A DNA stretch of 57,682 bases from Burkholderiales bacterium (GTDB taxonomy: Bacteria; Pseudomonadota; Gammaproteobacteria; Burkholderiales; Burkholderiaceae_C): the NCBI GenBank assembly GCA_016192425.1, contig JACPUE010000032.1, forward strand, positions 1-57,682, given 5' to 3'. The notes under the pieces are model-generated. The model saw nothing but the letters and a program-made list of their open reading frames with translations. It ran no database searches and was not told the DNA's origin. Made by a program: the position numbers and the translations under genes. Position 1 is the stretch's first letter. Each line of letters begins with the position of its first letter. Shown one piece after another: positions 1-57,682 of this stretch.

Positions 1-1967
1 ATGCGGTGGCCGTGCGCAAATTGGGCGCTGGCCAGTTGGCCGCTGGGTGTGTAGGTGTAGTGGCTGGCGATGCCGCCCACGCTGGCGCTGAGCATGCGCC
101 CGCGCGGGTCGTAGGTGTAGGTGCTGAGGGTGCCGTTGGGGTCGGTGTGCGTGAGTACGCGGCCTGCGCCGTCGTGGGTGTAGCGCTGGGTGTGGCCCAG
201 GGCGTTGGTGCTTTGGGTGAGGTTGCCCAGGCTGTCGTACTGGTAGCTGGTCACTGCGCCGTTGGGGGCGGTTTGTGTGGCGACCAGGCTTTGGGGGGTG
301 TAGGTCCAGCGCGTGGTGCGGGCGGTGGTGCCGTCGGTCACGGTTTGCGACAGGCGGTTACCGCGTTCGTCGTAGGTGTATTCGGTGGTGCGGCCCGATT
401 CGGTGACCTTGAGTGGGAGGCGCCATTGGGGGTGCCATTCGATACCCATACTGCGGGCCTCTGGGGTGCCAACTGCCTCCGTCCCGCTCAATGGCAGGCG
501 GCGTGCAGATTCCCATGTATAAGATGTGCTTGTACCACGAAAATCGGTTTCTATTTGAATGTTTCCATCAGGATCAAGCGAGCGCGTCGAGACTGGAAAA
601 TCAGTTTCATTGCTTGGATGACTTAGCTTAACGATTTTTGCATCACCATTTTTCTTAAAAAAAGTGAATATTCGATTGCTATTGATGGGGTCTTCAACTT
701 TTACGGAGCCATCTGTATTGTATGTAATTGTGTATTTGCTGGTGTTTAATGGTTTTATTGTTTTGGTTACTCTTCCATTGCTATCATAGAAGAAATTATT
801 TAGAACTGTCCCATTGCCATCTTTTACTTCGGTCAGTAATCCGTCGGAATTGTATGCATAAGCCTCACCTGTGCTGTCAGGATAATTTACAAGTCCAAGC
901 GTGTCACCATCGGTTTCGTAACTGACAAGTGTCTTGTCATCCATTTTAATGGATGTTGAGTAGCCGTCATATGTGAAATTTATTTTCCTGCCGAAAGCAT
1001 TGGTGACGCTTGAAATGAAGCCATTGTTGTGATGCGTGTAGGTGTATGTCCATCCATTTCTTGATTGCTGCTGTTGGATTTGTCCGTAATTGTTATAGAT
1101 ATAGATCAAATCATTTTTTTGATCTGTATGGCGCCAGCCGCCGCTAGGGATCTCTTCTAGTTTGTCATTTCCATTTACGTTATTCCAAAACCCATTGGAT
1201 TTTGTGAAAAATAATTGTTTTGCACCCCCACTTTGGATGACGATGTAATTTGGTCCGTGTGCATCTCTTCCGATGATGCTAAGGCGTTGCTCGAAATTAT
1301 GCGTCCAAGACCTCCAGGGGGTGGTTCCTGCATTTGAAAAACTCCCGCTATAGTAAATGCGCCTTATGGTTAGAGGGTGTGAGCCGTGATCTCTCCAGTC
1401 TGTTATTTCGAGATATTTTTCGCCTGTGGGTAGGAATACTGGATGAGGGGTTGAGGATTCTTCTCTCTTGCAGCTAAGTGGCGGTGGGGCCGGTTTTTTA
1501 TTTCTTGGTTCTGGCTCGGAGCCTGGAAGTGGGATGGGAGGGGCGCCAGGCGGAGTGTAATTAACACAGGCTATCCACATTCCTGCTGCTGATTTGGTTG
1601 TGGGATCAATGACTGGTGGTTTATTCCTGTCAACTCCTTTTAGCATGCATTGCTGTGCTGGATTTGATCTGAAATACTGTTTTTCATCTACGCTGTAGAA
1701 ATCGATGGTTACATTTGGAGAGGACGTATATCGTCCCATATATCCGGTTATGTTCAAATAATTTTGACAGCCTCCGGCTAATGCAGAATTATCCCATGTC
1801 TGTCCTTCTGGGGAAGTCGAAGCGAATGAGTCTTCCAATGCGAGCTCAATTATTCCGAAGCCGACAGAATAATCTTTTTCGGACCATCCATGTGAACATT
1901 TGGTTAATGTCAAGCCAGGGATGGGGAAGGTAATGATTGCTATGGCGGTAATAAAGTAACGAATCAT
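1..1967 (-). CDS. Rhs/YD-repeat protein, N-terminal 655 residues (3' end outside window)
   Basis: The minus-strand frame is open from an ATG at 1967 to the window edge. A ribosome site AAAGG lies 7 bases upstream. It opens with a hydrophobic stretch like a signal peptide (MIRYFITAIAIITFPIPG). Residues about 179-200 (TGEKYLEITDWRDHG, then PLTIRRIYYSG) resemble the DUF6531 region found at the start of Rhs shells. From about residue 300 there are YD-type repeats, such as YTYDERGNRLSQ, YQYDSLGNLTQS, YTHDGAGRVLTH and YTYDPRGRMLSA. Rhs proteins are large secreted or surface proteins, often toxin carriers; the C-terminal tip is not visible, so no toxin can be named. The gene is mosaic: bases 1 to about 470 are G+C-rich like the chromosome, while about 470-1967 is AT-rich with AAT/AAA/ATA codons. 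The family is clear; the function is not. Confidence 0.88.
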   Translation of the reverse strand, partial: MIRYFITAIAIITFPIPGLTLTKCSHGWSEKDYSVGFGIIELALEDSFASTSPEGQTWDNSALAGGCQNYLNITGYMGRYTSSPNVTIDFYSVDEKQYFRSNPAQQCMLKGVDRNKPPVIDPTTKSAAGMWIACVNYTPPGAPPIPLPGSEPEPRNKKPAPPPLSCKREESSTPHPVFLPTGEKYLEITDWRDHGSHPLTIRRIYYSGSFSNAGTTPWRSWTHNFEQRLSIIGRDAHGPNYIVIQSGGAKQLFFTKSNGFWNNVNGNDKLEEIPSGGWRHTDQKNDLIYIYNNYGQIQQQQSRNGWTYTYTHHNNGFISSVTNAFGRKINFTYDGYSTSIKMDDKTLVSYETDGDTLGLVNYPDSTGEAYAYNSDGLLTEVKDGNGTVLNNFFYDSNGRVTKTIKPLNTSKYTITYNTDGSVKVEDPINSNRIFTFFKKNGDAKIVKLSHPSNETDFPVSTRSLDPDGNIQIETDFRGTSTSYTWESARRLPLSGTEAVGTPEARSMGIEWHPQWRLPLKVTESGRTTEYTYDERGNRLSQTVTDGTTARTTRWTYTPQSLVATQTAPNGAVTSYQYDSLGNLTQSTNALGHTQRYTHDGAGRVLTHTDPNGTLSTYTYDPRGRMLSASVGGIASHYTYTPSGQLASAQFAHGHR

Positions 1968-2591
1968 TATTTTACCTTTATATCTGATTTGATTGAGACG
2001 GGGTATAATTTATTTTTAGTCGTCCAACATATTGGGCGTATTTTCTGGGTATCGGTAGGCAATGCAGCCTTTAAACAAGTGACGTGAGATTTTAATGTGA
2101 GAGCCCACTTGGATTGAAGGTGATCTTATGAGTGCGCGCAAATGATTGATTTGTATAGGGTAAATGAGTGGAGCGGTGCATCAATAAGCTCCTGTAAAGC
2201 TCTAACTTATACTTCTTGAGAGTCGGCTTGTGAGAGTGCGGACTTTATTTCGATGAATTTCTCTCGAGGGAGCCAGGCAAACCTAATAAAGGGCGGAGTC
2301 AAGCACCAAGTGCAACACCGATTCATCTTGTAGACAATTCCACATATTTCAAACTTTACTTCTTTAAAAGCTTAAAGATGCAGAAGAAATGTAATTTTTC
2401 GTAAAACCTTATTGGACGCTTTTTGCTTGATGACGAAAGGGAAGTCGGAAACCTCGTTAGTAAGTCTTGGGGAGCCATGGTGGTCTTCAAAAGCCGCCAC
2501 GTTTGCCCAGAACTCACAGCAGTAGCACCTCGCCGGTAGCCTCCTTGTAGTCAGCCGATCCATCAGCGTTGCTGACACAATCCCAGGCACC
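1968..2591. other. AT-rich spacer between the Rhs gene and the AEC transporter
   Basis: About 620 bases of AT-rich sequence unlike the rest of the window. It must hold the minus-strand promoter of the Rhs gene: AT-rich stretches with possible -10 boxes lie around 2000-2025, but I cannot pick one. Composition becomes G+C-rich between about 2500 and 2592, exactly at the transporter start. Apart from one weak minus-strand frame (2372-2614) I see no gene here. Confidence 0.6.

Positions 2592-2614
<23 letters not shown>
2372..2614 (-). CDS. Unrecognised small frame, 80 residues, doubtful
   Basis: A minus-strand open frame ending at 2372 whose first codons overlap the start of the AEC transporter. 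The part outside the transporter, about residues 12-80, has ordinary amino-acid composition (for example ARCYCCEFWANVAAFEDHHG, then SPRLTNEVSDFPFVIKQKAS). It contains a C-x-C-C cluster and a basic hydrophobic tail. I do not recognise a family. It could be the 3' remnant of a gene truncated when this AT-rich patch joined the chromosome, or chance. No convincing ribosome site is seen. Confidence 0.2.
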
Positions 2615-5895
<3,281 letters not shown>

Positions 5896-5924
5896 GCAGC
5901 GCAGCCATCGCCTTGGGCTTGGCG

Positions 5925-8015
5925 TCAGATCCCCAGCGGATCCACATCCACCAGCCAGCGCACCAGGCCTTTGTGTTCCGGCTGCTGGCGGGTGCTGTGC
6001 AGCAGGGGTTGCCAGGCGGCCAGGAAGCGTTGCAGCGCGGCGCGGTGCGGGCTTTCCAGCAGCATCTGGGCGCGCTCCACGTTGGCCACGCGCTGCACGG
6101 CCAGGGGGATGGGGGGGTAGAGCGTGATGTGCTCCAGGCCGGGGAGCTGGGCGTCCTGCGCGGCCTGGCTGGCGGCGCGCAGGAAGGCCTGGGCCACTTC
6201 CTGGGTGCGGGCGTCGGCGCGCACCAGGGCCTGGTAGCTGAAGGGGGGCATGCCCGCTTCCTGGCGTTCGCGCAGTTGCCGCGCGGCAAAGGCGGGGTAG
6301 TCGTGCGCGCGCAGGGCTTCGTACACGGCGTGCTGGGGGTGCAGGGTCTGCACCCACATTTCGCATTGCGTGCCCTGTGCGGCCAGGTAGGCGGCGTCGC
6401 GCCCGGCGCGGCCTGCGGCCTGCTCCAGCAGGGCGAACAGGCGTTCGGGTGCGCGAAAGTCGCTGGAAAACAGTGCGCCGTCGGGCTGCACGGCGGCCAC
6501 CAGGGTGACGCGGCGGAAGTCGTGCCCCTTGGCAATCATCTGCGTGCCCACCAGCACGTCCACCTCGCCCGCATGCACCTGGGCCAGCTGGCTTTGCAGC
6601 GCACCCTTGGCGCGCGTGGAGTCGGCGTCGATGCGGGCAATGCGCACCGCGCTGCCGCCGGGGCGCTGCACATGGGACAGCAGGGTGGCGAGCTGCTCTT
6701 CGAGCTGCTCGGTACCCCGGCCCAGGGTGGCGATGTCGGGGCTGCCGCACCCAGGGCAGGCACGCGGCACATGCTGTGCGGCGCCGCAGTGGTGGCAGCG
6801 CAGGCTGCGGTCGGCCTTGTGGAAGACCTGGTGGGCGCTGCAGTGGGGGCAGTCGCTTTTCCAGCCGCAGTCCTGGCAGTGCAGCACGGGCGCATAGCCG
6901 CGCCGGTTGAGCAGCACCAGGCTTTGCTCGCCGCGCGCCACGCGCTCCTGCAGCGCAGCCAGCAGCGGGGCGGAGAACACGGTGCGCCGGGGCTGGCGGT
7001 TCATGTCCACGCGGCGCACGCGCGCCAGGGCGCCCGCGCCAATGCGGCTGGGCATGCACAGGCGCTGGTAGCGCCCGCCTGCGGGATCTTCGGGGGTGGG
7101 GGGGCGGCTGGCGTGCCAGCTTTCCAGCGACGGCGTGGCCGAACCGAGGATGACCTTGGCGCCCTGGTCGTGGCCGCGCCATACGGCCAGGTCGCGGGCG
7201 GAGTAGCGGGCGCCTTCCTGCTGCTTGTAGCTGGGGTCGTGTTCTTCGTCCACGATGACCAGCGCCAGCCCCGGCAGTGAGGCAAAGACCGCCATGCGCG
7301 TGCCCAGCACAATGCGCGCCTGGCCGGTGTGCGCCGCGAGCCAGGCCTTCAGGCGCTGCGGCGGGGTCATGCCGCTGTGCAGCGACACCACCTGCTGGGC
7401 GCCAAAGCGTTCGGAAAACCGCGTTTCGAGCTGGGGGGTGAGGTTGATCTCGGGCACCATGACCAGCGCCTGGGCGCGGGCATCCTGCTCCAGCACGGCC
7501 TGCACGCAGCGCAGGTACACCTCGGTCTTGCCGCTGCCGGTGCTGCCAAACAGCAGAAAAGGGCCGGGTTTGGAGAGGATTTCGGCCCTGGCGCTTTCCT
7601 GTTCTGCGCTAAGTGCTACTAATTTTGTAGCGTCTGACGGGTTGGACGCCGCAGCCGGGCGCCGCAGCCGCCGCGCCACCTGCGCGGGGCCCAGCGTGCG
7701 CAACTGCGGCGGCAGGGCCGACAAGGCCACCTCGCCCAGGCTGCGCTGGTAGTAGCGCGCAGCAAAGGCCACCAGGCGGCGCCAGGAGGGGGCCAGCGGC
7801 GCAATGCCGTCCAGCACGGCGGCCACGGGGCGCAGGCTGCGCTCCGGTGCTGGGGGGGCTGTGCCGTCGCCATCCCACACCAGGCCCAGCACTTCGCGCT
7901 GGCCCAGGGGCACGCGCACCAGCGTGCCTGCGGGCAGGGGGCGGTCGCTCAGGTAGTCCAGCAGGTCGCCCACGCCGCTGTGCGCAGGGGTTTGCACGGC
8001 CACATGCACGGTCAT
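5925..8015 (-). CDS. priA: Primosomal replication restart helicase PriA
   Basis: 3'-to-5' superfamily 2 DNA helicase that reloads the replisome at stalled forks. The 696 residues contain an N-terminal DNA-binding domain (HVAVQTP...RVPLG), Walker [13 protein letters not shown], the DEEH box in [14 protein letters not shown], and the zinc-binding cysteines around [14 protein letters not shown] and CHHCG...CPGCG. The ATG at 8015 is chosen; a TTG at 8063 would add 16 residues. An AT-rich family A repeat at 7604-7640 lies in frame in the linker between the N-terminal domain and the helicase core and encodes residues around [13 protein letters not shown]. The upstream region holds DnaA boxes, unusual beside a restart helicase. 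Confidence 0.95.
7604..7640. repeat. Family A coding-embedded palindromic repeat, copy A1 (in priA)
   Basis: AT-rich patch in G+C-rich priA with the palindrome GCTACTAATTTTGTAGC at 7615-7631, next to an AGCGC-like motif (GCGCTAAGTGC). It has the same layout as copies A2-A5 (GCTAY, 7 bases, RTAGC, near an AGCGCTT motif) but is shorter and more diverged, so membership is probable rather than certain. It sits in the interdomain linker and keeps the frame. Confidence 0.5.
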
Positions 8016-8661
8016 GGCATTTGCGGCGCTCTTGCAAGGTGATGGATCGGCAGCGGCGTTCAAGTGCTTGATTTGTCAGGAACCTGGCCTGTGGGCCAGA
8101 TTGTGGATAACTTTGTTGACATCCCGCATGCTGGAGGACGGGCTGCCTGAGGATGGCACAGATCGATGTCGGCGCAAATGTAACGGTATGTGGTAAATAT
8201 CTTTATAAATCAATAATTTGCGCTGTAACAATGCGCCTTCCCAGGGTGTGGCGGCGGATGCATCCGTCCCTTGGTTGGCCACCTCTGTTGTGTGCATAAC
8301 TGTGCTGTGCCAGGTCTGTCAAGACCTCGGCATGCATCTTGAAACGGCGTTACCGACGGCCTTGCTTCACGCAATTTCTCGTTTGCATCTCGCAAGTGCT
8401 TGATGGGCATGGGGTTTTGCCACATATCCCCGGATTCTGTGGATAACTTTGTTGATAGCTCTGGGAGATGGCGCTGCAACCCGCGCCATTGCGTGCGCTG
8501 CACAGAATGCGCACGCCGTGCGCAATGGCGCAAGCCCTTCAAAATCAAGCGCTTGCGTGCATGTGGCTGCGAGGTTCCGCCGTTACACGCACTCAGGGAA
8601 AGCCCGGATGATGCACAACACGCTGCACAGAATGTGTGCATAAGTCCAGGCTTGGGCGCGT
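8016..8661. other. priA-hemE intergenic region, no convincing gene
   Basis: Some 645 bases without a convincing gene; the open frames present have no ribosome sites and unlikely compositions. The region should contain the leftward promoter of priA. It carries four DnaA-box matches (separate entry) and an 11-bp perfect inverted repeat GCGCCATTGCG at 8483-8493 with its complement at 8521-8531. It is less G+C-rich than its neighbours around 8160-8230. Confidence 0.7.
8102..8643 (-). promoter_or_regulatory. Cluster of four DnaA-box consensus matches
   Basis: Four perfect matches to TTWTNCACA, all in the same orientation. TTATCCACA reads on the minus strand at 8110-8102 and 8446-8438; TTATGCACA at 8299-8291 and 8643-8635. 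The two strong boxes lie in an 18-bp exact direct repeat, TGTGGATAACTTTGTTGA (8102-8119 and 8438-8455). Chance would give far less than one match in a stretch this size. The cluster may regulate priA through DnaA, titrate DnaA, or be a relic of an origin. No AT-rich unwinding element or dnaA gene is present, so I do not call an origin. Confidence 0.55.
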
Positions 8662-9774
8662 TCAGCGCTGGCGCAGGGCGCGCGAATGGCTGTGCACGGC
8701 TTCCACCAGCGCGGCCACGTGCTCAGGCGGCGTGTGCTGGCTGATGCCGTGGCCCAGGTTGAAGATGTGCGTGGGGCCGGTGGTGCTGCGGTCGGTGTGC
8801 GGCGCGCCGAAGCTGTCGAGCACGGCGTGCACCTGGGTGACGATCTGCGCGGGCGGGGCGAACAGCACGTTGGGGTCGATGTTGCCCTGCAGCGCCTTGC
8901 CGGGGCCGCCGACCTGGCCGCCGACGATGGCGCGCGCCTTGCCGAGGTTGGCCGTCCAGTCCAGGCCCAGCACCTCGCAGGCGATGTCCTTCATGTCGTC
9001 AAGCCAGATACCGCCGCCCTTGGTGAAGACGATGCGCGGCACGTCCTCGCCATGAACGCCGGTACGCTTGAGCTGCGCCAGCACGCGTCTGGTGTATTCC
9101 AGGCTGAAGTCCTGGAATGCGCCGTCAGCGAGCACGCCGCCCCAGCTGTCGAAAATCATCACGGCCTGGGCGCCCGCGTCGATCTGGGCGTTCAGGTAGG
9201 CGGCCACGGCATCGGCGTTCACGGCCAGGATGCGGTGCATCAGGTCGGGGCGGCTGTACATCAGCGTCTTGACGAGGCGGTAGTCGTCGCTGCCCTTGCC
9301 TTCCACCATGTAGCAGGCCAGCGTCCAGGGGCTGCCCGAGAAGCCGATCAGCGGCACGCGGCCGTTCAAGGCCTTGCGGATGCTGGTGACGGCGTCGAAC
9401 ACGTAGCGCAGCTTGTCCAGGTCGGGCACGGCGAGCTCGGCCACGTCGGATTCGGTGCGCACCGACTTGGCGAAGCGCGGGCCTTCGCCCTCGGCGAACG
9501 ACAGGCCCAGGCCCATGGCGTCGGGCACGGTGAGGATGTCGCTGAACAAAATGGCGGCGTCGAGCGGAAAGCGCTCCAGCGGCTGCAGCGTGACCTCGGT
9601 GGCGAAGTCCACGTTCGTGGCCAGGCCCATGAAGCTGCCTGCCTGGGCGCGCGTGGCCTTGTATTCGGGCAGGTAGCGGCCCGCCTGGCGCATCAGCCAC
9701 AGGGGGGTGTAGTCGGTGGCCTGGCGTCGGCAGGCCCGCAGGAAGGTGTCGTTGGAAAGGGGGGCAAAGCTCAT
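8662..9774 (-). CDS. hemE: Uroporphyrinogen decarboxylase
   Basis: Cytoplasmic haem-pathway enzyme that decarboxylates the four acetate side chains of uroporphyrinogen III to give coproporphyrinogen III. At 370 residues it is normal length. The signature [15 protein letters not shown] near residue 25 is followed by the active-site segment [14 protein letters not shown] and by [16 protein letters not shown]. Start ATG 9774; homologues begin in the same way (FAPLxNDTFLRA). The gene is transcribed toward priA with the DnaA-box region between them, and lies 55 bases from the 3' end of the dsbD-like gene. Confidence 0.97.
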
Positions 9775-9810
9775 GCCCCGATTGTCGCCGACTTGGGGTG
9801 GGCGGGGATT

Positions 9811-9832
9811 GGCGCCTCAGGGGGGTGTTTCA
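9811..9832 (-). repeat. Family B 3'-end repeat, fragment B1 (after dsbD)
   Basis: On the minus strand the dsbD-like stop TGA (9832-9830) runs directly into AACACCCCCCTGAGGCGC, the conserved head of the family B element. The rest of the element is missing; unrelated sequence leads into hemE. The head also resembles the one after flgK upstream of the C run (TTGAAATGAAACACC here, CTGAAATGAAACAACACC there). Confidence 0.65.
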
Positions 9833-12052
9833 TTTCAACCCCGCCAGCGCCGTGCGCAGCTCCTGCACGCTGAGTACCTCGCTCAGCACCATGGGCTCGC
9901 GCCCTGGCGCCAGCAGCACATACACCGGCACGCCGTTGCGCCCCAACTGGGCCAGGGCGGCGGTGATGGCGCTGTCGCGGCGCGTCCAGTCGGCGCGCAG
10001 CAGGGTCACGCCCTTGGCCGCAAAGTCGGCCAGCACCTCGGCATCGGCCAGCGCGTTGCGCTTGTTGTACTGGCAGGTGATGCACCAGGCTGCAGTGAAG
10101 TCGATGAACACCGGCTTGCCCGCCGCCGTGAGTTCTTGCACCTGCTGGGCCGACCAGGGCTGCCATGCAGCGCCGACAGCGCCCGCAGCGGCCTGCCCCG
10201 TGGCCGCTGCCTGGGCCGGGCGGGTGATGTGCGGCCCGATGCTGCTGGCCAGCCAGGCGCTCAAGGCCAGCAGCACCGTGGCGAGCACGGCCCGGCTGCG
10301 CCCGCGCAGCGTGAGCGCCCACACCACGCTGCTGCCCGCCACCAGCAGCGCCAGCAGCGCGCCGGCGCCGTCGATGCCGCTTTGCTGGCCCAGCACCCAC
10401 ACCAGCCAGACCACCGTGGCAAACATGGGAAACGCCATGGCACGGCGGAAGGTATCCATCCAGGCGCCGGGGCGCGGCAGCCAGCCCGCCACCGCAGGCA
10501 CCCAGGCTGCCAGCAGGTAGGGCAGGGCCATGCCCAGGCCCAGTGCGCCAAACACGGCCAGCGCCTGCAGCGCAGGCAGGCCCACGGCAAACCCCAGCGC
10601 CGCCCCCATGAAGGGCGCGGTGCAGGGCGAGGCAATGGCCACCGCCAGCATGCCGGTGAGGAATGCGTCTGCCGCCGGGTGGCGTGCCTGCAGCGTGGCT
10701 ACGCTGCTGGGCAGGAATTGGCCGAACTCGAACAGGCCTGCCAGGTTCAGCCCGATCAGGGTGAACAGGCCCGCCAGCAGTGCCACCACGGCGGGCGACT
10801 GGAGCTGAAAGCCCCAGCCCAGCTGCTCGCCCGCCGCGCGCAGCGCCAGCAGCAGCCCGCCCAGCGCCAAGAACGACAGCACCACTCCGGCCGTGTAGGC
10901 CAGGCCGCCCACACGCTGGGCGCGCAGGTGGTTGCCGTGGCGGGCAAAGCCCATGAGCTTGATGGCCAGCACCGGAAACACGCAGGGCATGAGGTTGAGC
11001 AGCATGCCCCCCAGCACACCGCCCAGCAAGGCCAGCCACAGCGATCGGCCCGCTGGTGCGGGGGCGCTGGCGGGGGCTTGTGTGCGTGCCTGGTTGGCCT
11101 GCAGCGCTGCGGCCAGGGCGGGGGGGATTTCGGCGGCAGCGGCGGACTTCCAGCCGCCTTCGACCTTGGCCACCATGTGCCAGCCCTTGGGGCTGCTGGG
11201 CGTGGCGGGTGCGGCCTGCGGCGCTGGGGCCAGCACCAGGGGCAGTTGCGCGGGGCTGGCGCCGCGCTCGGGCGATAGCGGCAGGTTGGCCGTCCAGGTG
11301 TTGCCTTCCCAGGCCTGCGTCCAGTCCTTGCCTTCCACGGCGGCCGGGATGAGTACGGCCGGGGTTTCGGGAAACACCTCCAGTGGCTGGCCGCGCAGTG
11401 CCTCGGGCAGCCCTTGCACGCGCAGCCGCAGGCGCTCGCCCTCCACCCGCACGCTGGCGCTGCCCTGCAGCGGCACGGGCTGTGCGGCCTGGGCCTGCGC
11501 AAAGGCGGCGGCGTGCATGGCGATGGTGCCCTGGGTGGGCAGGTCCAGCACAAAGCGGCCCTCTTCGGGAATGCACTCCACACGGCAGGCCAGCCAGCTG
11601 GCGTGCAGGCCTATGCGCACCGTGCCCATGCCGCCAGGGGCGGGCGGCAGTTCCTGGGCCATGCGCAGCGGCGCCACCAGCAGCACATCGCCGTCAAAGC
11701 CGTAGTTGGCCAGGCGGCCAATGCGGATCAGGCGCGGCACGGGCCAGGCGATGTCGCCCGCGTCCATGCCGGGGGGCAGCTCCCAGCGCAGTTCGGTGGG
11801 CAGGCCGGAGTCGCCGGGGTTTTTCCAGTAGGTGTGCCAGTCTTTCTGGTGCTGCAGGTGCAGGCCCAGCCAGACGAGCTTGCCCGGCCCCAGGCCCTCG
11901 GGCGCATGGGCGATGAGTTCGGCGCGCACCTGCGGGCTGCTCGCCACGCTGCTGTCGGAGGCAGAATATTTGAGGTTTAATTGGGCTGTAGCGCTTATGG
12001 GTAAAGCGCTAGCAGCTATCAAAATAAGAGCAAAAAACCAGCGGGGCAGCAT
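9830..12052 (-). CDS. DsbD-family protein-disulfide reductase (thiol:disulfide interchange protein)
   Basis: Inner-membrane reductant conduit carrying electrons from cytoplasmic thioredoxin to periplasmic disulfide proteins or cytochrome c maturation. The 740 residues comprise a signal peptide (1-24), a periplasmic N-terminal domain, a polytopic core with the two membrane cysteine segments LMPCVFPVLAIKLMGF and SPCTAPFMGAALGF, and a C-terminal thioredoxin domain with WCITC at about 656-660 (FIDFTAAWCITCQYN). Start ATG 12052; upstream in-frame codons have no protein-like composition. Bases 11970-12031 of the coding sequence are a family A repeat that encodes most of the signal peptide (LILIAASALPISATAQ). 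Which DsbD/ScsB-type subfamily applies is unsure. Confidence 0.92.
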   Translation of the reverse strand: MLPRWFFALILIAASALPISATAQLNLKYSASDSSVASSPQVRAELIAHAPEGLGPGKLVWLGLHLQHQKDWHTYWKNPGDSGLPTELRWELPPGMDAGDIAWPVPRLIRIGRLANYGFDGDVLLVAPLRMAQELPPAPGGMGTVRIGLHASWLACRVECIPEEGRFVLDLPTQGTIAMHAAAFAQAQAAQPVPLQGSASVRVEGERLRLRVQGLPEALRGQPLEVFPETPAVLIPAAVEGKDWTQAWEGNTWTANLPLSPERGASPAQLPLVLAPAPQAAPATPSSPKGWHMVAKVEGGWKSAAAAEIPPALAAALQANQARTQAPASAPAPAGRSLWLALLGGVLGGMLLNLMPCVFPVLAIKLMGFARHGNHLRAQRVGGLAYTAGVVLSFLALGGLLLALRAAGEQLGWGFQLQSPAVVALLAGLFTLIGLNLAGLFEFGQFLPSSVATLQARHPAADAFLTGMLAVAIASPCTAPFMGAALGFAVGLPALQALAVFGALGLGMALPYLLAAWVPAVAGWLPRPGAWMDTFRRAMAFPMFATVVWLVWVLGQQSGIDGAGALLALLVAGSSVVWALTLRGRSRAVLATVLLALSAWLASSIGPHITRPAQAAATGQAAAGAVGAAWQPWSAQQVQELTAAGKPVFIDFTAAWCITCQYNKRNALADAEVLADFAAKGVTLLRADWTRRDSAITAALAQLGRNGVPVYVLLAPGREPMVLSEVLSVQELRTALAGLK
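11970..12031. repeat. Family A coding-embedded palindromic repeat, copy A2 (dsbD signal peptide)
   Basis: The clearest copy. On the plus strand AGCGCTT, six bases, AAAGCGCT forms an inverted repeat at 11990-12010, followed by GCTATCAAAATAAGAGC at 12015-12031. The sequence is AT-rich inside a G+C-rich gene. Read on the minus strand it encodes the hydrophobic core and cleavage region of the DsbD-like signal peptide. Copy A5 in the sugar operon has the same two palindromes with the same spacing. Confidence 0.8.
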
Positions 12053-12182
12053 ACAAGGGTGCGGGAGGCGTGCGGGTGGGAGCGGTGCGCAGGGGCTTTG
12101 GTTCCACGGTGTGGGCGTGGGGCAGCAACTCTGCTGCCCATATTGTGACGGCATGCCACGGCAACGGCTGCATTGCCCTACC

Positions 12183-13037
12183 ATGGCGGCCATGGCTGAT
12201 ACGACTTCTTTCCCCTTGCCTTCGCGTTTCTGGGCCGAACTGGGCACGCGCGACTTTGCGCAGCTGCAGGCCAGCGGCCAGGCGGCGCAGGCCGTGGCCG
12301 TGCTGCCCGTGGCCGCCATCGAGCAGCACGGGCCGCACCTGCCGCTGGGTGTGGATGCCACGCTGCTGCAGGGCGTGATCGATGCCGCCCTGCCCCTGCT
12401 GCCCGCGCAGTTGCCGGTGCTGTTTCTGCCGCCGCAGGTGGTGGGGCTGAGCACCGAGCACCTGGCCTACCCCGGCACGCTGTCGCTCTCGCCCGCCACG
12501 GTGCTGGCGCTGTGGACCGAGCTGGGCGCCTGTGTGGCGCGCGCCGGGGTGAAGAAGCTGTTGCTGCTCAACGGCCACGGCGGCAATGTCGCGGTGATGG
12601 ACATCGTGGCGCGCGAGCTGCGCCAGCACCATGGCCTGCTGGTGTACAGCAGCAGCTGGTTCAGCCTGCCCCAGCCGCCTGAAGTGCAGGCCCTGTTCAG
12701 TGCCGAGGAGCAGCGCTTTGGCATCCACGGCGGTGCGGTGGAAACCTCGATGATGCTGCACCTGGCGCCCGCCACCGTGCGCATGGAGCATGCGGCGCAG
12801 TGGCGCTCCAGCTCGCAGGACCGGGCCGCGCGCTACGCGGTGCTGGGCGACGGCAAGAGCGCCAAGATGGGCTGGGCCATGCAGGACTACCACAGCGCAG
12901 GTGCCGTGGGCGATGCCCGCGCGGCCAGTGCCGGCAAGGGCCACGCCCTGGTGCTGGCGGCGGCGCAGGCGCTGGCCCAGTTGCTGCAAGAGCTGCACGC
13001 GCTGCCCGCGCAGACCCTGGCCCCCGCGCCTGGGTGA
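12183..13037 (+). CDS. Creatininase-family amidohydrolase
   Basis: Cytoplasmic metal-dependent amidohydrolase fold; family members hydrolyse creatinine, formylated amines or mycofactocin precursors. The N-terminal half has AAIEQHGPHLPLGVDATL, supplying metal-binding Glu, His and Asp. Later come STEHLAYPGTLSL, LLLNGHGGN and GIHGGAVETS, all family hallmarks. ATG 12183 gives 284 residues; ATGs at 12153 and 12192 are possible, and no clear ribosome site settles it. It is divergent from the dsbD-like gene and converges on the response regulator 25 bases away. The physiological substrate cannot be told. Confidence 0.88.
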   Translation: MAAMADTTSFPLPSRFWAELGTRDFAQLQASGQAAQAVAVLPVAAIEQHGPHLPLGVDATLLQGVIDAALPLLPAQLPVLFLPPQVVGLSTEHLAYPGTLSLSPATVLALWTELGACVARAGVKKLLLLNGHGGNVAVMDIVARELRQHHGLLVYSSSWFSLPQPPEVQALFSAEEQRFGIHGGAVETSMMLHLAPATVRMEHAAQWRSSSQDRAARYAVLGDGKSAKMGWAMQDYHSAGAVGDARAASAGKGHALVLAAAQALAQLLQELHALPAQTLAPAPG

Positions 13038-13062
13038 TCTCATCGCCCTGCGGGCACGGCTG

Positions 13063-13740
13063 TCACGGGTGGGTGCCTTGGCCTTGGCACACCAGCGCAT
13101 ACCCCACACCGCGCAAGGTGCAGATGCGCTGGCTGCCCAGTTTTTGGCGCAGGCCGTGGATCTGGTACTCGATGGCGCCATCACTGGGGGTTTCGCACGG
13201 CCCCCACACCCTGTCCATCAGCGTCTCGCGCGACACCGCACGGCCCCGTGCCAGGGCCAGTTCACGCAGGATGGCGGCTTCGCGCTGCGTCAGCGCGATG
13301 GTCTGGCCGGCGATGCTCACCTGCGCCGTGACTTCGTCCAGGCACAGATCGCCAAGCTGCCAGCGCTGCTGGGTGTGGCCGCCGCTGCGGCGGATCAGGG
13401 CCTGGACCCGCGCGATCAGCTCTTCGGTGGCAAAGGGCTTGATGACGTAGTCGTCGGCACCGCTGCGCAATGCCTTGAGGCGGTCGGCCAGCGCGTCCCG
13501 TGCCGTCATCACCAGCACCGGGGTGTGGATGTGCGCGCTGCGCCATTCGGTCAGCAGCAGTTGGCCGTCACCGTCGGGCAGGGTCAGGTCCAGCAGGATG
13601 CAATGCAGGTTCCCCTGCGCTGCGTGGCCGCGGGCCTGTTGCGCATGGCGCACCCAGACCGTGGGCCAATGGGTGGCCTGCAGGGATTGCTGCAATGCGC
13701 GCCCCAGGTCCAGGTCGTCTTCAACGAGCAAGATGGCCAT
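13063..13740 (-). CDS. OmpR-family response regulator (QseB/PmrA-like)
   Basis: DNA-binding response regulator of 225 residues. The receiver domain (1-115) has acidic residues E7-D8-D9, phosphoacceptor D51 in LLDLTLPDGDG, and the conserved Lys in DYVIKPF. The C-terminal winged helix includes LTQREAAILRELALARGRAVSRETL and GLRQKLG...LRGVGYAL. The start overlaps the kinase stop by 20 bases, so the two are translationally coupled. It is the last gene of the serine hydrolase-kinase-regulator operon. Targets unknown. Confidence 0.93.
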   Translation of the reverse strand: MAILLVEDDLDLGRALQQSLQATHWPTVWVRHAQQARGHAAQGNLHCILLDLTLPDGDGQLLLTEWRSAHIHTPVLVMTARDALADRLKALRSGADDYVIKPFATEELIARVQALIRRSGGHTQQRWQLGDLCLDEVTAQVSIAGQTIALTQREAAILRELALARGRAVSRETLMDRVWGPCETPSDGAIEYQIHGLRQKLGSQRICTLRGVGYALVCQGQGTHP

Positions 13741-15217
13741 GGTTCAATGGAAGTCGGATGCAAAAGCGGGCGCCGCCCAGCGCGGGGCTGGAGTCCAGGG
13801 TGATGCTGCCGTGGTGCGCTGCGGCCACGCGCTCCACAATGGCCAACCCCAGGCCGCAGCCGCTGATGCCGTCGCTGTGCGGGCCTCTTTCAAAGCGCTG
13901 GAACACCCGTGCATGGTCCTGCGGGGCAATGCCAGGCCCGCTGTCTTCCACCGAAACCAGGGCATGCTGTGGTTCTGCCGTCAGGCGCACGCACACCTGC
14001 GATCCCGGCGGGGTGTAGCGCAGCGCGTTGTCCACCAGGTTGTCCAGCGCCGCGGCCAAGGCGGGAGCGTCTGCAGGCGCCCACAGCTCGGTGGGGGCAT
14101 CCAGGCCCAGCTCGTGCTGCGAAAGTGCGGTACGCGAGGCATGCCTTGCCAGGGTGTCGCGCAGCAAGGCGGCCAGATCGGTCATGTGCAGGGTCGGGGC
14201 ATGGTTTCCCAGGGTGACGGTGTGGTCCAGGCGTGCCAGGGTGAGCAGCTTGTCCAGCACATTGGCGGCGCGTTCCACGCCTCCATGCAAAGATTGCAGG
14301 GCCGCGCTGCGCTGCGCTGCGGACGATGCAATGGTCAAGGCATGCGCCTGTGCGTTGATGGCTGCCAGCGGGGTGCGCAGCTCGTGGGCCGCGTCTGCAA
14401 AGAAACCATGCTCTGCGGCGCGCAGCGAGCGCACCCGGGCCAGGAGCGTATTGAGGGCGTGCACCATGGGCGCCAGCTCGACATGGGGCGGGGCGTGTGC
14501 CAGGTCGGTGGCCTCTTGCGGGGCGCGCTCCGACAACTGCCGCGCCAGTTGCGCCAGCGGTTTGAGCCCCAGCCGCATGGCCAGCCACAGCGCCGCGCAA
14601 ACGGTGGCAACGATCACCAAGGTGGGGGGCAGCATGCCCTTGAGCGTCCGGTCCAGCAGCCGCGTGGTGACCTTGCTGGACTGGGCGAACACGGCATAGA
14701 GCTGGTGCGCAGGATCCCAGGCGGCCAGCATGATCCAGCCAGGGCTCTGCGATCGCTCGCTCGTGGACAGGCTGCCGGGCGGGAAGTCCGGCAAGCTGTC
14801 CCCGTTGGGGGAGCGTGCGAGCAAGCGGCCGTCTTTGTTCCACACCTGCCAGCCCAGTTCGTCCGGCGAAATCGGAATATCCGCCGTTTCCAGGTGAAGG
14901 GCGGTGATGTGCCCCGCCGCAGCGGTAATGATTTCAGGCGTCGGGTTGAGGCTGCTGGTGCGCGCCAGGGCCTGGGCCAGCAGCTTCAGGTCGGTGTCCA
15001 GGCTGCCATTGCCGCGTGCGAGCAGCAGCATCACGGTCAGCGACAGCAGCACAGCCAGCAGCCCGGCAAACACCAGCAACTGCACGCCCAGCAGCCGCTT
15101 GAACAGGGACGGCCGCAGCAAGGCACTGCCCCGCAGGCGCGCGTAGGCAGCCTGTGCCTGGGTCCGCAGGGAGCCATGGCGCTGTAGCTGGGGCGCAGGG
15201 GTGGTCATGCGGTGCAT
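13721..15217 (-). CDS. Sensor histidine kinase (QseC/PmrB-like)
   Basis: Inner-membrane sensor of 498 residues. Transmembrane helices lie at about 43-66 and 196-216 with a periplasmic sensor region of about 130 residues between them. A HAMP-like segment is followed by the HisKA box FFADAAHELRTPLAAI with H278. The ATPase domain has N box NLVDNALRYTPPG, G1 VEDSGPGIAP and G2 GCGLGLAIVERV. ATG 15217 is used; ATG 15208 would remove three residues. The gene starts 30 bases after the serine hydrolase stop and overlaps the regulator. The signal is unknown; the gene upstream suggests envelope or peptidoglycan-related input (inference). Confidence 0.93.
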   Translation of the reverse strand: MHRMTTPAPQLQRHGSLRTQAQAAYARLRGSALLRPSLFKRLLGVQLLVFAGLLAVLLSLTVMLLLARGNGSLDTDLKLLAQALARTSSLNPTPEIITAAAGHITALHLETADIPISPDELGWQVWNKDGRLLARSPNGDSLPDFPPGSLSTSERSQSPGWIMLAAWDPAHQLYAVFAQSSKVTTRLLDRTLKGMLPPTLVIVATVCAALWLAMRLGLKPLAQLARQLSERAPQEATDLAHAPPHVELAPMVHALNTLLARVRSLRAAEHGFFADAAHELRTPLAAINAQAHALTIASSAAQRSAALQSLHGGVERAANVLDKLLTLARLDHTVTLGNHAPTLHMTDLAALLRDTLARHASRTALSQHELGLDAPTELWAPADAPALAAALDNLVDNALRYTPPGSQVCVRLTAEPQHALVSVEDSGPGIAPQDHARVFQRFERGPHSDGISGCGLGLAIVERVAAAHHGSITLDSSPALGGARFCIRLPLNHGHLAR

Positions 15218-15247
15218 TGTGTCGCACGGTGTGCCCTGATGTGGGGG

Positions 15248-16471
15248 TCAGCGGCGGTAGTGCCGGCGCATGCGTTCCATTAGCCCGATCAGTGCGGTGC
15301 TCACCCACGGGCTGCCGCCGCCCTCGGCGCAGTTGGCCCAGAGGTGGCCTGCGCCCTGGCCATCCAGATCCACCCACGCCAGCGACTGGAATCCCAGGGT
15401 GCTGCCGTCATGGGCCAGCATGGGGGTGGCCACGCGTTTGCGGGCGATCCAGCCCATGAGGTACTCCTCGTCCTGGGCTGCACGCAGGGCGCCCAGATAG
15501 CTGGCGGGCAACGGGGTGGACTGGCCCGCCATGGCGCGCATATGCCATTGCAGCCACAGGCCATAGTCCGCAGCGCTGAGGTGCAGCGAGGTTCCTGCAG
15601 GCGCCAACAGGTGCGTGAAGATGCTGGACAAGGGGTCGGACAGTTGGTAAGCGGTGAGCTTGCCGGGGCTGCCGAAATGGCCCGCTACCGGCAGGCTGTC
15701 GCCGGTGAAGGGGTCGCGCCAAGGGTTTTGCATGCCCAGCGGCCTGGCCAGCTGCGCGGTAAAGAGGTCTTCATAGCGCTGGCCCGTCTGGGCCTCCAGA
15801 ATGGCGCCCACCACCGTGTATCCGCCGTTGGAGTAGGCATAGTCAACGCCAGGCCGGATGCCGGCAATGGGCGCCTGGGACAGCACCCAGCGCGCGAACA
15901 ACTGGCGTTGCATGGCCACGTCGTCGGGGATATCCCCATCAAGGCCGTTGACCAGTGCTTGCACATCGGCGTTGCCCTGGAAGGCCATCAGGCCGCTGCG
16001 GTGCGCCAGCAGCTGGCGCAAGGTGACGGTGCGGTACACCGGGCGCATGCCTGCCGCCAGCGCTGGCAGCATCTGCTCCAGGGTGGACTCCCATTGCAGG
16101 CGGCCGCTGTCCACCAGGCGCGCGGCCAGTGCGGCCGTCATGGCCTTGGTGGTGGAGCCAATCGCAAACGGATCGGTGGCCTGCACGCTACTGGCCTGGC
16201 CCAGGCGTCGAAATCCCGCCGTGCCAAGCTGTGGGGGCTGGGAGGCTTTGCCATCGATGTACTGGCACAGCGCACCGACGATGCCTTGGGCAACGGCTGC
16301 GTTGGCGGCCTCTTGGGCGCTGATGCCTGCGGGGCCGGAGGGCGGGTCGTCGTCGCCTGCGCCACAGCCGGTCAGCAGGCCGCTCAGGCAGGCGGGTGCA
16401 ATGCCCAGGGCTGCCAGAAACCTGCGCCGGTGAAAGGAAGGCTGGGGAAAGCGGGGAGAAAGATCGAGCAT
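15248..16471 (-). CDS. Lipoprotein serine hydrolase, class C beta-lactamase/D-aminopeptidase fold
   Basis: 407 residues. The N-terminus has basic HRRRF and a hydrophobic stretch ending in the lipobox LLTGC with C36, so it is probably an envelope lipoprotein; the RRRF motif leaves Tat export possible. The catalytic S-x-x-K is S106 in IGSTTKAMTAA and the Y-S-N motif begins at Y213 in DYAYSNGGY. Members include penicillin-binding esterases, D-alanyl-D-alanine carboxypeptidases and beta-lactamases; activity cannot be assigned. It is the first gene of an operon with a two-component system 30 bases downstream, suggesting the hydrolase modulates or is sensed by that system (inference). Confidence 0.88.
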   Translation of the reverse strand: MLDLSPRFPQPSFHRRRFLAALGIAPACLSGLLTGCGAGDDDPPSGPAGISAQEAANAAVAQGIVGALCQYIDGKASQPPQLGTAGFRRLGQASSVQATDPFAIGSTTKAMTAALAARLVDSGRLQWESTLEQMLPALAAGMRPVYRTVTLRQLLAHRSGLMAFQGNADVQALVNGLDGDIPDDVAMQRQLFARWVLSQAPIAGIRPGVDYAYSNGGYTVVGAILEAQTGQRYEDLFTAQLARPLGMQNPWRDPFTGDSLPVAGHFGSPGKLTAYQLSDPLSSIFTHLLAPAGTSLHLSAADYGLWLQWHMRAMAGQSTPLPASYLGALRAAQDEEYLMGWIARKRVATPMLAHDGSTLGFQSLAWVDLDGQGAGHLWANCAEGGGSPWVSTALIGLMERMRRHYRR

Positions 16472-16567
16472 GGAAAGCGCCTCAAAACGTTGGTGGCGCT
16501 ATGGTCTGCCCGCAAGCTTTGGTTTTGCTTTGGACGCCGCCGCCTGTGGGGCGGACGGATCAATGGT

Positions 16568-17239
16568 TCAGGCGTGGGTGACCAAGGAGGCATGCTCCGC
16601 AGCATGCAGGTGCGGCAGTGTGTTGAAGGTCTGCAGCATCAGCCGCTTGGGGCTCACGCTGCATTCGGTGACGGCGCTGTTGCGGATGCGCATGTTCAGC
16701 GCAATGGTCACCTCGGGGGCGGTGCCCAGCACTTCGCCCACGGCCGTGGAGATGGGGCCGCCGCTGCTGACCAGCAGCACGTTCTGGTCGGCGTGGTCGT
16801 GGCGCACCTGCTCCAGCACACTGCGCACGCCAGCAGAAAAGTCTTCCCAGCTCGGCATGCCCTGGGGACTGATGACGCCCGCCATCCATTGCGCAATGGC
16901 GTCGCACAGCAGGCGGAAGTGCTGGCGGTACAGCTCAGGGGTGTCAGGCCGTTGCAGCGGGGCGTTGTGGATGGCGCGGATCAGCGCCAGGCTGTCGTAT
17001 TCGTCCAGGCTGGGCAGCACCTGCGGCGCAGGCAGGCCGGGCAGGCCCTGGGCGATGCCGTCCAGGGTCTGCGCGTGGCGGCGCAGCGTGCCGGTGAACA
17101 CGGTGTCAAAGTGCTGGCCGTGCGCAAGCCAGTGCGCGCCCAGGCGTTGCGCCTGCTGCAGGCCCAGGGGGCTGAGCTGGTCGTAGTCGTCTGCGCCAAA
17201 CGAGGCCTGGCCGTGGCGCACGAGGTAGAGCGTTCCCAT
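16568..17239 (-). CDS. Histidine phosphatase (phosphoglycerate mutase-like) superfamily protein
   Basis: 223-residue cytoplasmic protein with catalytic H9 in LVRHGQASFGADDYDQLSPLG, the RHG signature, and later TLRRHAQTL. The second conserved His, normally in an S-H-G-G context, is Ser here (LLVSSGGPIS, S159). I believe such a substitution exists in some proteobacterial members, but it makes canonical activity uncertain. ATG 17239 is chosen because homologues begin M-x-x-L-Y-L-V-R-H-G. It lies 68 bases downstream of the PLP dehydratase on the same strand and may belong to that operon. Confidence 0.88.
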   Translation of the reverse strand: MGTLYLVRHGQASFGADDYDQLSPLGLQQAQRLGAHWLAHGQHFDTVFTGTLRRHAQTLDGIAQGLPGLPAPQVLPSLDEYDSLALIRAIHNAPLQRPDTPELYRQHFRLLCDAIAQWMAGVISPQGMPSWEDFSAGVRSVLEQVRHDHADQNVLLVSSGGPISTAVGEVLGTAPEVTIALNMRIRNSAVTECSVSPKRLMLQTFNTLPHLHAAEHASLVTHA

Positions 17240-17307
17240 GGGGCGCGATTGTGGCGGCGCAGGCGGCTGCCGCCTTGTCGCGCAAGCGACGGGGGTGCCG
17301 CGTTGCC

Positions 17308-18273
17308 CTACAGGGACAACACTTCGCTGAACACCGGCGCATCCACATTGCCGCCCGTGAGCGCCAGGCCCACGCACTGCCCGCGCAGGCTGCCTTGCTC
17401 CTGCAGCGCGGCGGCCAGGGCGGCGGCGCCTGCGCCTTCGGCCACGTTGTGCGTGTCGGTGAACAGGTGGCGCATGGCGGCGGCGACTTCGGCGTCGCTC
17501 ACCTGCACCACATGGTCCAGCGCGTCCACCAGCACGTCCAGCGCCGCCTGGTCGGCCACGCGGCAGGCCATGCCGTCGGCCAGTTGTGTCGTCACTGGGG
17601 CCTCCACCACGCGGCGCGCTGCAATGGAGTCGGCATAGGTGGTGGCGTGGCGGCTGACCACGCCCACGATGCGCACGCCGTGGCCCAGCGCGCGCTTGGC
17701 GGCAAGGGCGGAGCAGGCGCCCGAGCCCTGGCCGATGGGCACGTAGGCCACATCGAGCTGGGGCACGGCGCGCAAAAATTCCCACCAGTAGGTGGCCACG
17801 CCGCGCAGCAGGTCGGGGTGGAAGCTGGGCACCATGTGCGCGCCGCGCTCCTGGGCCAGGTGCATGGCGTGCTCGCGCGCTTCCTGGAAGTCTGCGCCGT
17901 GCTCGACGAGCGTGACGCCCAGCGCGCGCATGGCGGCGTTCTTTTCCACCGAGTTGCCGTGCGGCACGACGATGGTGCAGGCCACGCCATGGCGGCGCGC
18001 GGCCCAGCCCATGCTCTGGCCGTGGTTGCCGCGCGTGGCGCTGATGACTTCGCGCGGCAGCGGGCCGCGCCGCGCGAGCTGGTCGAAATAGGTGAGCCCG
18101 CCACGGATCTTGAACGCGCCCACGGGGGTGTGGTTCTCGTGCTTGAGCCAGCATTCGGTGCCCAGGCGCTCGCCGAGCAGGCCCCAGCGGTACTGGGGTG
18201 TGGGGGGGAAGTCGCGGTACACCACTTCGGCGGCGGCCTGGATGTCGGCAAGGGTGGGGAGCAGGTGGGTCAT
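17308..18273 (-). CDS. Threonine dehydratase-like PLP-dependent enzyme
   Basis: Fold type II pyridoxal-phosphate enzyme of 321 residues. The Schiff-base lysine is K55 in PVGAFKIRGGL, followed by ATRGNHGQSMG for substrate carboxylate binding and the phosphate-binding loop PIGQGSGAC near residue 180. There is no C-terminal ACT regulatory domain, so it resembles catabolic threonine/serine dehydratases, serine racemases or EutB-type dehydratases rather than biosynthetic IlvA. It starts 10 bases after the VOC gene stop and is likely co-transcribed with the PhzF pair and aminotransferase, fitting amino-acid breakdown. Confidence 0.9.
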   Translation of the reverse strand: MTHLLPTLADIQAAAEVVYRDFPPTPQYRWGLLGERLGTECWLKHENHTPVGAFKIRGGLTYFDQLARRGPLPREVISATRGNHGQSMGWAARRHGVACTIVVPHGNSVEKNAAMRALGVTLVEHGADFQEAREHAMHLAQERGAHMVPSFHPDLLRGVATYWWEFLRAVPQLDVAYVPIGQGSGACSALAAKRALGHGVRIVGVVSRHATTYADSIAARRVVEAPVTTQLADGMACRVADQAALDVLVDALDHVVQVSDAEVAAAMRHLFTDTHNVAEGAGAAALAAALQEQGSLRGQCVGLALTGGNVDAPVFSEVLSL

Positions 18274-18283
18274 GGGGGTGCCA

Positions 18284-18979
18284 TCAAGAGGAGGTCAGGG
18301 TGACCAGGCCGCGCGGCGTGGCCAGTGTGGCGCGAAGGGAGGGCGGTGCAGCGTGCTGCACCGCCACCTGCCCGTCCAGGCCGATGGCCTGGCAGGCTGC
18401 GGCCAGCGCGGGGGCCTGGGGGTGTTGCAGCGCCAGCGCCTGCAGGCGCACGCCGCTGGCGGGCAGGGTGCCGCAGGGGTGCTGCACGCCCCATTCGATG
18501 AGCGTGGGCAGGCAGCCGCCGAGCAGGCGTTGGCCGTCCGGGCGCACGGTGATGCGCCACTGCAGCAGGCCCTGGGGCGTGGCGCGGCTGGCGCTGAGGA
18601 TGTCGCCGCGCTCCAGCCCCTGCGCGGCCAGCGCAGCGCGGGCTGCTGCCGCGTCGGGCACGGCGGCCACCCAGTGGATGAGCCGGGGCCCGTGCTGCGC
18701 CACTTGGGCCTGCAGGGCCTGGCAATCCATATCAAACCAGCGCTTTGCGCCCGCCGGTATTGCGCGAGCAGCTATTGGATTGATAGCAATGATTTCCAGG
18801 TAGGCGCGCGGATGTGCCGGGCTGCTGACCTGCAGCAGCCGGTTGTGCGTGCCCATGAGCGGGTGTTCGCCCCCTGCTGCCGGGGCCACGCCCAGCGTGC
18901 GCTCGCACCAGGCGGCGCCGCTGGCCAGGTCGGCCGCCAGCACCACCAGGTGGTCCACGCAGGGCGCGGGTGGGCTCAC
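18284..18979 (-). CDS. VOC (glyoxalase-like) family protein
   Basis: 231 residues. The opening CVDHLVVLAADLASGAAWCERTLG is typical of glyoxalase_3-type VOC proteins, as are GTHNRLLQV and YLEIIAINP. Such proteins bind a divalent metal and act as lyases, isomerases or dioxygenases; activity is unknown. The GTG start at 18979 overlaps the PhzF stop by four bases (GTGA), indicating coupling. A family A repeat (18731-18789) is embedded in frame and encodes AINPIAARAIPAGAKRWFD, so part of the first VOC module derives from it. Confidence 0.82.
   Translation of the reverse strand: MSPPAPCVDHLVVLAADLASGAAWCERTLGVAPAAGGEHPLMGTHNRLLQVSSPAHPRAYLEIIAINPIAARAIPAGAKRWFDMDCQALQAQVAQHGPRLIHWVAAVPDAAAARAALAAQGLERGDILSASRATPQGLLQWRITVRPDGQRLLGGCLPTLIEWGVQHPCGTLPASGVRLQALALQHPQAPALAAACQAIGLDGQVAVQHAAPPSLRATLATPRGLVTLTSS
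18731..18789. repeat. Family A coding-embedded palindromic repeat, copy A3 (in VOC gene)
   Basis: Contains GCTATTGGATTGATAGC at 18771-18787 and, on its left, the AGCGCTT box at 18739-18745 followed by degenerate sequence in place of the second half palindrome. AT-rich relative to the flanks. Reading frame kept. Confidence 0.65.
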
Positions 18980-19839
18980 AGGCGCACCTCGCCGCGCATG
19001 CAGGTGACGGTCTGGCCGCCAATCCAGGTGTCGGGGCCTTCTTGCTGCACATGCACGCGCCCGGCGCGGCCCAGGGTGGTGCCCTGGCTCACCACGTAGC
19101 TGCGCGGCGCCAGGTGGGCGGGGATGAGCCACTGCGCCAGCGCCGCGTTCAGGCTACCGGTGACCGGGTCTTCGGCCAGGCCGTGGTTGCCAGGGAAGAA
19201 GGCGCGTACCTCGAAGGCGCAGCCATCGGCCGCATGGCGCGCCGCGCTGCGCGGGCCGACCACGCCGACGGACAGCCCGCCCAGCACGGCCGGGTCGGGC
19301 TGCAAGCCCAAGACCTGCTCGGCCGAGCGCAGCAGCACGGCGCGCCAGTGCGGGCCGTTGTGGCACCAGGCGTGGTGCACGATGTCGCTGCGCGCCACGC
19401 CCAGGCCGCGCGCGATGCGTTCTACATCCACTTCGTCCAGCGGGCCGCTTTGTACCAGCGGCGGCGCGGCAAAGGCCAGGCGCTCGCCGTCCTGGCGCAG
19501 CGTGACCAGGCCCGCGCCGCATTCCTGCACGATGCGGCCGGGGGTGCGCGGCTGGCCGCCTGCCTGCAGCCAGGCGTGGCAGGTGCCCAGGGTGGGGTGG
19601 CCTGCAAAGGGCAGTTCGGCGCCGGGGCAGAAGATGCGCACGCGGTAGTCGGCCCCGGCGGCGCGGCCCTCGGGTGTGGGCGGCAGCACGAAGGTGGCTT
19701 CGGACAGGTTGGTCCAGTTGGTGAACTGCTGCATGGACTCGGCGGCCAAACCTTCGCCGTCCAGCACCACCGCCAGGGGGTTGCCCAGGTAGGGGGTGGC
19801 GGTGAACACATCGACTTGCTGGAAGGGGCGTTGGCGCAT
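18976..19839 (-). CDS. PhzF-family isomerase, paralogue A
   Basis: 287-residue member of the PhzF/diaminopimelate epimerase-like fold. Family motifs are QVDVFTATPYLGNPLAVVLD, WTNLSEATFV carrying the general acid/base Glu, PFAGHPTLGTCH and LAEDPVTGSLNAALAQWL. PhzF proteins catalyse proton-shift isomerisation; most genomic members have no known substrate. Start ATG 19839. It lies directly downstream of an equally long paralogue (38-base gap) and overlaps the VOC gene. Confidence 0.92.
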   Translation of the reverse strand: MRQRPFQQVDVFTATPYLGNPLAVVLDGEGLAAESMQQFTNWTNLSEATFVLPPTPEGRAAGADYRVRIFCPGAELPFAGHPTLGTCHAWLQAGGQPRTPGRIVQECGAGLVTLRQDGERLAFAAPPLVQSGPLDEVDVERIARGLGVARSDIVHHAWCHNGPHWRAVLLRSAEQVLGLQPDPAVLGGLSVGVVGPRSAARHAADGCAFEVRAFFPGNHGLAEDPVTGSLNAALAQWLIPAHLAPRSYVVSQGTTLGRAGRVHVQQEGPDTWIGGQTVTCMRGEVRL

Positions 19840-19877
19840 GCGGGCTCCTGGGCGTGCAGTGGGCGGGCTGTGGGTTC

Positions 19878-20741
19878 TCAGAGCATCGCTGTGCCCTGGA
19901 TGCAGGTGATGCTCTGGCCGCCCACCCAGACCTGGCCCTGGCCGTCCTGGCGGATGTGCACGCGCCCGGCGCGGCCCAGGCGTTCGCCCTGGGCCACGAG
20001 GTAGCGCTGCGGCGCCAGCCTTTCGGCAATGAGCCACTGCGCCAGGCTGCCGTTGAGGCTGCCGGTGACCGGGTCTTCGGGGTTGCCCATGGGCGCGGCA
20101 AAGGCGCGCACGGTCACGCCGGGGCGGCTGGTGTCGCTGGCCATGGGGGCCACGTGGACCACGCCCACGTCCTGGCCCAGGTCCTTGAGGCGGGCGTGGT
20201 CGGGCTGCAGGCCCAGCACCAGTTCGGCGCTGGGCAGCAGCAGCGCCAGCCAGCGCGGCCCGTTGTCCAGCACCTGCGCGGCCAGCACCTGCTGGGGGCG
20301 CAGGCCCAGTGCGCCGGTCACCAGCGCCAGCAGCGCGGGGTTGGGGGCGCTGCGCTGCAGGGGGGGCGCGGCAAAGGCCAGCAGCCCGTCGCTTTGCTCG
20401 ATGCGCACGAGCCCGCCCGCGCATTCCTGCACGATGGCTCCGGCCACGCGCGGCTGGTGGCCCGCCTGCAGCCAGGCATGGCAACTGCCCAGCGTGGGGT
20501 GGCCGGCAAAGGGCAGCTCGCCGCGCGGGCTGAAGATGCGCACGCGGTAGTCGGCCCCGGCGGCGCGGCCCGCCTCGGTGGGCGCCAGCAGGTAGGTGGT
20601 CTCCGACAGGTTGGCCCAGGTGGCAAAGCGCTGCATGTCGGCGTCGCCCAGGCCCTGGGCGTCCAGCACCACGCCCAGCGGGTTGCCGTCGCCAGGCTGC
20701 TGGCTGAAGACGTCGATCTGCACAAAGGCGCGTTCTCGCAT
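19878..20741 (-). CDS. PhzF-family isomerase, paralogue B
   Basis: Also 287 residues, with the same motifs: QIDVFSQQPGDGNPLGVVLD, WANLSETTYL, PFAGHPTLGSCH and NPEDPVTGSLNGSLAQWL. Paralogues A and B align along their whole length without obvious gaps, yet differ at many positions, so this is an old tandem duplication with both copies intact. It starts 39 bases after the aminotransferase stop. Substrates unknown; retention of two suggests two related substrates or a heterodimer (inference). Confidence 0.92.
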   Translation of the reverse strand: MRERAFVQIDVFSQQPGDGNPLGVVLDAQGLGDADMQRFATWANLSETTYLLAPTEAGRAAGADYRVRIFSPRGELPFAGHPTLGSCHAWLQAGHQPRVAGAIVQECAGGLVRIEQSDGLLAFAAPPLQRSAPNPALLALVTGALGLRPQQVLAAQVLDNGPRWLALLLPSAELVLGLQPDHARLKDLGQDVGVVHVAPMASDTSRPGVTVRAFAAPMGNPEDPVTGSLNGSLAQWLIAERLAPQRYLVAQGERLGRAGRVHIRQDGQGQVWVGGQSITCIQGTAML

Positions 20742-20780
20742 GGCTGGGCTCCTGGGCTGGCTGTGCGTGGCGTTTGTGGG

Positions 20781-21965
20781 TCAGGCCTGCCGGGCGGCGC
20801 GGATGGTGGCGGCCAGTGCGGCAATGCCGGTGTCGATCTGGGCGGCGCTGGCCGTCACGAAGGACAGGCGCAGCGTGCGCGCGTCCGCCTGGTCGGCATA
20901 AAACGCAGCGCCGGGCACGAAGGCCACGTTGCGCTCCACGGCCTGGGGCAGCAGCGCGGTGGCGTCCAGGCCTTCGGGCAGGCGCAGCCACAGGAACATG
21001 CCGCCTTGCGGGCTGTTCCAGTGCACGTCCAGGCCAGCCATTTCGCGCTGCAGCGCGGCCAGCATGGCGTCGCGCTGCTGCTTGTAGAGCGCACGGATGG
21101 TGGGCACATGGCGCTCCAGGAAGCCGCCCTTGAGCACCTCGGCCACCATGCGCTGGTTGAAGCCGGGCGTGTGCAGGTCGGCGGCCTGCTTGGCCTGCAG
21201 CAGCTTGGGAAACACTGCCTTGGGCGCGACCACGTAGCCCAGGCGCAGGCCCGGTGCCAGCACCTTGGAGAACGAGCCCAGGTAGATGCAGCCCTCGGGG
21301 TTGCGCGCCGTCAGCGGGCGCGGCGGCGGGTTGTCGAACCACAGGTCGCCGTAGGGGTTGTCCTCGATCAGCGGCAGGTCCAGGGCGGCGGCCTTCTCCA
21401 CCAGCGCGGCGCGGCGCGCCTCGCTCATGGTGCGGCCCGTGGGGTTCTGGAAGTTGGGCAGCACGTACAGGAAGCGCGCCCTGTCGGCGCCGCTTCCCAC
21501 CTTGGCGGGCAGGTCGTCCACCACCACGCCTTCATCGTCGCTGGCCACGGCGGCCACCCGCGGCTCCATGGGCGTGAAGGCCTGCAGCGCGCCCAGGTAG
21601 GTGGGCGTTTCCACTAGCACGCGGCTGCCGGTGTCGATCAGCACCTTGGCCACCAGGTCCAGGCCCTGCTGCGAGCCGGTGGTGATGAGCACCTGGGCCG
21701 GGTCTACATCCCAGGGCAGTTGCTCGGCGATGGCCTCGCGCAGCGGGCCGTAGCCTTCGCTGGCGGCATATTGCAGTGCGGCGGCGCCGTCGTGGCCCAG
21801 CACCACTTCGCAGGCCTTGGCAAAGGCGTCGACCGGGAAGGTCTTGGGCGAGGGCAGGCCGCCCGCCAGGCTGATGATGCCGGGCTTTTCGGTGACCTTG
21901 AGGATCTCGCGGATCACCGAGGGGTTCATCTTGGCGGCTCTAGCGGCCAGGGTCCAGTGGGTCAT
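20781..21965 (-). CDS. PLP-dependent aminotransferase, class I/II fold
   Basis: 394 residues, fold type I. Motifs include GIISLAGGLPSPKTFP, LQYAASEGYGPLREAIAE, TTGSQQGLDLVAKVLID, PNFQNPTGRTMS and the Schiff-base lysine in SFSKVLAPGLRLGYV. These resemble 2-aminoadipate or valine-pyruvate transaminases and the catalytic domain of MocR proteins. ATG 21965 is preferred: GGAG lies 9 bases upstream, whereas ATG 21974 abuts it. Probably the second gene of the operon led by the EamA exporter. Confidence 0.9.
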   Translation of the reverse strand: MTHWTLAARAAKMNPSVIREILKVTEKPGIISLAGGLPSPKTFPVDAFAKACEVVLGHDGAAALQYAASEGYGPLREAIAEQLPWDVDPAQVLITTGSQQGLDLVAKVLIDTGSRVLVETPTYLGALQAFTPMEPRVAAVASDDEGVVVDDLPAKVGSGADRARFLYVLPNFQNPTGRTMSEARRAALVEKAAALDLPLIEDNPYGDLWFDNPPPRPLTARNPEGCIYLGSFSKVLAPGLRLGYVVAPKAVFPKLLQAKQAADLHTPGFNQRMVAEVLKGGFLERHVPTIRALYKQQRDAMLAALQREMAGLDVHWNSPQGGMFLWLRLPEGLDATALLPQAVERNVAFVPGAAFYADQADARTLRLSFVTASAAQIDTGIAALAATIRAARQA

Positions 21966-22070
21966 TGCATTCATCTCCAGTTGAGGGTGCGCTGAGGGTG
22001 GGCGCAGGTTCGGGGTTGCGGCCATCGTGTGGCCTGCCTGCGAGCTTAACCTTGGCGCGGGAATTTGGAT

Positions 22071-23012
22071 TCAGGGTTTGCCAGCCACTGGCATGCGCCT
22101 TCCTGCCAAAACGGTAGCCATCACTGCCAGGCCAAAGCCCAGGCTCACGGCGTCCAGGCGCTCGCCCAGCAGCGGCACGGCAAACAGCATGCCCAGGAAA
22201 GGCTGCACCAGTTGCACCTGGCTCACACGCACCGTGCCGCCCAGCGCCAGGCCGCGGTACCAGGCAAAGAAGCCCAGCCACATCGAGAATACCGCCACGT
22301 AGCCGAACGCGGCCCAGGCCGAGGCGGGCACCGGCGCCTGGGGCCAGGACAGCAGCCCCAGCGGCAGCGTGGCGGGCAGCGAGATCACCAGCGCCCAGCA
22401 GATCACCGTGTCGGCGCGCATGTGCTGCGACAGGCGCGCGCCGTAGCCATAGCCCACGGCGGCGCACAGCACGGCGCCCAGCAGCAGCAGGTCGGCCGGG
22501 TGCAAGGCCAGCCCCGCCGAACCCGAGCGCAGCAGCGCAAAACCCACCACCAGCGCAGCGCCCAGCAGCGCGCAGGCCCAGAAGCCCCCCGAGGGGCGCT
22601 GGCGGTGCAAGAGCGCGCCCACGGCCGCCGTGGCCAGCGGCAGCGCACCCACGATCACGCTGGCATGCACCGCGCCCACATGGCGCATGGCGATGGAGCT
22701 GAGCAGCGGAAACCCGAACACCACGCCCAGCGCCGTGAGGGCCAGCGGCCCCCAGTCGGCCCGGCGCGGCAAGGGCGCGCGCAGCAGCGCCAGCAGCAGT
22801 GCCGACAGCAGCCCCGCCACCGCCGCGCGCCCCATGGCGATGAACAGGCCCGACATCAGCGGCGCCTCGGGCGTGCCTACGGCCAGGCGCGTCATGGGCA
22901 GCGTGAGGGCGAAGATCGCCACGCCCAGCAGGCCCAGGGCCAGGCCGCGGGTTTCGCTGGGCAGCGCGGGGGAAGGTGCTGCCGGGGTGGGCAAGGGGGT
23001 AGAGGGGGGCAT
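22071..23012 (-). CDS. EamA/DMT-superfamily exporter
   Basis: 313 residues with about ten hydrophobic helices in two EamA repeats: GLALGLLGVAIFALTLPMTR opens the first and the second begins near ADLLLLGAVLCAAVGYGYGA. Such inner-membrane proteins export amino acids or metabolites. The ATG at 23012 is chosen because upstream codons are non-coding in character. Divergent from a MocR-family regulator with 116 bases between starts, a classic pairing in which the regulator controls the exporter. Substrate likely an amino acid or amine (inference). Confidence 0.88.
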   Translation of the reverse strand: MPPSTPLPTPAAPSPALPSETRGLALGLLGVAIFALTLPMTRLAVGTPEAPLMSGLFIAMGRAAVAGLLSALLLALLRAPLPRRADWGPLALTALGVVFGFPLLSSIAMRHVGAVHASVIVGALPLATAAVGALLHRQRPSGGFWACALLGAALVVGFALLRSGSAGLALHPADLLLLGAVLCAAVGYGYGARLSQHMRADTVICWALVISLPATLPLGLLSWPQAPVPASAWAAFGYVAVFSMWLGFFAWYRGLALGGTVRVSQVQLVQPFLGMLFAVPLLGERLDAVSLGFGLAVMATVLAGRRMPVAGKP

Positions 23013-23037
23013 GGGTTTTTGTCGGTGGATTGCATGC

Positions 23038-23103
23038 ACTGTAGGTCCAATTTCCGCTACAGTTCCAGCACAGTTTTTCTGACAAAACACCGAACTGTGC
23101 TGG
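23038..23103. promoter_or_regulatory. Operator candidates in the eamA-mocR divergent promoter
   Basis: Two nested inverted repeats lie in the 116-base gap. ACTGTAG at 23038-23044 pairs with CTACAGT at 23057-23063. CCAGCACAGTT at 23065-23075 pairs perfectly with AACTGTGCTGG at 23093-23103. Arms centred 28 bases apart suit a dimeric MocR/GntR-type regulator. The AT-rich spacer probably contains the promoters. Confidence 0.6.
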
Positions 23104-23128
23104 TGCACAGAGCGGTACACCTTGCACC

Positions 23129-24592
23129 ATGCTCATCCGCACGTCCCACCGCACCCTGACCGACCAGCTCGCCGAGCGTTTTGCCGAGCGCATCCGTTCG
23201 CGCCTGCTGCCTGCCGGTTCGCGCCTGCCCTCGGTGCGCGACTGTGCGCGCCAGCAGGGCGTGAGCCCCTACACCGTGGTGGCCGCCTACGACCAGTTGC
23301 TGGCCCAGGGGCTGGTGGAGGCGCGGCGCCAGCGCGGCTTCTATGTGCGGGATTTGACGCAAAATAAGGCTGCAGGGCAATATGGACAAGCGCAAACAGC
23401 TATCAAAACAATAGCAAATGAAGTGGCCCCGCCGGAGCCCTTTCCGCTGCCCTCGGGCGCGCAGATCCATGCCACGGCGCTGATCCGGGGCATGTTCCAC
23501 CAGGGCTCGGGCAAGCCCCAGCCCGGTGCGGGCGTGCTGCCGCCGCAGTGGCTGGAGGAGGCGCGCTTCATGCCGGCAGCGCTGCGCAAGATCACCGCCG
23601 GGCGTGCGGTGGCCTCGGGCTCGCTGAACTACGGCGAGCCGCAGGGGGATGCGGGCCTGCGCCAGGTGCTGGCGCGACGCCTGGCCGACCTGAACATACC
23701 GGTGCGCCCCACGCAGATCGTGACCACCGTGGGCGCCACGCAGGCGCTGGACATCGTGAGCCGCACGCTGCTCAAGGCGGGCGATCCGGTGATGGTCGAG
23801 GAGCCCGGCTGGTCGGTGGAGTTTGCCCGGCTCGACGCCCTGGGCATGCGTGTGCTGCCCGTGCCGCGCCGTGCCGAGGGCCCGGACCTGGAGGTGATGG
23901 CGCGCTACTGCGAGGCCCATGCGCCCAAGCTGTTCGTCAGCGTCAGCGTGCTGCACAACCCGACCAGCTACTGCCTCACGCCCGGCAGTGCGCACCAGGT
24001 GCTGCAACTGGCGCAGCGCCACGGCTTCCATATCGTTGAAGACGACACCTACAGCCACATTGCGCCGGAGCACGCCACGCGCCTGTGCGCGCTCGACGGC
24101 CTGCAGCGCACCATCTACGTGAGCGGCTTTGCCAAGATCCTGGCGCCGAGCTGGCGCGTGGGCTACCTGGCTGCGCCTGCCGACCTGTGCGAGCGTTTGC
24201 TCGACACCAAACTGCTGTCCACGCTGACCACGCCCTCGGTGCTGGAGCAGGCCATGGCGCTGTGCATAGACCAGGGCCAACTGCGCCGCCACGCCGAACG
24301 CATGCGCATGCGCCTGGCCCAGGCGCGCGAGCGCAGCGTGCGCCTGGCGCTGCAGGCGGGCTGCCGTTTCGCGGCCGACCCGGCAGGCCTGTTCGGCTGG
24401 GTGGACACTGGGGTGGACACCGACGCACTGGCCCAGCGCATGCTGGACGAGGGCTACCTGCTCGCCCCCGGCGCCCTGTTCCACGCCAGCCGCCAGCCCA
24501 GCACGCTCATGCGCATCAACTTCAGCACCACGCAGGACGCCGCCTTCTGGGCCGTGTTCGAGCGCATCCGAGGCCAGATGCCCTCTGTATAA
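23129..24592 (+). CDS. MocR/PdxR-type regulator (GntR HTH fused to aminotransferase domain)
   Basis: 487 residues. A winged helix-turn-helix (about 1-75; SRLPSVRDCARQQGVSPYTVVAAYDQL, ending RGFYVRD) is followed by a linker and an aminotransferase-like domain with the PLP lysine in YVSGFAKILAPSWRVGYL. Such proteins sense PLP-amino-acid adducts and usually regulate a divergent transporter or catabolic gene. Here that points to the eamA-aminotransferase-PhzF operon. The linker region (residues about 77-97, QNKAAGQYGQAQTAIKTIAN) is encoded by a family A repeat. ATG 23129 is chosen. A family B repeat begins at the TAA stop. Confidence 0.93.
   Translation: MLIRTSHRTLTDQLAERFAERIRSRLLPAGSRLPSVRDCARQQGVSPYTVVAAYDQLLAQGLVEARRQRGFYVRDLTQNKAAGQYGQAQTAIKTIANEVAPPEPFPLPSGAQIHATALIRGMFHQGSGKPQPGAGVLPPQWLEEARFMPAALRKITAGRAVASGSLNYGEPQGDAGLRQVLARRLADLNIPVRPTQIVTTVGATQALDIVSRTLLKAGDPVMVEEPGWSVEFARLDALGMRVLPVPRRAEGPDLEVMARYCEAHAPKLFVSVSVLHNPTSYCLTPGSAHQVLQLAQRHGFHIVEDDTYSHIAPEHATRLCALDGLQRTIYVSGFAKILAPSWRVGYLAAPADLCERLLDTKLLSTLTTPSVLEQAMALCIDQGQLRRHAERMRMRLAQARERSVRLALQAGCRFAADPAGLFGWVDTGVDTDALAQRMLDEGYLLAPGALFHASRQPSTLMRINFSTTQDAAFWAVFERIRGQMPSV
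23357..23418. repeat. Family A coding-embedded palindromic repeat, copy A4 (MocR linker)
   Basis: Carries GCTATCAAAACAATAGC at 23399-23415 preceded by a diverged AGCGC box and CTGCAGGGC. It is an AT-rich run in a G+C-rich gene and sits precisely between the DNA-binding and aminotransferase domains, with the frame kept. Confidence 0.72.
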
Positions 24593-24712
24593 AGTGACAC
24601 CCCCCTATGTCGCTTCGCTCCTTCCCCCCGCTCTCGCAGTGCTGCGCACTGCGGGCAGGGGGACGCTCCCAGCGCGGCGGGGCGGCCCTTGCGCGGGAGC
24701 CCTGGCGTGGTC
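24590..24712 (+). repeat. Family B 3'-end repeat, copy B2 (after mocR)
   Basis: Begins at the TAA stop of the MocR gene: TAAAGTGACACCCCCC. Hairpin 1 is GCAGTGC-TGC-GCACTGC (24636-24652), flanked by C- and G-runs that can extend the stem. Hairpin 2 has arms GCTCCCAGCGC (24665-24675) and GCGCGGGAGC (24691-24700). The element ends with CCCTGG. It points in the direction of mocR transcription and may act in 3'-end formation. Confidence 0.75.
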
Positions 24713-24915
24713 CGCGTCCGTGTCACGCATAGGCGGTGGTGCGAGCGGTTCGCAAAATTGATTCGGTAGAGGAGCAATAACATCAAACAACACCCATGTC
24801 CTTAGCAGGGGGCTGCCAGGGCACCCGTGGATCGGGCTTTGCCCGGCCACCGGGTGCGTCCCCCTGCCCGCAGTGCGCAGCACTGCGAGAGCGGGGGGAA
24901 GGCGCCGAAGGCGAC
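24593..24915. other. Convergent mocR-HDOD spacer filled by two opposed family B repeats
   Basis: The gap consists almost wholly of copies B2 and B3 in inverted orientation. A 42-base stretch of B2 (24624-24665) is a perfect reverse complement of B3 (24857-24898), so the DNA could form a large cruciform. Between them, about 24713-24805, is unremarkable sequence with no gene. Confidence 0.7.
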
Positions 24916-24934
24916 TCAGGGGGGTGTTCTTTTA
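24806..24934 (-). repeat. Family B 3'-end repeat, copy B3 (HDOD gene end)
   Basis: In minus-strand sense: ACTAAAAGAACACCCCCCTGA, then the C/G-run hairpin with GCAGTGC-GCA-GCACTGC in plus-strand reading at 24870-24886. Hairpin 2 has arms GCACCCGTGG (24821-24830) and CCACCGGGTGC (24847-24857) around an inner GGGC-TTT-GCCC. The last codons and the stop of the HDOD gene lie inside the element. Confidence 0.75.
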
Positions 24935-26148
24935 GTACCCGCCAGGGTGCGCAGCAGGATGCGGTTGATGTCCTCCTGCTCCATCTCGTGGTCCGCGCAG
25001 AGCTGGCGGATCGCGCTGGCGTCGTCGGTTTCCAGCGCGCGGGCCAGCTGCAGGCAGGGGGCGTAGGGGCCGTGGTTCATGACGAGGGCGTCGAACACCC
25101 GGTCCGACAGGGGGATGCGGTGCAGGATGGTGCCCAGGGGCTCGTCCAGCAATTCGTCCAGCTGCGACAGCAGCCCGCACAGGTACACCTCGCTGCGCAG
25201 TTCGTGCTGCAGGCCGGGTTCTATCAGCTGCTCCATCAGGCGTGCGCGCAGCACCATGGATTCGCGCACCGGGCGCAGGTCGGCCTCGGTGCTGGCGTGC
25301 GGGAGCTGGTCGGACAGCCACTTGCGGATCGAACCATAGCCCATCATCACCAGGCCGCGGCGCAAAGAATCGATGCCCGTGCGCAGGCCCAGCGATGCCG
25401 AGTTGGTATAGACCATGAAGCGGTAGGCCAGCAGCGGGTCTTCGCCCAGGATGCCCTCGAACACGTCCAGCGACTGCTCGGCGTCTATGGCCTTGAGCAG
25501 CTTGAGGATGGTGGCGTGCGCTGGCTGCATGGGCTGGTGGCGCAGGCTGTAGAGCACATCCTCCGTGGGCCAGCCGGCCAGGGCCACGGCGCGGTGCGCG
25601 TCCAGGCAGTGCGACATGAGCGCACGGCTGGCAATGTCTTCGTACATCTGCCCGTCGATCACCGGGCTGGCGCCATGCCCAGGGGGGTGGGGTGTGCCGG
25701 GGCGGGGCGGGGGGGAGGCCTGCAGCGCTGCCATGGCTTCTTCGGGCTGCAGGCTCAGCAGGCTGTTGTCAAAGCAGCGCGCCACCTCGGCATCGGGCAG
25801 GCGGCCCAGCGGGCCGCGCCATACCAGCCGCAGGCCGCGCTGGTGGGCGGCCTGCACCTGGGCAAACAGGGCCGAATCGCCCAGCCACTGGCCGGGCACC
25901 AGAATCCAGGGGCTGCCGCGCGGTGCGTGTTCCAGCAGGTCGCTCAGCAACTGGTGCGACAGCGGCGAAATGAGCAGCGGCGGGGAACTGGCAGACCACA
26001 TCTCCTGCAAGGTGCGCAGCAGGTGGGGGGCGTCCATGCCCACGGCGGCGGCTTCGCGCACGTACAACTGCACGCCGGCCAGCGAACGCGCTGCGCCCCA
26101 CAGGGGCCGGTAGCCCAGAACGAGACTGCCAAGGACGGATTGCACCAT
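24916..26148 (-). CDS. HDOD-domain protein (EAL-remnant/HDOD, YuxH-like)
   Basis: 410 residues. The N-terminal part resembles a degenerate EAL-like domain without catalytic EAL residues (SVLGSLVLGYRPLWG, LVWRGPLG). From about 200 onward is an HDOD domain (LLKAIDAEQSLDVFEGILGE, then DPLLAYRFMVYTNSA, LRRGLVMMGYGSIRKWL), an HD-fold relative lacking the HD metal pair. Such proteins act in signalling and motility control. Its ATG overlaps the flgL stop by one base (TGATG), so it is translationally coupled to the hook-filament junction gene. The C-terminal residues KRTPP and the stop are encoded by a family B repeat, suggesting the original end was replaced. Confidence 0.85.
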   Translation of the reverse strand: MVQSVLGSLVLGYRPLWGAARSLAGVQLYVREAAAVGMDAPHLLRTLQEMWSASSPPLLISPLSHQLLSDLLEHAPRGSPWILVPGQWLGDSALFAQVQAAHQRGLRLVWRGPLGRLPDAEVARCFDNSLLSLQPEEAMAALQASPPPRPGTPHPPGHGASPVIDGQMYEDIASRALMSHCLDAHRAVALAGWPTEDVLYSLRHQPMQPAHATILKLLKAIDAEQSLDVFEGILGEDPLLAYRFMVYTNSASLGLRTGIDSLRRGLVMMGYGSIRKWLSDQLPHASTEADLRPVRESMVLRARLMEQLIEPGLQHELRSEVYLCGLLSQLDELLDEPLGTILHRIPLSDRVFDALVMNHGPYAPCLQLARALETDDASAIRQLCADHEMEQEDINRILLRTLAGTKRTPP

Positions 26149-27401
26149 CAGGAAATGAAGTTGAACAGCGACATCTTCTGAACCATGGAGTAGGACTTGA
26201 GCGCTGCCTCGTAACCCACCTGCTGGTTCTGGAAGTCCGAGATGCCTTTGATCATATCCAGATCTTCGGCGCGCGAGCGGTCGGATTCGAGCTGGTTGGA
26301 GCGTTTTTCCTGGTTGCCGGTGATGCGGTCGGCGCGGTTGAGCAGTTCGCCCGCGTAGCCGCGCGAGGCCTGGATGCGCTCCAGCCCGCGGTCGATGTTT
26401 TGCAGCGCCTGCCCCACCGCCTGCGCGGCGGCGTTGCTGTTGGCTGCGCCTGCGATTTCACGCACGGCAGCATCCACCACGCTGAAGACGCTGGCGCTGG
26501 GCTGCAGGGTGACGGTGTCGCCGTTGGCAGGCGTGCCTTTGATGTCGAAGCTCAGGCCTGGAATCGTGCTGATGCCTATGGTCACCGGCTTGTCGGCGGG
26601 GAAGTCGGGCACCGTCACCGGCGGCTGGCTCACCATGGTGGTGGTGTTGGTGATGGTGTAGGTCGCCGTGAGCGTTCCGGCCGTGGCGCCAGGCCCTACG
26701 CCACTGAAGACGATCTGGTAGTTGTCGCCCGTCACCAGGGTGGGGTCGGTGGTGGTGATGCCGGTGGTGCCAAACTGCCGGTCGGCAGGCACGGCGCTGA
26801 TGCTGGCGTGGTACACGCCGTCGCGCTGGTTGTGGAACATGAACGCCGCATCGCCGTCCATGGTGAGGGGGAGGGACACATCCCCCGCAGAGGTCTGGCC
26901 GGGGAGGCCTTCAAAGCTGTAGTCCGGCGCCGGTGTCAGCGGGCCCAGGAAGGGCTGCAACGCGCTGCCCAGGCTGCTGAACAGGGGCAGGCCGTTGGTG
27001 TCCTTGCGGTTGACCACGTCAAACAACTGGTCGCGCAGGCTTTGTATCTGCTGGGAAATGGTCTTGCGGTCGTTGGTGGTCAGCGTGCCGCTGCCCGCAT
27101 TGACCATGAGCTGGCGCATCTCCTGCACCAGGTTGACGGCATCTCCCAGCGAGCTTTCGGCCTGGGCCATGGCGTTGCGCTGCACTTCCAGGGTGCGCTG
27201 CTCGGTCTGGATGCGCGTGATGCGCGTGAGCGCGCGCTCGGCCTGGGCGGCGGCCACCGGGTCGTCGCTGGGGCGCACCACGCGCTTGCCCGAGGTCAGG
27301 TTCTCCTGCAGATCTACCAGGCTGGAATGGCGCTCGCCCAGGTTGCGCAGCGCGTTGTCGTACATGTTGGCGGTACCGACGCGCATGAAGGTGTTGCTCA
27401 T
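26148..27401 (-). CDS. flgL: Flagellar hook-filament junction protein FlgL (HAP3)
   Basis: Second junction protein between hook and flagellin filament. 417 residues; the N-terminal coiled region RVGTANMYDNALRNLGERHSSLVDLQENLTSGKRVVRPSDDP is diagnostic, and the C-terminal helix DLDMIKGISDFQNQQVGYEAALKSY ends in LFNFIS. The variable middle makes it longer than the roughly 300-residue enterobacterial form. It follows flgK after a 276-base gap filled by tandem family B repeats, and overlaps the HDOD gene. Confidence 0.96.
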   Translation of the reverse strand: MSNTFMRVGTANMYDNALRNLGERHSSLVDLQENLTSGKRVVRPSDDPVAAAQAERALTRITRIQTEQRTLEVQRNAMAQAESSLGDAVNLVQEMRQLMVNAGSGTLTTNDRKTISQQIQSLRDQLFDVVNRKDTNGLPLFSSLGSALQPFLGPLTPAPDYSFEGLPGQTSAGDVSLPLTMDGDAAFMFHNQRDGVYHASISAVPADRQFGTTGITTTDPTLVTGDNYQIVFSGVGPGATAGTLTATYTITNTTTMVSQPPVTVPDFPADKPVTIGISTIPGLSFDIKGTPANGDTVTLQPSASVFSVVDAAVREIAGAANSNAAAQAVGQALQNIDRGLERIQASRGYAGELLNRADRITGNQEKRSNQLESDRSRAEDLDMIKGISDFQNQQVGYEAALKSYSMVQKMSLFNFIS

Positions 27402-27435
27402 GTCTGGCTCCTATTTTCCATGGTGTTTGCACCAC

Positions 27436-27680
27436 CTGCAACGCATGAAACCGGCGCGCCCCAGGCCAGGACTCCCGCGCAAGGGCCGCCAGCATTCCCA
27501 CGTGCGGGCGCCGGGAGCGTCCCCCTGCCCGCAGCGCATGAAACCGGCACGCCCCAGGCCAGCGGCCACCGTGCAAGGGCCGCCCCGCCGCACCGGTGGC
27601 GTCCCCCCTCCCGAATCGCGCAGCGATTCGAGAGAGGGGGGAAGGCGCGAAGCGCCTCAGGGGGGTGTTGTTTCATTTCA
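27436..27680 (-). repeat. Family B 3'-end repeat, tandem copies B4a/B4b between flgK and flgL
   Basis: In minus-strand sense the flgK stop begins TGAAATGAAACAACACCC, then a hairpin AGGCGC-TTC-GCGCCT (27657-27643), hairpin 1 GAATCGC-TGC-GCGATTC (27629-27613) and hairpin 2 with arms at 27600-27590 and 27574-27565 (GCCACCGGTGC, GCACGGTGGC). A second, partial copy follows, with hairpin 2 arms at 27518-27508 and 27480-27471. Both tails read CCAGGCC...GGCGCGCC or GGCGTGCC, then GGTTTCATGCG. This is the only copy inside a flagellar operon and could attenuate flgL. Confidence 0.75.
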
Positions 27681-29624
27681 GCGACCCATGGTCGAGATCA
27701 GGCTGTCGAACACGCTCTGGGCGATTTGGATCATTTTGGCCGATGCCTGGTAGGCCTGCTGGTATTGGATCAGACGAGCAGCCTCTTCGTCCAGATTGAC
27801 GCCGGAGACGGCCGTGCGATCGCCTTCGAGCTGGGCGGCAATCTTCTCCGACACCTTTGCCGCAAACTGCGCGCTCTGGGTGCGCGTGCCCACCTGGGCC
27901 ATCAGGCTGGCATAGCCGTCGGCCAGGGTGGCGTCGTCAAACATTTTTACGTCGCGCAGGCCCAGCAAGGCGCTGGCGTTGCCTGCGTCGCGCTTGTACC
28001 AGTCGCCGTAGGCGGGGTTGAGCGCGTTGTCGATGAGCACCGTATCGCCCGCCGCCGGGGTGCCCTTGAGGGTGATGGACCAGCCCGTGGGCGGCACCGC
28101 TGTGTCGTAAGTGATGGGCTGGCCCGACACATAGGCGTACACCGCGGGGCCTGTGTCCGAGCGCGTGTAGCTGTTGGGGCCGGTAAAGGTGATGGTCACC
28201 GGCGCAGTTGCGCCCGGCGGGTTGCTGCGGGCCACCAGGCGGTCCATTTGCAATTGCCCGGTGTTGCTCGAACCCAGCTTGGCGTTGACCGGGTTGGCCG
28301 CCGCCAGGTCGCGGGGAGAAAACTGCACCGACTCCATGTTGCCCGCAGTGGTCTGGAGCGAGTTGACCAGGAAGCGGTCGCCAGCCACTGGCGCTCCCGT
28401 GATCGTCAGCGCCAGGCCCTGGTCGGAAAACAAGGCGTTGACCGTGGCGTAGGTGGCCGGTGCCGGGCCGAACTGGAAGACCTTGCCGTCGGACTGGCGC
28501 TGCACATAGCCTGCATTGGCGGCGGTGTAGGTGATTTCGTAGTTCGAGGCGGCCAGCTTGGTCGGGTCGGACACTGCCAGGGCAATGCTGGAGCCGGGTG
28601 CGTTGGTGCTGGCAGAGATGGCGTCGCTCAGCGCGATGGGCTTGAACAGGTCGCCGCCGACGGTTCCGTCCAGGGTCAGGCCCAGGTGGTTCTGGGCGTT
28701 CAGCGATTCGCTGATGGCAACCGCCATGCGCCCCAGCAGGTTGCGGCCCTCGGTCAGGTCGCCGTTGTGAAAGCGCAGCAGGCCCGACACTTCGCCGCCG
28801 GCGAGCATGCCCTCGTTGAGCTCGATGGCCGTGCCGCCAGCGTTGTGGAAGAACACCTTGAGCTGCCCGCTGCCGGGAAACTCGGTGCCGTTGTCCACGC
28901 TCAGGCTTGCCGCAGAGGTGCCCAGCACCAGCGGCTGGCTGCTGGCGATGAAGACGCTCATCGATCCGTCATCGGCCTCCACCTGGGTGGTCTGGAAGTA
29001 CTGGTTGATGTTGCGGATCAAGGTGTCGCGCTGGTCCAGCAGGTCGTTGGGCGGTTGGCCGTTGCCCTTGGCACGCGCAATCTGTTCGTTGACGGCCGCA
29101 AGGCTTTTGGCAAGGGTGTTGACCTGGTTGATGGCGCCGTCGAGCTCGTTGCGCACGGTGCTCTGGATTTCATCGAGCCGCGCGGAAGAGGCGTTGATGC
29201 GATTGGCGGTTTCATCGATCCGCGTCAGCACCAGGCTGCGTGCCGAGAGATCGGTGGGCGCGGTGACTACGTCCGAAAACGCATTCATCATGTCGTTGAT
29301 GGCCGCGCCCAGGCCGTCCGTGCCGCCGCTGAAGACGTCCTGCAGCTGTTTCAGGCGCGTGGAGCGGATGGCGTCTCCTGCCGACGTCGAGGCTGCCGAT
29401 GCGGCCTGGCGGGTCAGCATCTCGCTGTGGTTGCGGATGACGGTGGCCACATTCACGCCCTTGCCGATGTACCCGCCGCCAGTGAACTGGCCCTGCACGG
29501 TCTCCAGCACCACGCTCTGGCGCGAATAGCCCTCGGTATTGACGTTGGCAATGTTGTGCCCTGCCGTCTGCAAAGCCACCTGGTTGGCCAGCAGAGCCCG
29601 GGCACCGACGTTGAGCAGACTCAT
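27678..29624 (-). CDS. flgK: Flagellar hook-filament junction protein FlgK (HAP1)
   Basis: First junction protein at the hook tip. 648 residues, normal for the family. N-terminus SLLNVGARALLANQVALQTAGHNIANVNTEGYSRQSV is the conserved rod/hook-type motif; the C-terminus has VSGVNLDEEAARLIQYQQAYQASAKMIQIAQSVFDSLI. ATG 29624 is the true start, 10 bases after the flgJ stop. It is exported by the flagellar type III system with help from FlgN. Confidence 0.97.
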   Translation of the reverse strand: MSLLNVGARALLANQVALQTAGHNIANVNTEGYSRQSVVLETVQGQFTGGGYIGKGVNVATVIRNHSEMLTRQAASAASTSAGDAIRSTRLKQLQDVFSGGTDGLGAAINDMMNAFSDVVTAPTDLSARSLVLTRIDETANRINASSARLDEIQSTVRNELDGAINQVNTLAKSLAAVNEQIARAKGNGQPPNDLLDQRDTLIRNINQYFQTTQVEADDGSMSVFIASSQPLVLGTSAASLSVDNGTEFPGSGQLKVFFHNAGGTAIELNEGMLAGGEVSGLLRFHNGDLTEGRNLLGRMAVAISESLNAQNHLGLTLDGTVGGDLFKPIALSDAISASTNAPGSSIALAVSDPTKLAASNYEITYTAANAGYVQRQSDGKVFQFGPAPATYATVNALFSDQGLALTITGAPVAGDRFLVNSLQTTAGNMESVQFSPRDLAAANPVNAKLGSSNTGQLQMDRLVARSNPPGATAPVTITFTGPNSYTRSDTGPAVYAYVSGQPITYDTAVPPTGWSITLKGTPAAGDTVLIDNALNPAYGDWYKRDAGNASALLGLRDVKMFDDATLADGYASLMAQVGTRTQSAQFAAKVSEKIAAQLEGDRTAVSGVNLDEEAARLIQYQQAYQASAKMIQIAQSVFDSLISTMGR

Positions 29625-29634
29625 GTGCTTCTCC

Positions 29635-30540
29635 CTAGGCCAGCGCCCGCTGCGCCCGCAGCGCGCTGTTGATCGCGCCGCTGAGCTTCCTGGCGTACTC
29701 GGGGTCGGTGGCGTAGCCCGCCTTTTGCAGCGCGCTGGCATAGGCCTGGGCCGAGCCTGTTCTGGCGACGGACTCGGCCTTCTCGTAGCGTGGGCTTTCC
29801 TTGATGAGGCGGGCGTAGTCGCGGAACGATTCCTCGTAGGAGTCGTAGGCGCGGAACTTGGCCGTCACCTTGCGTGGCTTTCCATCGATGTATTCGGTGG
29901 TCGTCACCTCGGCCACCTTGCCCGTCCAGCCCTTGCCGGCCTTGATGCCGAACACGTTGAACGAGTCGCTGCCATCGGCCTTCTTGATGGCGCTCTTGCC
30001 CCAGCCGGTTTCATGGCCTGCCTGGCCCAGCATGAAGGCGGAGGGGATGCCGCTTTCCTGCGCCACGCGCTCGGCGGTGCCGCTCAGGTGCTGGACAAAG
30101 GCGTCGCGCCCTGCTGGGGCGGGTGTGGTTGTGGCCTGGCTGGTGCTGGGCGTGGTGGTCTGGCGCACCCCCCCCAGGCTCAGCGTGGACGGCGTGCCGG
30201 ATGCGGCGGGCTGCACGCCCATGGCCTGCGCCAGCTGGCGCGCAATGGTCTCGGACAGCCCGCCGGGCAGGCCCGACATCTGCACCGAGAGCTGCTGGTC
30301 CAGCAGATCCGCGCCCAGGTCGCCATGGGCGCCGTCGAGCAGGCCGGATTTCATGGTGGCCTCGCGCATGCTTTTGATCATCTCGCGCATGAACAGCGAC
30401 TCGAACTGGCGCGCCGCTTCCTTGGTGGCCGCCGGGTCGCTTTGCGTGGCGCCGCGCTTGAGCTGCTGCAGCGACTGCAGGTCTGCCGCCAGCCCCTGGC
30501 TGGCGTGCAGGGGGTGCGAGGAGGACAGGGAGAGGGCCAT
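29635..30540 (-). CDS. flgJ: Flagellar rod assembly protein / peptidoglycan hydrolase FlgJ
   Basis: Two-domain FlgJ of 301 residues. The N-terminal rod-scaffold domain (FESLFMREMIKSMREATMKSGL, DQQLSVQMSG) ends near 110. A Ser/Thr/Ala/Pro-rich linker leads to a C-terminal beta-N-acetylglucosaminidase domain (about 150-300) with the catalytic Glu in LGQAGHETGWGKSAI and GWTGKVAEVTTTEY. It opens the peptidoglycan layer for the rod. It starts one base before the flgI stop region (30540/30542), so the genes are tightly coupled. Confidence 0.97.
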   Translation of the reverse strand: MALSLSSSHPLHASQGLAADLQSLQQLKRGATQSDPAATKEAARQFESLFMREMIKSMREATMKSGLLDGAHGDLGADLLDQQLSVQMSGLPGGLSETIARQLAQAMGVQPAASGTPSTLSLGGVRQTTTPSTSQATTTPAPAGRDAFVQHLSGTAERVAQESGIPSAFMLGQAGHETGWGKSAIKKADGSDSFNVFGIKAGKGWTGKVAEVTTTEYIDGKPRKVTAKFRAYDSYEESFRDYARLIKESPRYEKAESVARTGSAQAYASALQKAGYATDPEYARKLSGAINSALRAQRALA

Positions 30541-30541
30541 G

Positions 30542-31684
30542 CTAGATCACCTCCAACTCCGCATTGAGTGCACCAGCAGCCTTGATGGCCTGCAGGATGG
30601 CCAACAGGTCTTGCGGCGTGGCGCCCAGCGCGTTGAGCGCGCGCACCACGTCGGACAATTGTGCCGAAGCCGGCACCTGGATGATGTTGCCCGGATCCTG
30701 GTTGATCTGGATGTCGCTTTGCTGCGTGACCACCGTCTGGCCCTGCGAAAAAGGTGCGGGCTGGCTGATGACCGGGCGGCTGCTGATGACGATGGACAGG
30801 TTGCCGTGCGCAATGGCGCAGGGCCCCAGCGTGACGGCCTGGTTGAGCACCACCGAGCCGGTGCGTGCATTGATCACCACCTTGGCCGAAGGCACCATGG
30901 ACTCGATGGGCAGCTCCTCCAGCTCGGCGATGAAGTTCACGCGGGCGTTGGGGTCGGTGGGCGCGCGCACCTGCACCGTGCGCCCGTCCAGGGCCTGGGC
31001 GCGGCCCTCGCCCATGCGGGCGTTGATGGCCTGCGCCACGCGGCGCGCGGTCTGGAAATCCGAGGCGTTGAGACCCAGCGTGACGCTGTCGCCCTCGTTC
31101 AGCGGCGTGGGCACCGAGCGCTCCACCTGCGCCCCTTGCGGAATGCGCCCGGCGCTCAGGTGGTTGATCTGCACTTTGCTGCCGCCCGACGACGCGCCCG
31201 CACCGCCCACCACCAGGCTGCCCTGGGCCAGGGCGTAGATCTCGCCGTCGGCACCGCGCAGCGGCGTGGCAATCAGCATGCCGCCCTTGAGCGACTTGGC
31301 GTTGCCCATGGAGGACACGTTCACATCCACAAACTGGCCCGGCTGCGCAAAGGCGGGCAGTTGCGCCGTCACGATGACGGCGGCCACGTTCTTGAGCTGC
31401 AACTGGCTCGCCAGGCTGGGGGGCAGGCTGACGCCCATGTTCTGCAGGTAGTTCTGCAGCGATTGGGTGGTGTAGGGCATCTGCGTGGTCTGGTCGCCCG
31501 TGCCGTCCAGTCCCACCACCAGGCCGTAGCCGGTGAGCTGGTTGCTGCGCACGCCCTGCACGGCCGCCACTTCCTTGATGCGCAGTGCCTGGGCGGGCCA
31601 GGCGGCGCACAGCGCCAGCACGGCCAGCAGCAGCCCGATGTGGCGCCGCAGGTTCTGCAGGAAGGGGGAGGGCGTGGCTTGCAT
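30542..31684 (-). CDS. flgI: Flagellar P-ring protein FlgI
   Basis: Periplasmic protein forming the peptidoglycan bushing of the rod. 380 residues with a signal peptide (LLLAVLALCAAWPAQA). Conserved segments: RIKEVAAVQGVRSNQLTGYGLVVGLDGTGD, TPLRGADGEIYALAQG and QDLLAILQAIKAAGAL at the C-terminus. It is separated from flgH by 412 bases holding a hairpin and a MITE-like insertion, unlike the tight spacing elsewhere, so it may have its own promoter or depend on read-through. Confidence 0.97.
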   Translation of the reverse strand: MQATPSPFLQNLRRHIGLLLAVLALCAAWPAQALRIKEVAAVQGVRSNQLTGYGLVVGLDGTGDQTTQMPYTTQSLQNYLQNMGVSLPPSLASQLQLKNVAAVIVTAQLPAFAQPGQFVDVNVSSMGNAKSLKGGMLIATPLRGADGEIYALAQGSLVVGGAGASSGGSKVQINHLSAGRIPQGAQVERSVPTPLNEGDSVTLGLNASDFQTARRVAQAINARMGEGRAQALDGRTVQVRAPTDPNARVNFIAELEELPIESMVPSAKVVINARTGSVVLNQAVTLGPCAIAHGNLSIVISSRPVISQPAPFSQGQTVVTQQSDIQINQDPGNIIQVPASAQLSDVVRALNALGATPQDLLAILQAIKAAGALNAELEVI

Positions 31685-31796
31685 GGTGTTGATTGTGGGA
31701 GCGATGCGGGATTTCTAAAACCCGAAAAGCGGTTTCTTCACCACGCAATTGCTGTATCCGCTGCACGCCAGACAGGCGGATTTTCCCAGCAAAAAC

Positions 31797-31831
31797 AGCA
31801 CGTAGCGCCCTGTTTACGGGCGCTACGTGCT
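31797..31831 (-). terminator. Perfect 14-bp hairpin downstream of flgH, terminator-like
   Basis: AGCACGTAGCGCCC (31797-31810), a 7-base loop, and GGGCGCTACGTGCT (31818-31831) form a perfect stem. On the minus strand it is followed by GTTTTTGC, so it looks like an intrinsic terminator within the flg operon between flgH and flgI. Its GCGCTAC core also resembles family A repeats, so it may be a relative of those rather than a dedicated terminator. Confidence 0.6.
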
Positions 31832-31834
31832 ATG

Positions 31835-32072
31835 AACCTAGAAACCGCAGTTGACCGCTTGCAACCCTTGGGTAAGCCGCTTGAAATCTGACCTTGTGCC
31901 GCTTTGGAACGTTCACCTTCAGGGTGAGAGCGCTATGCACCCGCCAGCACCGCGCTCGGCGCGCCATGCGGCGTTGTTCCTCCTTGCGCACAGGAGTGCG
32001 CTGCGTCGTCACGCCTTGCCTGGCACGCCGATCACGGCACTGGCAGGCGCATCCAACTGCGGTTTCTAGGTT
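31835..32072. mobile_element. MITE-like element with 19-bp perfect terminal inverted repeats
   Basis: AACCTAGAAACCGCAGTTG at 31835-31853 is exactly repeated as its reverse complement at 32054-32072. The 238-base body has no transposase. Size, perfect termini and position in a gap of an otherwise tight operon fit a non-autonomous transposable element. A clear target-site duplication is not visible. The parent insertion sequence is not in this window. Confidence 0.75.
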
Positions 32073-32096
32073 GAATGGCAGAGCGTGTGGGTGCGC

Positions 32097-32795
32097 TCAG
32101 AAAGGCGTGACGGTGTTGAAGAAACGCCCCATCCACCCCATGGCCTGGGCTTCACTCTGCTCGCCGCGTCCGCGCGACTCCACGCGCACATTGGCCACCT
32201 GGGTCGAATTGACGATGCTGCCCGGCTGCATCATGCGTGGATCCACCGTGCCCGAGAAGCGCAGCACGTCCACGTTCTGGTTGACACCGATCTGCTTTTC
32301 CCCCGCCACCACCAGATGGCCGTTGGGCAGTACATCGATGACGGTGGCGGTGATCGATCCTTCAAACTTGTTGGCGCTCTCGGTGCCGCCTTTTCCGGCA
32401 AAGGTGTTGGAAGACTTGGCGCCCAGGGCGGCTTTGTCGGTCAGTGTCTTGCTGGTGAATGGGAAGGCCGAGATGCCTGCGGACACGTCCGAACTGCGGT
32501 CCACCGTGGAGGTGGACTTCTGGCTGGCGGTGATGTTCTCGACGATCTGGATGGTCACCAGGTCGCCCACCATGCGTGCACGGCGGTCTTCAAACATGGG
32601 GCGATAGCGCGCCTGCTGGAACAGGCTTCCCGTGGCGGGGCCTGCGGGCATGCGCTGCTGGGTGCCCAGAGCGGGCGGCGTGGTGGGCAGGACATCCACG
32701 GGCGGCGGGGGCGACAGGCTGGCGCAACCGGCGAGCCAGGCGGCGCTCAGCGCTGCGGCCAGGCTGCCTGCGCAGGTGCGGACAAGGCGGATCAT
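32097..32795 (-). CDS. flgH: Flagellar L-ring lipoprotein FlgH
   Basis: Outer-membrane lipoprotein of 232 residues that forms the L ring. The signal sequence ends in the lipobox AWLAGC. Conserved parts are FEDRRARMVGDLVTIQIVENITASQKSTS and LPNGHLVVAGEKQIGVNQNVDVLRFSGTVDPRMM. It begins 14 bases after flgG. The mobile element downstream leaves its stop intact, 25 bases away. Confidence 0.97.
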   Translation of the reverse strand: MIRLVRTCAGSLAAALSAAWLAGCASLSPPPPVDVLPTTPPALGTQQRMPAGPATGSLFQQARYRPMFEDRRARMVGDLVTIQIVENITASQKSTSTVDRSSDVSAGISAFPFTSKTLTDKAALGAKSSNTFAGKGGTESANKFEGSITATVIDVLPNGHLVVAGEKQIGVNQNVDVLRFSGTVDPRMMQPGSIVNSTQVANVRVESRGRGEQSEAQAMGWMGRFFNTVTPF

Positions 32796-32809
32796 GGGGT
32801 GGCTCCGGT

Positions 32810-33592
32810 TCAGATCTGGCTGAGTTTGGCCAGCATCTGGTCGCTGGTCTGGATGGCTTTGGAGTTCATCTCGTAGGCGCGCTGGGTCTGGATCATGTTG
32901 ACCAGCTCTTCCACCACGTTGACGTTGGAGGACTCCAGGAAACCCTGCTTGATGATCCCCAGGCCGTTGGTGCCGGGGGTGCCCTGCTGCGGCTGGCCCG
33001 AAGCGGCCGACTCCTTGAACAGGTTCTGCCCCACGGGCTCCAGCCCTGCGGGGTTGATGAAGCTGGCCATCGCCAGGCTGCCCAGCTGCTGCGGCTGGGT
33101 GTTGCCCGACACGATGGCCGACACCACGCCGTCGGCGCTGATGCTGACGCTGGTGGCCCCCTGCGGCACGGTGATGCCGTTGGCCACGGGCAGGCCGCTG
33201 GAGGTGACCAGCCGGCCTTGCGAGTCCACCTGGAATGAGCCGTCGCGCGTGTATCCCAGGGTGCCGTCGGGCATGGTGACTTCGAAGAAGCCGTTGCCGT
33301 TGATGGCCACGTCCAGGCCGTTCTTGGTTTCCTGCAGCGAACCCTGGGTGAAGTTGCGGCTGGTGGCCACGGTGCGCACGCCCAGGCCTAGGTGCAGGCC
33401 GGTGGGCAACTGGTTCTGCTCGGTGGTGTTGGCGCCCACCTGACGCAGGTTCTGGTAGATCAGGTCTTCGAACACCGCGTTGTTGCGCTTGAAGCCGGTG
33501 GTTGAGACGTTGGCCAGGTTGTGCGAGATCACGTCCAACTGCGTTTGCTGGGCGGTCATGCCAGTCTTGGCAATCCAGAGCGAGTTCATCAT
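32810..33592 (-). CDS. flgG: Flagellar distal rod protein FlgG
   Basis: 260 residues, the standard FlgG length. N-terminal SLWIAKTGMTAQQTQLDVISHNLANVSTTGFKRNNAVFEDL and C-terminal SNVNVVEELVNMIQTQRAYEMNSKAIQTSDQMLAKLSQI are textbook. It polymerises as the distal rod. An 85-base gap separates it from flgF, longer than most gaps of the operon, with nothing recognisable inside. Confidence 0.98.
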   Translation of the reverse strand: MMNSLWIAKTGMTAQQTQLDVISHNLANVSTTGFKRNNAVFEDLIYQNLRQVGANTTEQNQLPTGLHLGLGVRTVATSRNFTQGSLQETKNGLDVAINGNGFFEVTMPDGTLGYTRDGSFQVDSQGRLVTSSGLPVANGITVPQGATSVSISADGVVSAIVSGNTQPQQLGSLAMASFINPAGLEPVGQNLFKESAASGQPQQGTPGTNGLGIIKQGFLESSNVNVVEELVNMIQTQRAYEMNSKAIQTSDQMLAKLSQI

Positions 33593-33677
33593 GATGGGTT
33601 CCTCTGTCGTATCAATGGGTCGTTGCCTGTGGGACTGGCGCGGCCGAAGCCAGCGGACGCCGCTTGGGGGTTCATCT

Positions 33678-34418
33678 TCAGCCGTTCATGCCCAGCAACT
33701 GGCTGGCGGTCTTGTCGTTGGTTTCGGCGGTTTGCAGCAGGCGCATCTGCTGCTCGAATTGGCGTGAGGCGGCGATCATGCCCACCATGCACTCGACGGC
33801 GTTCACGTTCGAGCCCTCCAGCGTGCCGCTGACCATGCGGGCGTTGGCGTCGTTGGGGATGGGCTCGCCCGAGGTGGCGCGGAACAGCCCGTCGTCGCCG
33901 CGCTTGAGCGGGTCTTCCGCCGCAGGTGTCGCCAGCTTGATGCGGCCTACCGCCTGCGGGCGCTGCCCGCCGGTGCGTGCCGTCACTGTGCCGTCGGAGC
34001 CCAGCGAGACCTCGGCCCCTGGAGGGATGTCAATGGGTGCGCTGCCGTCGGACAGCACGGGCAGACCGGTGGAGGTCAGCAACTGGCCCGTGGCCGACAC
34101 CTCGAACGAACCCGCACGCGTGTAGGCCTCGGTGCCGTCTGCTGCCTGCACTGCGAACCAGGCGTTGCCCATGGCCATGGCGTCCAGGCTGCGGCCTGTG
34201 CGCTGCGCGGGGCCAGCGGTGTCCCGGTGGCCCGAGGTGGCCTCCAGCGCAAACACCCGGGTGCTTGCGCCGCCGCCCTGCAGCGGCACCGAACGGAAGG
34301 TGGACATCTCGGCGCGGAACCCCGGCGTGGACGCATTTGCCAGGTTGTTGGACAGCACGGCCTGCCGATGCGCGGCCGCGTTCGCGCCGGTCATGGTGGT
34401 GTAGATGATGCGGTCCAT
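33678..34418 (-). CDS. flgF: Flagellar proximal rod protein FlgF
   Basis: 246 residues. N-terminal MDRIIYTTMTGANAAAHRQA with NNLANASTPGFRAEM, middle AMGNAWFAVQAADGTEAYTR, and C-terminal EGSNVNAVECMVGMIAASRQFEQQMRLLQ mark FlgF. It sits between hook gene flgE (31 bases) and flgG in the canonical order. Confidence 0.97.
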   Translation of the reverse strand: MDRIIYTTMTGANAAAHRQAVLSNNLANASTPGFRAEMSTFRSVPLQGGGASTRVFALEATSGHRDTAGPAQRTGRSLDAMAMGNAWFAVQAADGTEAYTRAGSFEVSATGQLLTSTGLPVLSDGSAPIDIPPGAEVSLGSDGTVTARTGGQRPQAVGRIKLATPAAEDPLKRGDDGLFRATSGEPIPNDANARMVSGTLEGSNVNAVECMVGMIAASRQFEQQMRLLQTAETNDKTASQLLGMNG

Positions 34419-34449
34419 GGCGGGGGCTCCGGTTCAGGGGGCGGCGTGC

Positions 34450-35724
34450 TCAGCGCAGGTTCACCAGGGTGGACATCACCTGGTCCTGGGTCTTGATGGT
34501 CTGCGCGTTCGCCTGGTAAGTGCGCTGCGCCGTCATCATGTTGACCAGCTCGGCGGTGAGATCGACGTTGGAATCCTCCAGCGCACCCGAGCGCAGGGCG
34601 CCGAAGTTGCCATCGCCGGGCGTACCGGTCACGGGCTGGCCCGACTCAAAGGTTTCCACCCAGTTGTTGTTGCCCACGGCCTGCAGGCCTTGGGGGTTGC
34701 GGAAGTTGGCCAGGGCCACCTGCCCCTCGGCACGGGTCATGCCGTTGGAGTAGCGCGCCATGATCATGCCGCTGGCCTCGACGTTGATGCCCGTGAGTTC
34801 CCCCGAGGCGTAGCCGTCCTGGCTCAGATCGGACACGGCGAACTTGCTGCCGAACTGGGTCGCGCCGTCCAGGTTCACCAGCACGTTGAAGGCCGGCAGG
34901 TTGTTGGGGTTAGGGGGTGAAGGATCCACCGAAAGCGATAAGCCAAAACCTGTCGCGGGTGCCGGGGCCGCAGGTCCTGTGATGGCACCATTGTTGTCGA
35001 AGGTGATGGTGCCTACCGATGTCGCGGTGGGGTCGAGGGAGTCATACACATCCCACTGGTTGTCGGTGGCGGTCTTCTGGAAGTACAAGGTCACTGGGAC
35101 GGCCACGCCCTGGCTGTCGTACACGTTGATCGAGGTGCCGTAGGTTGCTCGTGGTGTTGCGGGAATGGCCGGTGTGGGTGGTGGGCCGGGCGTGGCGGGT
35201 ACGCCTGCGGCGTCGTAGGCCCTGGCGTCCAGGTTGAATTCGGCGGTGACCGTGGTGGTCTGCTTGGCTGCAATCGGCTGGGCCGAGGGGAAGTTCAAGG
35301 GGCCTGGTACGGTGGCGGTGCGCAGCCCGGTGGCCGGGTCGATCGGATAGCCAAGCACTTTGGCGCCGCTGTTGGTCTTGAGGTCGCCGTTCTTGTCGAG
35401 CTTGAAATTGCCCGCACGCGTGTAGGCGGCCGAGCCATCGGGTTGCTGCAGCATGAAGAAGCCGCTGCCGTTGATGGCCACGTCCAGCGTGTTGCCGGTG
35501 ACGGTGAGGTTGCCCTGCGTGAACTGCTGTGCAACTGCCGCCACCTGCACGCCGATACCGGCGTTGTTGCTGCTGGCGCCTCCGATGGCGGAGGCCACCA
35601 TGTCGGCAAACTCGGCACGCGAAGCCTTGAAGCCCGTGGTGTTGGCGTTGGCGATGTTGTGGCCAATCACGTCCAGATTTTTGCTGGCGGCGTTGAGGCC
35701 TGAAAGCCCTTGTTGGAATCCCAT
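34450..35724 (-). CDS. flgE: Flagellar hook protein FlgE
   Basis: 424 residues; polymerises into the hook. N-terminal GFQQGLSGLNAASKNLDVIGHNIANANTTGFKASRAEFAD and C-terminal LEDSNVDLTAELVNMMTAQRTYQANAQTIKTQDQVM are conserved. The central surface region includes a Pro/Thr-rich stretch near residue 175-190 (PATPGPPPTPAIPATPRATY), which is low-complexity and likely variable. It lies 27 bases after flgD, its capping protein. Confidence 0.97.
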   Translation of the reverse strand: MGFQQGLSGLNAASKNLDVIGHNIANANTTGFKASRAEFADMVASAIGGASSNNAGIGVQVAAVAQQFTQGNLTVTGNTLDVAINGSGFFMLQQPDGSAAYTRAGNFKLDKNGDLKTNSGAKVLGYPIDPATGLRTATVPGPLNFPSAQPIAAKQTTTVTAEFNLDARAYDAAGVPATPGPPPTPAIPATPRATYGTSINVYDSQGVAVPVTLYFQKTATDNQWDVYDSLDPTATSVGTITFDNNGAITGPAAPAPATGFGLSLSVDPSPPNPNNLPAFNVLVNLDGATQFGSKFAVSDLSQDGYASGELTGINVEASGMIMARYSNGMTRAEGQVALANFRNPQGLQAVGNNNWVETFESGQPVTGTPGDGNFGALRSGALEDSNVDLTAELVNMMTAQRTYQANAQTIKTQDQVMSTLVNLR

Positions 35725-35751
35725 GGTGTGCTCCTGAAGTCGTGAAGAGGA

Positions 35752-36417
35752 TCAGAGGATGGCTTTGATGCCGCTGTAGGTGGCGGTACTGCCGCCTTCC
35801 AGCTGCAGGTACAGGGTGCCGCTGTCCATGCTGACGGCGCTGACCTTGTCCTGCATCAGCGCGGTGGACGACACGGCGGTCTCGCCATTGGCCGCCAGCA
35901 CCTTGAAGCGCAGCGGGGTGGCGCCCGAGTAGCTGGAGGCGTCCCAGTCGAAGTTGTAGCGCCCGGCTTTGAGGGAGCCCATTTCCACGGTGCCCACTTC
36001 CTTGCCGTTGGGGTCGAGCACCTGCACGGTGACCGTGGCAGCGGAGCCTGCCAGGTCGAAGGCGCCGCCCGCCTTGTGGCTGGTGCTGTCGATAGACATC
36101 CTGTTGCCCTCCACCAGCACCTGGCGGCCCACCATGCTGCCGGCCTGCATCAGCTGCTGTGCGGCAAACTGGTTCATCATGCCCTTGACCGTGTCGTTGA
36201 GCTGCTGGATGCCGGTGACCGTGTTGATCTGCGCGATCTGCGAGGTCATCTGTGCGTTGTCCAATGGGTTCATCGGATCCTGGTTGTTGAGCTGCGCCAC
36301 CAGGAGCTTGAGAAAACGATCCTGCGCATCCTGGGTGGTGTTGGCGCCCACCTGGCTGGTGCTGCTGCTGGCGCTGGAGGCGGCCTTGGTGGCGGCGGTG
36401 TTGGAGATCGTGGTCAT
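35752..36417 (-). CDS. flgD: Flagellar hook-capping protein FlgD
   Basis: 221 residues. FLKLLVAQLNNQDPMNPLDNAQMTSQIAQINTVTGIQQLN is the FlgD N-terminal signature; the rest is the FLG_D/FN3-like hook-cap fold with VQVLDPNGKEV and GRYNFDWDASSYSG. ATG 36417 gives the usual short, Ser/Thr/Ala-rich N-terminus; longer upstream reading is only the opposite-frame shadow of flgC/flgB. It lies 17 bases after flgC. Confidence 0.96.
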   Translation of the reverse strand: MTTISNTAATKAASSASSSTSQVGANTTQDAQDRFLKLLVAQLNNQDPMNPLDNAQMTSQIAQINTVTGIQQLNDTVKGMMNQFAAQQLMQAGSMVGRQVLVEGNRMSIDSTSHKAGGAFDLAGSAATVTVQVLDPNGKEVGTVEMGSLKAGRYNFDWDASSYSGATPLRFKVLAANGETAVSSTALMQDKVSAVSMDSGTLYLQLEGGSTATYSGIKAIL

Positions 36418-36434
36418 GGTGGTTTCCCGAGGGC

Positions 36435-36839
36435 TTATTGCCCAATCTGCAGCGTCTTGAGCAGCAGCGACTTGGCCGTGTTCATGACTTCGACGTTGTT
36501 CTGGTACGAGCGCGAGGCCGAGATCATGTTGACCATCTCGTCCACGGCATTGACGTTGGAGTGCGTCACATAGCCCTCGGCGTCCGCCGATGGGTGGCTG
36601 GGGTCGTGTACGCGGCGCCCCGGTGTTTCGCTTTCCTTGATGGCGGATACGCGCACTCCGGCGGCGTTGTCCGGTCCCATGGCCTGGGTCTGGAACACCA
36701 CCTGGCGCGCCTTGTAGGCCTTGCCGTCGGGGCCGGCCACGGCATCGACGTTGGCCAGGTTGCTGGCCACCACGTTGAGGCGCTGGGACTGCGCACTGAC
36801 CGCGCTGCCCGAGACGTTGAAGATGGAGAACATCGACAT
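36435..36839 (-). CDS. flgC: Flagellar proximal rod protein FlgC
   Basis: 134 residues, normal. N-terminal FSIFNVSGSAVSAQSQRLNVVASNLANVDAVAGPDGKAYKAR and C-terminal YVTHSNVNAVDEMVNMISASRSYQNNVEVMNTAKSLLLKTL are diagnostic. It follows flgB by 24 bases. Confidence 0.97.
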   Translation of the reverse strand: MSMFSIFNVSGSAVSAQSQRLNVVASNLANVDAVAGPDGKAYKARQVVFQTQAMGPDNAAGVRVSAIKESETPGRRVHDPSHPSADAEGYVTHSNVNAVDEMVNMISASRSYQNNVEVMNTAKSLLLKTLQIGQ

Positions 36840-36863
36840 GGCGAAACTCGCTTTCTGCCAGCA

Positions 36864-37289
36864 TCACTGGCCGGTGATGGCGCTGAGCATGGTCTTGGCC
36901 TGGCCATTGAAGAAGCGCAGCGTGGCCTCGTAGCGCACGGAGTTGTCCACAAAATTGGCGCGTTCGCGATCCATGTCCACGGTGTTCTGGTCCAGTGATG
37001 GCTGCGTCTGCACCGTGTACCCCAGCTTGCCGTTCTGGCTGCTGGGCAGGGTGGTGGAAAGGGCAAAATGCCGCGTGTCGGTGGCTGCGGCGGTGCCGCC
37101 CGTGGCCGCCATGGCGGGGGACTCGGAACCCGTGGCAGCACGCAGCGCCTCGCTGAAATTCATGTCCCGGCCCACATAGCCCGGGGTATCGGCGTTGGCG
37201 ATGTTGCTGGCAATGACGCGCTGGCGCTCGGCACGCAGCACCAGGGCCTTGCCTTGGAAATCGAGCCGGTTCGTCATCTTGTCTAGCAT
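36864..37289 (-). CDS. flgB: Flagellar proximal rod protein FlgB
   Basis: 141 residues. N-terminal QGKALVLRAERQRVIASNIANADTPGYVGRDMNF and C-terminal DRERANFVDNSVRYEATLRFFNGQAKTMLSAITGQ match FlgB. ATG 37289 has GAGG upstream and gives the family length. First gene of the minus-strand flg operon; the promoter must lie in the 259-base divergent gap to flgA. Confidence 0.96.
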   Translation of the reverse strand: MLDKMTNRLDFQGKALVLRAERQRVIASNIANADTPGYVGRDMNFSEALRAATGSESPAMAATGGTAAATDTRHFALSTTLPSSQNGKLGYTVQTQPSLDQNTVDMDRERANFVDNSVRYEATLRFFNGQAKTMLSAITGQ

Positions 37290-37548
37290 GGGGACCTCGC
37301 ACCACGGATTGCACGGTGCCGGAGTGTCCAGGCGGACTTCCGGCATGGCCTGATTATGGAAATCCGCCACTTTTTCTAAAGCGAAAAGAGCATGGGTATG
37401 GGCGCGCAATTTGCCGCTTTGCCCAGCACTGGTGCGCATACAGTGCTCCGTAGTGTTCAAGTCACAGCGCAGCCGGTTCCAAGGCTCCGATGAATCCCAT
37501 GCTGGCGGTGCTGCGCACGCCGTGCAGGCCCACTGCAGGAGAACCGCC
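37290..37548. promoter_or_regulatory. Divergent flgB-flgA control region
   Basis: A 259-base gap from which flgB-L and flgA run apart. It is the most AT-rich stretch nearby around 37355-37395, with CTAAAGCGAAAAG at 37376-37388. A related motif occurs upstream of flgI and flhB. I could not see a clear sigma-70, sigma-54 or FliA promoter, nor a certain FlhDC box. Confidence 0.45.
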
Positions 37549-38286
37549 ATGCACCCATTCCATGTTTTTTTCCGGGCCTCCATGCGGGGGTATCCCCGGC
37601 CTTGGCTGGCCTTGCTGGCCTGGGGGTTGCTCGTGTCGCAGGCCCATGCCCAGGCGGACTGGGGCCAGGTCGCACAGCGCTGGGCCGATGACGCACTGCG
37701 CAGCAGCGCACTGACTGAAGCTTCCCCGTTGCGCCTGGAGGTCACGGTAGGGTCGCTGGATCCCCAACTGCGCCTGGCGCCTTGCGCACGGGCGGAACCC
37801 TATCTGCCTGCCGGGGGGCGGCTGTGGGGGCGCACGCGCCTGGGGTTGCGCTGTATCGAGGGGGCTACGCGCTGGAATGTGTTTCTTCCCGTCACTGTCA
37901 AGGCCTTCGGGCCAGCCTGGGTGCTGGCCGGCAATGTCGCCTCAGGGGCGGTGCTGACGGCGGCGGACGCGGTACAGGCCGAGGTTGATTGGGCCGCATT
38001 CCCGTCGCCGGTACTGGCTGACCCCTCGCTGTGGGTCGGACAGGTGGCCGCCCAGCCGCTGCAGGCAGGGCAGCCCCTGCGCCAGTCCATGGTCAAGGCG
38101 CCGCAGTTGTTTGCCTTTGGTGCCCAGGTGCGGGTGCAGGCCCAGGGGCCGGGATTTGCCATCACGTCGGCGGGGCAGGCCATGTCTGCCGGGGCTGTGG
38201 GTCAGACTGTGCGCGTGAAGCTTGATAATGGCAGAATAATTCAAGGCATTGTTCTGCATGATGGAACGATAAGCGCCCAACTCTAG
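37549..38286 (+). CDS. flgA: Flagellar basal body P-ring assembly chaperone FlgA
   Basis: Periplasmic chaperone for P-ring formation, 245 residues. A signal peptide (ALLAWGLLVSQAHAQ) precedes the FlgA domain; the SAF-like part includes VLAGNVASGAVLTAADAVQAEVDWA and QPLQAGQPLRQSM, and the C-terminus has GQTVRVKLDNGRIIQGIVLHDGTI. ATG 37549 follows AGGAG at an ideal distance. It begins the short plus-strand flgA-flgM-flgN group. Confidence 0.94.
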   Translation: MHPFHVFFRASMRGYPRPWLALLAWGLLVSQAHAQADWGQVAQRWADDALRSSALTEASPLRLEVTVGSLDPQLRLAPCARAEPYLPAGGRLWGRTRLGLRCIEGATRWNVFLPVTVKAFGPAWVLAGNVASGAVLTAADAVQAEVDWAAFPSPVLADPSLWVGQVAAQPLQAGQPLRQSMVKAPQLFAFGAQVRVQAQGPGFAITSAGQAMSAGAVGQTVRVKLDNGRIIQGIVLHDGTISAQL

Positions 38287-38307
38287 GTGTTTTTTGGGAA
38301 ATACCGC

Positions 38308-38334
38308 TAAAGTCTGCGTCCAACGGGTCGAAAA
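38308..38334 (+). promoter_or_regulatory. FliA (sigma-28) promoter candidate for flgMN
   Basis: TAAAGTCT (38308-38315), an 11-base spacer, then GTCGAAAA (38327-38334). Compared with the enterobacterial consensus TAAAGTTT-N11-GCCGATAA the -35 box differs at one position and the -10 box at two, with exact spacing. It lies 45 bases before flgM, a class III gene in other bacteria. Confidence 0.65.
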
Positions 38335-38378
38335 CATTGCTACCGGGCCCTGTGTTGCCAGTGCCCTAGGAGCAAGCG

Positions 38379-38714
38379 ATGAAAATTGGACAAACACCGG
38401 AACTGCCAGGCGGTCTCTCGCCTGGTGCTGCGGCCAAGAACCAGGGCAAACCTGCGCCTGCCCCCGCAAGCACAGGCGCTGCTGCGGCAGGCAATGCGGC
38501 GGCAGCCGTGGCATCGGCCGGGGTGCCCGTCATTCTTTCCAAGGCTGCACAGGGCGTGGACACCACTGCTCGCACCCAAGGCGATTTCGACGCAGGCAAA
38601 GTCAAGGCCGTGCGCACGGCCATTGAGAACGGTACCTTCAAGGTCGATGCCGAGGTGGTGGCCGACAAAATGCTGGCCAACAGCCAGGAATTCCTCTCCC
38701 GCACCCGGGTGTGA
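38379..38714 (+). CDS. flgM: Anti-sigma-28 factor FlgM
   Basis: 111 residues. MKIGQTPE at the start and the C-terminal FliA-binding part DFDAGKVKAVRTAIENGTFKVDAEVVADKMLANSQEFL identify FlgM. The N-terminal half is Ala/Pro/Gly-rich and probably disordered, as suits export through the hook. It blocks FliA until the hook is complete. Its gene has a FliA promoter candidate, giving feedback. Confidence 0.93.
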   Translation: MKIGQTPELPGGLSPGAAAKNQGKPAPAPASTGAAAAGNAAAAVASAGVPVILSKAAQGVDTTARTQGDFDAGKVKAVRTAIENGTFKVDAEVVADKMLANSQEFLSRTRV

Positions 38715-38825
38715 GCACCCATCAGCCCGCTGGCCGGGCTGCAGCGGCGCGAGGCTTTCATTCGGCGTAGCCAGGGACGCAACCTTCCTCAGCACGGATG
38801 CCCTGCTCGCAATACACTCCAGCCC

Positions 38826-39176
38826 ATGACACCCGAAGCCGCGCTCCAAGCCGTTGAACAGCAGCTCGAAGAAATCTCGGCCGCCCTTGTGGCGGCCGAT
38901 CCTTTGGTGCTGGAGCAATGCAGCGCCCAGTTGCGCACAGGCCTGGACGCTTTGGTTCAAGCGGCGCGCAGCCTGCAGGGCCGTCCCTGGCCCGAAGCCT
39001 TGCGTCCCCGCCTGCAGGCGGTGAGCAACCGGCTTGCCATGCAACGTGAACAGCTTGCCCGCCTGGGCGCGCTGGTGGACCGGCAGGTTGCATCCATCCT
39101 GCCCCCCGCCGAACCAACCCCCACCTACGGCCAGCCGGGTTCCCAGGCCGCACGCATCTACCGCTCGACTACTTGA
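38826..39176 (+). CDS. flgN: FlgN-family flagellar export chaperone
   Basis: 116 residues, largely helical with a heptad-like pattern (AVEQQLEEISAALVAADPLVLEQCSAQL). Position after flgM, size and helical composition fit FlgN, the chaperone for FlgK and FlgL. Sequence similarity to enterobacterial FlgN is weak, so the name rests partly on context. The stop is followed at once by family B copy B5. Confidence 0.82.
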   Translation: MTPEAALQAVEQQLEEISAALVAADPLVLEQCSAQLRTGLDALVQAARSLQGRPWPEALRPRLQAVSNRLAMQREQLARLGALVDRQVASILPPAEPTPTYGQPGSQAARIYRSTT

Positions 39177-39312
39177 AGGGGAACACCCCCCTGAGGCGCC
39201 TTCCCCCCCTTTCTCGAATCGCTGCGCGATTCGGGAGGGAGGACGCTCCCGGCGCGGCGGGGCGGCCCTTGCGCGGGAGCCCTGGCCTGGGGCGCGCCGG
39301 TTCCACGGCTCG
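39174..39312 (+). repeat. Family B 3'-end repeat, copy B5 (after flgN)
   Basis: Starts at the flgN stop: TGAAGGGGAACACCCCCC, then TGAGGCGCC. The first small hairpin is missing. Hairpin 1 is GAATCGC-TGC-GCGATTC (39216-39232); hairpin 2 has arms GCTCCCGGCGC (39245-39255) and GCGCGGGAGC (39271-39280); the tail is CCTGGCCTGGGGCGCGCCGG. It fills most of the gap between convergent flgN and fliA. Confidence 0.78.
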
Positions 39313-39382
39313 CGGACAATACGACCTGTTCTGGAGCAACTGGCATGTTGCTCAGGCAGATGATGGCAAGGGCCGCTTCGCC

Positions 39383-40102
39383 TCAATGCGCACGCATTTT
39401 GGCGCGCAGGCGCGCAATGGCCTGGCTGTGCAGCTGGCATACGCGCGACTCGGTCACACCCAGCACTGCGGCGATTTCCTTGAGGTTCATGTCGTGCTCG
39501 TAGTACATGCCCATGATGTACTGCTCGCGCTCGGGCAGTGACTGGATGGCGCCCACCAGGCTGCTGCGCAGCCGCTGGTTGCGCAGCAGTGCCATGGGGT
39601 CGGCCTCGGTGTCGGGGGTTTCGTGCCGGTCCAGGAAGCCCTCGTCGTCGTCGCCATGGGTCATGTCTTCCAGATAGACGAGCTGCGTGCCGCGCACCTT
39701 GCCCAGCAGGCTTTGGTAGTCGCCCAGGCTCATGTCCAGTTCAGCGGCTATTTCCGATTCCAGGGGGCTGCGCCCGAGCTTTTGCTCCAGGCGCTGGACG
39801 GCTTTTTCGATGTCCTTCTGGCTCTTGCGCGAGCTGCGCGACATCCAGTCGTTGTCGCGCAGCTCGTCAAGCATGGCGCCGCGGATGCGCTGCGTGGCAA
39901 AGGTTTCAAACTGCACGCCCTGTGCCGATTCGAAGCGTGTCAGGGCATCGTTCAGGCCGATCATGCCGACCTGGATCAGGTCGTCCAGCTCTACGTTCGC
40001 AGGCAGCTTGGCAATCATGTGGTGCGCAAGCCTGCGAACCAGCGGAACATACTGCTGGAGCATGGCATTGCGATCAAGCTGGCCTTTGGCGGTGTATGTC
40101 AC
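39383..40102 (-). CDS. fliA: Flagellar sigma factor FliA (sigma-28)
   Basis: 239 residues, the family norm. Region 2 includes YVPLVRRLAHHMIAKLPANVELDDLIQVGMIGLNDAL and FETFATQRIRGAMLDELRDNDWMSRS; region 4 has LPEREQYIMGMYYEHDMNLKEIAAVLGVTESRVCQLHSQA. Transcribes late flagellar genes. The GTG at 40102 is chosen because it lies one base after the FlhG-like stop and homologues begin M-Y-T-A-K-G or similar. A longer in-frame reading would overlap flhG. Confidence 0.95.
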   Translation of the reverse strand: MTYTAKGQLDRNAMLQQYVPLVRRLAHHMIAKLPANVELDDLIQVGMIGLNDALTRFESAQGVQFETFATQRIRGAMLDELRDNDWMSRSSRKSQKDIEKAVQRLEQKLGRSPLESEIAAELDMSLGDYQSLLGKVRGTQLVYLEDMTHGDDDEGFLDRHETPDTEADPMALLRNQRLRSSLVGAIQSLPEREQYIMGMYYEHDMNLKEIAAVLGVTESRVCQLHSQAIARLRAKMRAH

Positions 40103-40103
40103 T

Positions 40104-40910
40104 TCAATGGCTCTGGGCGATGTACGTGGGGATGCCTGCCGTTTGAATGGATGGTAGCGCAGACAGGCCGCCTGGTGCGCTGATGGTGCAGGCATTTTCA
40201 AGCCATTGCAATGCCAGGCGCTGCAGTTCCTGGGGCCGGTCGGCGCGGATGAGCGTGGTGCGCGGCTGTTGTCCCAGGTGCCGCATGGCGCAGCGGCGCA
40301 GCGATTCCAGCGAATCCTGCGCCAGGCGCAACTGCTGGGCCGGGTAAGACCGGGCCATGCAGGCCACCAGGCCGTTGAGCCCCGCGTGCAATGCCAGCAG
40401 CTTGAGCTGGCGGTAGGTGGAAATCACTCCGTTCTGGCCGGGCGGCATCAGGATCAGCGGTGTGGCCAGGCTGGCATCCAGCAGGGGCGACGCCAGCACT
40501 TCGATGGGGGCGTGCAGCACCACCAGCGCGTAGCTGCGCAGCAGGGGGTGCAGCATGGGCAGGATGGGTTGGCCGGGCTCGGCCTGGCGCAGCAGGGTTT
40601 GCAGGCCCAGCTTGGCCGGAAGCACAGCCAGGGTGTTGGCAGCGCTGGCGGCGGGGCGCATGTCCTGGGCGCGGGCGCTGTGCGCCAGCAGGTTCTGCAG
40701 GCCGGGATTGCGCGGGGTTTCGGGGGCGGTGGCATCCAGTACCACCACCGGGTAGCCCAGGTGCTGCAGGTGCAGGCAGAGCTGCCAAAGGGTTTCCAGG
40801 CCGCCGCTGGCGTCCTGTGTGCAGGCCATGGCCAGCAGCCGCAGATCGTCTCGCGGTGTGTGGCTGGACAGGCCCGTGCCCTGGTGGAGTCCGAACTCAA
40901 GCATCGACAA
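40104..40910 (-). CDS. FlhG/FleN-like protein with degenerate P-loop
   Basis: 268 residues in the place of flhG, overlapping flhF by 14 bases. The start resembles the FlhG activator segment (HQGTGL for D-Q-A-x-x-L), and LRLLAMACTQDASGGLETLW followed by GYPVVVLDATAPET has the MinD pattern. However, the Walker A K-G-G-x-G-K-T/S is replaced by DASGGLETL, with neither the signature nor the P-loop lysine, so ATP binding is unlikely. FlhG normally works with FlhF to set polar flagellum number and place. Here it may act as a structural partner of FlhF (inference). Confidence 0.75.
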   Translation of the reverse strand: MSMLEFGLHQGTGLSSHTPRDDLRLLAMACTQDASGGLETLWQLCLHLQHLGYPVVVLDATAPETPRNPGLQNLLAHSARAQDMRPAASAANTLAVLPAKLGLQTLLRQAEPGQPILPMLHPLLRSYALVVLHAPIEVLASPLLDASLATPLILMPPGQNGVISTYRQLKLLALHAGLNGLVACMARSYPAQQLRLAQDSLESLRRCAMRHLGQQPRTTLIRADRPQELQRLALQWLENACTISAPGGLSALPSIQTAGIPTYIAQSH

Positions 40911-42381
40911 GTCCCTTCTCCAGCGCGGGTTCGCTGGACGGGGTGAAGAAGAAGCTCAGGTCGGCTGCCTTGGGGTCGAAGGCCGAGCGCGCCGGCGCGC
41001 GCATCGAGCTGGCAATGAGCTGGTGCGCATTGGCGGATTCCCAGTCCTCTGGGACGCGCTGGCCGTTGGTCACACCGCGCAGCAGCATCTGGTGGCGGAT
41101 CAGGGCGTCGATGGCGGGGCCGAGCTTCACGGCCTCGTCGATCTTGGACAGGATGGCCTGCTGCGATCCGCCGGTCTTGAAGGCGGCGAGCGTGTCGTCC
41201 AGCGTGTCGCCATGGCTGCTGGCATTGAGCACCAGCAGGCGTTGCACCTGGGGCAGTTTGAGCACGTCCAGCATGTCGCGCTTGCGCGGGTCGCGCGGGG
41301 CGATGCCGGTGGTGTCGATCAGCACCATCTTCTTGCCGCTGAGCAGGCCCAGCAGGTCCTGCAGCGCGGCGCGGTCGTGCGCCAGGTGGGCCACGATGCC
41401 CAGCATGCGGCCGTAGCTGCGCAACTGGTCGTGGGCGCCGATGCGGTAGGTGTCCAGGGTGATCAGTCCCACGCTGCCGGGGCCGTGGATGCGGGCGCAC
41501 AGCGCAGCGAGCTTGGCGGTGGTGGTGGTTTTTCCTACCCCGGTGGAGCCCACGAGCGCAAAAATGCCGCCTTCCTCATAGATGGCGGGCTGGCCCGCAT
41601 CGGTGTGCAGGTTGTGTTCCAGCACCTCCATCAGCCAGTGCACCGACTCGGGGGCATCCATGCCTTCGGGCATGCGTTCCAGAATGGCGCGTGCCAGTGC
41701 GGGCGAATACCCGGCACGGATCAGCTTGAGCATCAGGTTGGACTGGATGGGATCCTGGCGTGCCTGGCCGAGCCAGGAGAGGGTATTGAAGCGGTCCTCG
41801 ATCAGCTCTTTCATGGAGTGCAGTTCCTGCATCAGGCCCTGGGTGTCCACGGCGGGGGCGGCCAGGGAGACGGGGGGCGTCTCGCGGCGCGGTGCGCGCA
41901 CGGGGAGTTCGTGGTTCACCTGGCGCAGCGGGTTGTGCTTCTTGAACGCTGCTGCGCTGGGTTGCGCAGCCTCGGGGGCACGGTCTGCCTCGGGGGCAGA
42001 CAGGGTATTCACCTGCTGCAAGGCTTCGCTGCGTCGGCGCAGCATGCGTTCGCGCACATAGTCCTGGAAGGACAGCGTGCTCATGGCCAGTTGTTCCGTG
42101 TCTTCCTTGATGGGGCTGCGCGGCCCCGACAGTGCGGCGCGCTCCTGCAGCGACTTGCGCCCTGCAGTGGGGGCGGGGCTGGGGGCCGCTTGCGGGCTGC
42201 GTTCGGCCACGGTTTCGGCAGCGCCGTCGAGGGTGCTCAGCGACTCTTCCGTGGTGGCCACCACCTCCACACCGTTGGGGGTGGGGCGGTTGGAGAGGAT
42301 CAGGGTGCCGTCACCAAAGGCCATGCGTGCCTTGGCAAGCGCCTCGCGGGACGTGGCCGCGTGAAAGCGTTTGATGTTCAT
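40897..42381 (-). CDS. flhF: Flagellar SRP-like GTPase FlhF
   Basis: 494 residues. N-terminal region begins MNIKRFHAATSREALAKARMAFGDGTLILSNR; the NG domain has G1 FALVGSTGVGKTTTTAKLA near 280, LITLDTYRIGAHDQLRSYG, DTTGIAPRD (G3) and a TKID-like SKIDEAVKLG (G4). It localises flagella at the pole. Overlaps flhA by four bases (ATGA) and the FlhG-like gene by 14. Confidence 0.96.
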   Translation of the reverse strand: MNIKRFHAATSREALAKARMAFGDGTLILSNRPTPNGVEVVATTEESLSTLDGAAETVAERSPQAAPSPAPTAGRKSLQERAALSGPRSPIKEDTEQLAMSTLSFQDYVRERMLRRRSEALQQVNTLSAPEADRAPEAAQPSAAAFKKHNPLRQVNHELPVRAPRRETPPVSLAAPAVDTQGLMQELHSMKELIEDRFNTLSWLGQARQDPIQSNLMLKLIRAGYSPALARAILERMPEGMDAPESVHWLMEVLEHNLHTDAGQPAIYEEGGIFALVGSTGVGKTTTTAKLAALCARIHGPGSVGLITLDTYRIGAHDQLRSYGRMLGIVAHLAHDRAALQDLLGLLSGKKMVLIDTTGIAPRDPRKRDMLDVLKLPQVQRLLVLNASSHGDTLDDTLAAFKTGGSQQAILSKIDEAVKLGPAIDALIRHQMLLRGVTNGQRVPEDWESANAHQLIASSMRAPARSAFDPKAADLSFFFTPSSEPALEKGLVDA

Positions 42382-44459
42382 GCCGATGCTCCTTTGAGGA
42401 TGGGGCCGATGCGGATGGTGTGGGTCTCAGGGATCTCGCTGTGCGCCAGCACCTGCAACCGGGGGGCCATGCGCCGCACCAGGCGCGAAATGGCGCTGCG
42501 GATCGCATCGGGAACCAGCAGGCAGGCAGGCATGCCCATTTCCTCCTGCTTGAGTGCGACTTCTGCGGCCTTCTGCGTCAGCAGGTCGGCCACGCCGGGA
42601 TCCAGGGCTGGGCCGCTGGCATTGCCCAGTGCCTGCATCAGCAGGCGTTCCAGGCCCGGCTCGATGGCGATGACGTTGAGTTCCCGCGTTGGGCCGTAGA
42701 TCTGCTGCACGATGGCGGGCGAGAGCGCGATGCGCACGCGCCGGGCCAGCTCGCCCGGGTCGGTGACGGCGCCTGCGTGCTCGGCCAGGGTTTCGATGAT
42801 GGTCCGGATGTCGCGGATGTGCACCGACTCCTCCAGCAGCAGCTGCAGCACTTTCTGGAACGTTGCAATCGAGACCATTTTCGGAACCACTTCTTCGATG
42901 AGCTTGGGGGCCAGCTTGGCCACGTGCTCCACCAGTTGCTGGGTTTCGGTACGGGAAAGCAGCTTGGCGGCCTGCACTTGCATCAAGTGTGACAAATGGG
43001 TGGCAAGCACGGTTTCCGAATCAACGACCGTAAAACCGGCCATTTGCGCCGCTTCCTTCTGGCGCTCGTCGATCCAGTGGGCGGGCAGGCCAAATGCCGG
43101 GTCGGTGGTGGGGGTGCCGATCAGCGGCGTGGTGATGCCGCCCGGATTGATGGCCAGGAACATGCCGGGGAAAGCCTCGCCTTCGCCCACCACCACGCCG
43201 CGCAGCGTGATGCGGTAGCCGCTGGGCTTGAGCTCCAGGTTGTCGCGCACATGGACCGGGGGCGGCAAAAAGCCCACTTCCTGCGCAAACTTGCGCCGAA
43301 CGCCCTTGATGCGGGTGAGCAAATCGCCCTGGCGGGTCTTGTCCACCAGAGCAATCAGGCGGTAGCCCAGCTCCAGGCCCAGCAGATCCACGGGTTGCAG
43401 ATCGTCCCAGGTGGCCTCGCCGTCGCCCTGCACCGGGGCGGGAGCCTCCACGGGCGGCGGAACCTTGGCGCGCTGCATCAGCACCCAGGCAAAGTAGCCC
43501 AGCAGCGAGCCTATGGCCAGGAACACCACATGGGGCATGCCGGGAATCAGCCCCAGGAAGATCAGGATGCCCGCCGTAACACCCAGCACGCGCGGGGAGG
43601 TCAGCAGCTGGTGCACGATCTGCTGGCCCATGTCGGACTCTTTGCCGACGCGCGAAATCACCATGGCCGCCGCCACCGAGATCAGCAGGCCCGGAATCTG
43701 TGCGACCAGCGCATCGCCCACGGCCATGAGGATGTAGGTGTCTGCCGCCTTGCCTACCGACAGGCCGTGCTGCAGCACGCCAATGGCAAAGCCGCCCACG
43801 ATGTTGATCAACAGGATCAGAATGCCGGCAACCGCGTCGCCGCGCACAAACTTGGAGGCGCCGTCCATGGAGCCGAAGAAGTTGGCTTCTTCCTGCACCT
43901 CGGCACGGCGGCGCTTGGCTTCCTTCTCGTCGATCAGCCCGGCGTTGAGGTCTGCATCCACCGCCATCTGCTTGCCGGGCATGGCATCCAGGGTGAAGCG
44001 TGCCGACACTTCGGCAATGCGCTCGGCACCCTTGGTGATCACGATGAAGTTGATGACCACCAGGATCGAGAACACGATCAGGCCCACGGCAAAGTTGCCG
44101 CCGATCAGGAAGTGCCCAAAGGCCTCGATCACCGCGCCCGCTGCGCCGGGGCCGGTGTGGCCTTCCAGCAGCACCACGCGGGTGGAGGCTACGTTGAGCG
44201 ACAGGCGCATCAGCGTGGTCAGCAGCAGCACCGAGGGAAATGCCGCAAAGTCCAGCGGCTTGAGCATGTAGGCCGCCACCATCATGACCATCAGGGCCAC
44301 GGCGATGTTGATGGTGAAAAAGGTGTCCAGCAACCAGGCGGGAATGGGCAGCACCATCAGTGCCAGGATGGCAACCACGAGCAGCGGGGCCGACAGGCCC
44401 TGCGCGGCGGCGCTGTGGGCCCCGGCCCATTGCTGTGCGGATTGGAGCGTGAGTTTCAT
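42378..44459 (-). CDS. flhA: Flagellar type III export gate protein FlhA
   Basis: 693 residues. An N-terminal half with eight predicted membrane helices and the FHIPEP-type segment (PSVLLLTTLMRLSLNVASTRVVLLEGH, then DAMPGKQMAVDADLNAGLIDEKEAKRRR) and a large cytosolic C-terminal domain (YGPTRELNVIAIEPGLE, RMAPRLQVLAHSEIP). Core of the export gate. Overlaps flhB and flhF by four bases each. Confidence 0.98.
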   Translation of the reverse strand: MKLTLQSAQQWAGAHSAAAQGLSAPLLVVAILALMVLPIPAWLLDTFFTINIAVALMVMMVAAYMLKPLDFAAFPSVLLLTTLMRLSLNVASTRVVLLEGHTGPGAAGAVIEAFGHFLIGGNFAVGLIVFSILVVINFIVITKGAERIAEVSARFTLDAMPGKQMAVDADLNAGLIDEKEAKRRRAEVQEEANFFGSMDGASKFVRGDAVAGILILLINIVGGFAIGVLQHGLSVGKAADTYILMAVGDALVAQIPGLLISVAAAMVISRVGKESDMGQQIVHQLLTSPRVLGVTAGILIFLGLIPGMPHVVFLAIGSLLGYFAWVLMQRAKVPPPVEAPAPVQGDGEATWDDLQPVDLLGLELGYRLIALVDKTRQGDLLTRIKGVRRKFAQEVGFLPPPVHVRDNLELKPSGYRITLRGVVVGEGEAFPGMFLAINPGGITTPLIGTPTTDPAFGLPAHWIDERQKEAAQMAGFTVVDSETVLATHLSHLMQVQAAKLLSRTETQQLVEHVAKLAPKLIEEVVPKMVSIATFQKVLQLLLEESVHIRDIRTIIETLAEHAGAVTDPGELARRVRIALSPAIVQQIYGPTRELNVIAIEPGLERLLMQALGNASGPALDPGVADLLTQKAAEVALKQEEMGMPACLLVPDAIRSAISRLVRRMAPRLQVLAHSEIPETHTIRIGPILKGASA

Positions 44460-45610
44460 GGCTGCAGCCCTTGGGTGGCGGCCCGGTGGAGCGGGTCGAG
44501 TTCAGGCGGAATGTGGGGGTCGGGCATGTTGTCGGGCATGCGGCCCTCGCCGCGCAGGGCGGCCTTGAGGCGGTACACATAGGCCAGCACCTGGGCCACG
44601 GCGGCGTACAACTGCGCGGGAATGGGCTGGTCCAGTTCAGCGTGCGCGTACAGGGCGCGTGCCAGCGCGGGCGACTGCAGCACCGGGATCTTGTGCGCCT
44701 GGGCGATGTCGCGGATCTTGAAGGCCAGCAGGTCGGTGCCGCGCGAGATGACCTGGGGCGCGTTCATGGAGTGCTCGTCATAGCGCAGCGCTACGGCATA
44801 GTGGGTGGGGTTCATCACCACGAAGTCGGCCTTGGGAACGGCCGGAATGCTGGCGCCGTCGGCAATCTCGCGCTGGCGCTGGCGCATGCGGCTCTTGACC
44901 AGCGGGTTGCCGTCCGATTCCTTGTGCTCCTGCTTGACTTCCTCGTGCGACATCTTGAGCCGGTCTTTGAAGAAGAAGGCCTGCAGCGGCACATCAACCA
45001 AGGCAGCCAGAAACACCACCAGCAGCAGCAAGCCCATGCCCTGGGTCAGCCACTGGGCCACATGGCTCAGGGCCAGGCTGGAGGGCTGCAGCACCAGCAT
45101 GGCCACTTCGTCGATGCTGCGGGCCATGTAACTCCAGGCAACGCTGACCAGGATGCCGGTCATCAGCACCATCTTGGCCACGTTGGCGAATTGCTGCTTC
45201 GAGAACAGGTTGGCAAAGCCCGACAGGGGATTGAGCCGGTTGAATTGCGGGGTGATGGGTTTGGCGCTGAAGACCCAGCCGCCTGCCAGCACGGCGGACA
45301 GCAGCGCAGCACCGCCAGTCAGAAGGGCGAACACGCTGCTGGCGACCAGCCCGACGGCTGCCATGTGCTGCAACCGGTTCAGCATGGATGCGGGGGACTG
45401 CACCGTAGCGGCATCAAATACCAGCTGCTGACCCATGCCACGCAGCAGGTGGTCCAGCAGCAGGGGCGACAGTGACAACATCACCAGCGCGCCCGTGCCC
45501 AGAATGGCCAGGTGCGACAGATCCCGCGAGCGGGCTGCCTGGCCGTCGGTGCGGGCCTTCTGCAGCTTGCGCTCGGTGGCGGGGAGATTGCGTTCCTGGC
45601 TCGATTCCAT
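44456..45610 (-). CDS. flhB: Flagellar type III export switch protein FlhB
   Basis: 384 residues with N-terminal ERNLPATERKLQKARTDGQAARSRDL, four membrane helices, and the self-cleaving NPTH motif at about 267-270 (DFVVMNPTHYAVALRYDEHSM). It switches export from hook to filament substrates. First gene of flhB-flhA-flhF-flhG-fliA, which are linked by overlaps and so one transcript. An intrinsic terminator from the upstream cheZ unit lies 50-90 bases before it. Confidence 0.97.
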   Translation of the reverse strand: MESSQERNLPATERKLQKARTDGQAARSRDLSHLAILGTGALVMLSLSPLLLDHLLRGMGQQLVFDAATVQSPASMLNRLQHMAAVGLVASSVFALLTGGAALLSAVLAGGWVFSAKPITPQFNRLNPLSGFANLFSKQQFANVAKMVLMTGILVSVAWSYMARSIDEVAMLVLQPSSLALSHVAQWLTQGMGLLLLVVFLAALVDVPLQAFFFKDRLKMSHEEVKQEHKESDGNPLVKSRMRQRQREIADGASIPAVPKADFVVMNPTHYAVALRYDEHSMNAPQVISRGTDLLAFKIRDIAQAHKIPVLQSPALARALYAHAELDQPIPAQLYAAVAQVLAYVYRLKAALRGEGRMPDNMPDPHIPPELDPLHRAATQGLQP

Positions 45611-45661
45611 GATGGCATGACGGGGCTGTCATGCCATTGTGGCCAGGGGGGGGCAAAACTA

Positions 45662-45701
45662 AAGCCTGAAAAGCGGCGGCACGCCGCGCTTATTCAGGCT
45701 T
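45662..45701 (-). terminator. Intrinsic terminator after cheZ
   Basis: On the minus strand AAGCCTGAA pairs with TTCAGGCTT (arms 45701-45693 and 45670-45662) around a G+C-rich inner stem (GCGCGGCG/CGCCGC-like) and is followed by TAGTTTTGCC. It should end the motA-motB-cheY-cheZ transcript before flhB. An 11-base C tract (G on plus, 45720-45730) follows the cheZ stop. Confidence 0.7.
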
Positions 45702-45730
45702 GAAACACTACATTAGAGAGGGGGGGGGGG

Positions 45731-46366
45731 TCAGAAGCCCAGGCTGGCGAGCAGGTCGTCCACTTGCGACTGGTCGGTGACCACGTCGGGGTTGTTTTCG
45801 GGGTTGACCACCGGGCCGCCAAGGTGTTCGTTCTTGGGCTCTGGGGGGGTGGGGATGGCGTTGTGCGGAGCCGTCTCGATGACCAGTTGCACCAGCTGTT
45901 GCTCGATGGTGCTGGCAAGGGTCAGGACACGCGCAATCACCTGTCCGGTGAGGTCGTGGAAGTCCTGCGCCATCATGATTTCGGTGAGGTGCTCGTCCGT
46001 CGTCTTGGTCGCCTGTTCCACGTCTCTCAAAAAATTGAGGATGCGGCCGGTGGCCACGGCCGTGACCGGGTTCTTGACCATTGCAGCGATCACCTCGCGT
46101 GCCTCGGCGGCCAGGCTGTCGTTGTGCGACTTGGCCAGATCCACGCGGTTGAGCACTTTTTCGGCCGCATCGCCAGTCAGTCTGGCGATGTAGGACAGCC
46201 GACTTTGCGCGTCAGGCAACTCTCCAACGGTGGCCACCAACTGCTCGGCATACCCCAATTCCTTGAGCGAGTCGTGGAGCTGGCGCGTGAGGTGCCCTAT
46301 CTTGTGGTGGATGTCCTGGTCGCCGCCCGTCGGGTGCGTCGGATCCTGCATGTTGCCGTTGTCCAT
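45731..46366 (-). CDS. cheZ: Chemotaxis protein phosphatase CheZ
   Basis: 211 residues. The catalytic helix has TDEHLTEIMMAQDFHDLTGQVIARVL, with the Asp and Gln of the family active site, and the C-terminal CheY-binding peptide QVDDLLASLGF is intact. It dephosphorylates CheY-P. Starts 5 bases after cheY. Its TGA is followed directly by eleven C residues. Confidence 0.96.
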   Translation of the reverse strand: MDNGNMQDPTHPTGGDQDIHHKIGHLTRQLHDSLKELGYAEQLVATVGELPDAQSRLSYIARLTGDAAEKVLNRVDLAKSHNDSLAAEAREVIAAMVKNPVTAVATGRILNFLRDVEQATKTTDEHLTEIMMAQDFHDLTGQVIARVLTLASTIEQQLVQLVIETAPHNAIPTPPEPKNEHLGGPVVNPENNPDVVTDQSQVDDLLASLGF

Positions 46367-46371
46367 GGCGC

Positions 46372-46758
46372 CTACAACCCCAGTTTTTTGATGATCAGGG
46401 TGACTTTCTCTTCCAGCGTCGCCTTGGTGAACGGCTTGACGATATAACCTGCCGCACCGCCTTGCGCGGCCGCCACGATGTCTTCCTTGCGCGCCTCGGC
46501 CGTCACCATCAGTACAGGCAGGTGCTTGAGCTTTTCATCGGCCTTGATTTCAGCCAGCAACTGAAAGCCGTTCATGTTCGGCATGTTGATGTCGGAGACG
46601 ACGAAATCAAACTTGCTGTTGCGCAGCTTTTGCAGGGCGGCAACGCCGTCCTCGGCTTCGTCGGCTTCGGTAAAGCCGCTCTCCTTGAGCAGGTTGCGGA
46701 CAATACGCCGCATCGTCGAGAAGTCGTCAACTATCAGGAAACGAAGGGGTGTGGTCAC
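46372..46758 (-). CDS. cheY: Chemotaxis response regulator CheY
   Basis: 128-residue single receiver domain. Acid pair D11-D12, phosphoacceptor D56 in [12 protein letters not shown], conserved Thr in MVTAEA and Lys in YIVKPFTKA. It binds FliM when phosphorylated. Starts with GTG (46758) behind AAAGGG. It pairs with cheZ and follows motB by 66 bases. Confidence 0.96.
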
Positions 46759-46824
46759 TTGGGACCCTTTCGATCGGGTATTTCTTGAGGGATTGTGTGG
46801 GAAGACCGCGAGCGTGACAAGTTG

Positions 46825-47763
46825 TTACCTCTGGTCGCCTTTAGAAGGATTGTCGCTCTTTTCTTCGATCCATTGTTCTGCTGGGACGGTGGGAATGGTT
46901 TTCCCTAGGAGCCGCTCTTCGGCTTCACGGGTCAACACTGTGATGGTGATGCGCCGGTTGACAGGGGCCTTGGGGTTGCCGGGTTCCAGCAGATCGCTGG
47001 CGGCCAGCCCCACTACGCGGGCCAGCTTGGCGTCCGGCATGCCCGCGGCCACCAATTCACGGCGCGAGGCGTTGGCACGGTCGGCCGACAGCTCCCAGTT
47101 GCTGTAGCCGCGCTCGCTGTTGCTGTAGGGCACGGCATCGGTGTGGCCAGCCAGGCTGATGCGGTTTTCCACTTCGATCAACGCCGAGCCGATGCCGCGC
47201 AGAATGTCGCGCATGTAAGGCTTGACCAAGGCGCTGCCGCTGTCGAACATGGGGCGGTTCTGCGAATCGACCAACTGGATTTGCAGACCGTCGGGCGTGA
47301 TATCCATGCGGATCTGCGACTTGTATTCGTTGAGCAGCGTGTTGGCAGTGATCACGGCGTCGATCTTGGTTTGCAGTGCCTTGATGCGGGCTTGGTCCTG
47401 GCGTGCCATTTCTTCGCGCATCTGTTCGGGGGTCATGCGCGTGCGCTTGGTCTGGGTAGAGTCCGAGCGGCGCACCTGGCCGTACACCTTGCTCAGGTCA
47501 TTGCCGCCACCTGGAATGATGCTGGAACTGCTGCCCGCGCCGTCGCCTCCTGCCATGGCCACTTTCAGCGGAGAGTTGAAGTAGTCTGCAATCCCCTGCA
47601 AATCACCCTTGGCGGTGGAGCCCAGCAGCCACATCAGCAGGAAGAAGGCCATCATGGCGGTCACGAAGTCGGCATAGGCGATCTTCCAGGCGCCGCCATG
47701 GGCCGCATGGCCCCCCTTCTTGATGCGCTTGATGATGATGGGTTGGAGCTTCTTTTCTGCCAT
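46825..47763 (-). CDS. motB: Flagellar stator protein MotB
   Basis: 312 residues. One membrane helix (YADFVTAMMAFFLLMWLLGS) with the proton-carrying D32, the plug/linker region, and a C-terminal OmpA-like peptidoglycan-binding domain (ISLAGHTDAVPYSNSERGYSNWELSADRANASRREL, NRRITITVL). Proton-type stator with MotA. Starts 24 bases after motA. Confidence 0.97.
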   Translation of the reverse strand: MAEKKLQPIIIKRIKKGGHAAHGGAWKIAYADFVTAMMAFFLLMWLLGSTAKGDLQGIADYFNSPLKVAMAGGDGAGSSSSIIPGGGNDLSKVYGQVRRSDSTQTKRTRMTPEQMREEMARQDQARIKALQTKIDAVITANTLLNEYKSQIRMDITPDGLQIQLVDSQNRPMFDSGSALVKPYMRDILRGIGSALIEVENRISLAGHTDAVPYSNSERGYSNWELSADRANASRRELVAAGMPDAKLARVVGLAASDLLEPGNPKAPVNRRITITVLTREAEERLLGKTIPTVPAEQWIEEKSDNPSKGDQR

Positions 47764-47787
47764 GGCCGTGCGCCGCTGGGTCTGCGC

Positions 47788-48648
47788 CTATTTTTTGCCC
47801 TTGACGTGGCTTTCCAGCTCGGTGAAGCTGGGTCTGTCGCCAGAGAACAACACTTTGCGTCCAAACTCGATGGCCGTGGCCGGGTTGTAGCCCTGCATGC
47901 TGGCGAGCAGCGTGGACTTGATGCATTGCAGCTCCTTGGCCGCGTCTTCCATCTTTTGCTCCACCAGGCCCCCCAGCGGCTCTACCACGCCGTAGGCCAG
48001 CAAGATCCCCAGGAAGGTGCCCACCAGCGCCGAACCGATCATGCCCCCCAGCACCGCAGGTGGTTGCCCCACGGATCCCATGGTGTTGACCACGCCCAGC
48101 ACGGCCGCAATGATGCCGAAGGCCGGCAGGGCGCCCGCCAGGCGGGCCAGCGCTGCCACAGGGGCATGCGCCTCCTGATGGTGGGTTTCGATTTCGTTGT
48201 CCATCAAGGCCTCGATCTCGTGCGCATTGAGGTTGCCCGACACCATCATGCGCAGGTAGTCGGTAACGAACTCGATCACATGGTGGTCGGCACTGAGGGT
48301 GGGGTATTTCTTGAAAATCTCCGATTCGTGCGGCGTCTCGACATCCTTTTCGATGGCCATCAGGCCTTCCTTGCGGGCTTTCTGGAGGATGTCGTACAGC
48401 ATGGCCATCAGCTCCAGGTAGCGCGCCTTGGTGTACTTGGACCCTTTGAGCGCCATGGGCAGGGCCGCCAGGGTGGCCTTGAGCACCTTGGGCTGGTTGT
48501 TGACCACGAAGGCGCCCAGTGCCCCTCCCAGGATGGTGATGGTTTCGAAGGGCAGAGCCTTCAGGATCACGGAAATGTTGCCGCCGTGCCCAACATACAC
48601 CCCGAAGATGCAGCCGAACGCGACGACGTAGCCGATGATGACAAACAT
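47788..48648 (-). CDS. motA: Flagellar stator protein MotA
   Basis: 286 residues with four membrane helices (VIIGYVVAFGCIFGVYVGHGG at the start; LPAFGIIAAVLGVVNTMGSVG and GTFLGILLAYGVVEPLGGLVE later). The cytoplasmic loop carries the charged residues that contact FliG (AMLYDILQKARKEGLMAIEKDVETP). First gene of motA-motB-cheY-cheZ; divergent from the sugar operon. Confidence 0.97.
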   Translation of the reverse strand: MFVIIGYVVAFGCIFGVYVGHGGNISVILKALPFETITILGGALGAFVVNNQPKVLKATLAALPMALKGSKYTKARYLELMAMLYDILQKARKEGLMAIEKDVETPHESEIFKKYPTLSADHHVIEFVTDYLRMMVSGNLNAHEIEALMDNEIETHHQEAHAPVAALARLAGALPAFGIIAAVLGVVNTMGSVGQPPAVLGGMIGSALVGTFLGILLAYGVVEPLGGLVEQKMEDAAKELQCIKSTLLASMQGYNPATAIEFGRKVLFSGDRPSFTELESHVKGKK

Positions 48649-48883
48649 ACTATGAGCAGATCTGCGGCGGTTGTAGGGACGCAGGGAGCCGAACCCCCCT
48701 GCCGTTGGAAATTGCCTATGACCAAATGTATCGGATTGCAGCCTCCTCCAGCAATGCCGGGAGGCGCATGGGGCCGTTTCCTGGCATTGTTGTCGAGTAT
48801 CGCTGGCGCAATCAATGGTTTTGTGGGGCGAATCGGGTGAAGTTCCCCTTTTTTGCGGCGCCGGACTGCCCTATGCTGCCAGC

Positions 48884-49654
48884 ATGAAAGCCGTACTGCT
48901 CGCGGGTGGCTTGGGTACCCGCATCTCGGAAGAATCGCACCTGCGCCCCAAGCCGATGATTGAAGTCGGCGGGCGGCCCATCCTGTGGCACATCATGAAG
49001 ATGTACGCCGCGCATGGCGTCAATGATTTCATCATCTGCCTGGGGTACAAGGGCTATGTCATCAAGGAGTATTTCGCCAACTACTTCCTGCACATGTCCG
49101 ACGTGACCTTCGACATGGCCAACAACCGCATGGAAGTGCACCACCGCCATGCCGAGCCCTGGCGCGTGACGCTGGTGGACACCGGCGAAAGCACCATGAC
49201 CGGCGGGCGCCTGCGCCGTGTGCAGGAATACCTGGAGCCCGGCCAGCCGTTCTGCTTTACCTATGGCGATGGCGTGGCCGACCTCGACATGACCGCGCAG
49301 TTTGCCTTCCACCGCGCCCATGGCTGCCAGGCCACCGTCACCGCCGTGCAGCCCCCGGGCCGCTACGGCGCGCTGGTGCGCAACGGCGATGTGGTGGCAG
49401 GCTTCGAGGAAAAACCCCGGGGTGACGGCGGCTGGATCAATGGCGGCTTCTTTGTCCTGCAGCCCGAGGTGATCGCGCACATTGCCGACGACACCACCAG
49501 TTGGGAGCTGGAGCCCATGACCCGCCTGGCCCAAAGCGGCCAACTGCGCGCTTTCGAACATACCGGCTTCTGGCAGCCCATGGATACGTTGCGTGAGAAA
49601 AACCTGCTTGAAGACCTGTGGCAAAGCGGCAAGGCGCCGTGGAAGTGCTGGTGA
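48884..49654 (+). CDS. rfbF: Glucose-1-phosphate cytidylyltransferase
   Basis: 256 residues. Forms CDP-glucose from CTP and glucose-1-phosphate. [37 protein letters not shown] is the nucleotide-binding signature; [11 protein letters not shown] holds the metal-binding Asp and [11 protein letters not shown] and [18 protein letters not shown] follow. ATG 48884 is used. First gene of the plus-strand sugar operon; its stop overlaps the next start by one base (TGATG). Confidence 0.95.
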
Positions 49655-50727
49655 TGGCGAACCCCGTGCGGCCCACCCCCGGCTTCTGGCGCGGCAAGCG
49701 CGTGCTGCTGACCGGGCACACCGGCTTCAAAGGCAGCTGGCTGGCCCTGTGGCTCTCGCGCCTGGGGGCCGAGGTCACGGGCCTGGCCCTGCCGCCCGCC
49801 ACGGAGCCCAACCTGTTCACCCTGGCCCGCGTGCGCGACACCTTGCAAGCCAGCCACGCGTGCGATGTGCGCGATGCCCACGCCGTGGCTGCCCAGGTGC
49901 AGGCCGCGCGTCCGCACATCGTGCTGCACCTGGCCGCGCAGGCGCTGGTGCGCACGGGCTATGCAGACCCCGTGGGTACCTACGCCACCAACGTCATGGG
50001 CACGGCCCATGTGCTCGATGCCTTGCGCGGCCAGGCCGATGTGCGGGCGGTGGTGGTGGTGACCACCGACAAGGTCTACCGCAACCGCGAGTGGGCCTAC
50101 CCCTATCGCGAAGACGACCCGCTGGGCGGCCACGACCCCTACAGCGCCAGCAAGGCGGCGGCCGAGATCGTCGCCGCCAGCTATCGCGACGCCTTTTTGG
50201 CCGCGCAAGGCGTGGCCGTAGCCACCGCGCGTGCGGGCAATGTGATCGGCGGGGGCGACTGGGCGGCCGACCGCCTGCTGCCCGACGCCGTGCGCGCCTG
50301 GGCCGCCGGGCAGGCCTTGCACATCCGCCACCCCGAGGCCACGCGCCCCTGGCAGCACGTGATCGAGCCGCTGGCCGCCTACCTGTGCCTGGCCGAGCGC
50401 CTGTGGGCCGAGCCCGCGCACGCCGGGGCCTACAACTTCGGCCCGCTGCCGCACGAGGCCGCCACGGTGGGGGATATCATAAAAATGGCCTCCAGCGCTT
50501 ATCCAGAAAGCGCTGCCAGCTATGAAAACAATAGCAATGGTCCGCACGAGGCTGGCTGGCTGGCGCTGGAGACCGCGCACGCCCGCCAGGCGCTGGGCGT
50601 GTCGCCACGCTGGGGCCTGCACATGGCCGTGGCGCGCACCATGGCCTGGTACCGCGCCCAGCACGGTGGCGCAGACGCGCGCGCCTTGTGCCTGGCCGAC
50701 CTGGATGCCTGGGAGGCTGCCGCGTGA
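49654..50727 (+). CDS. rfbG: CDP-glucose 4,6-dehydratase
   Basis: 357-residue extended SDR giving CDP-4-keto-6-deoxy-D-glucose. NAD site GHTGFKGSWLALWLSRLG; catalytic region VVTTDKVYRNREW and DPYSASKAAAE (Y-x-x-x-K). RPWQHVIEPLAAYL is typical of this subfamily. A family A repeat (50478-50536) encodes KMASSAYPESAASYENNSN in the C-terminal substrate region, where homologues would have a loop. The stop overlaps the next GTG start by four bases. Confidence 0.94.
   Translation: MANPVRPTPGFWRGKRVLLTGHTGFKGSWLALWLSRLGAEVTGLALPPATEPNLFTLARVRDTLQASHACDVRDAHAVAAQVQAARPHIVLHLAAQALVRTGYADPVGTYATNVMGTAHVLDALRGQADVRAVVVVTTDKVYRNREWAYPYREDDPLGGHDPYSASKAAAEIVAASYRDAFLAAQGVAVATARAGNVIGGGDWAADRLLPDAVRAWAAGQALHIRHPEATRPWQHVIEPLAAYLCLAERLWAEPAHAGAYNFGPLPHEAATVGDIIKMASSAYPESAASYENNSNGPHEAGWLALETAHARQALGVSPRWGLHMAVARTMAWYRAQHGGADARALCLADLDAWEAAA
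50478..50536. repeat. Family A coding-embedded palindromic repeat, copy A5 (in rfbG)
   Basis: AGCGCTT, six bases, AAAGCGCT (50494-50514) then GCTATGAAAACAATAGC (50519-50535): same arrangement and spacing as A2 in the dsbD-like gene, but the host gene reads the opposite strand of the repeat. AT-rich, frame kept. Confidence 0.8.
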
Positions 50728-51287
50728 GCCAGCGCTTTGCCTGCACCGCTTTGCCCCTGCACGGCCTGGTGCGCGTGCAGCGCCAGCCCTTGCAGGACGC
50801 ACGCGGCCTGTTCGAGCGCCTGTTCTGCGCCGACGAACTGGCCGCCGCGGGCTGGACGCAGCCCATCGCCCAGATCAACCACAGCGTGACGCGCCAGCGC
50901 GGCAGCGTGCGCGGCCTGCACTACCAGCGCCCGCCGCATGCCGAGATGAAGCTGGTCAGCTGCCTGCGTGGCGAGGTATGGGACGTGGCGGTGGACTTGC
51001 GCGCCGGCTCGCCCACCTTCTTGCAGTGGCATGCCGAGCGCCTGTCGCCCGCCAACGCCTGCGCGCTGCTCATCCCTCCGGGTTTTGCGCACGGCTTTCA
51101 GGCGCTGTCCCCTGGCGCCGAGCTGCTGTACCTGCATTCCGCCGCCTACGCGCCGGGCGCCGAGGCGGGGCTGAACCCGCTGGACCCGCGCTTGGCGCTG
51201 CCCTGGCCGCTGCCTGTGGGTGAAATGTCGCAGCGCGACCGCAGCCATGCGCTGCTGACCGACCTGTTTGAAGGAGTGCACCTGTGA
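50724..51287 (+). CDS. dTDP-4-dehydrorhamnose 3,5-epimerase-family (RmlC-like) protein
   Basis: 187-residue cupin. QINHSVTRQRGSVRGLHYQRPPHAEMKLVSCLRGEVWDVAVDLR and ALLIPPGFAHGFQAL contain the conserved His of RmlC epimerases. In this CDP-glucose operon it likely acts on a CDP-4-keto-6-deoxyhexose (3- and/or 5-epimerisation), as such enzymes do in branched-sugar pathways. The GTG start at 50724 overlaps rfbG (GTGA); its own stop overlaps the next start the same way. Confidence 0.88.
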   Translation: MSQRFACTALPLHGLVRVQRQPLQDARGLFERLFCADELAAAGWTQPIAQINHSVTRQRGSVRGLHYQRPPHAEMKLVSCLRGEVWDVAVDLRAGSPTFLQWHAERLSPANACALLIPPGFAHGFQALSPGAELLYLHSAAYAPGAEAGLNPLDPRLALPWPLPVGEMSQRDRSHALLTDLFEGVHL

Positions 51288-52525
51288 AGTGCCGACACTG
51301 CGGCCAGCCGCTGCACCTGCCGTTTCTGGACCTGGGCAGCGCGCCGCCCTCCAATGCCTACCTGAGCGAGGCCGCCCTGCGCGCGCCTGAAGTCTGGTTT
51401 CCCCTGCGTGTGCTGGTGTGCACGCACTGCTGGCTGGTGCAGACAGAAGACCATGCCGGGCGCGAAGCGCTGTTCACGCACGACTACGCCTACTTCAGCG
51501 CGTTCTCCACCTCCTGGCTCGCGCATGCCAGGGCCTACGTGCAGGCCATGCAGCAACGCCTGGGCCTGGGCCCGCAAAGCCGCGTGGTTGAAGTGGCCTC
51601 GAACGATGGTTACCTGCTGCAATACGTGCAGCAGGCGGGCATCCCCTGTTACGGTATCGAGCCCACAGCCAGCACCGCCCAGGCGGCGCGGGCGCTGGGG
51701 CTCACGGTGGTAGAGCGCTTTTTTGGCGTGGCCCTGGCCGAGGAGCTGGCCCGAGCCGACCGCCAGGCCGACCTGATCGCCGCCAACAACGTGCTGGCCC
51801 ATGTGCCCGACATCAACGATTTCGTCGCGGGCTTTGCGCGCCTGCTCAAACCCCAGGGCGTGGCCACGTTCGAGTTTCCGCACCTGCTGCGCATGGTGCA
51901 GGGCTGCCAGTTCGATACCGCCTACCACGAGCATTACTCCTACCTCTCGCTCACCGCCGTGCAACGCATCTTTGCGGCCAGCGGCCTGGCGGTGATCGAT
52001 GTGCAGGAACTGCCCACCCACGGCGGCAGCCTGCGCGTGTTTGCCGCACGGGCCGATGCCACCGACCACCCGCAGGCCACGCCCGAGGGTGCCGCCCGCG
52101 TGGCGCAATTGCTGGCTACCGAGGCCGCTGCGGGCTTGCTAGGTGCAGATTTTTATAGCAATTTTCAGCCCCAGGCCATACACATCAAGCGGGAGCTGCT
52201 ATTGTTTTTATTGCAATGCCAAGCCCAGGGGCTGAAGGTGGGAGCCTACGGCGCTGCCGCTAAAGGCAACACCTTGCTCAACTTTGCGGGCGTGCGCCCC
52301 GACCTGCTGCCCTACGTGGTGGACAAGAACCCCGCCAAGCAGGGCCAGTACCTGCCGGGCAGCCGCATCCCCATCGTTGATGAAGCCCACTTGCGCCAGC
52401 AGCGGCCCGACCGGGTGCTGATCCTGCCCTGGAACCTGCGGGATGAAGTGGCTGCCCAGTTGGACTATGTCCGCGGCTGGGGCGGGCGGTTTGTGGTGGC
52501 CGTACCTCGGCTGGAGGTCTGTTGA
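51284..52525 (+). CDS. Sugar C-methyltransferase (TylC3/NovU-like, zinc-binding N-terminus)
   Basis: 413 residues. N-terminal zinc ribbon (CRHCGQPL, CTHCWLVQ), central SAM-binding fold (VVEVASNDGYLLQYVQ), the conserved YHEHYSYLSLTAV, and the C-terminal domain GAYGAAAKGNTLLNF with VVDKNPAKQGQYLPGSRIPI. This architecture belongs to NDP-4-keto-deoxysugar C-methyltransferases. It suggests a branched sugar product. A probable family A repeat (52136-52216) encodes GADFYSNF and RELLLFLLQ in the C-terminal domain. GTG start at 51284 overlaps the epimerase stop. Confidence 0.9.
   Translation: MKCRHCGQPLHLPFLDLGSAPPSNAYLSEAALRAPEVWFPLRVLVCTHCWLVQTEDHAGREALFTHDYAYFSAFSTSWLAHARAYVQAMQQRLGLGPQSRVVEVASNDGYLLQYVQQAGIPCYGIEPTASTAQAARALGLTVVERFFGVALAEELARADRQADLIAANNVLAHVPDINDFVAGFARLLKPQGVATFEFPHLLRMVQGCQFDTAYHEHYSYLSLTAVQRIFAASGLAVIDVQELPTHGGSLRVFAARADATDHPQATPEGAARVAQLLATEAAAGLLGADFYSNFQPQAIHIKRELLLFLLQCQAQGLKVGAYGAAAKGNTLLNFAGVRPDLLPYVVDKNPAKQGQYLPGSRIPIVDEAHLRQQRPDRVLILPWNLRDEVAAQLDYVRGWGGRFVVAVPRLEVC
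52136..52216. repeat. Family A coding-embedded palindromic repeat, copy A6 (in C-methyltransferase)
   Basis: AT-rich patch with TTTTTATAGCAATTTTCAG at its left and GCTATTGTTTTTATTGC at 52198-52214 on its right, separated by a diverged CAAGCGGGAGC. Less regular and longer than the other copies; membership is probable. Confidence 0.55.
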
Positions 52526-53014
52526 ATGATCGACATCCACCCCACAGCCCGTGTGTCGGCGCTTGCCGATATTGAGGATTCAGTGCGTGGCACCCGCATT
52601 GTGGTGGGTGCCCATGCAGTCATCGATAGCTTTGTCAAGGTCAAGCCAGCGGGCGGTATGGGCGATCTGCTGATCGGAGAGCATGTGGTAATCAATGCCG
52701 GCTGCGTGCTCTATACCGGGAATGGAATCCGCATAGGCAACCATGTGGCGATTGCTGCCAATTGCACGTTTGCGCCTGTCAACCATGCGTTCGAGGATCG
52801 TGGCAGGTTGATCCGTGAACAGGGCTTTTTACCCAGCAAGGGCGGCATCGTTATCGAAGACGATGTCTGGATCGGTGCCAACTGCGTGCTGCTCGATGGC
52901 GCTTACCTGCGCCAAGGTTGCGTGGTGGGCGCTGGATCGATCGTGCGAGGTGCATTGGATGCCTATACCGTGTATGCAGGGCAGCCCCTGAGCGCTGTCA
53001 GGAAGCGGCAATGA
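52526..53014 (+). CDS. Hexapeptide-repeat (left-handed beta-helix) acyltransferase
   Basis: 162 residues with imperfect hexapeptide repeats (IHPTARVSALADIEDSVRG, ITI-like IGEHVVINAGCVLYTGNGIRIGNHVAIAANC, IVIEDDVWIGANCVLL). Likely O- or N-acetylates the deoxysugar. It starts on the base after the methyltransferase stop and overlaps the next gene by four (ATGA). From here on the G+C content is slightly lower than in rfbF-rfbG. Confidence 0.88.
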   Translation: MIDIHPTARVSALADIEDSVRGTRIVVGAHAVIDSFVKVKPAGGMGDLLIGEHVVINAGCVLYTGNGIRIGNHVAIAANCTFAPVNHAFEDRGRLIREQGFLPSKGGIVIEDDVWIGANCVLLDGAYLRQGCVVGAGSIVRGALDAYTVYAGQPLSAVRKRQ

Positions 53015-53823
53015 GCAAGTTCACCGTGCTGGGGGGCACTGGCTACATCGGAAGCCGGCTGGTTGCCTATCTGCAGGCCCAGGGGCATGAGGTGTGGGCA
53101 CCTCGGCGAGGTGATCCCGATGTGTTCTTGCAGCCCTTGGGGAATGTGGTCTATTGCATCGGGCTGACGGCTGATTTCCGTTCGCGTCCCTTTGACACTG
53201 TAGAGGCCCATGTCGGGCTCTTGAGCGAGGTGCTGCAGCACTCACGCTTTGAAACCTTGCTGTATCTGTCGTCCACAAGGGTCTATTGCGGGGCGCAAAG
53301 CACCCATGAAGAAGCACCGTTGACGGTGCTGCCGCATGATCCATCGTATCTGTACAACCTGTCCAAGCTCACGGGGGAGTCACTTTGCGCTGCCTGCGGC
53401 AGGGATGGGGTGCGGGTCGCTCGGCTCTCCAACGTCGTGGGGCCAGGAATGGATTGGCGGTCGGGTAACCTGGTCGCGGACTTGATCCATCAGGCGCGCC
53501 AGGGGCGGGTGGTCTTGCGATCCGACCCCCGTTCGTCCAAAGACTATGTGCATGTGAACGATGTGGCCGAGTGGCTGGCCTGTATTGCGCTGCAGGGGCG
53601 TTCCCGCATCTATAACGTGGCCAGTGGAGTGCAGACTTCACACGGCCAATGGTTGTCCTGGCTTGAAAGGCACACGGGGTGTGTATCCCATGTACTGCCG
53701 AATGCACCGCTGCAAACGTTCCCTTCGATTGCTGTCGAGCGGTTGCAACAAGAGTGGGGCCATGCATTGCCCCGTTCCATTTGGGACATGGCGTTGCTGG
53801 ACTCTGTAGAGAAAATGGACTGA
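53011..53823 (+). CDS. NAD(P)-dependent sugar epimerase/reductase (extended SDR)
   Basis: 270 residues. Rossmann motif FTVLGGTGYIGSRLVAYLQ; catalytic YLYNLSKLTGE (Y-x-x-x-K) and LSSTRVY; RSSKDYVHVNDVAEWL is typical. In this operon it probably reduces the 4-keto group of the CDP-sugar to finish the hexose (inference). ATG at 53011 overlaps the acyltransferase stop. Confidence 0.88.
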   Translation: MSKFTVLGGTGYIGSRLVAYLQAQGHEVWAPRRGDPDVFLQPLGNVVYCIGLTADFRSRPFDTVEAHVGLLSEVLQHSRFETLLYLSSTRVYCGAQSTHEEAPLTVLPHDPSYLYNLSKLTGESLCAACGRDGVRVARLSNVVGPGMDWRSGNLVADLIHQARQGRVVLRSDPRSSKDYVHVNDVAEWLACIALQGRSRIYNVASGVQTSHGQWLSWLERHTGCVSHVLPNAPLQTFPSIAVERLQQEWGHALPRSIWDMALLDSVEKMD

Positions 53824-53836
53824 CAAGGTGGAAAAA

Positions 53837-54622
53837 ATGACCGATCCCATCATTCAATTTGACCAGGAGCGACAGCAGCGGCTGGAGGCGTATGCGGTAG
53901 ATGAGGCATTTTCCGCACTGTCGCGCACGTGGCTGCAGGAGTCGATGCAGCGAAAGTACGTATACAACTTCGACTGGATGGGCCGCCCCATCATCCAGTA
54001 CCCGCAGGATATGGTGGCCGTGCAGGATTTGGTCTGGCGTGTGCGGCCCGACGTCATCATTGAAACCGGCATTGCCCATGGGGGATCGTTGGTGCTGAGC
54101 GCTTCCATGCTGGCGCTGCTGGACATGGTGGAGGCCATTGAAATGGGTGCCACTATGGATCCGCGTGTTTCGCAGCGCAGGGTCATTGGTGTGGACATCG
54201 ACATCAGAGCCCACAACCGCGCCGCGATCGAGGCACACCCCATGGCCAGCCGCATCCGGATGATCGAGGGGTCTTCCATCGATCCAACCACCATTGCACG
54301 TGTGAAGGCCGAAGCAGCGGGAGCCGGGCGGGTGATGGTGTGCCTTGACTCCATGCATACCCATGACCATGTGCTGGCCGAGTTGAATGCCTATGCGCCG
54401 CTGGTAACGTCAGGCAGCTATTGCGTGGTGTTTGATACTTTTGTGCAGGACATGCCACCGGGTTTCTTTGCAGACCGGCCTTGGGACGTAGGAGACAACC
54501 CCAAGACAGCGGTGCACCAATGGCTGGCGGAGCATCCCGAGTTTGAAATCGACGCTGACATGGAGCGGCGCCTTCAGGTGACGGTAGCGCCGCATGGATT
54601 CTTGCGTCGCAACAAGGGGTGA
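53837..54622 (+). CDS. CmcI-family (cephalosporin hydroxylase-like) protein, probable sugar O-methyltransferase
   Basis: 261 residues. KYVYNFDWMGRPIIQYPQDM, IIETGIAHGGSLVLSASML (SAM-site-like), VIGVDIDIRAHN, VCLDSMHTHDHVLAELNAYAPLVTSGSYCVVFDT and PWDVGDNPKTAV are CmcI-family hallmarks; relatives in sugar clusters are O-methyltransferases. ATG 53837 follows AAGG; a GTG at 53828 is possible. Last gene of the sugar operon, 13 bases after the SDR, converging on the TPR glycosyltransferase 26 bases away. Confidence 0.87.
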   Translation: MTDPIIQFDQERQQRLEAYAVDEAFSALSRTWLQESMQRKYVYNFDWMGRPIIQYPQDMVAVQDLVWRVRPDVIIETGIAHGGSLVLSASMLALLDMVEAIEMGATMDPRVSQRRVIGVDIDIRAHNRAAIEAHPMASRIRMIEGSSIDPTTIARVKAEAAGAGRVMVCLDSMHTHDHVLAELNAYAPLVTSGSYCVVFDTFVQDMPPGFFADRPWDVGDNPKTAVHQWLAEHPEFEIDADMERRLQVTVAPHGFLRRNKG

Positions 54623-54648
54623 AGATCGCCACCCGCTGGCGGGGGATA

Positions 54649-56850
54649 TCAGGCGGTGGCGCCGACCCCCATGCCCATTGCCTGGGTGGCATGTCGCAAA
54701 TAGGTTACGGCAAATTCGGTGTGGCCGTGGGCATGTTCCACCTCGGCCAGGCAGGCCAGGGCCACCGGATCGTTGGGCATGGCGCTGAGAACGGTCTCGG
54801 CCAGTTCTGTCACGGCGATCCAGTGGCGATCCTTGAGAGCCGGGCCAGTGCCGGTTGCGGGTGTGGGCGATGGGGCGGACTTGGCTTTTTCCACAAGATC
54901 TTGCAGGAGTTGGTGGGCCTCGTACAGGCTCACCCGCTGGCCTGGTTTCAGACCCACGCCGGGTACAGGCGGTTGGGCCCATGCTTTGGGAAACTGGGGC
55001 AGCCAGTCCTGGATCGCCTGCGCCTGGGCCGCGGCGTTGTCCGGGTGCTCGACTTGGGCCAGCCATTGCAGCCACATGGCGCGCAGGCCCTCTCCAAAAT
55101 AGCGGTTGAAAATGTCCTCGCGCATCAGGGCTGAAGCCTCCACCTCGGCGCGCAATCCCAGCCGTAGCGTGTTGAGCGCCTGCACGTCGGCTGCCAGGCT
55201 GACGGCGATGCGCACATAGTCCTCGGGCGTGTCGGCCAGCCATTCGGTGCGGCCTAGGTAAGTCAGCATGCCTACGCCCATGCGGCTCTTGAAGCTCTTG
55301 CCCACCATCGACACGATGGGCAGGCCCATCCACAGAACGTCGAAGGTGGTCGTGCCGCCGGTGAGCGGGAAGGGGTCGAGCGCGATGTCGATGCGATGGT
55401 AGGTGAGGTATTGGTTGTCGGTGCGCTGGGCCACCAGATCCAGCCGGTCAGGGTCTAGTCCCAGACCCTGGCAGCGCTGTCGGTAGGCGCTGGCGAAGTC
55501 AGGCCGGTCGAGATTTTTGCCTTCGATGAGCAGGCGCGAGCCGGGCGCGGCTGCCAGTATCTGGCCCCACAAGGCCAGCACCTCGTCCGTGAGCTTGCCC
55601 AGGTTGTTGCAGGAACCAAAGGTGATGAAGCCGTTCTCCAGCGCAGGTGCGGGACGCACCTGGTAGCGCGGCTGGTAGCGCCACAGCGGGTTGCGGCTCA
55701 TGGGGCGGTAGCAGGCAAACAGCGTGGGCAGGCGGTAGAGCTGCTCGGTGTACTGCGCCTCGGCGCCGGGCGGATCGGTGATCTCGTCGGTGAACTTGTA
55801 GTCCACGGCCGTGAGCCCGGTGGTGGCCGGGAACCCGAGCCATGACACCTGCACGGGGGCCGCCTTGTGGGCCATGGCCAGCAGGCCGTTGTGTCCGGTG
55901 TGGCCTGCCAGGTCAATCAGTATGTCGATGCCCTGGGCGCGGATGGCCTCAGCCTGTTGCTGGGGGCTGAAACCAGACAGCCGCACAAAATGATCTGCAT
56001 GCCGCTCCACTCGGTCTGTCACATGGTCCCCCCGGGGGAAGAGGTAGAACGCGTACACCTCAAACTGGCGCCGGTCCAGTTGTGCCAGCAGCCCTTCTAC
56101 AAAATACATGACCGAGTGCACGCGGAAGTCTGGCGAAAGGAATCCGACCTTCAGTCGCTTCCAGGGCGATCCCTGCTGCCCGGAAAAACTCGGCCATTCT
56201 GGCTGCAGCGGGGGCTCGAATGTGGCACCGTACTGCCGCGCTGCTTCGGCCAGCTGTTCTGCGCTCACCAGCGGGTCGGCCAGCATGAACAGTAGCTTGT
56301 TGGTGTAGTTGCCTGGGTCGTTGGGGCGCAGGGCGATGGCGGATTCGCAGTCCTGTACCGCCTCACGCACTTGGCCCAGCTCGCGCCGGTGGATGGCGCT
56401 TTGCATGAGTGCGGATGCGCGGTCGTGCAGCGTCTCGGCCAGGGCGGCGGCCTTCTGGCTGGCGTCAAAGCCCTTGTCGTGCAGGCTGAGCAGATAGCAG
56501 CACTCGGCCAGCTTGATCCAGCCAATGGCCTGCTGGGGGCGCAGCTCGCACACTTTTTCCAGCAGGGGCAGGGCATCGGCGTTGCGCGCCTGCTCGATGA
56601 GCACGTTGGCATAGTTGACCAGCAGCTCTGCGTCTCCCGGCCAGTATGTGTAGGCCTGCCGGTAGGCATGGAGTGCCGCCTCGAACTCACGCTGCTTGTT
56701 CAGCGAGAAGCCCAGTAGCCGGTGGGCGCTGAGGTCGCGGCTGCTCTTGCGCAGGACTTGGCGGCACAGGCGGGTGAGAAGCGGCCAGTCAGCGGCGGCA
56801 AGCGCTGACTGCAGGCGGGACGCGTACTGTTCGGTGTGTTTGGTGTGCAC
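54649..56850 (-). CDS. TPR O-linked GlcNAc transferase-like protein (SPINDLY/OGT family)
   Basis: 733 residues. N-terminal TPR repeats (about 30-190; YWPGDAELLVNYANVLIEQARNADALPLLEKV, CESAIALRPNDPGNY) precede the GT41 catalytic region: KVGFLSPDFRVHSVMYFVEGLL, DILIDLAGHTGHNGLLAMAHKAAPVQVSWLGFPATTGL, FGSCNNLGKLTDEVL and DIALDPFPLTGGTTTFDVLWMGLP. Bacterial relatives next to flagellin genes glycosylate flagellin. It lies between flagellin and a nucleotide-sugar operon, so that is the likely role; the donor sugar is not proven. Confidence 0.93.
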   Translation of the reverse strand: MHTKHTEQYASRLQSALAAADWPLLTRLCRQVLRKSSRDLSAHRLLGFSLNKQREFEAALHAYRQAYTYWPGDAELLVNYANVLIEQARNADALPLLEKVCELRPQQAIGWIKLAECCYLLSLHDKGFDASQKAAALAETLHDRASALMQSAIHRRELGQVREAVQDCESAIALRPNDPGNYTNKLLFMLADPLVSAEQLAEAARQYGATFEPPLQPEWPSFSGQQGSPWKRLKVGFLSPDFRVHSVMYFVEGLLAQLDRRQFEVYAFYLFPRGDHVTDRVERHADHFVRLSGFSPQQQAEAIRAQGIDILIDLAGHTGHNGLLAMAHKAAPVQVSWLGFPATTGLTAVDYKFTDEITDPPGAEAQYTEQLYRLPTLFACYRPMSRNPLWRYQPRYQVRPAPALENGFITFGSCNNLGKLTDEVLALWGQILAAAPGSRLLIEGKNLDRPDFASAYRQRCQGLGLDPDRLDLVAQRTDNQYLTYHRIDIALDPFPLTGGTTTFDVLWMGLPIVSMVGKSFKSRMGVGMLTYLGRTEWLADTPEDYVRIAVSLAADVQALNTLRLGLRAEVEASALMREDIFNRYFGEGLRAMWLQWLAQVEHPDNAAAQAQAIQDWLPQFPKAWAQPPVPGVGLKPGQRVSLYEAHQLLQDLVEKAKSAPSPTPATGTGPALKDRHWIAVTELAETVLSAMPNDPVALACLAEVEHAHGHTEFAVTYLRHATQAMGMGVGATA

Positions 56851-56906
56851 GGTGGCGCCGATCTACGAGCAAAAGAGCTGGATGTGGAGGCAGTGTGCCA
56901 TGTGCA

Positions 56907-56927
56907 AAGGGGCCCGATGGGCCCCTT
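56907..56927 (-). terminator. Terminator-like hairpin after fliC
   Basis: AAGGGGCCC (56907-56915), loop GAT, GGGCCCCTT (56919-56927): a perfect 9-bp stem 40 bases downstream of the flagellin stop. On the minus strand only three Ts follow, so efficiency is uncertain, but it separates fliC from the glycosyltransferase. Confidence 0.65.
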
Positions 56928-56967
56928 GGTGCTGCTGTTTCACTGTGCCGCGCGTGGGCTGGACAGA

Positions 56968-57682
56968 TTACTTGAGCAGCGACAGCACGCCCTGCGGGAT
57001 CTGGTTGGCCTGCGCCACCATCGCCGTACCAGCCTGCTGCAGGATCTGCGCGCGCGAGAGGTTGGCTGTTTCTGCGGCAAAGTCTGCATCCTGGATTCTG
57101 GAGCGAGATGCAGAAAGGTTTTCCGACGTGATCTGCAGGCTCGATATGCTGGTCTCGAAACGCGATTGCAAGGCACCGAGCTTGGCGCGCTCGCCGCTGA
57201 TGAAAGCCAGCGCAGAATCTACGGTCTTGAGTGCGTCTGTGGCATTGCTGAACGTGGTGACGTCCAGGTTGGCTACAGTGTGAAGCGCCGACCCTCCGCT
57301 GTCCAACTGGTTGCTGGCCGAGGTCACAGCGAAAGACTTTTCCGAATCCAGGGTGATGTAGCCGCCGGTGTTGACGAATTCCGCGTTTGCGTCGGCCGCC
57401 AGTGTGCGGGCGGTACCGTTGCTGGCGCCTGCAGCGTCGTAGCCCGTCACGGTCACTGCTGCAGCGTTGGCATTGGTGGTGTCGCCCACCACAATGTTGT
57501 TGCCGGTGGCGTTGGTGAGAATGATCTCGGTGCCATCGGAACTCAATGCGGCATTGATGCCCGTCTTTGCCGACTGTTCGTTGATGGCGGACACCGCAGC
57601 CGACAGCCGGTCGGTGCCTGTGGTCGACGTCAGCGTGAACGACACGGTGCGTGCAGCCCCCACGTTGTCGCCTTCCAGCGTC
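56968..57682 (-). CDS. fliC: Flagellin FliC, C-terminal part (5' end outside window)
   Basis: Open to the window edge; 237 residues visible. The C-terminal D1/D0 region is classic: [51 protein letters not shown] and [17 protein letters not shown]. The visible part of the variable domain is Thr/Ser/Ala/Asn-rich ([30 protein letters not shown]), with many possible O-glycosylation sites. A GTG at 57663 lies in frame but is not the start, since coding continues upstream. Confidence 0.97.

Follow-up and report, generated by a model that had tools for sequence, protein, structure and literature searches.

Small bacterial repeats are usually described loosely as lying near 3' ends. Among them, ERIC/RU, Correia and MITE-like repeats are, as is the element described here, small, intergenic and foldable, and PATE are non-autonomous elements of the IS200/IS605 type. 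The ends of REP sequences tagged GTAG often provide a TAG stop codon (PMC3733652), and TnpAREP proteins cut at CT (PMC8266576). Of the 4,072 REPs predicted in E. coli, 446 (about 11%) are located within 15 nt of a stop codon, and such stop-proximal REPs are said to stall ribosomes (PMC12306157). A further repeat, BRE, has been described in Bordetella and Comamonadaceae as a GC-rich, mobile-looking sequence which is mostly intergenic, sometimes overlaps the ends of ORFs and is sometimes tandem (PMC3110155).

The element analyzed here, designated family B, was found repeatedly in a 57,682-nt stretch of Burkholderiales DNA (the window). It is common to this bacterium and many of its relatives, often inside operons; Acidovorax soli, Comamonas granuli and Simplicispira lacusdiani have copies too. 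Family B is probably a mobile, non-autonomous repeat of hairpins that is dispersed over the genome and inserts one-way at gene ends, with (C/T)TG(A)-type sites as the probable target. No description of this element was recognised in the literature searched in PMC. Membership of an Rfam family was rejected, as no covariance-model match was obtained (0 matches at gathering threshold over the window and 0 at E<=1 over 24500-27750).

Copies of family B in the window

Five places of family B had been proposed in a first-pass annotation of this DNA, and all of them are real (Table 1). One correction concerns B1, which is only a head fragment, with no hairpins 3' of the head and no match to covariance model R1 at E<=0.001. 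B2 and B3 form one tail-to-tail pair between convergent genes (mocR-like and HDOD). At B3 the head carries the stop codon, as had been suggested: the TGA stop of the HDOD gene (24918-24916) is the TGA within CCCCCCTGAG, i.e., the CTGAG of the head. Pfam support was obtained at the window loci for dsbD, GntR/aminotransferase (mocR-like), HDOD, flgK and a flagellin-N protein (flgL), and the gene next to B5 called flgN had no Pfam match at 1e-5. The bare 9-mer head with at most one mismatch was not enriched in the window (27 found versus 25.4 expected).

Table 1. Features of family B in the window and genome-wide copies lacking a sense stop codon within 60 nt (the latter given as contig:position)
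Feature	Position	Strand	Exact ACACCCCCC head	Remarks
B1	9811..9838	-	9828-9820	Head fragment only, TTGAAATGAAACACCCCCCTGAGGCGCC, at dsbD stop TGA 9832-9830; next gene hemE, start 9774
mocR-like stop codon TAA	24590..24592	+		GntR/aminotransferase Pfam support
B2	24585..24735	+	24597-24605	Full element, model match 137 bits
B3	24787..24939	-	24927-24919	Full element, 113 bits
B4	27529..27680	-	27668-27660	Full element, 161 bits; separates flgK (stop TGA 27680-27678) from flgL (start 27401)
Partial tandem copy behind B4	27436..27521	-		Hairpin-3 variant and tail, 22.6 bits
Sixth copy, deleted relict	33593..33677	-		After flgE/F/G-type gene
B5	39171..39315	+	39183-39191	Full element, 123 bits, after flgN-like gene (stop TGA 39174-39176); faces convergent sigma-factor gene 39383-40201
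Exception	C59:138			At contig edge
Exception	C45:24449			Probably spurious match
Exception	C52:62648			Inside long read-through ORF
Exception	C67:104831			Antisense between co-directional genes
Exception	C51:73108			Antisense between co-directional genes
Exception	C27:24775			Antisense between co-directional genes
Exception	C67:143201			Antisense between co-directional genes
Exception	C20:55401			Between divergent genes

Structure and ends of the element

The complete element (about 170-190 bp) is a composite of a head, three covarying hairpins (H1, H2 and H3) and a tail. Pairs with compensatory changes on both sides numbered 12 in alignment A1 (32 copies out of the 38 whose H3 loop is of the usual type, among 58 head-pattern copies) and 16 in alignment A2, against 0 of 500 shuffles. 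The stems were paired in 92-94% of cells, and G-U pairs occupied only 6/1056 and 7/906 cells, a rarity that fits selection or copying at the DNA level. The stem of H2 had about 17 bp in the single copy folded, and a long-range TGAAAC/GTTTCA stem was predicted in one fold. The outer ends, AARTGAAAC and GGATAACTGA, are not inverted relative to each other, and only the inner TGAAAC/GTTTCA match.

The left end of well-kept copies has the sequence TGAARTGAAACACCCCCCTGAG, which gives TGA codons in two reading frames, and the right end reads ...ATGGATMACTGA, is often followed by NATG and can directly adjoin the next start codon; the borders are alike, with YTGAARTGAAAC on the left and AACTGA on the right. 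Beyond the head, conservation of the left end is low, with T at -9 in 35%, G at -8 in 42% and the most frequent 10-mer in 4 of 91 copies. A complete right end could be discerned in just 31 of 118 copies, so the definition of both ends rests on the better-kept copies. H1 is preceded in most copies by the tag TGAG or TGTG. In a pattern search for orphan tails, which might reveal an autonomous copy, the tail had 37 matches versus 0 in the control, and a tandem insertion lies behind the CTGA of another copy. No long target-site duplication appeared at the recovered junctions, where one of 2-4 bp may exist.

Distribution of copies relative to stop codons

A covariance model of the element found at least 129 matches in the genome (150 of 6290 candidates were scored, and the copy number may be higher), from which 11 weak or partial ones were removed (4 near contig ends that matched the query in part and 7 with E of 3e-6 to 1e-3). 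The 17-nt head is specific, with 58 places genome-wide at no more than one mismatch and none for the reversed control. Genes were called by a custom codon-usage script instead of a standard caller, with rough start codons. Among the 118 remaining model copies, 110 (93%) start at -24 to +12 nt from the stop codon of a same-strand gene, and 55 of the 58 head-pattern copies lie at a sense stop; these are the counts of strand and stop distance that the first-pass annotation had recommended. Its claim of strict polarity also held, since 78 copies between co-directional genes are sense and 4 antisense, far from equal use of the two orientations, and the pattern is much more marked across the genome than in the window. 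Eight of the 118 copies have no sense stop within 60 nt (Table 1), five of which lie clearly away from sense stops (four antisense, one between divergent genes); none of the eight was seen in a convergent gap.

The null for stop adjacency was drawn from about 366 kb, largely around flagellar genes. By chance, and as used in binomial tests, 1.6% of positions, 7.8% of noncoding positions and 22% of noncoding YTGA sites (152/700) would be adjacent to a stop, and 3961 of the 4664 YTGA sites in this sample lie within coding sequence. As YTGA alone gives about 22% at stops, a short target is insufficient to explain the pattern. All 28 sense copies that face a convergent gene lie at -9 to +12 of their own stop; the median native convergent gap is 40 nt, and stop adjacency in such short gaps weighs less.

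The same placement was observed in several genera. A further 40 copies came partly from 14 genomes of eight other genera, by exact match to the head, and partly from listed model matches of six same-genus genomes, a choice that under-samples decayed copies; stop adjacency was found in 20/20 sampled copies from other genera and 20/20 from same-genus sister species. It was also found for 9/9 copies on named contigs, where the search pattern already contained TGA, and for the three plasmid copies inspected (of four found), for which the annotation of others was used.

Empty sites and variation among relatives

The element is, judging from the empty sites of sister species, an insertion. The B4 site at the flgK/flgL junction is empty in all 12 same-genus genomes inspected, B5 is absent in relatives G022 and G023, and the relict site at 33593..33677 has a fuller copy in G023, while the corresponding place in G022 is an empty gap of 25 nt. 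The unoccupied sites of sister species are often tight stop/start junctions, ATGA overlaps included, and at least eight insertions occurred in native gaps of no more than 30 nt, three of which were ATGA overlaps. In a sample of tail-complete copies, 10 of 14 recovered junctions were without the element in any recovered relative, and among random junctions 11 of 15 were filled in at least one relative and 4 of 15 were without the element; the status of these junctions was read by eye, and the loose 'head' flag of the script was wrong at site 19. Sites c16, c24 and c94 fit CTG| only with extra substitutions, and at such divergence the precise junctions are uncertain.

Copy number also varies among species, from 0 to at least 76 matches per same-genus genome with 76 candidates scored in each, and four genus members with 97-100% completeness had zero matches among the 76 scored. 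At shared sites, whole hairpins have been exchanged between species, and the shared copy at site 6 accumulates changes within hairpins.

Search for a mobilising enzyme

No Y1 transposase match was found in this genome at E<=0.001, and the element was not found near any of the 17 RAYT-like loci in the genus (stretches of about 2-4 kb each were searched); in the 11 such loci read with their flanks, GGGGTCAGA / TCTGACCCC motifs were present instead. A RAYT-driven REP was rejected on these grounds. No parent IS with the ends of the element was found among the part of the genus IS examined. An IS605-like element of G022 was rejected as parent for its weak similarity (16.7 bits); on its tnpA 3' side it carries a loosely similar AACACCCC...hairpin, which was judged unconvincing. 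The IS110 transposase, with 0 matches in this genome, was likewise rejected as mobiliser, as 10 of 19 genus genomes are positive without matching the copy number of the element. Two of the six IS110 matches of G022 lie in or against the element, as though it were their target. Intron-like ends were considered and dropped for size and sequence.

Targeted insertion and alternative explanations

The first-pass annotation had left several roles side by side, and insertion targeted at stop codons is now the favoured one, based on the empty sites, the single orientation and the left edge at the stop, which is seen in other genera as well. This targeted-insertion reading is the best supported. The element would insert in a single orientation at gene ends, with (C/T)TG(A) as the putative target and movement possibly occurring as single-stranded DNA through a putative recombinase, HUH-type or other, that is either lost or not yet recognised. 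TGA codons of the head in two frames would let the upstream gene still terminate cleanly, and the right end can adjoin the next start codon. With a stop-bearing head and a start-compatible tail, insertions at junctions would cost little and be retained even inside operons. Targeting and purifying selection probably both shape the pattern, and any influence on mRNA 3' ends would be secondary.

It is unlikely that selection acts alone, i.e., that insertion is random and survival is limited to sense insertions at the ends of genes, thanks to the stops and the start-compatible tail that the element carries. Stops are indeed present at the ends of well-kept copies, which adjoin starts, and most YTGA sites (3961/4664) are in coding sequence, where insertion would harm. 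On the other hand, sense copies elsewhere in convergent gaps should be harmless and yet 28/28 are placed at their own stop, though the gaps are short; moreover, among the 23 co-directional copies with a complete tail, 9 are separated from the next called start on the right by 70-101 nt and no copy has such space on the left, with the qualification that in three of the nine (c44, c73 and c112) the true start may be an ATG that immediately follows the tail. With a similarly low probability, the element might be truly specific for coding-strand ORF stop codons, perhaps by entering the non-template strand of transcribed genes or via mRNA, as an operon-safe spacer with stops in its head and a tail that forms a tiny ORF (ATG GAT AAC TGA), whose last base is separated by a single base from the start of the next gene. 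Such a spacer could push genes about 170 nt apart without translation loss.

Functions at the 3' end appear less probable than either. A host 3'-UTR element, spread by chance and retained for hairpins that shield or delimit mRNA 3' ends, reduce translation at the stop codon or adjust operon gene ratios, would account for the sense-only placement at stops and the strong stems (92-94% of cells paired) and would parallel the stop-proximal REPs of E. coli (PMC12306157). We regard it as rather improbable, given that presence varies among sister species (one or more relatives carry the element at 11/15 random junctions, and 4/15 are without it), that the four nearly or fully complete genus members lack any match among the candidates scored, that the shared copy at site 6 gathers hairpin changes and that G-U pairs are rare. 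Less likely still is a family of bidirectional transcription terminators, in spite of the GC-rich hairpins at gene ends and of the convergent gene faced by 28 of the 106 sense copies whose next gene is known, a share which is not raised (28/106 versus 62/308, p = 0.18). In 92 of 95 copies the 8 nt that follow H2 contain no more than one T, after H3 none of 102 copies has more than four T, and a terminator scan of 24400-39500 placed no sense-strand site at the elements of that region (11 sites in total versus 10.9 expected). With T-runs missing and copies inside operon-like junctions, including flgK/flgL and ATGA overlaps, the terminator reading is unsupported and an intrinsic terminator was rejected; the role in 3'-end formation suggested at first therefore finds no support in the sequence.

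Targeted insertion remains the preferred reading, and placement on a sense stop of 93% of copies in one genome and 40/40 elsewhere makes the choice between targeting, selection and function testable. The element repeatedly parts closely spaced genes and so offers a natural experiment on the spacing of operons, and the exchange of its hairpins clearly exemplifies concerted evolution among dispersed palindromes. Prediction of terminators and operons in these bacteria should mask it.

Comparison with known repeats

Classic inverted ends and target duplications of MITE-like repeats are not seen in family B. It appears to share with non-autonomous elements of the IS200/IS605 type the subterminal hairpins, the lack of long inverted ends, the fixed orientation to a short target and the alike short borders (described in part in PMC8266576); hairpins and CTGA-like borders are present, with junctions inexact at this divergence, but the host genome has no Y1 transposase and no parent IS with the same ends was found. 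By analogy with TnpAREP, CT cleavage could apply at the CTGA borders. BRE comes from the same bacterial group and is likewise GC-rich, intergenic and mobile-looking (PMC3110155). That family B is BRE or a longer form of it is quite unlikely: the placement at ORF ends, the occasional tandem arrangement and a family-B copy on an Achromobacter plasmid would fit, whereas BRE, compared by description, is about 90 bp and often tandem (VNTR) versus about 170-190 bp here, and the BRE section consulted gives no stop-codon rule (PMC3110155).

REP/BIME and REPIN sequences are, like family B, short dispersed palindromes that vary in copy number among relatives and lie near 3' ends with a tetranucleotide 5' of the hairpin (PMC3733652). 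They differ in being 20-40 bp instead of a three-hairpin composite; family B has the tag TGAG/TGTG and not GTAG, shows near-total sense polarity at stops, and comes without a RAYT: no such gene was found in this genome, nor one linked to the element among the relatives searched. The CGTC-tagged REPs share the palindromes near 3' ends and the lack of a dedicated transposase, and have stems of 8-9 bp with loops of 4-5 nt, in contrast to an H2 of about 17 bp (one folded copy) within a composite (PMC3733652). The nearest relatives of family B are the REP/BIME-type repeats and possibly BRE, the latter compared by description only.

Genomic position and orientation of family B

A covariance model of family B (R1) yielded at least 129 matches in the 3.67-Mb genome (G000) when 150 of 6290 candidates were scored, 118 of which were examined with a custom gene caller. 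In 110 of these 118 copies, the head lies between -24 and +12 nt relative to the stop-codon end of a same-strand gene, most commonly in registers -6 (21), -3 (14), +1 (13), -1 (12), -9 (8), and +12 (7), the stop in register +12 being the TGA of the head's own CCCTGAG. By chance, such a position is expected for 1.6% of all positions and strands or 7.8% of noncoding positions, and 22% (152/700) of noncoding YTGA tetranucleotides lie at stops. The stops are TGA (87), TAG (14), and TAA (9), the share of TGA being not significantly higher than in the background (p = 0.13). The next gene is on the same strand after 78 stop-linked copies, convergent after 28, and missing after 4; the share of convergent genes is statistically no different at other stops (28/106 vs. 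62/308, p = 0.18). Of the copies between co-directional genes, 78 are in sense and 4 in antisense orientation, and the strict polarity claimed by the first-pass annotation thus holds genome-wide.

Within the window, the five heads (A)ACACCCCCC, usually followed by TGAGGCGC, were found where that annotation had placed them, in sense orientation and, by its account, 0-15 bases from a stop. It had described five full or partial copies; all five heads are present, with B1 reduced to a fragment (see table). The bare 9-mer with at most one mismatch is no commoner in the window than by chance (27 vs. 25.4 expected), and the 17-nt head ACACCCCCCTGAGKCGC at the same tolerance occurs at 58 places in the genome (reversed control, 0).

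Features of family B and associated elements in the window, on plasmids, and in same-genus relatives (G011, G022, G023; C, contig; L, sequence stretch)
Feature	Coordinates	Strand or orientation	Description
B1			head fragment only
B2 + B3			tail-to-tail pair between convergent mocR-like and HDOD genes
B4			has partial tandem copy
B5			complete
Deleted relict of family B	33677-33593	minus	after flgE/F/G-type gene; overlooked in the first pass
Achromobacter pestifer IncP plasmid copy	L321 1497-1641 (NZ_CP053984.1)	sense	end of catechol 2,3-dioxygenase gene; co-directional gene next
Comamonas odontotermitis plasmid copy		sense	end of thiolase gene; co-directional gene next
Diaphorobacter plasmid copy		sense	end of RidA gene; co-directional gene next
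Site 28			H2 different in both relatives
Site 95			H2 different in G023
Site 20			H1 different in G022
Site 36			H1, H2, and H3 loop different in G022
Site 102			H1 and H3 loop different in G023
Site 44	G023:C106, L203		longer CCCCTC-rich stretch in place of H2
IS110-type matches, G011	C1:1537695-1548095	one strand	seven transposase matches, exact 1663-bp spacing
IS110-type matches, G022	L315 ~2100-2210; L158 ~1456-1510, reverse strand		2 of 6 matches, in or against family B copies

Distribution in other genomes

A sense stop was found at 20/20 same-genus copies (six genomes), at 20/20 exact-head copies from other genera (14 genomes, 8 genera), and at 9/9 copies on named contigs (Comamonas, Acidovorax, Simplicispira, and MAGs), for which the search pattern already held TGA. 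Of 299 genomes in the family, 45 have the head pattern, sometimes only once, and these fall into 26 of the 141 genera; the reversed control occurs in three genomes, once each. R1 matched 16 of 24 genomes of the genus, with 0 to at least 76 matches per relative (76 being the number scored per genome); none was found among the 76 candidates scored in each of G002, G004, G005, G009, and four less complete genomes of the genus, or in 16 genomes of other families. Plasmid copies were found at four places, and the three looked at are all sense at a gene end according to others' annotation. The Achromobacter copy has catabolic genes around it, and the plasmid, a conjugative one of the IncP type, is a likely means of spread outside Comamonadaceae. 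Several draft contigs of G000 end in or beside a copy (start of C59 and C65, end of C39 and C18, near the end of C12); therefore, family B probably breaks assemblies.

Anatomy, covariation, and hairpin exchange

Aligned copies consist of a head, three hairpins, and a tail. H1 is GGCGC-loop-GCGCC and variants, H2 is CCCCCC...GGGGGG enclosing a variable palindrome, and H3 bears the loop GGCGGGGCGGCCCTT on a stem that varies; with at most two mismatches, this loop was recognized in 38 of 58 copies, the others having longer loops. The tail is CTGGCCTGGGGCGCGCCGGTTTCATGCG...GCGGAATGGATAACTGA, its end being recognized in 31 of 118 copies. In the G000 alignment (n = 32 copies), 93.7% of cells are paired and 12 pairs have changed on both sides, which none of 500 shuffles matched. 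Outside G000, 30 copies (19 from other genera and 11 from named contigs; 29 distinct) gave 92.5% paired cells and 16 both-side pairs (0/500 shuffles), although they were aligned to the model and hence lean towards it. Because G-U cells are scarce in the two alignments (6/1056 and 7/906, respectively), we infer pressure or copying at the DNA rather than the RNA level.

Twelve shared sites were aligned between species, and where the tail is recognizably the same, whole hairpins differ, suggesting gene conversion between family B copies. Given such swapping, copy-to-copy similarity does not date insertion, and some of the covariation stems from the small repertoire of self-complementary cassettes.

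Insertion, targeting, and alternative readings

Family B is an insertion. Of 23 same-genus genomes, 12 were inspected between flgK and flgL, and all 12 lack it; in these, 20-68 nt separate the flgK stop from the start of the flgL match, compared with 276 nt between the two genes in the window; the window element starts right at TGA and leaves AGGAG before ATG. For 16 junctions picked for well-kept tails, G022 or G023 yielded a counterpart in 14 cases: 10 lack the element in any recovered relative, three are filled in both, and the last is filled in G022, G023 having a remnant of the head. Among 15 random junctions, 11 hold the element in one or more relatives and four in none; at two of these four (58 and 91), the neighbouring genes are unclear or have changed. 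Several of the empty targets are closely packed (CTGAGATGG, CTGACATGG, CTGAGCCATGG, and the overlaps CTGCCATGA, found twice, and CTGGCATGA); others have longer gaps (e.g., sites 26 and 60). The left border of better-kept filled copies is YTGAARTGAAACACC (or CTAAARTG...), bases left of the head being weakly conserved over 91 copies; the right border is AACTGA-N, where A, C, G, and T are evenly represented at N (n = 31 copies) and an ATG often comes next. The border sequence also forms the joint between tandem copies. As far as the cut can be placed at this divergence, these sequences fit insertion at YTG(A) sites with similar borders on the two sides.

Family B is best read as a mobile, non-autonomous repeat whose copies enter the ends of genes in a single orientation; insertion at stops, one of the readings proposed in the first pass, is favoured by this orientation, the empty sites in relatives, and the 110/118 copies at sense stops. 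The head of well-kept copies supplies stop codons to the upstream gene and the tail ends at the next gene's start, so that insertion does almost no harm even where genes are closely packed. Choice of a short target followed by selection is probably insufficient alone to explain the stop pattern. In convergent gaps, each of the 28 sense copies hugs its own stop, although native gaps of this kind are short (median 40 nt). Of 23 tail-complete co-directional copies, nine leave 70-101 nt before the next called start on their right and none on their left; for three of the nine, the real start may be an ATG directly behind the tail. This leaves two options: a target longer than YTGA, or a link between insertion and the context of the coding strand. 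Of the other roles proposed in the first pass, transcript stability and 3'-end formation, the latter found no support as a terminator: the 8 nt past H2 contain no more than one T in 92 of 95 copies, the stretch past H3 has no more than four in any of 102, and a scan of 24400-39500 revealed no sense terminator-like site at the window copies. Copies show no significant preference for convergent gaps and have been inserted between tightly spaced co-directional genes.

Relation to known repeats

Neither a Y1 nor an IS110 transposase was found in G000. By our reading, a single RAYT-like gene is present in 17 of 19 same-genus genomes; it was not found in G000 or G022. No linkage to family B was seen at the 17 loci searched (L228-L230, L232-L245), and the flanks read, those of 11 loci, carry a different repeat motif, GGGGTCAGA/TCTGACCCC. 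The IS110-type matches of G011 look like a head-to-tail tandem array of one element. Two of the six in G022 fall within or abut family B copies, much as IS elements sit in enterobacterial REPs.

The literature searched reports no repeat tied to the stop codon as family B is. The nearest named repeat found from these bacteria is BRE (PMC3110155), which family B may or may not match in sequence. Family B resembles REP/BIME in its working but departs from them in their defining features (tag, size, and linked RAYT). E. coli REPs close to stop codons are described as affecting decay or translation (PMC12306157), and family B may possibly act in this way as well.
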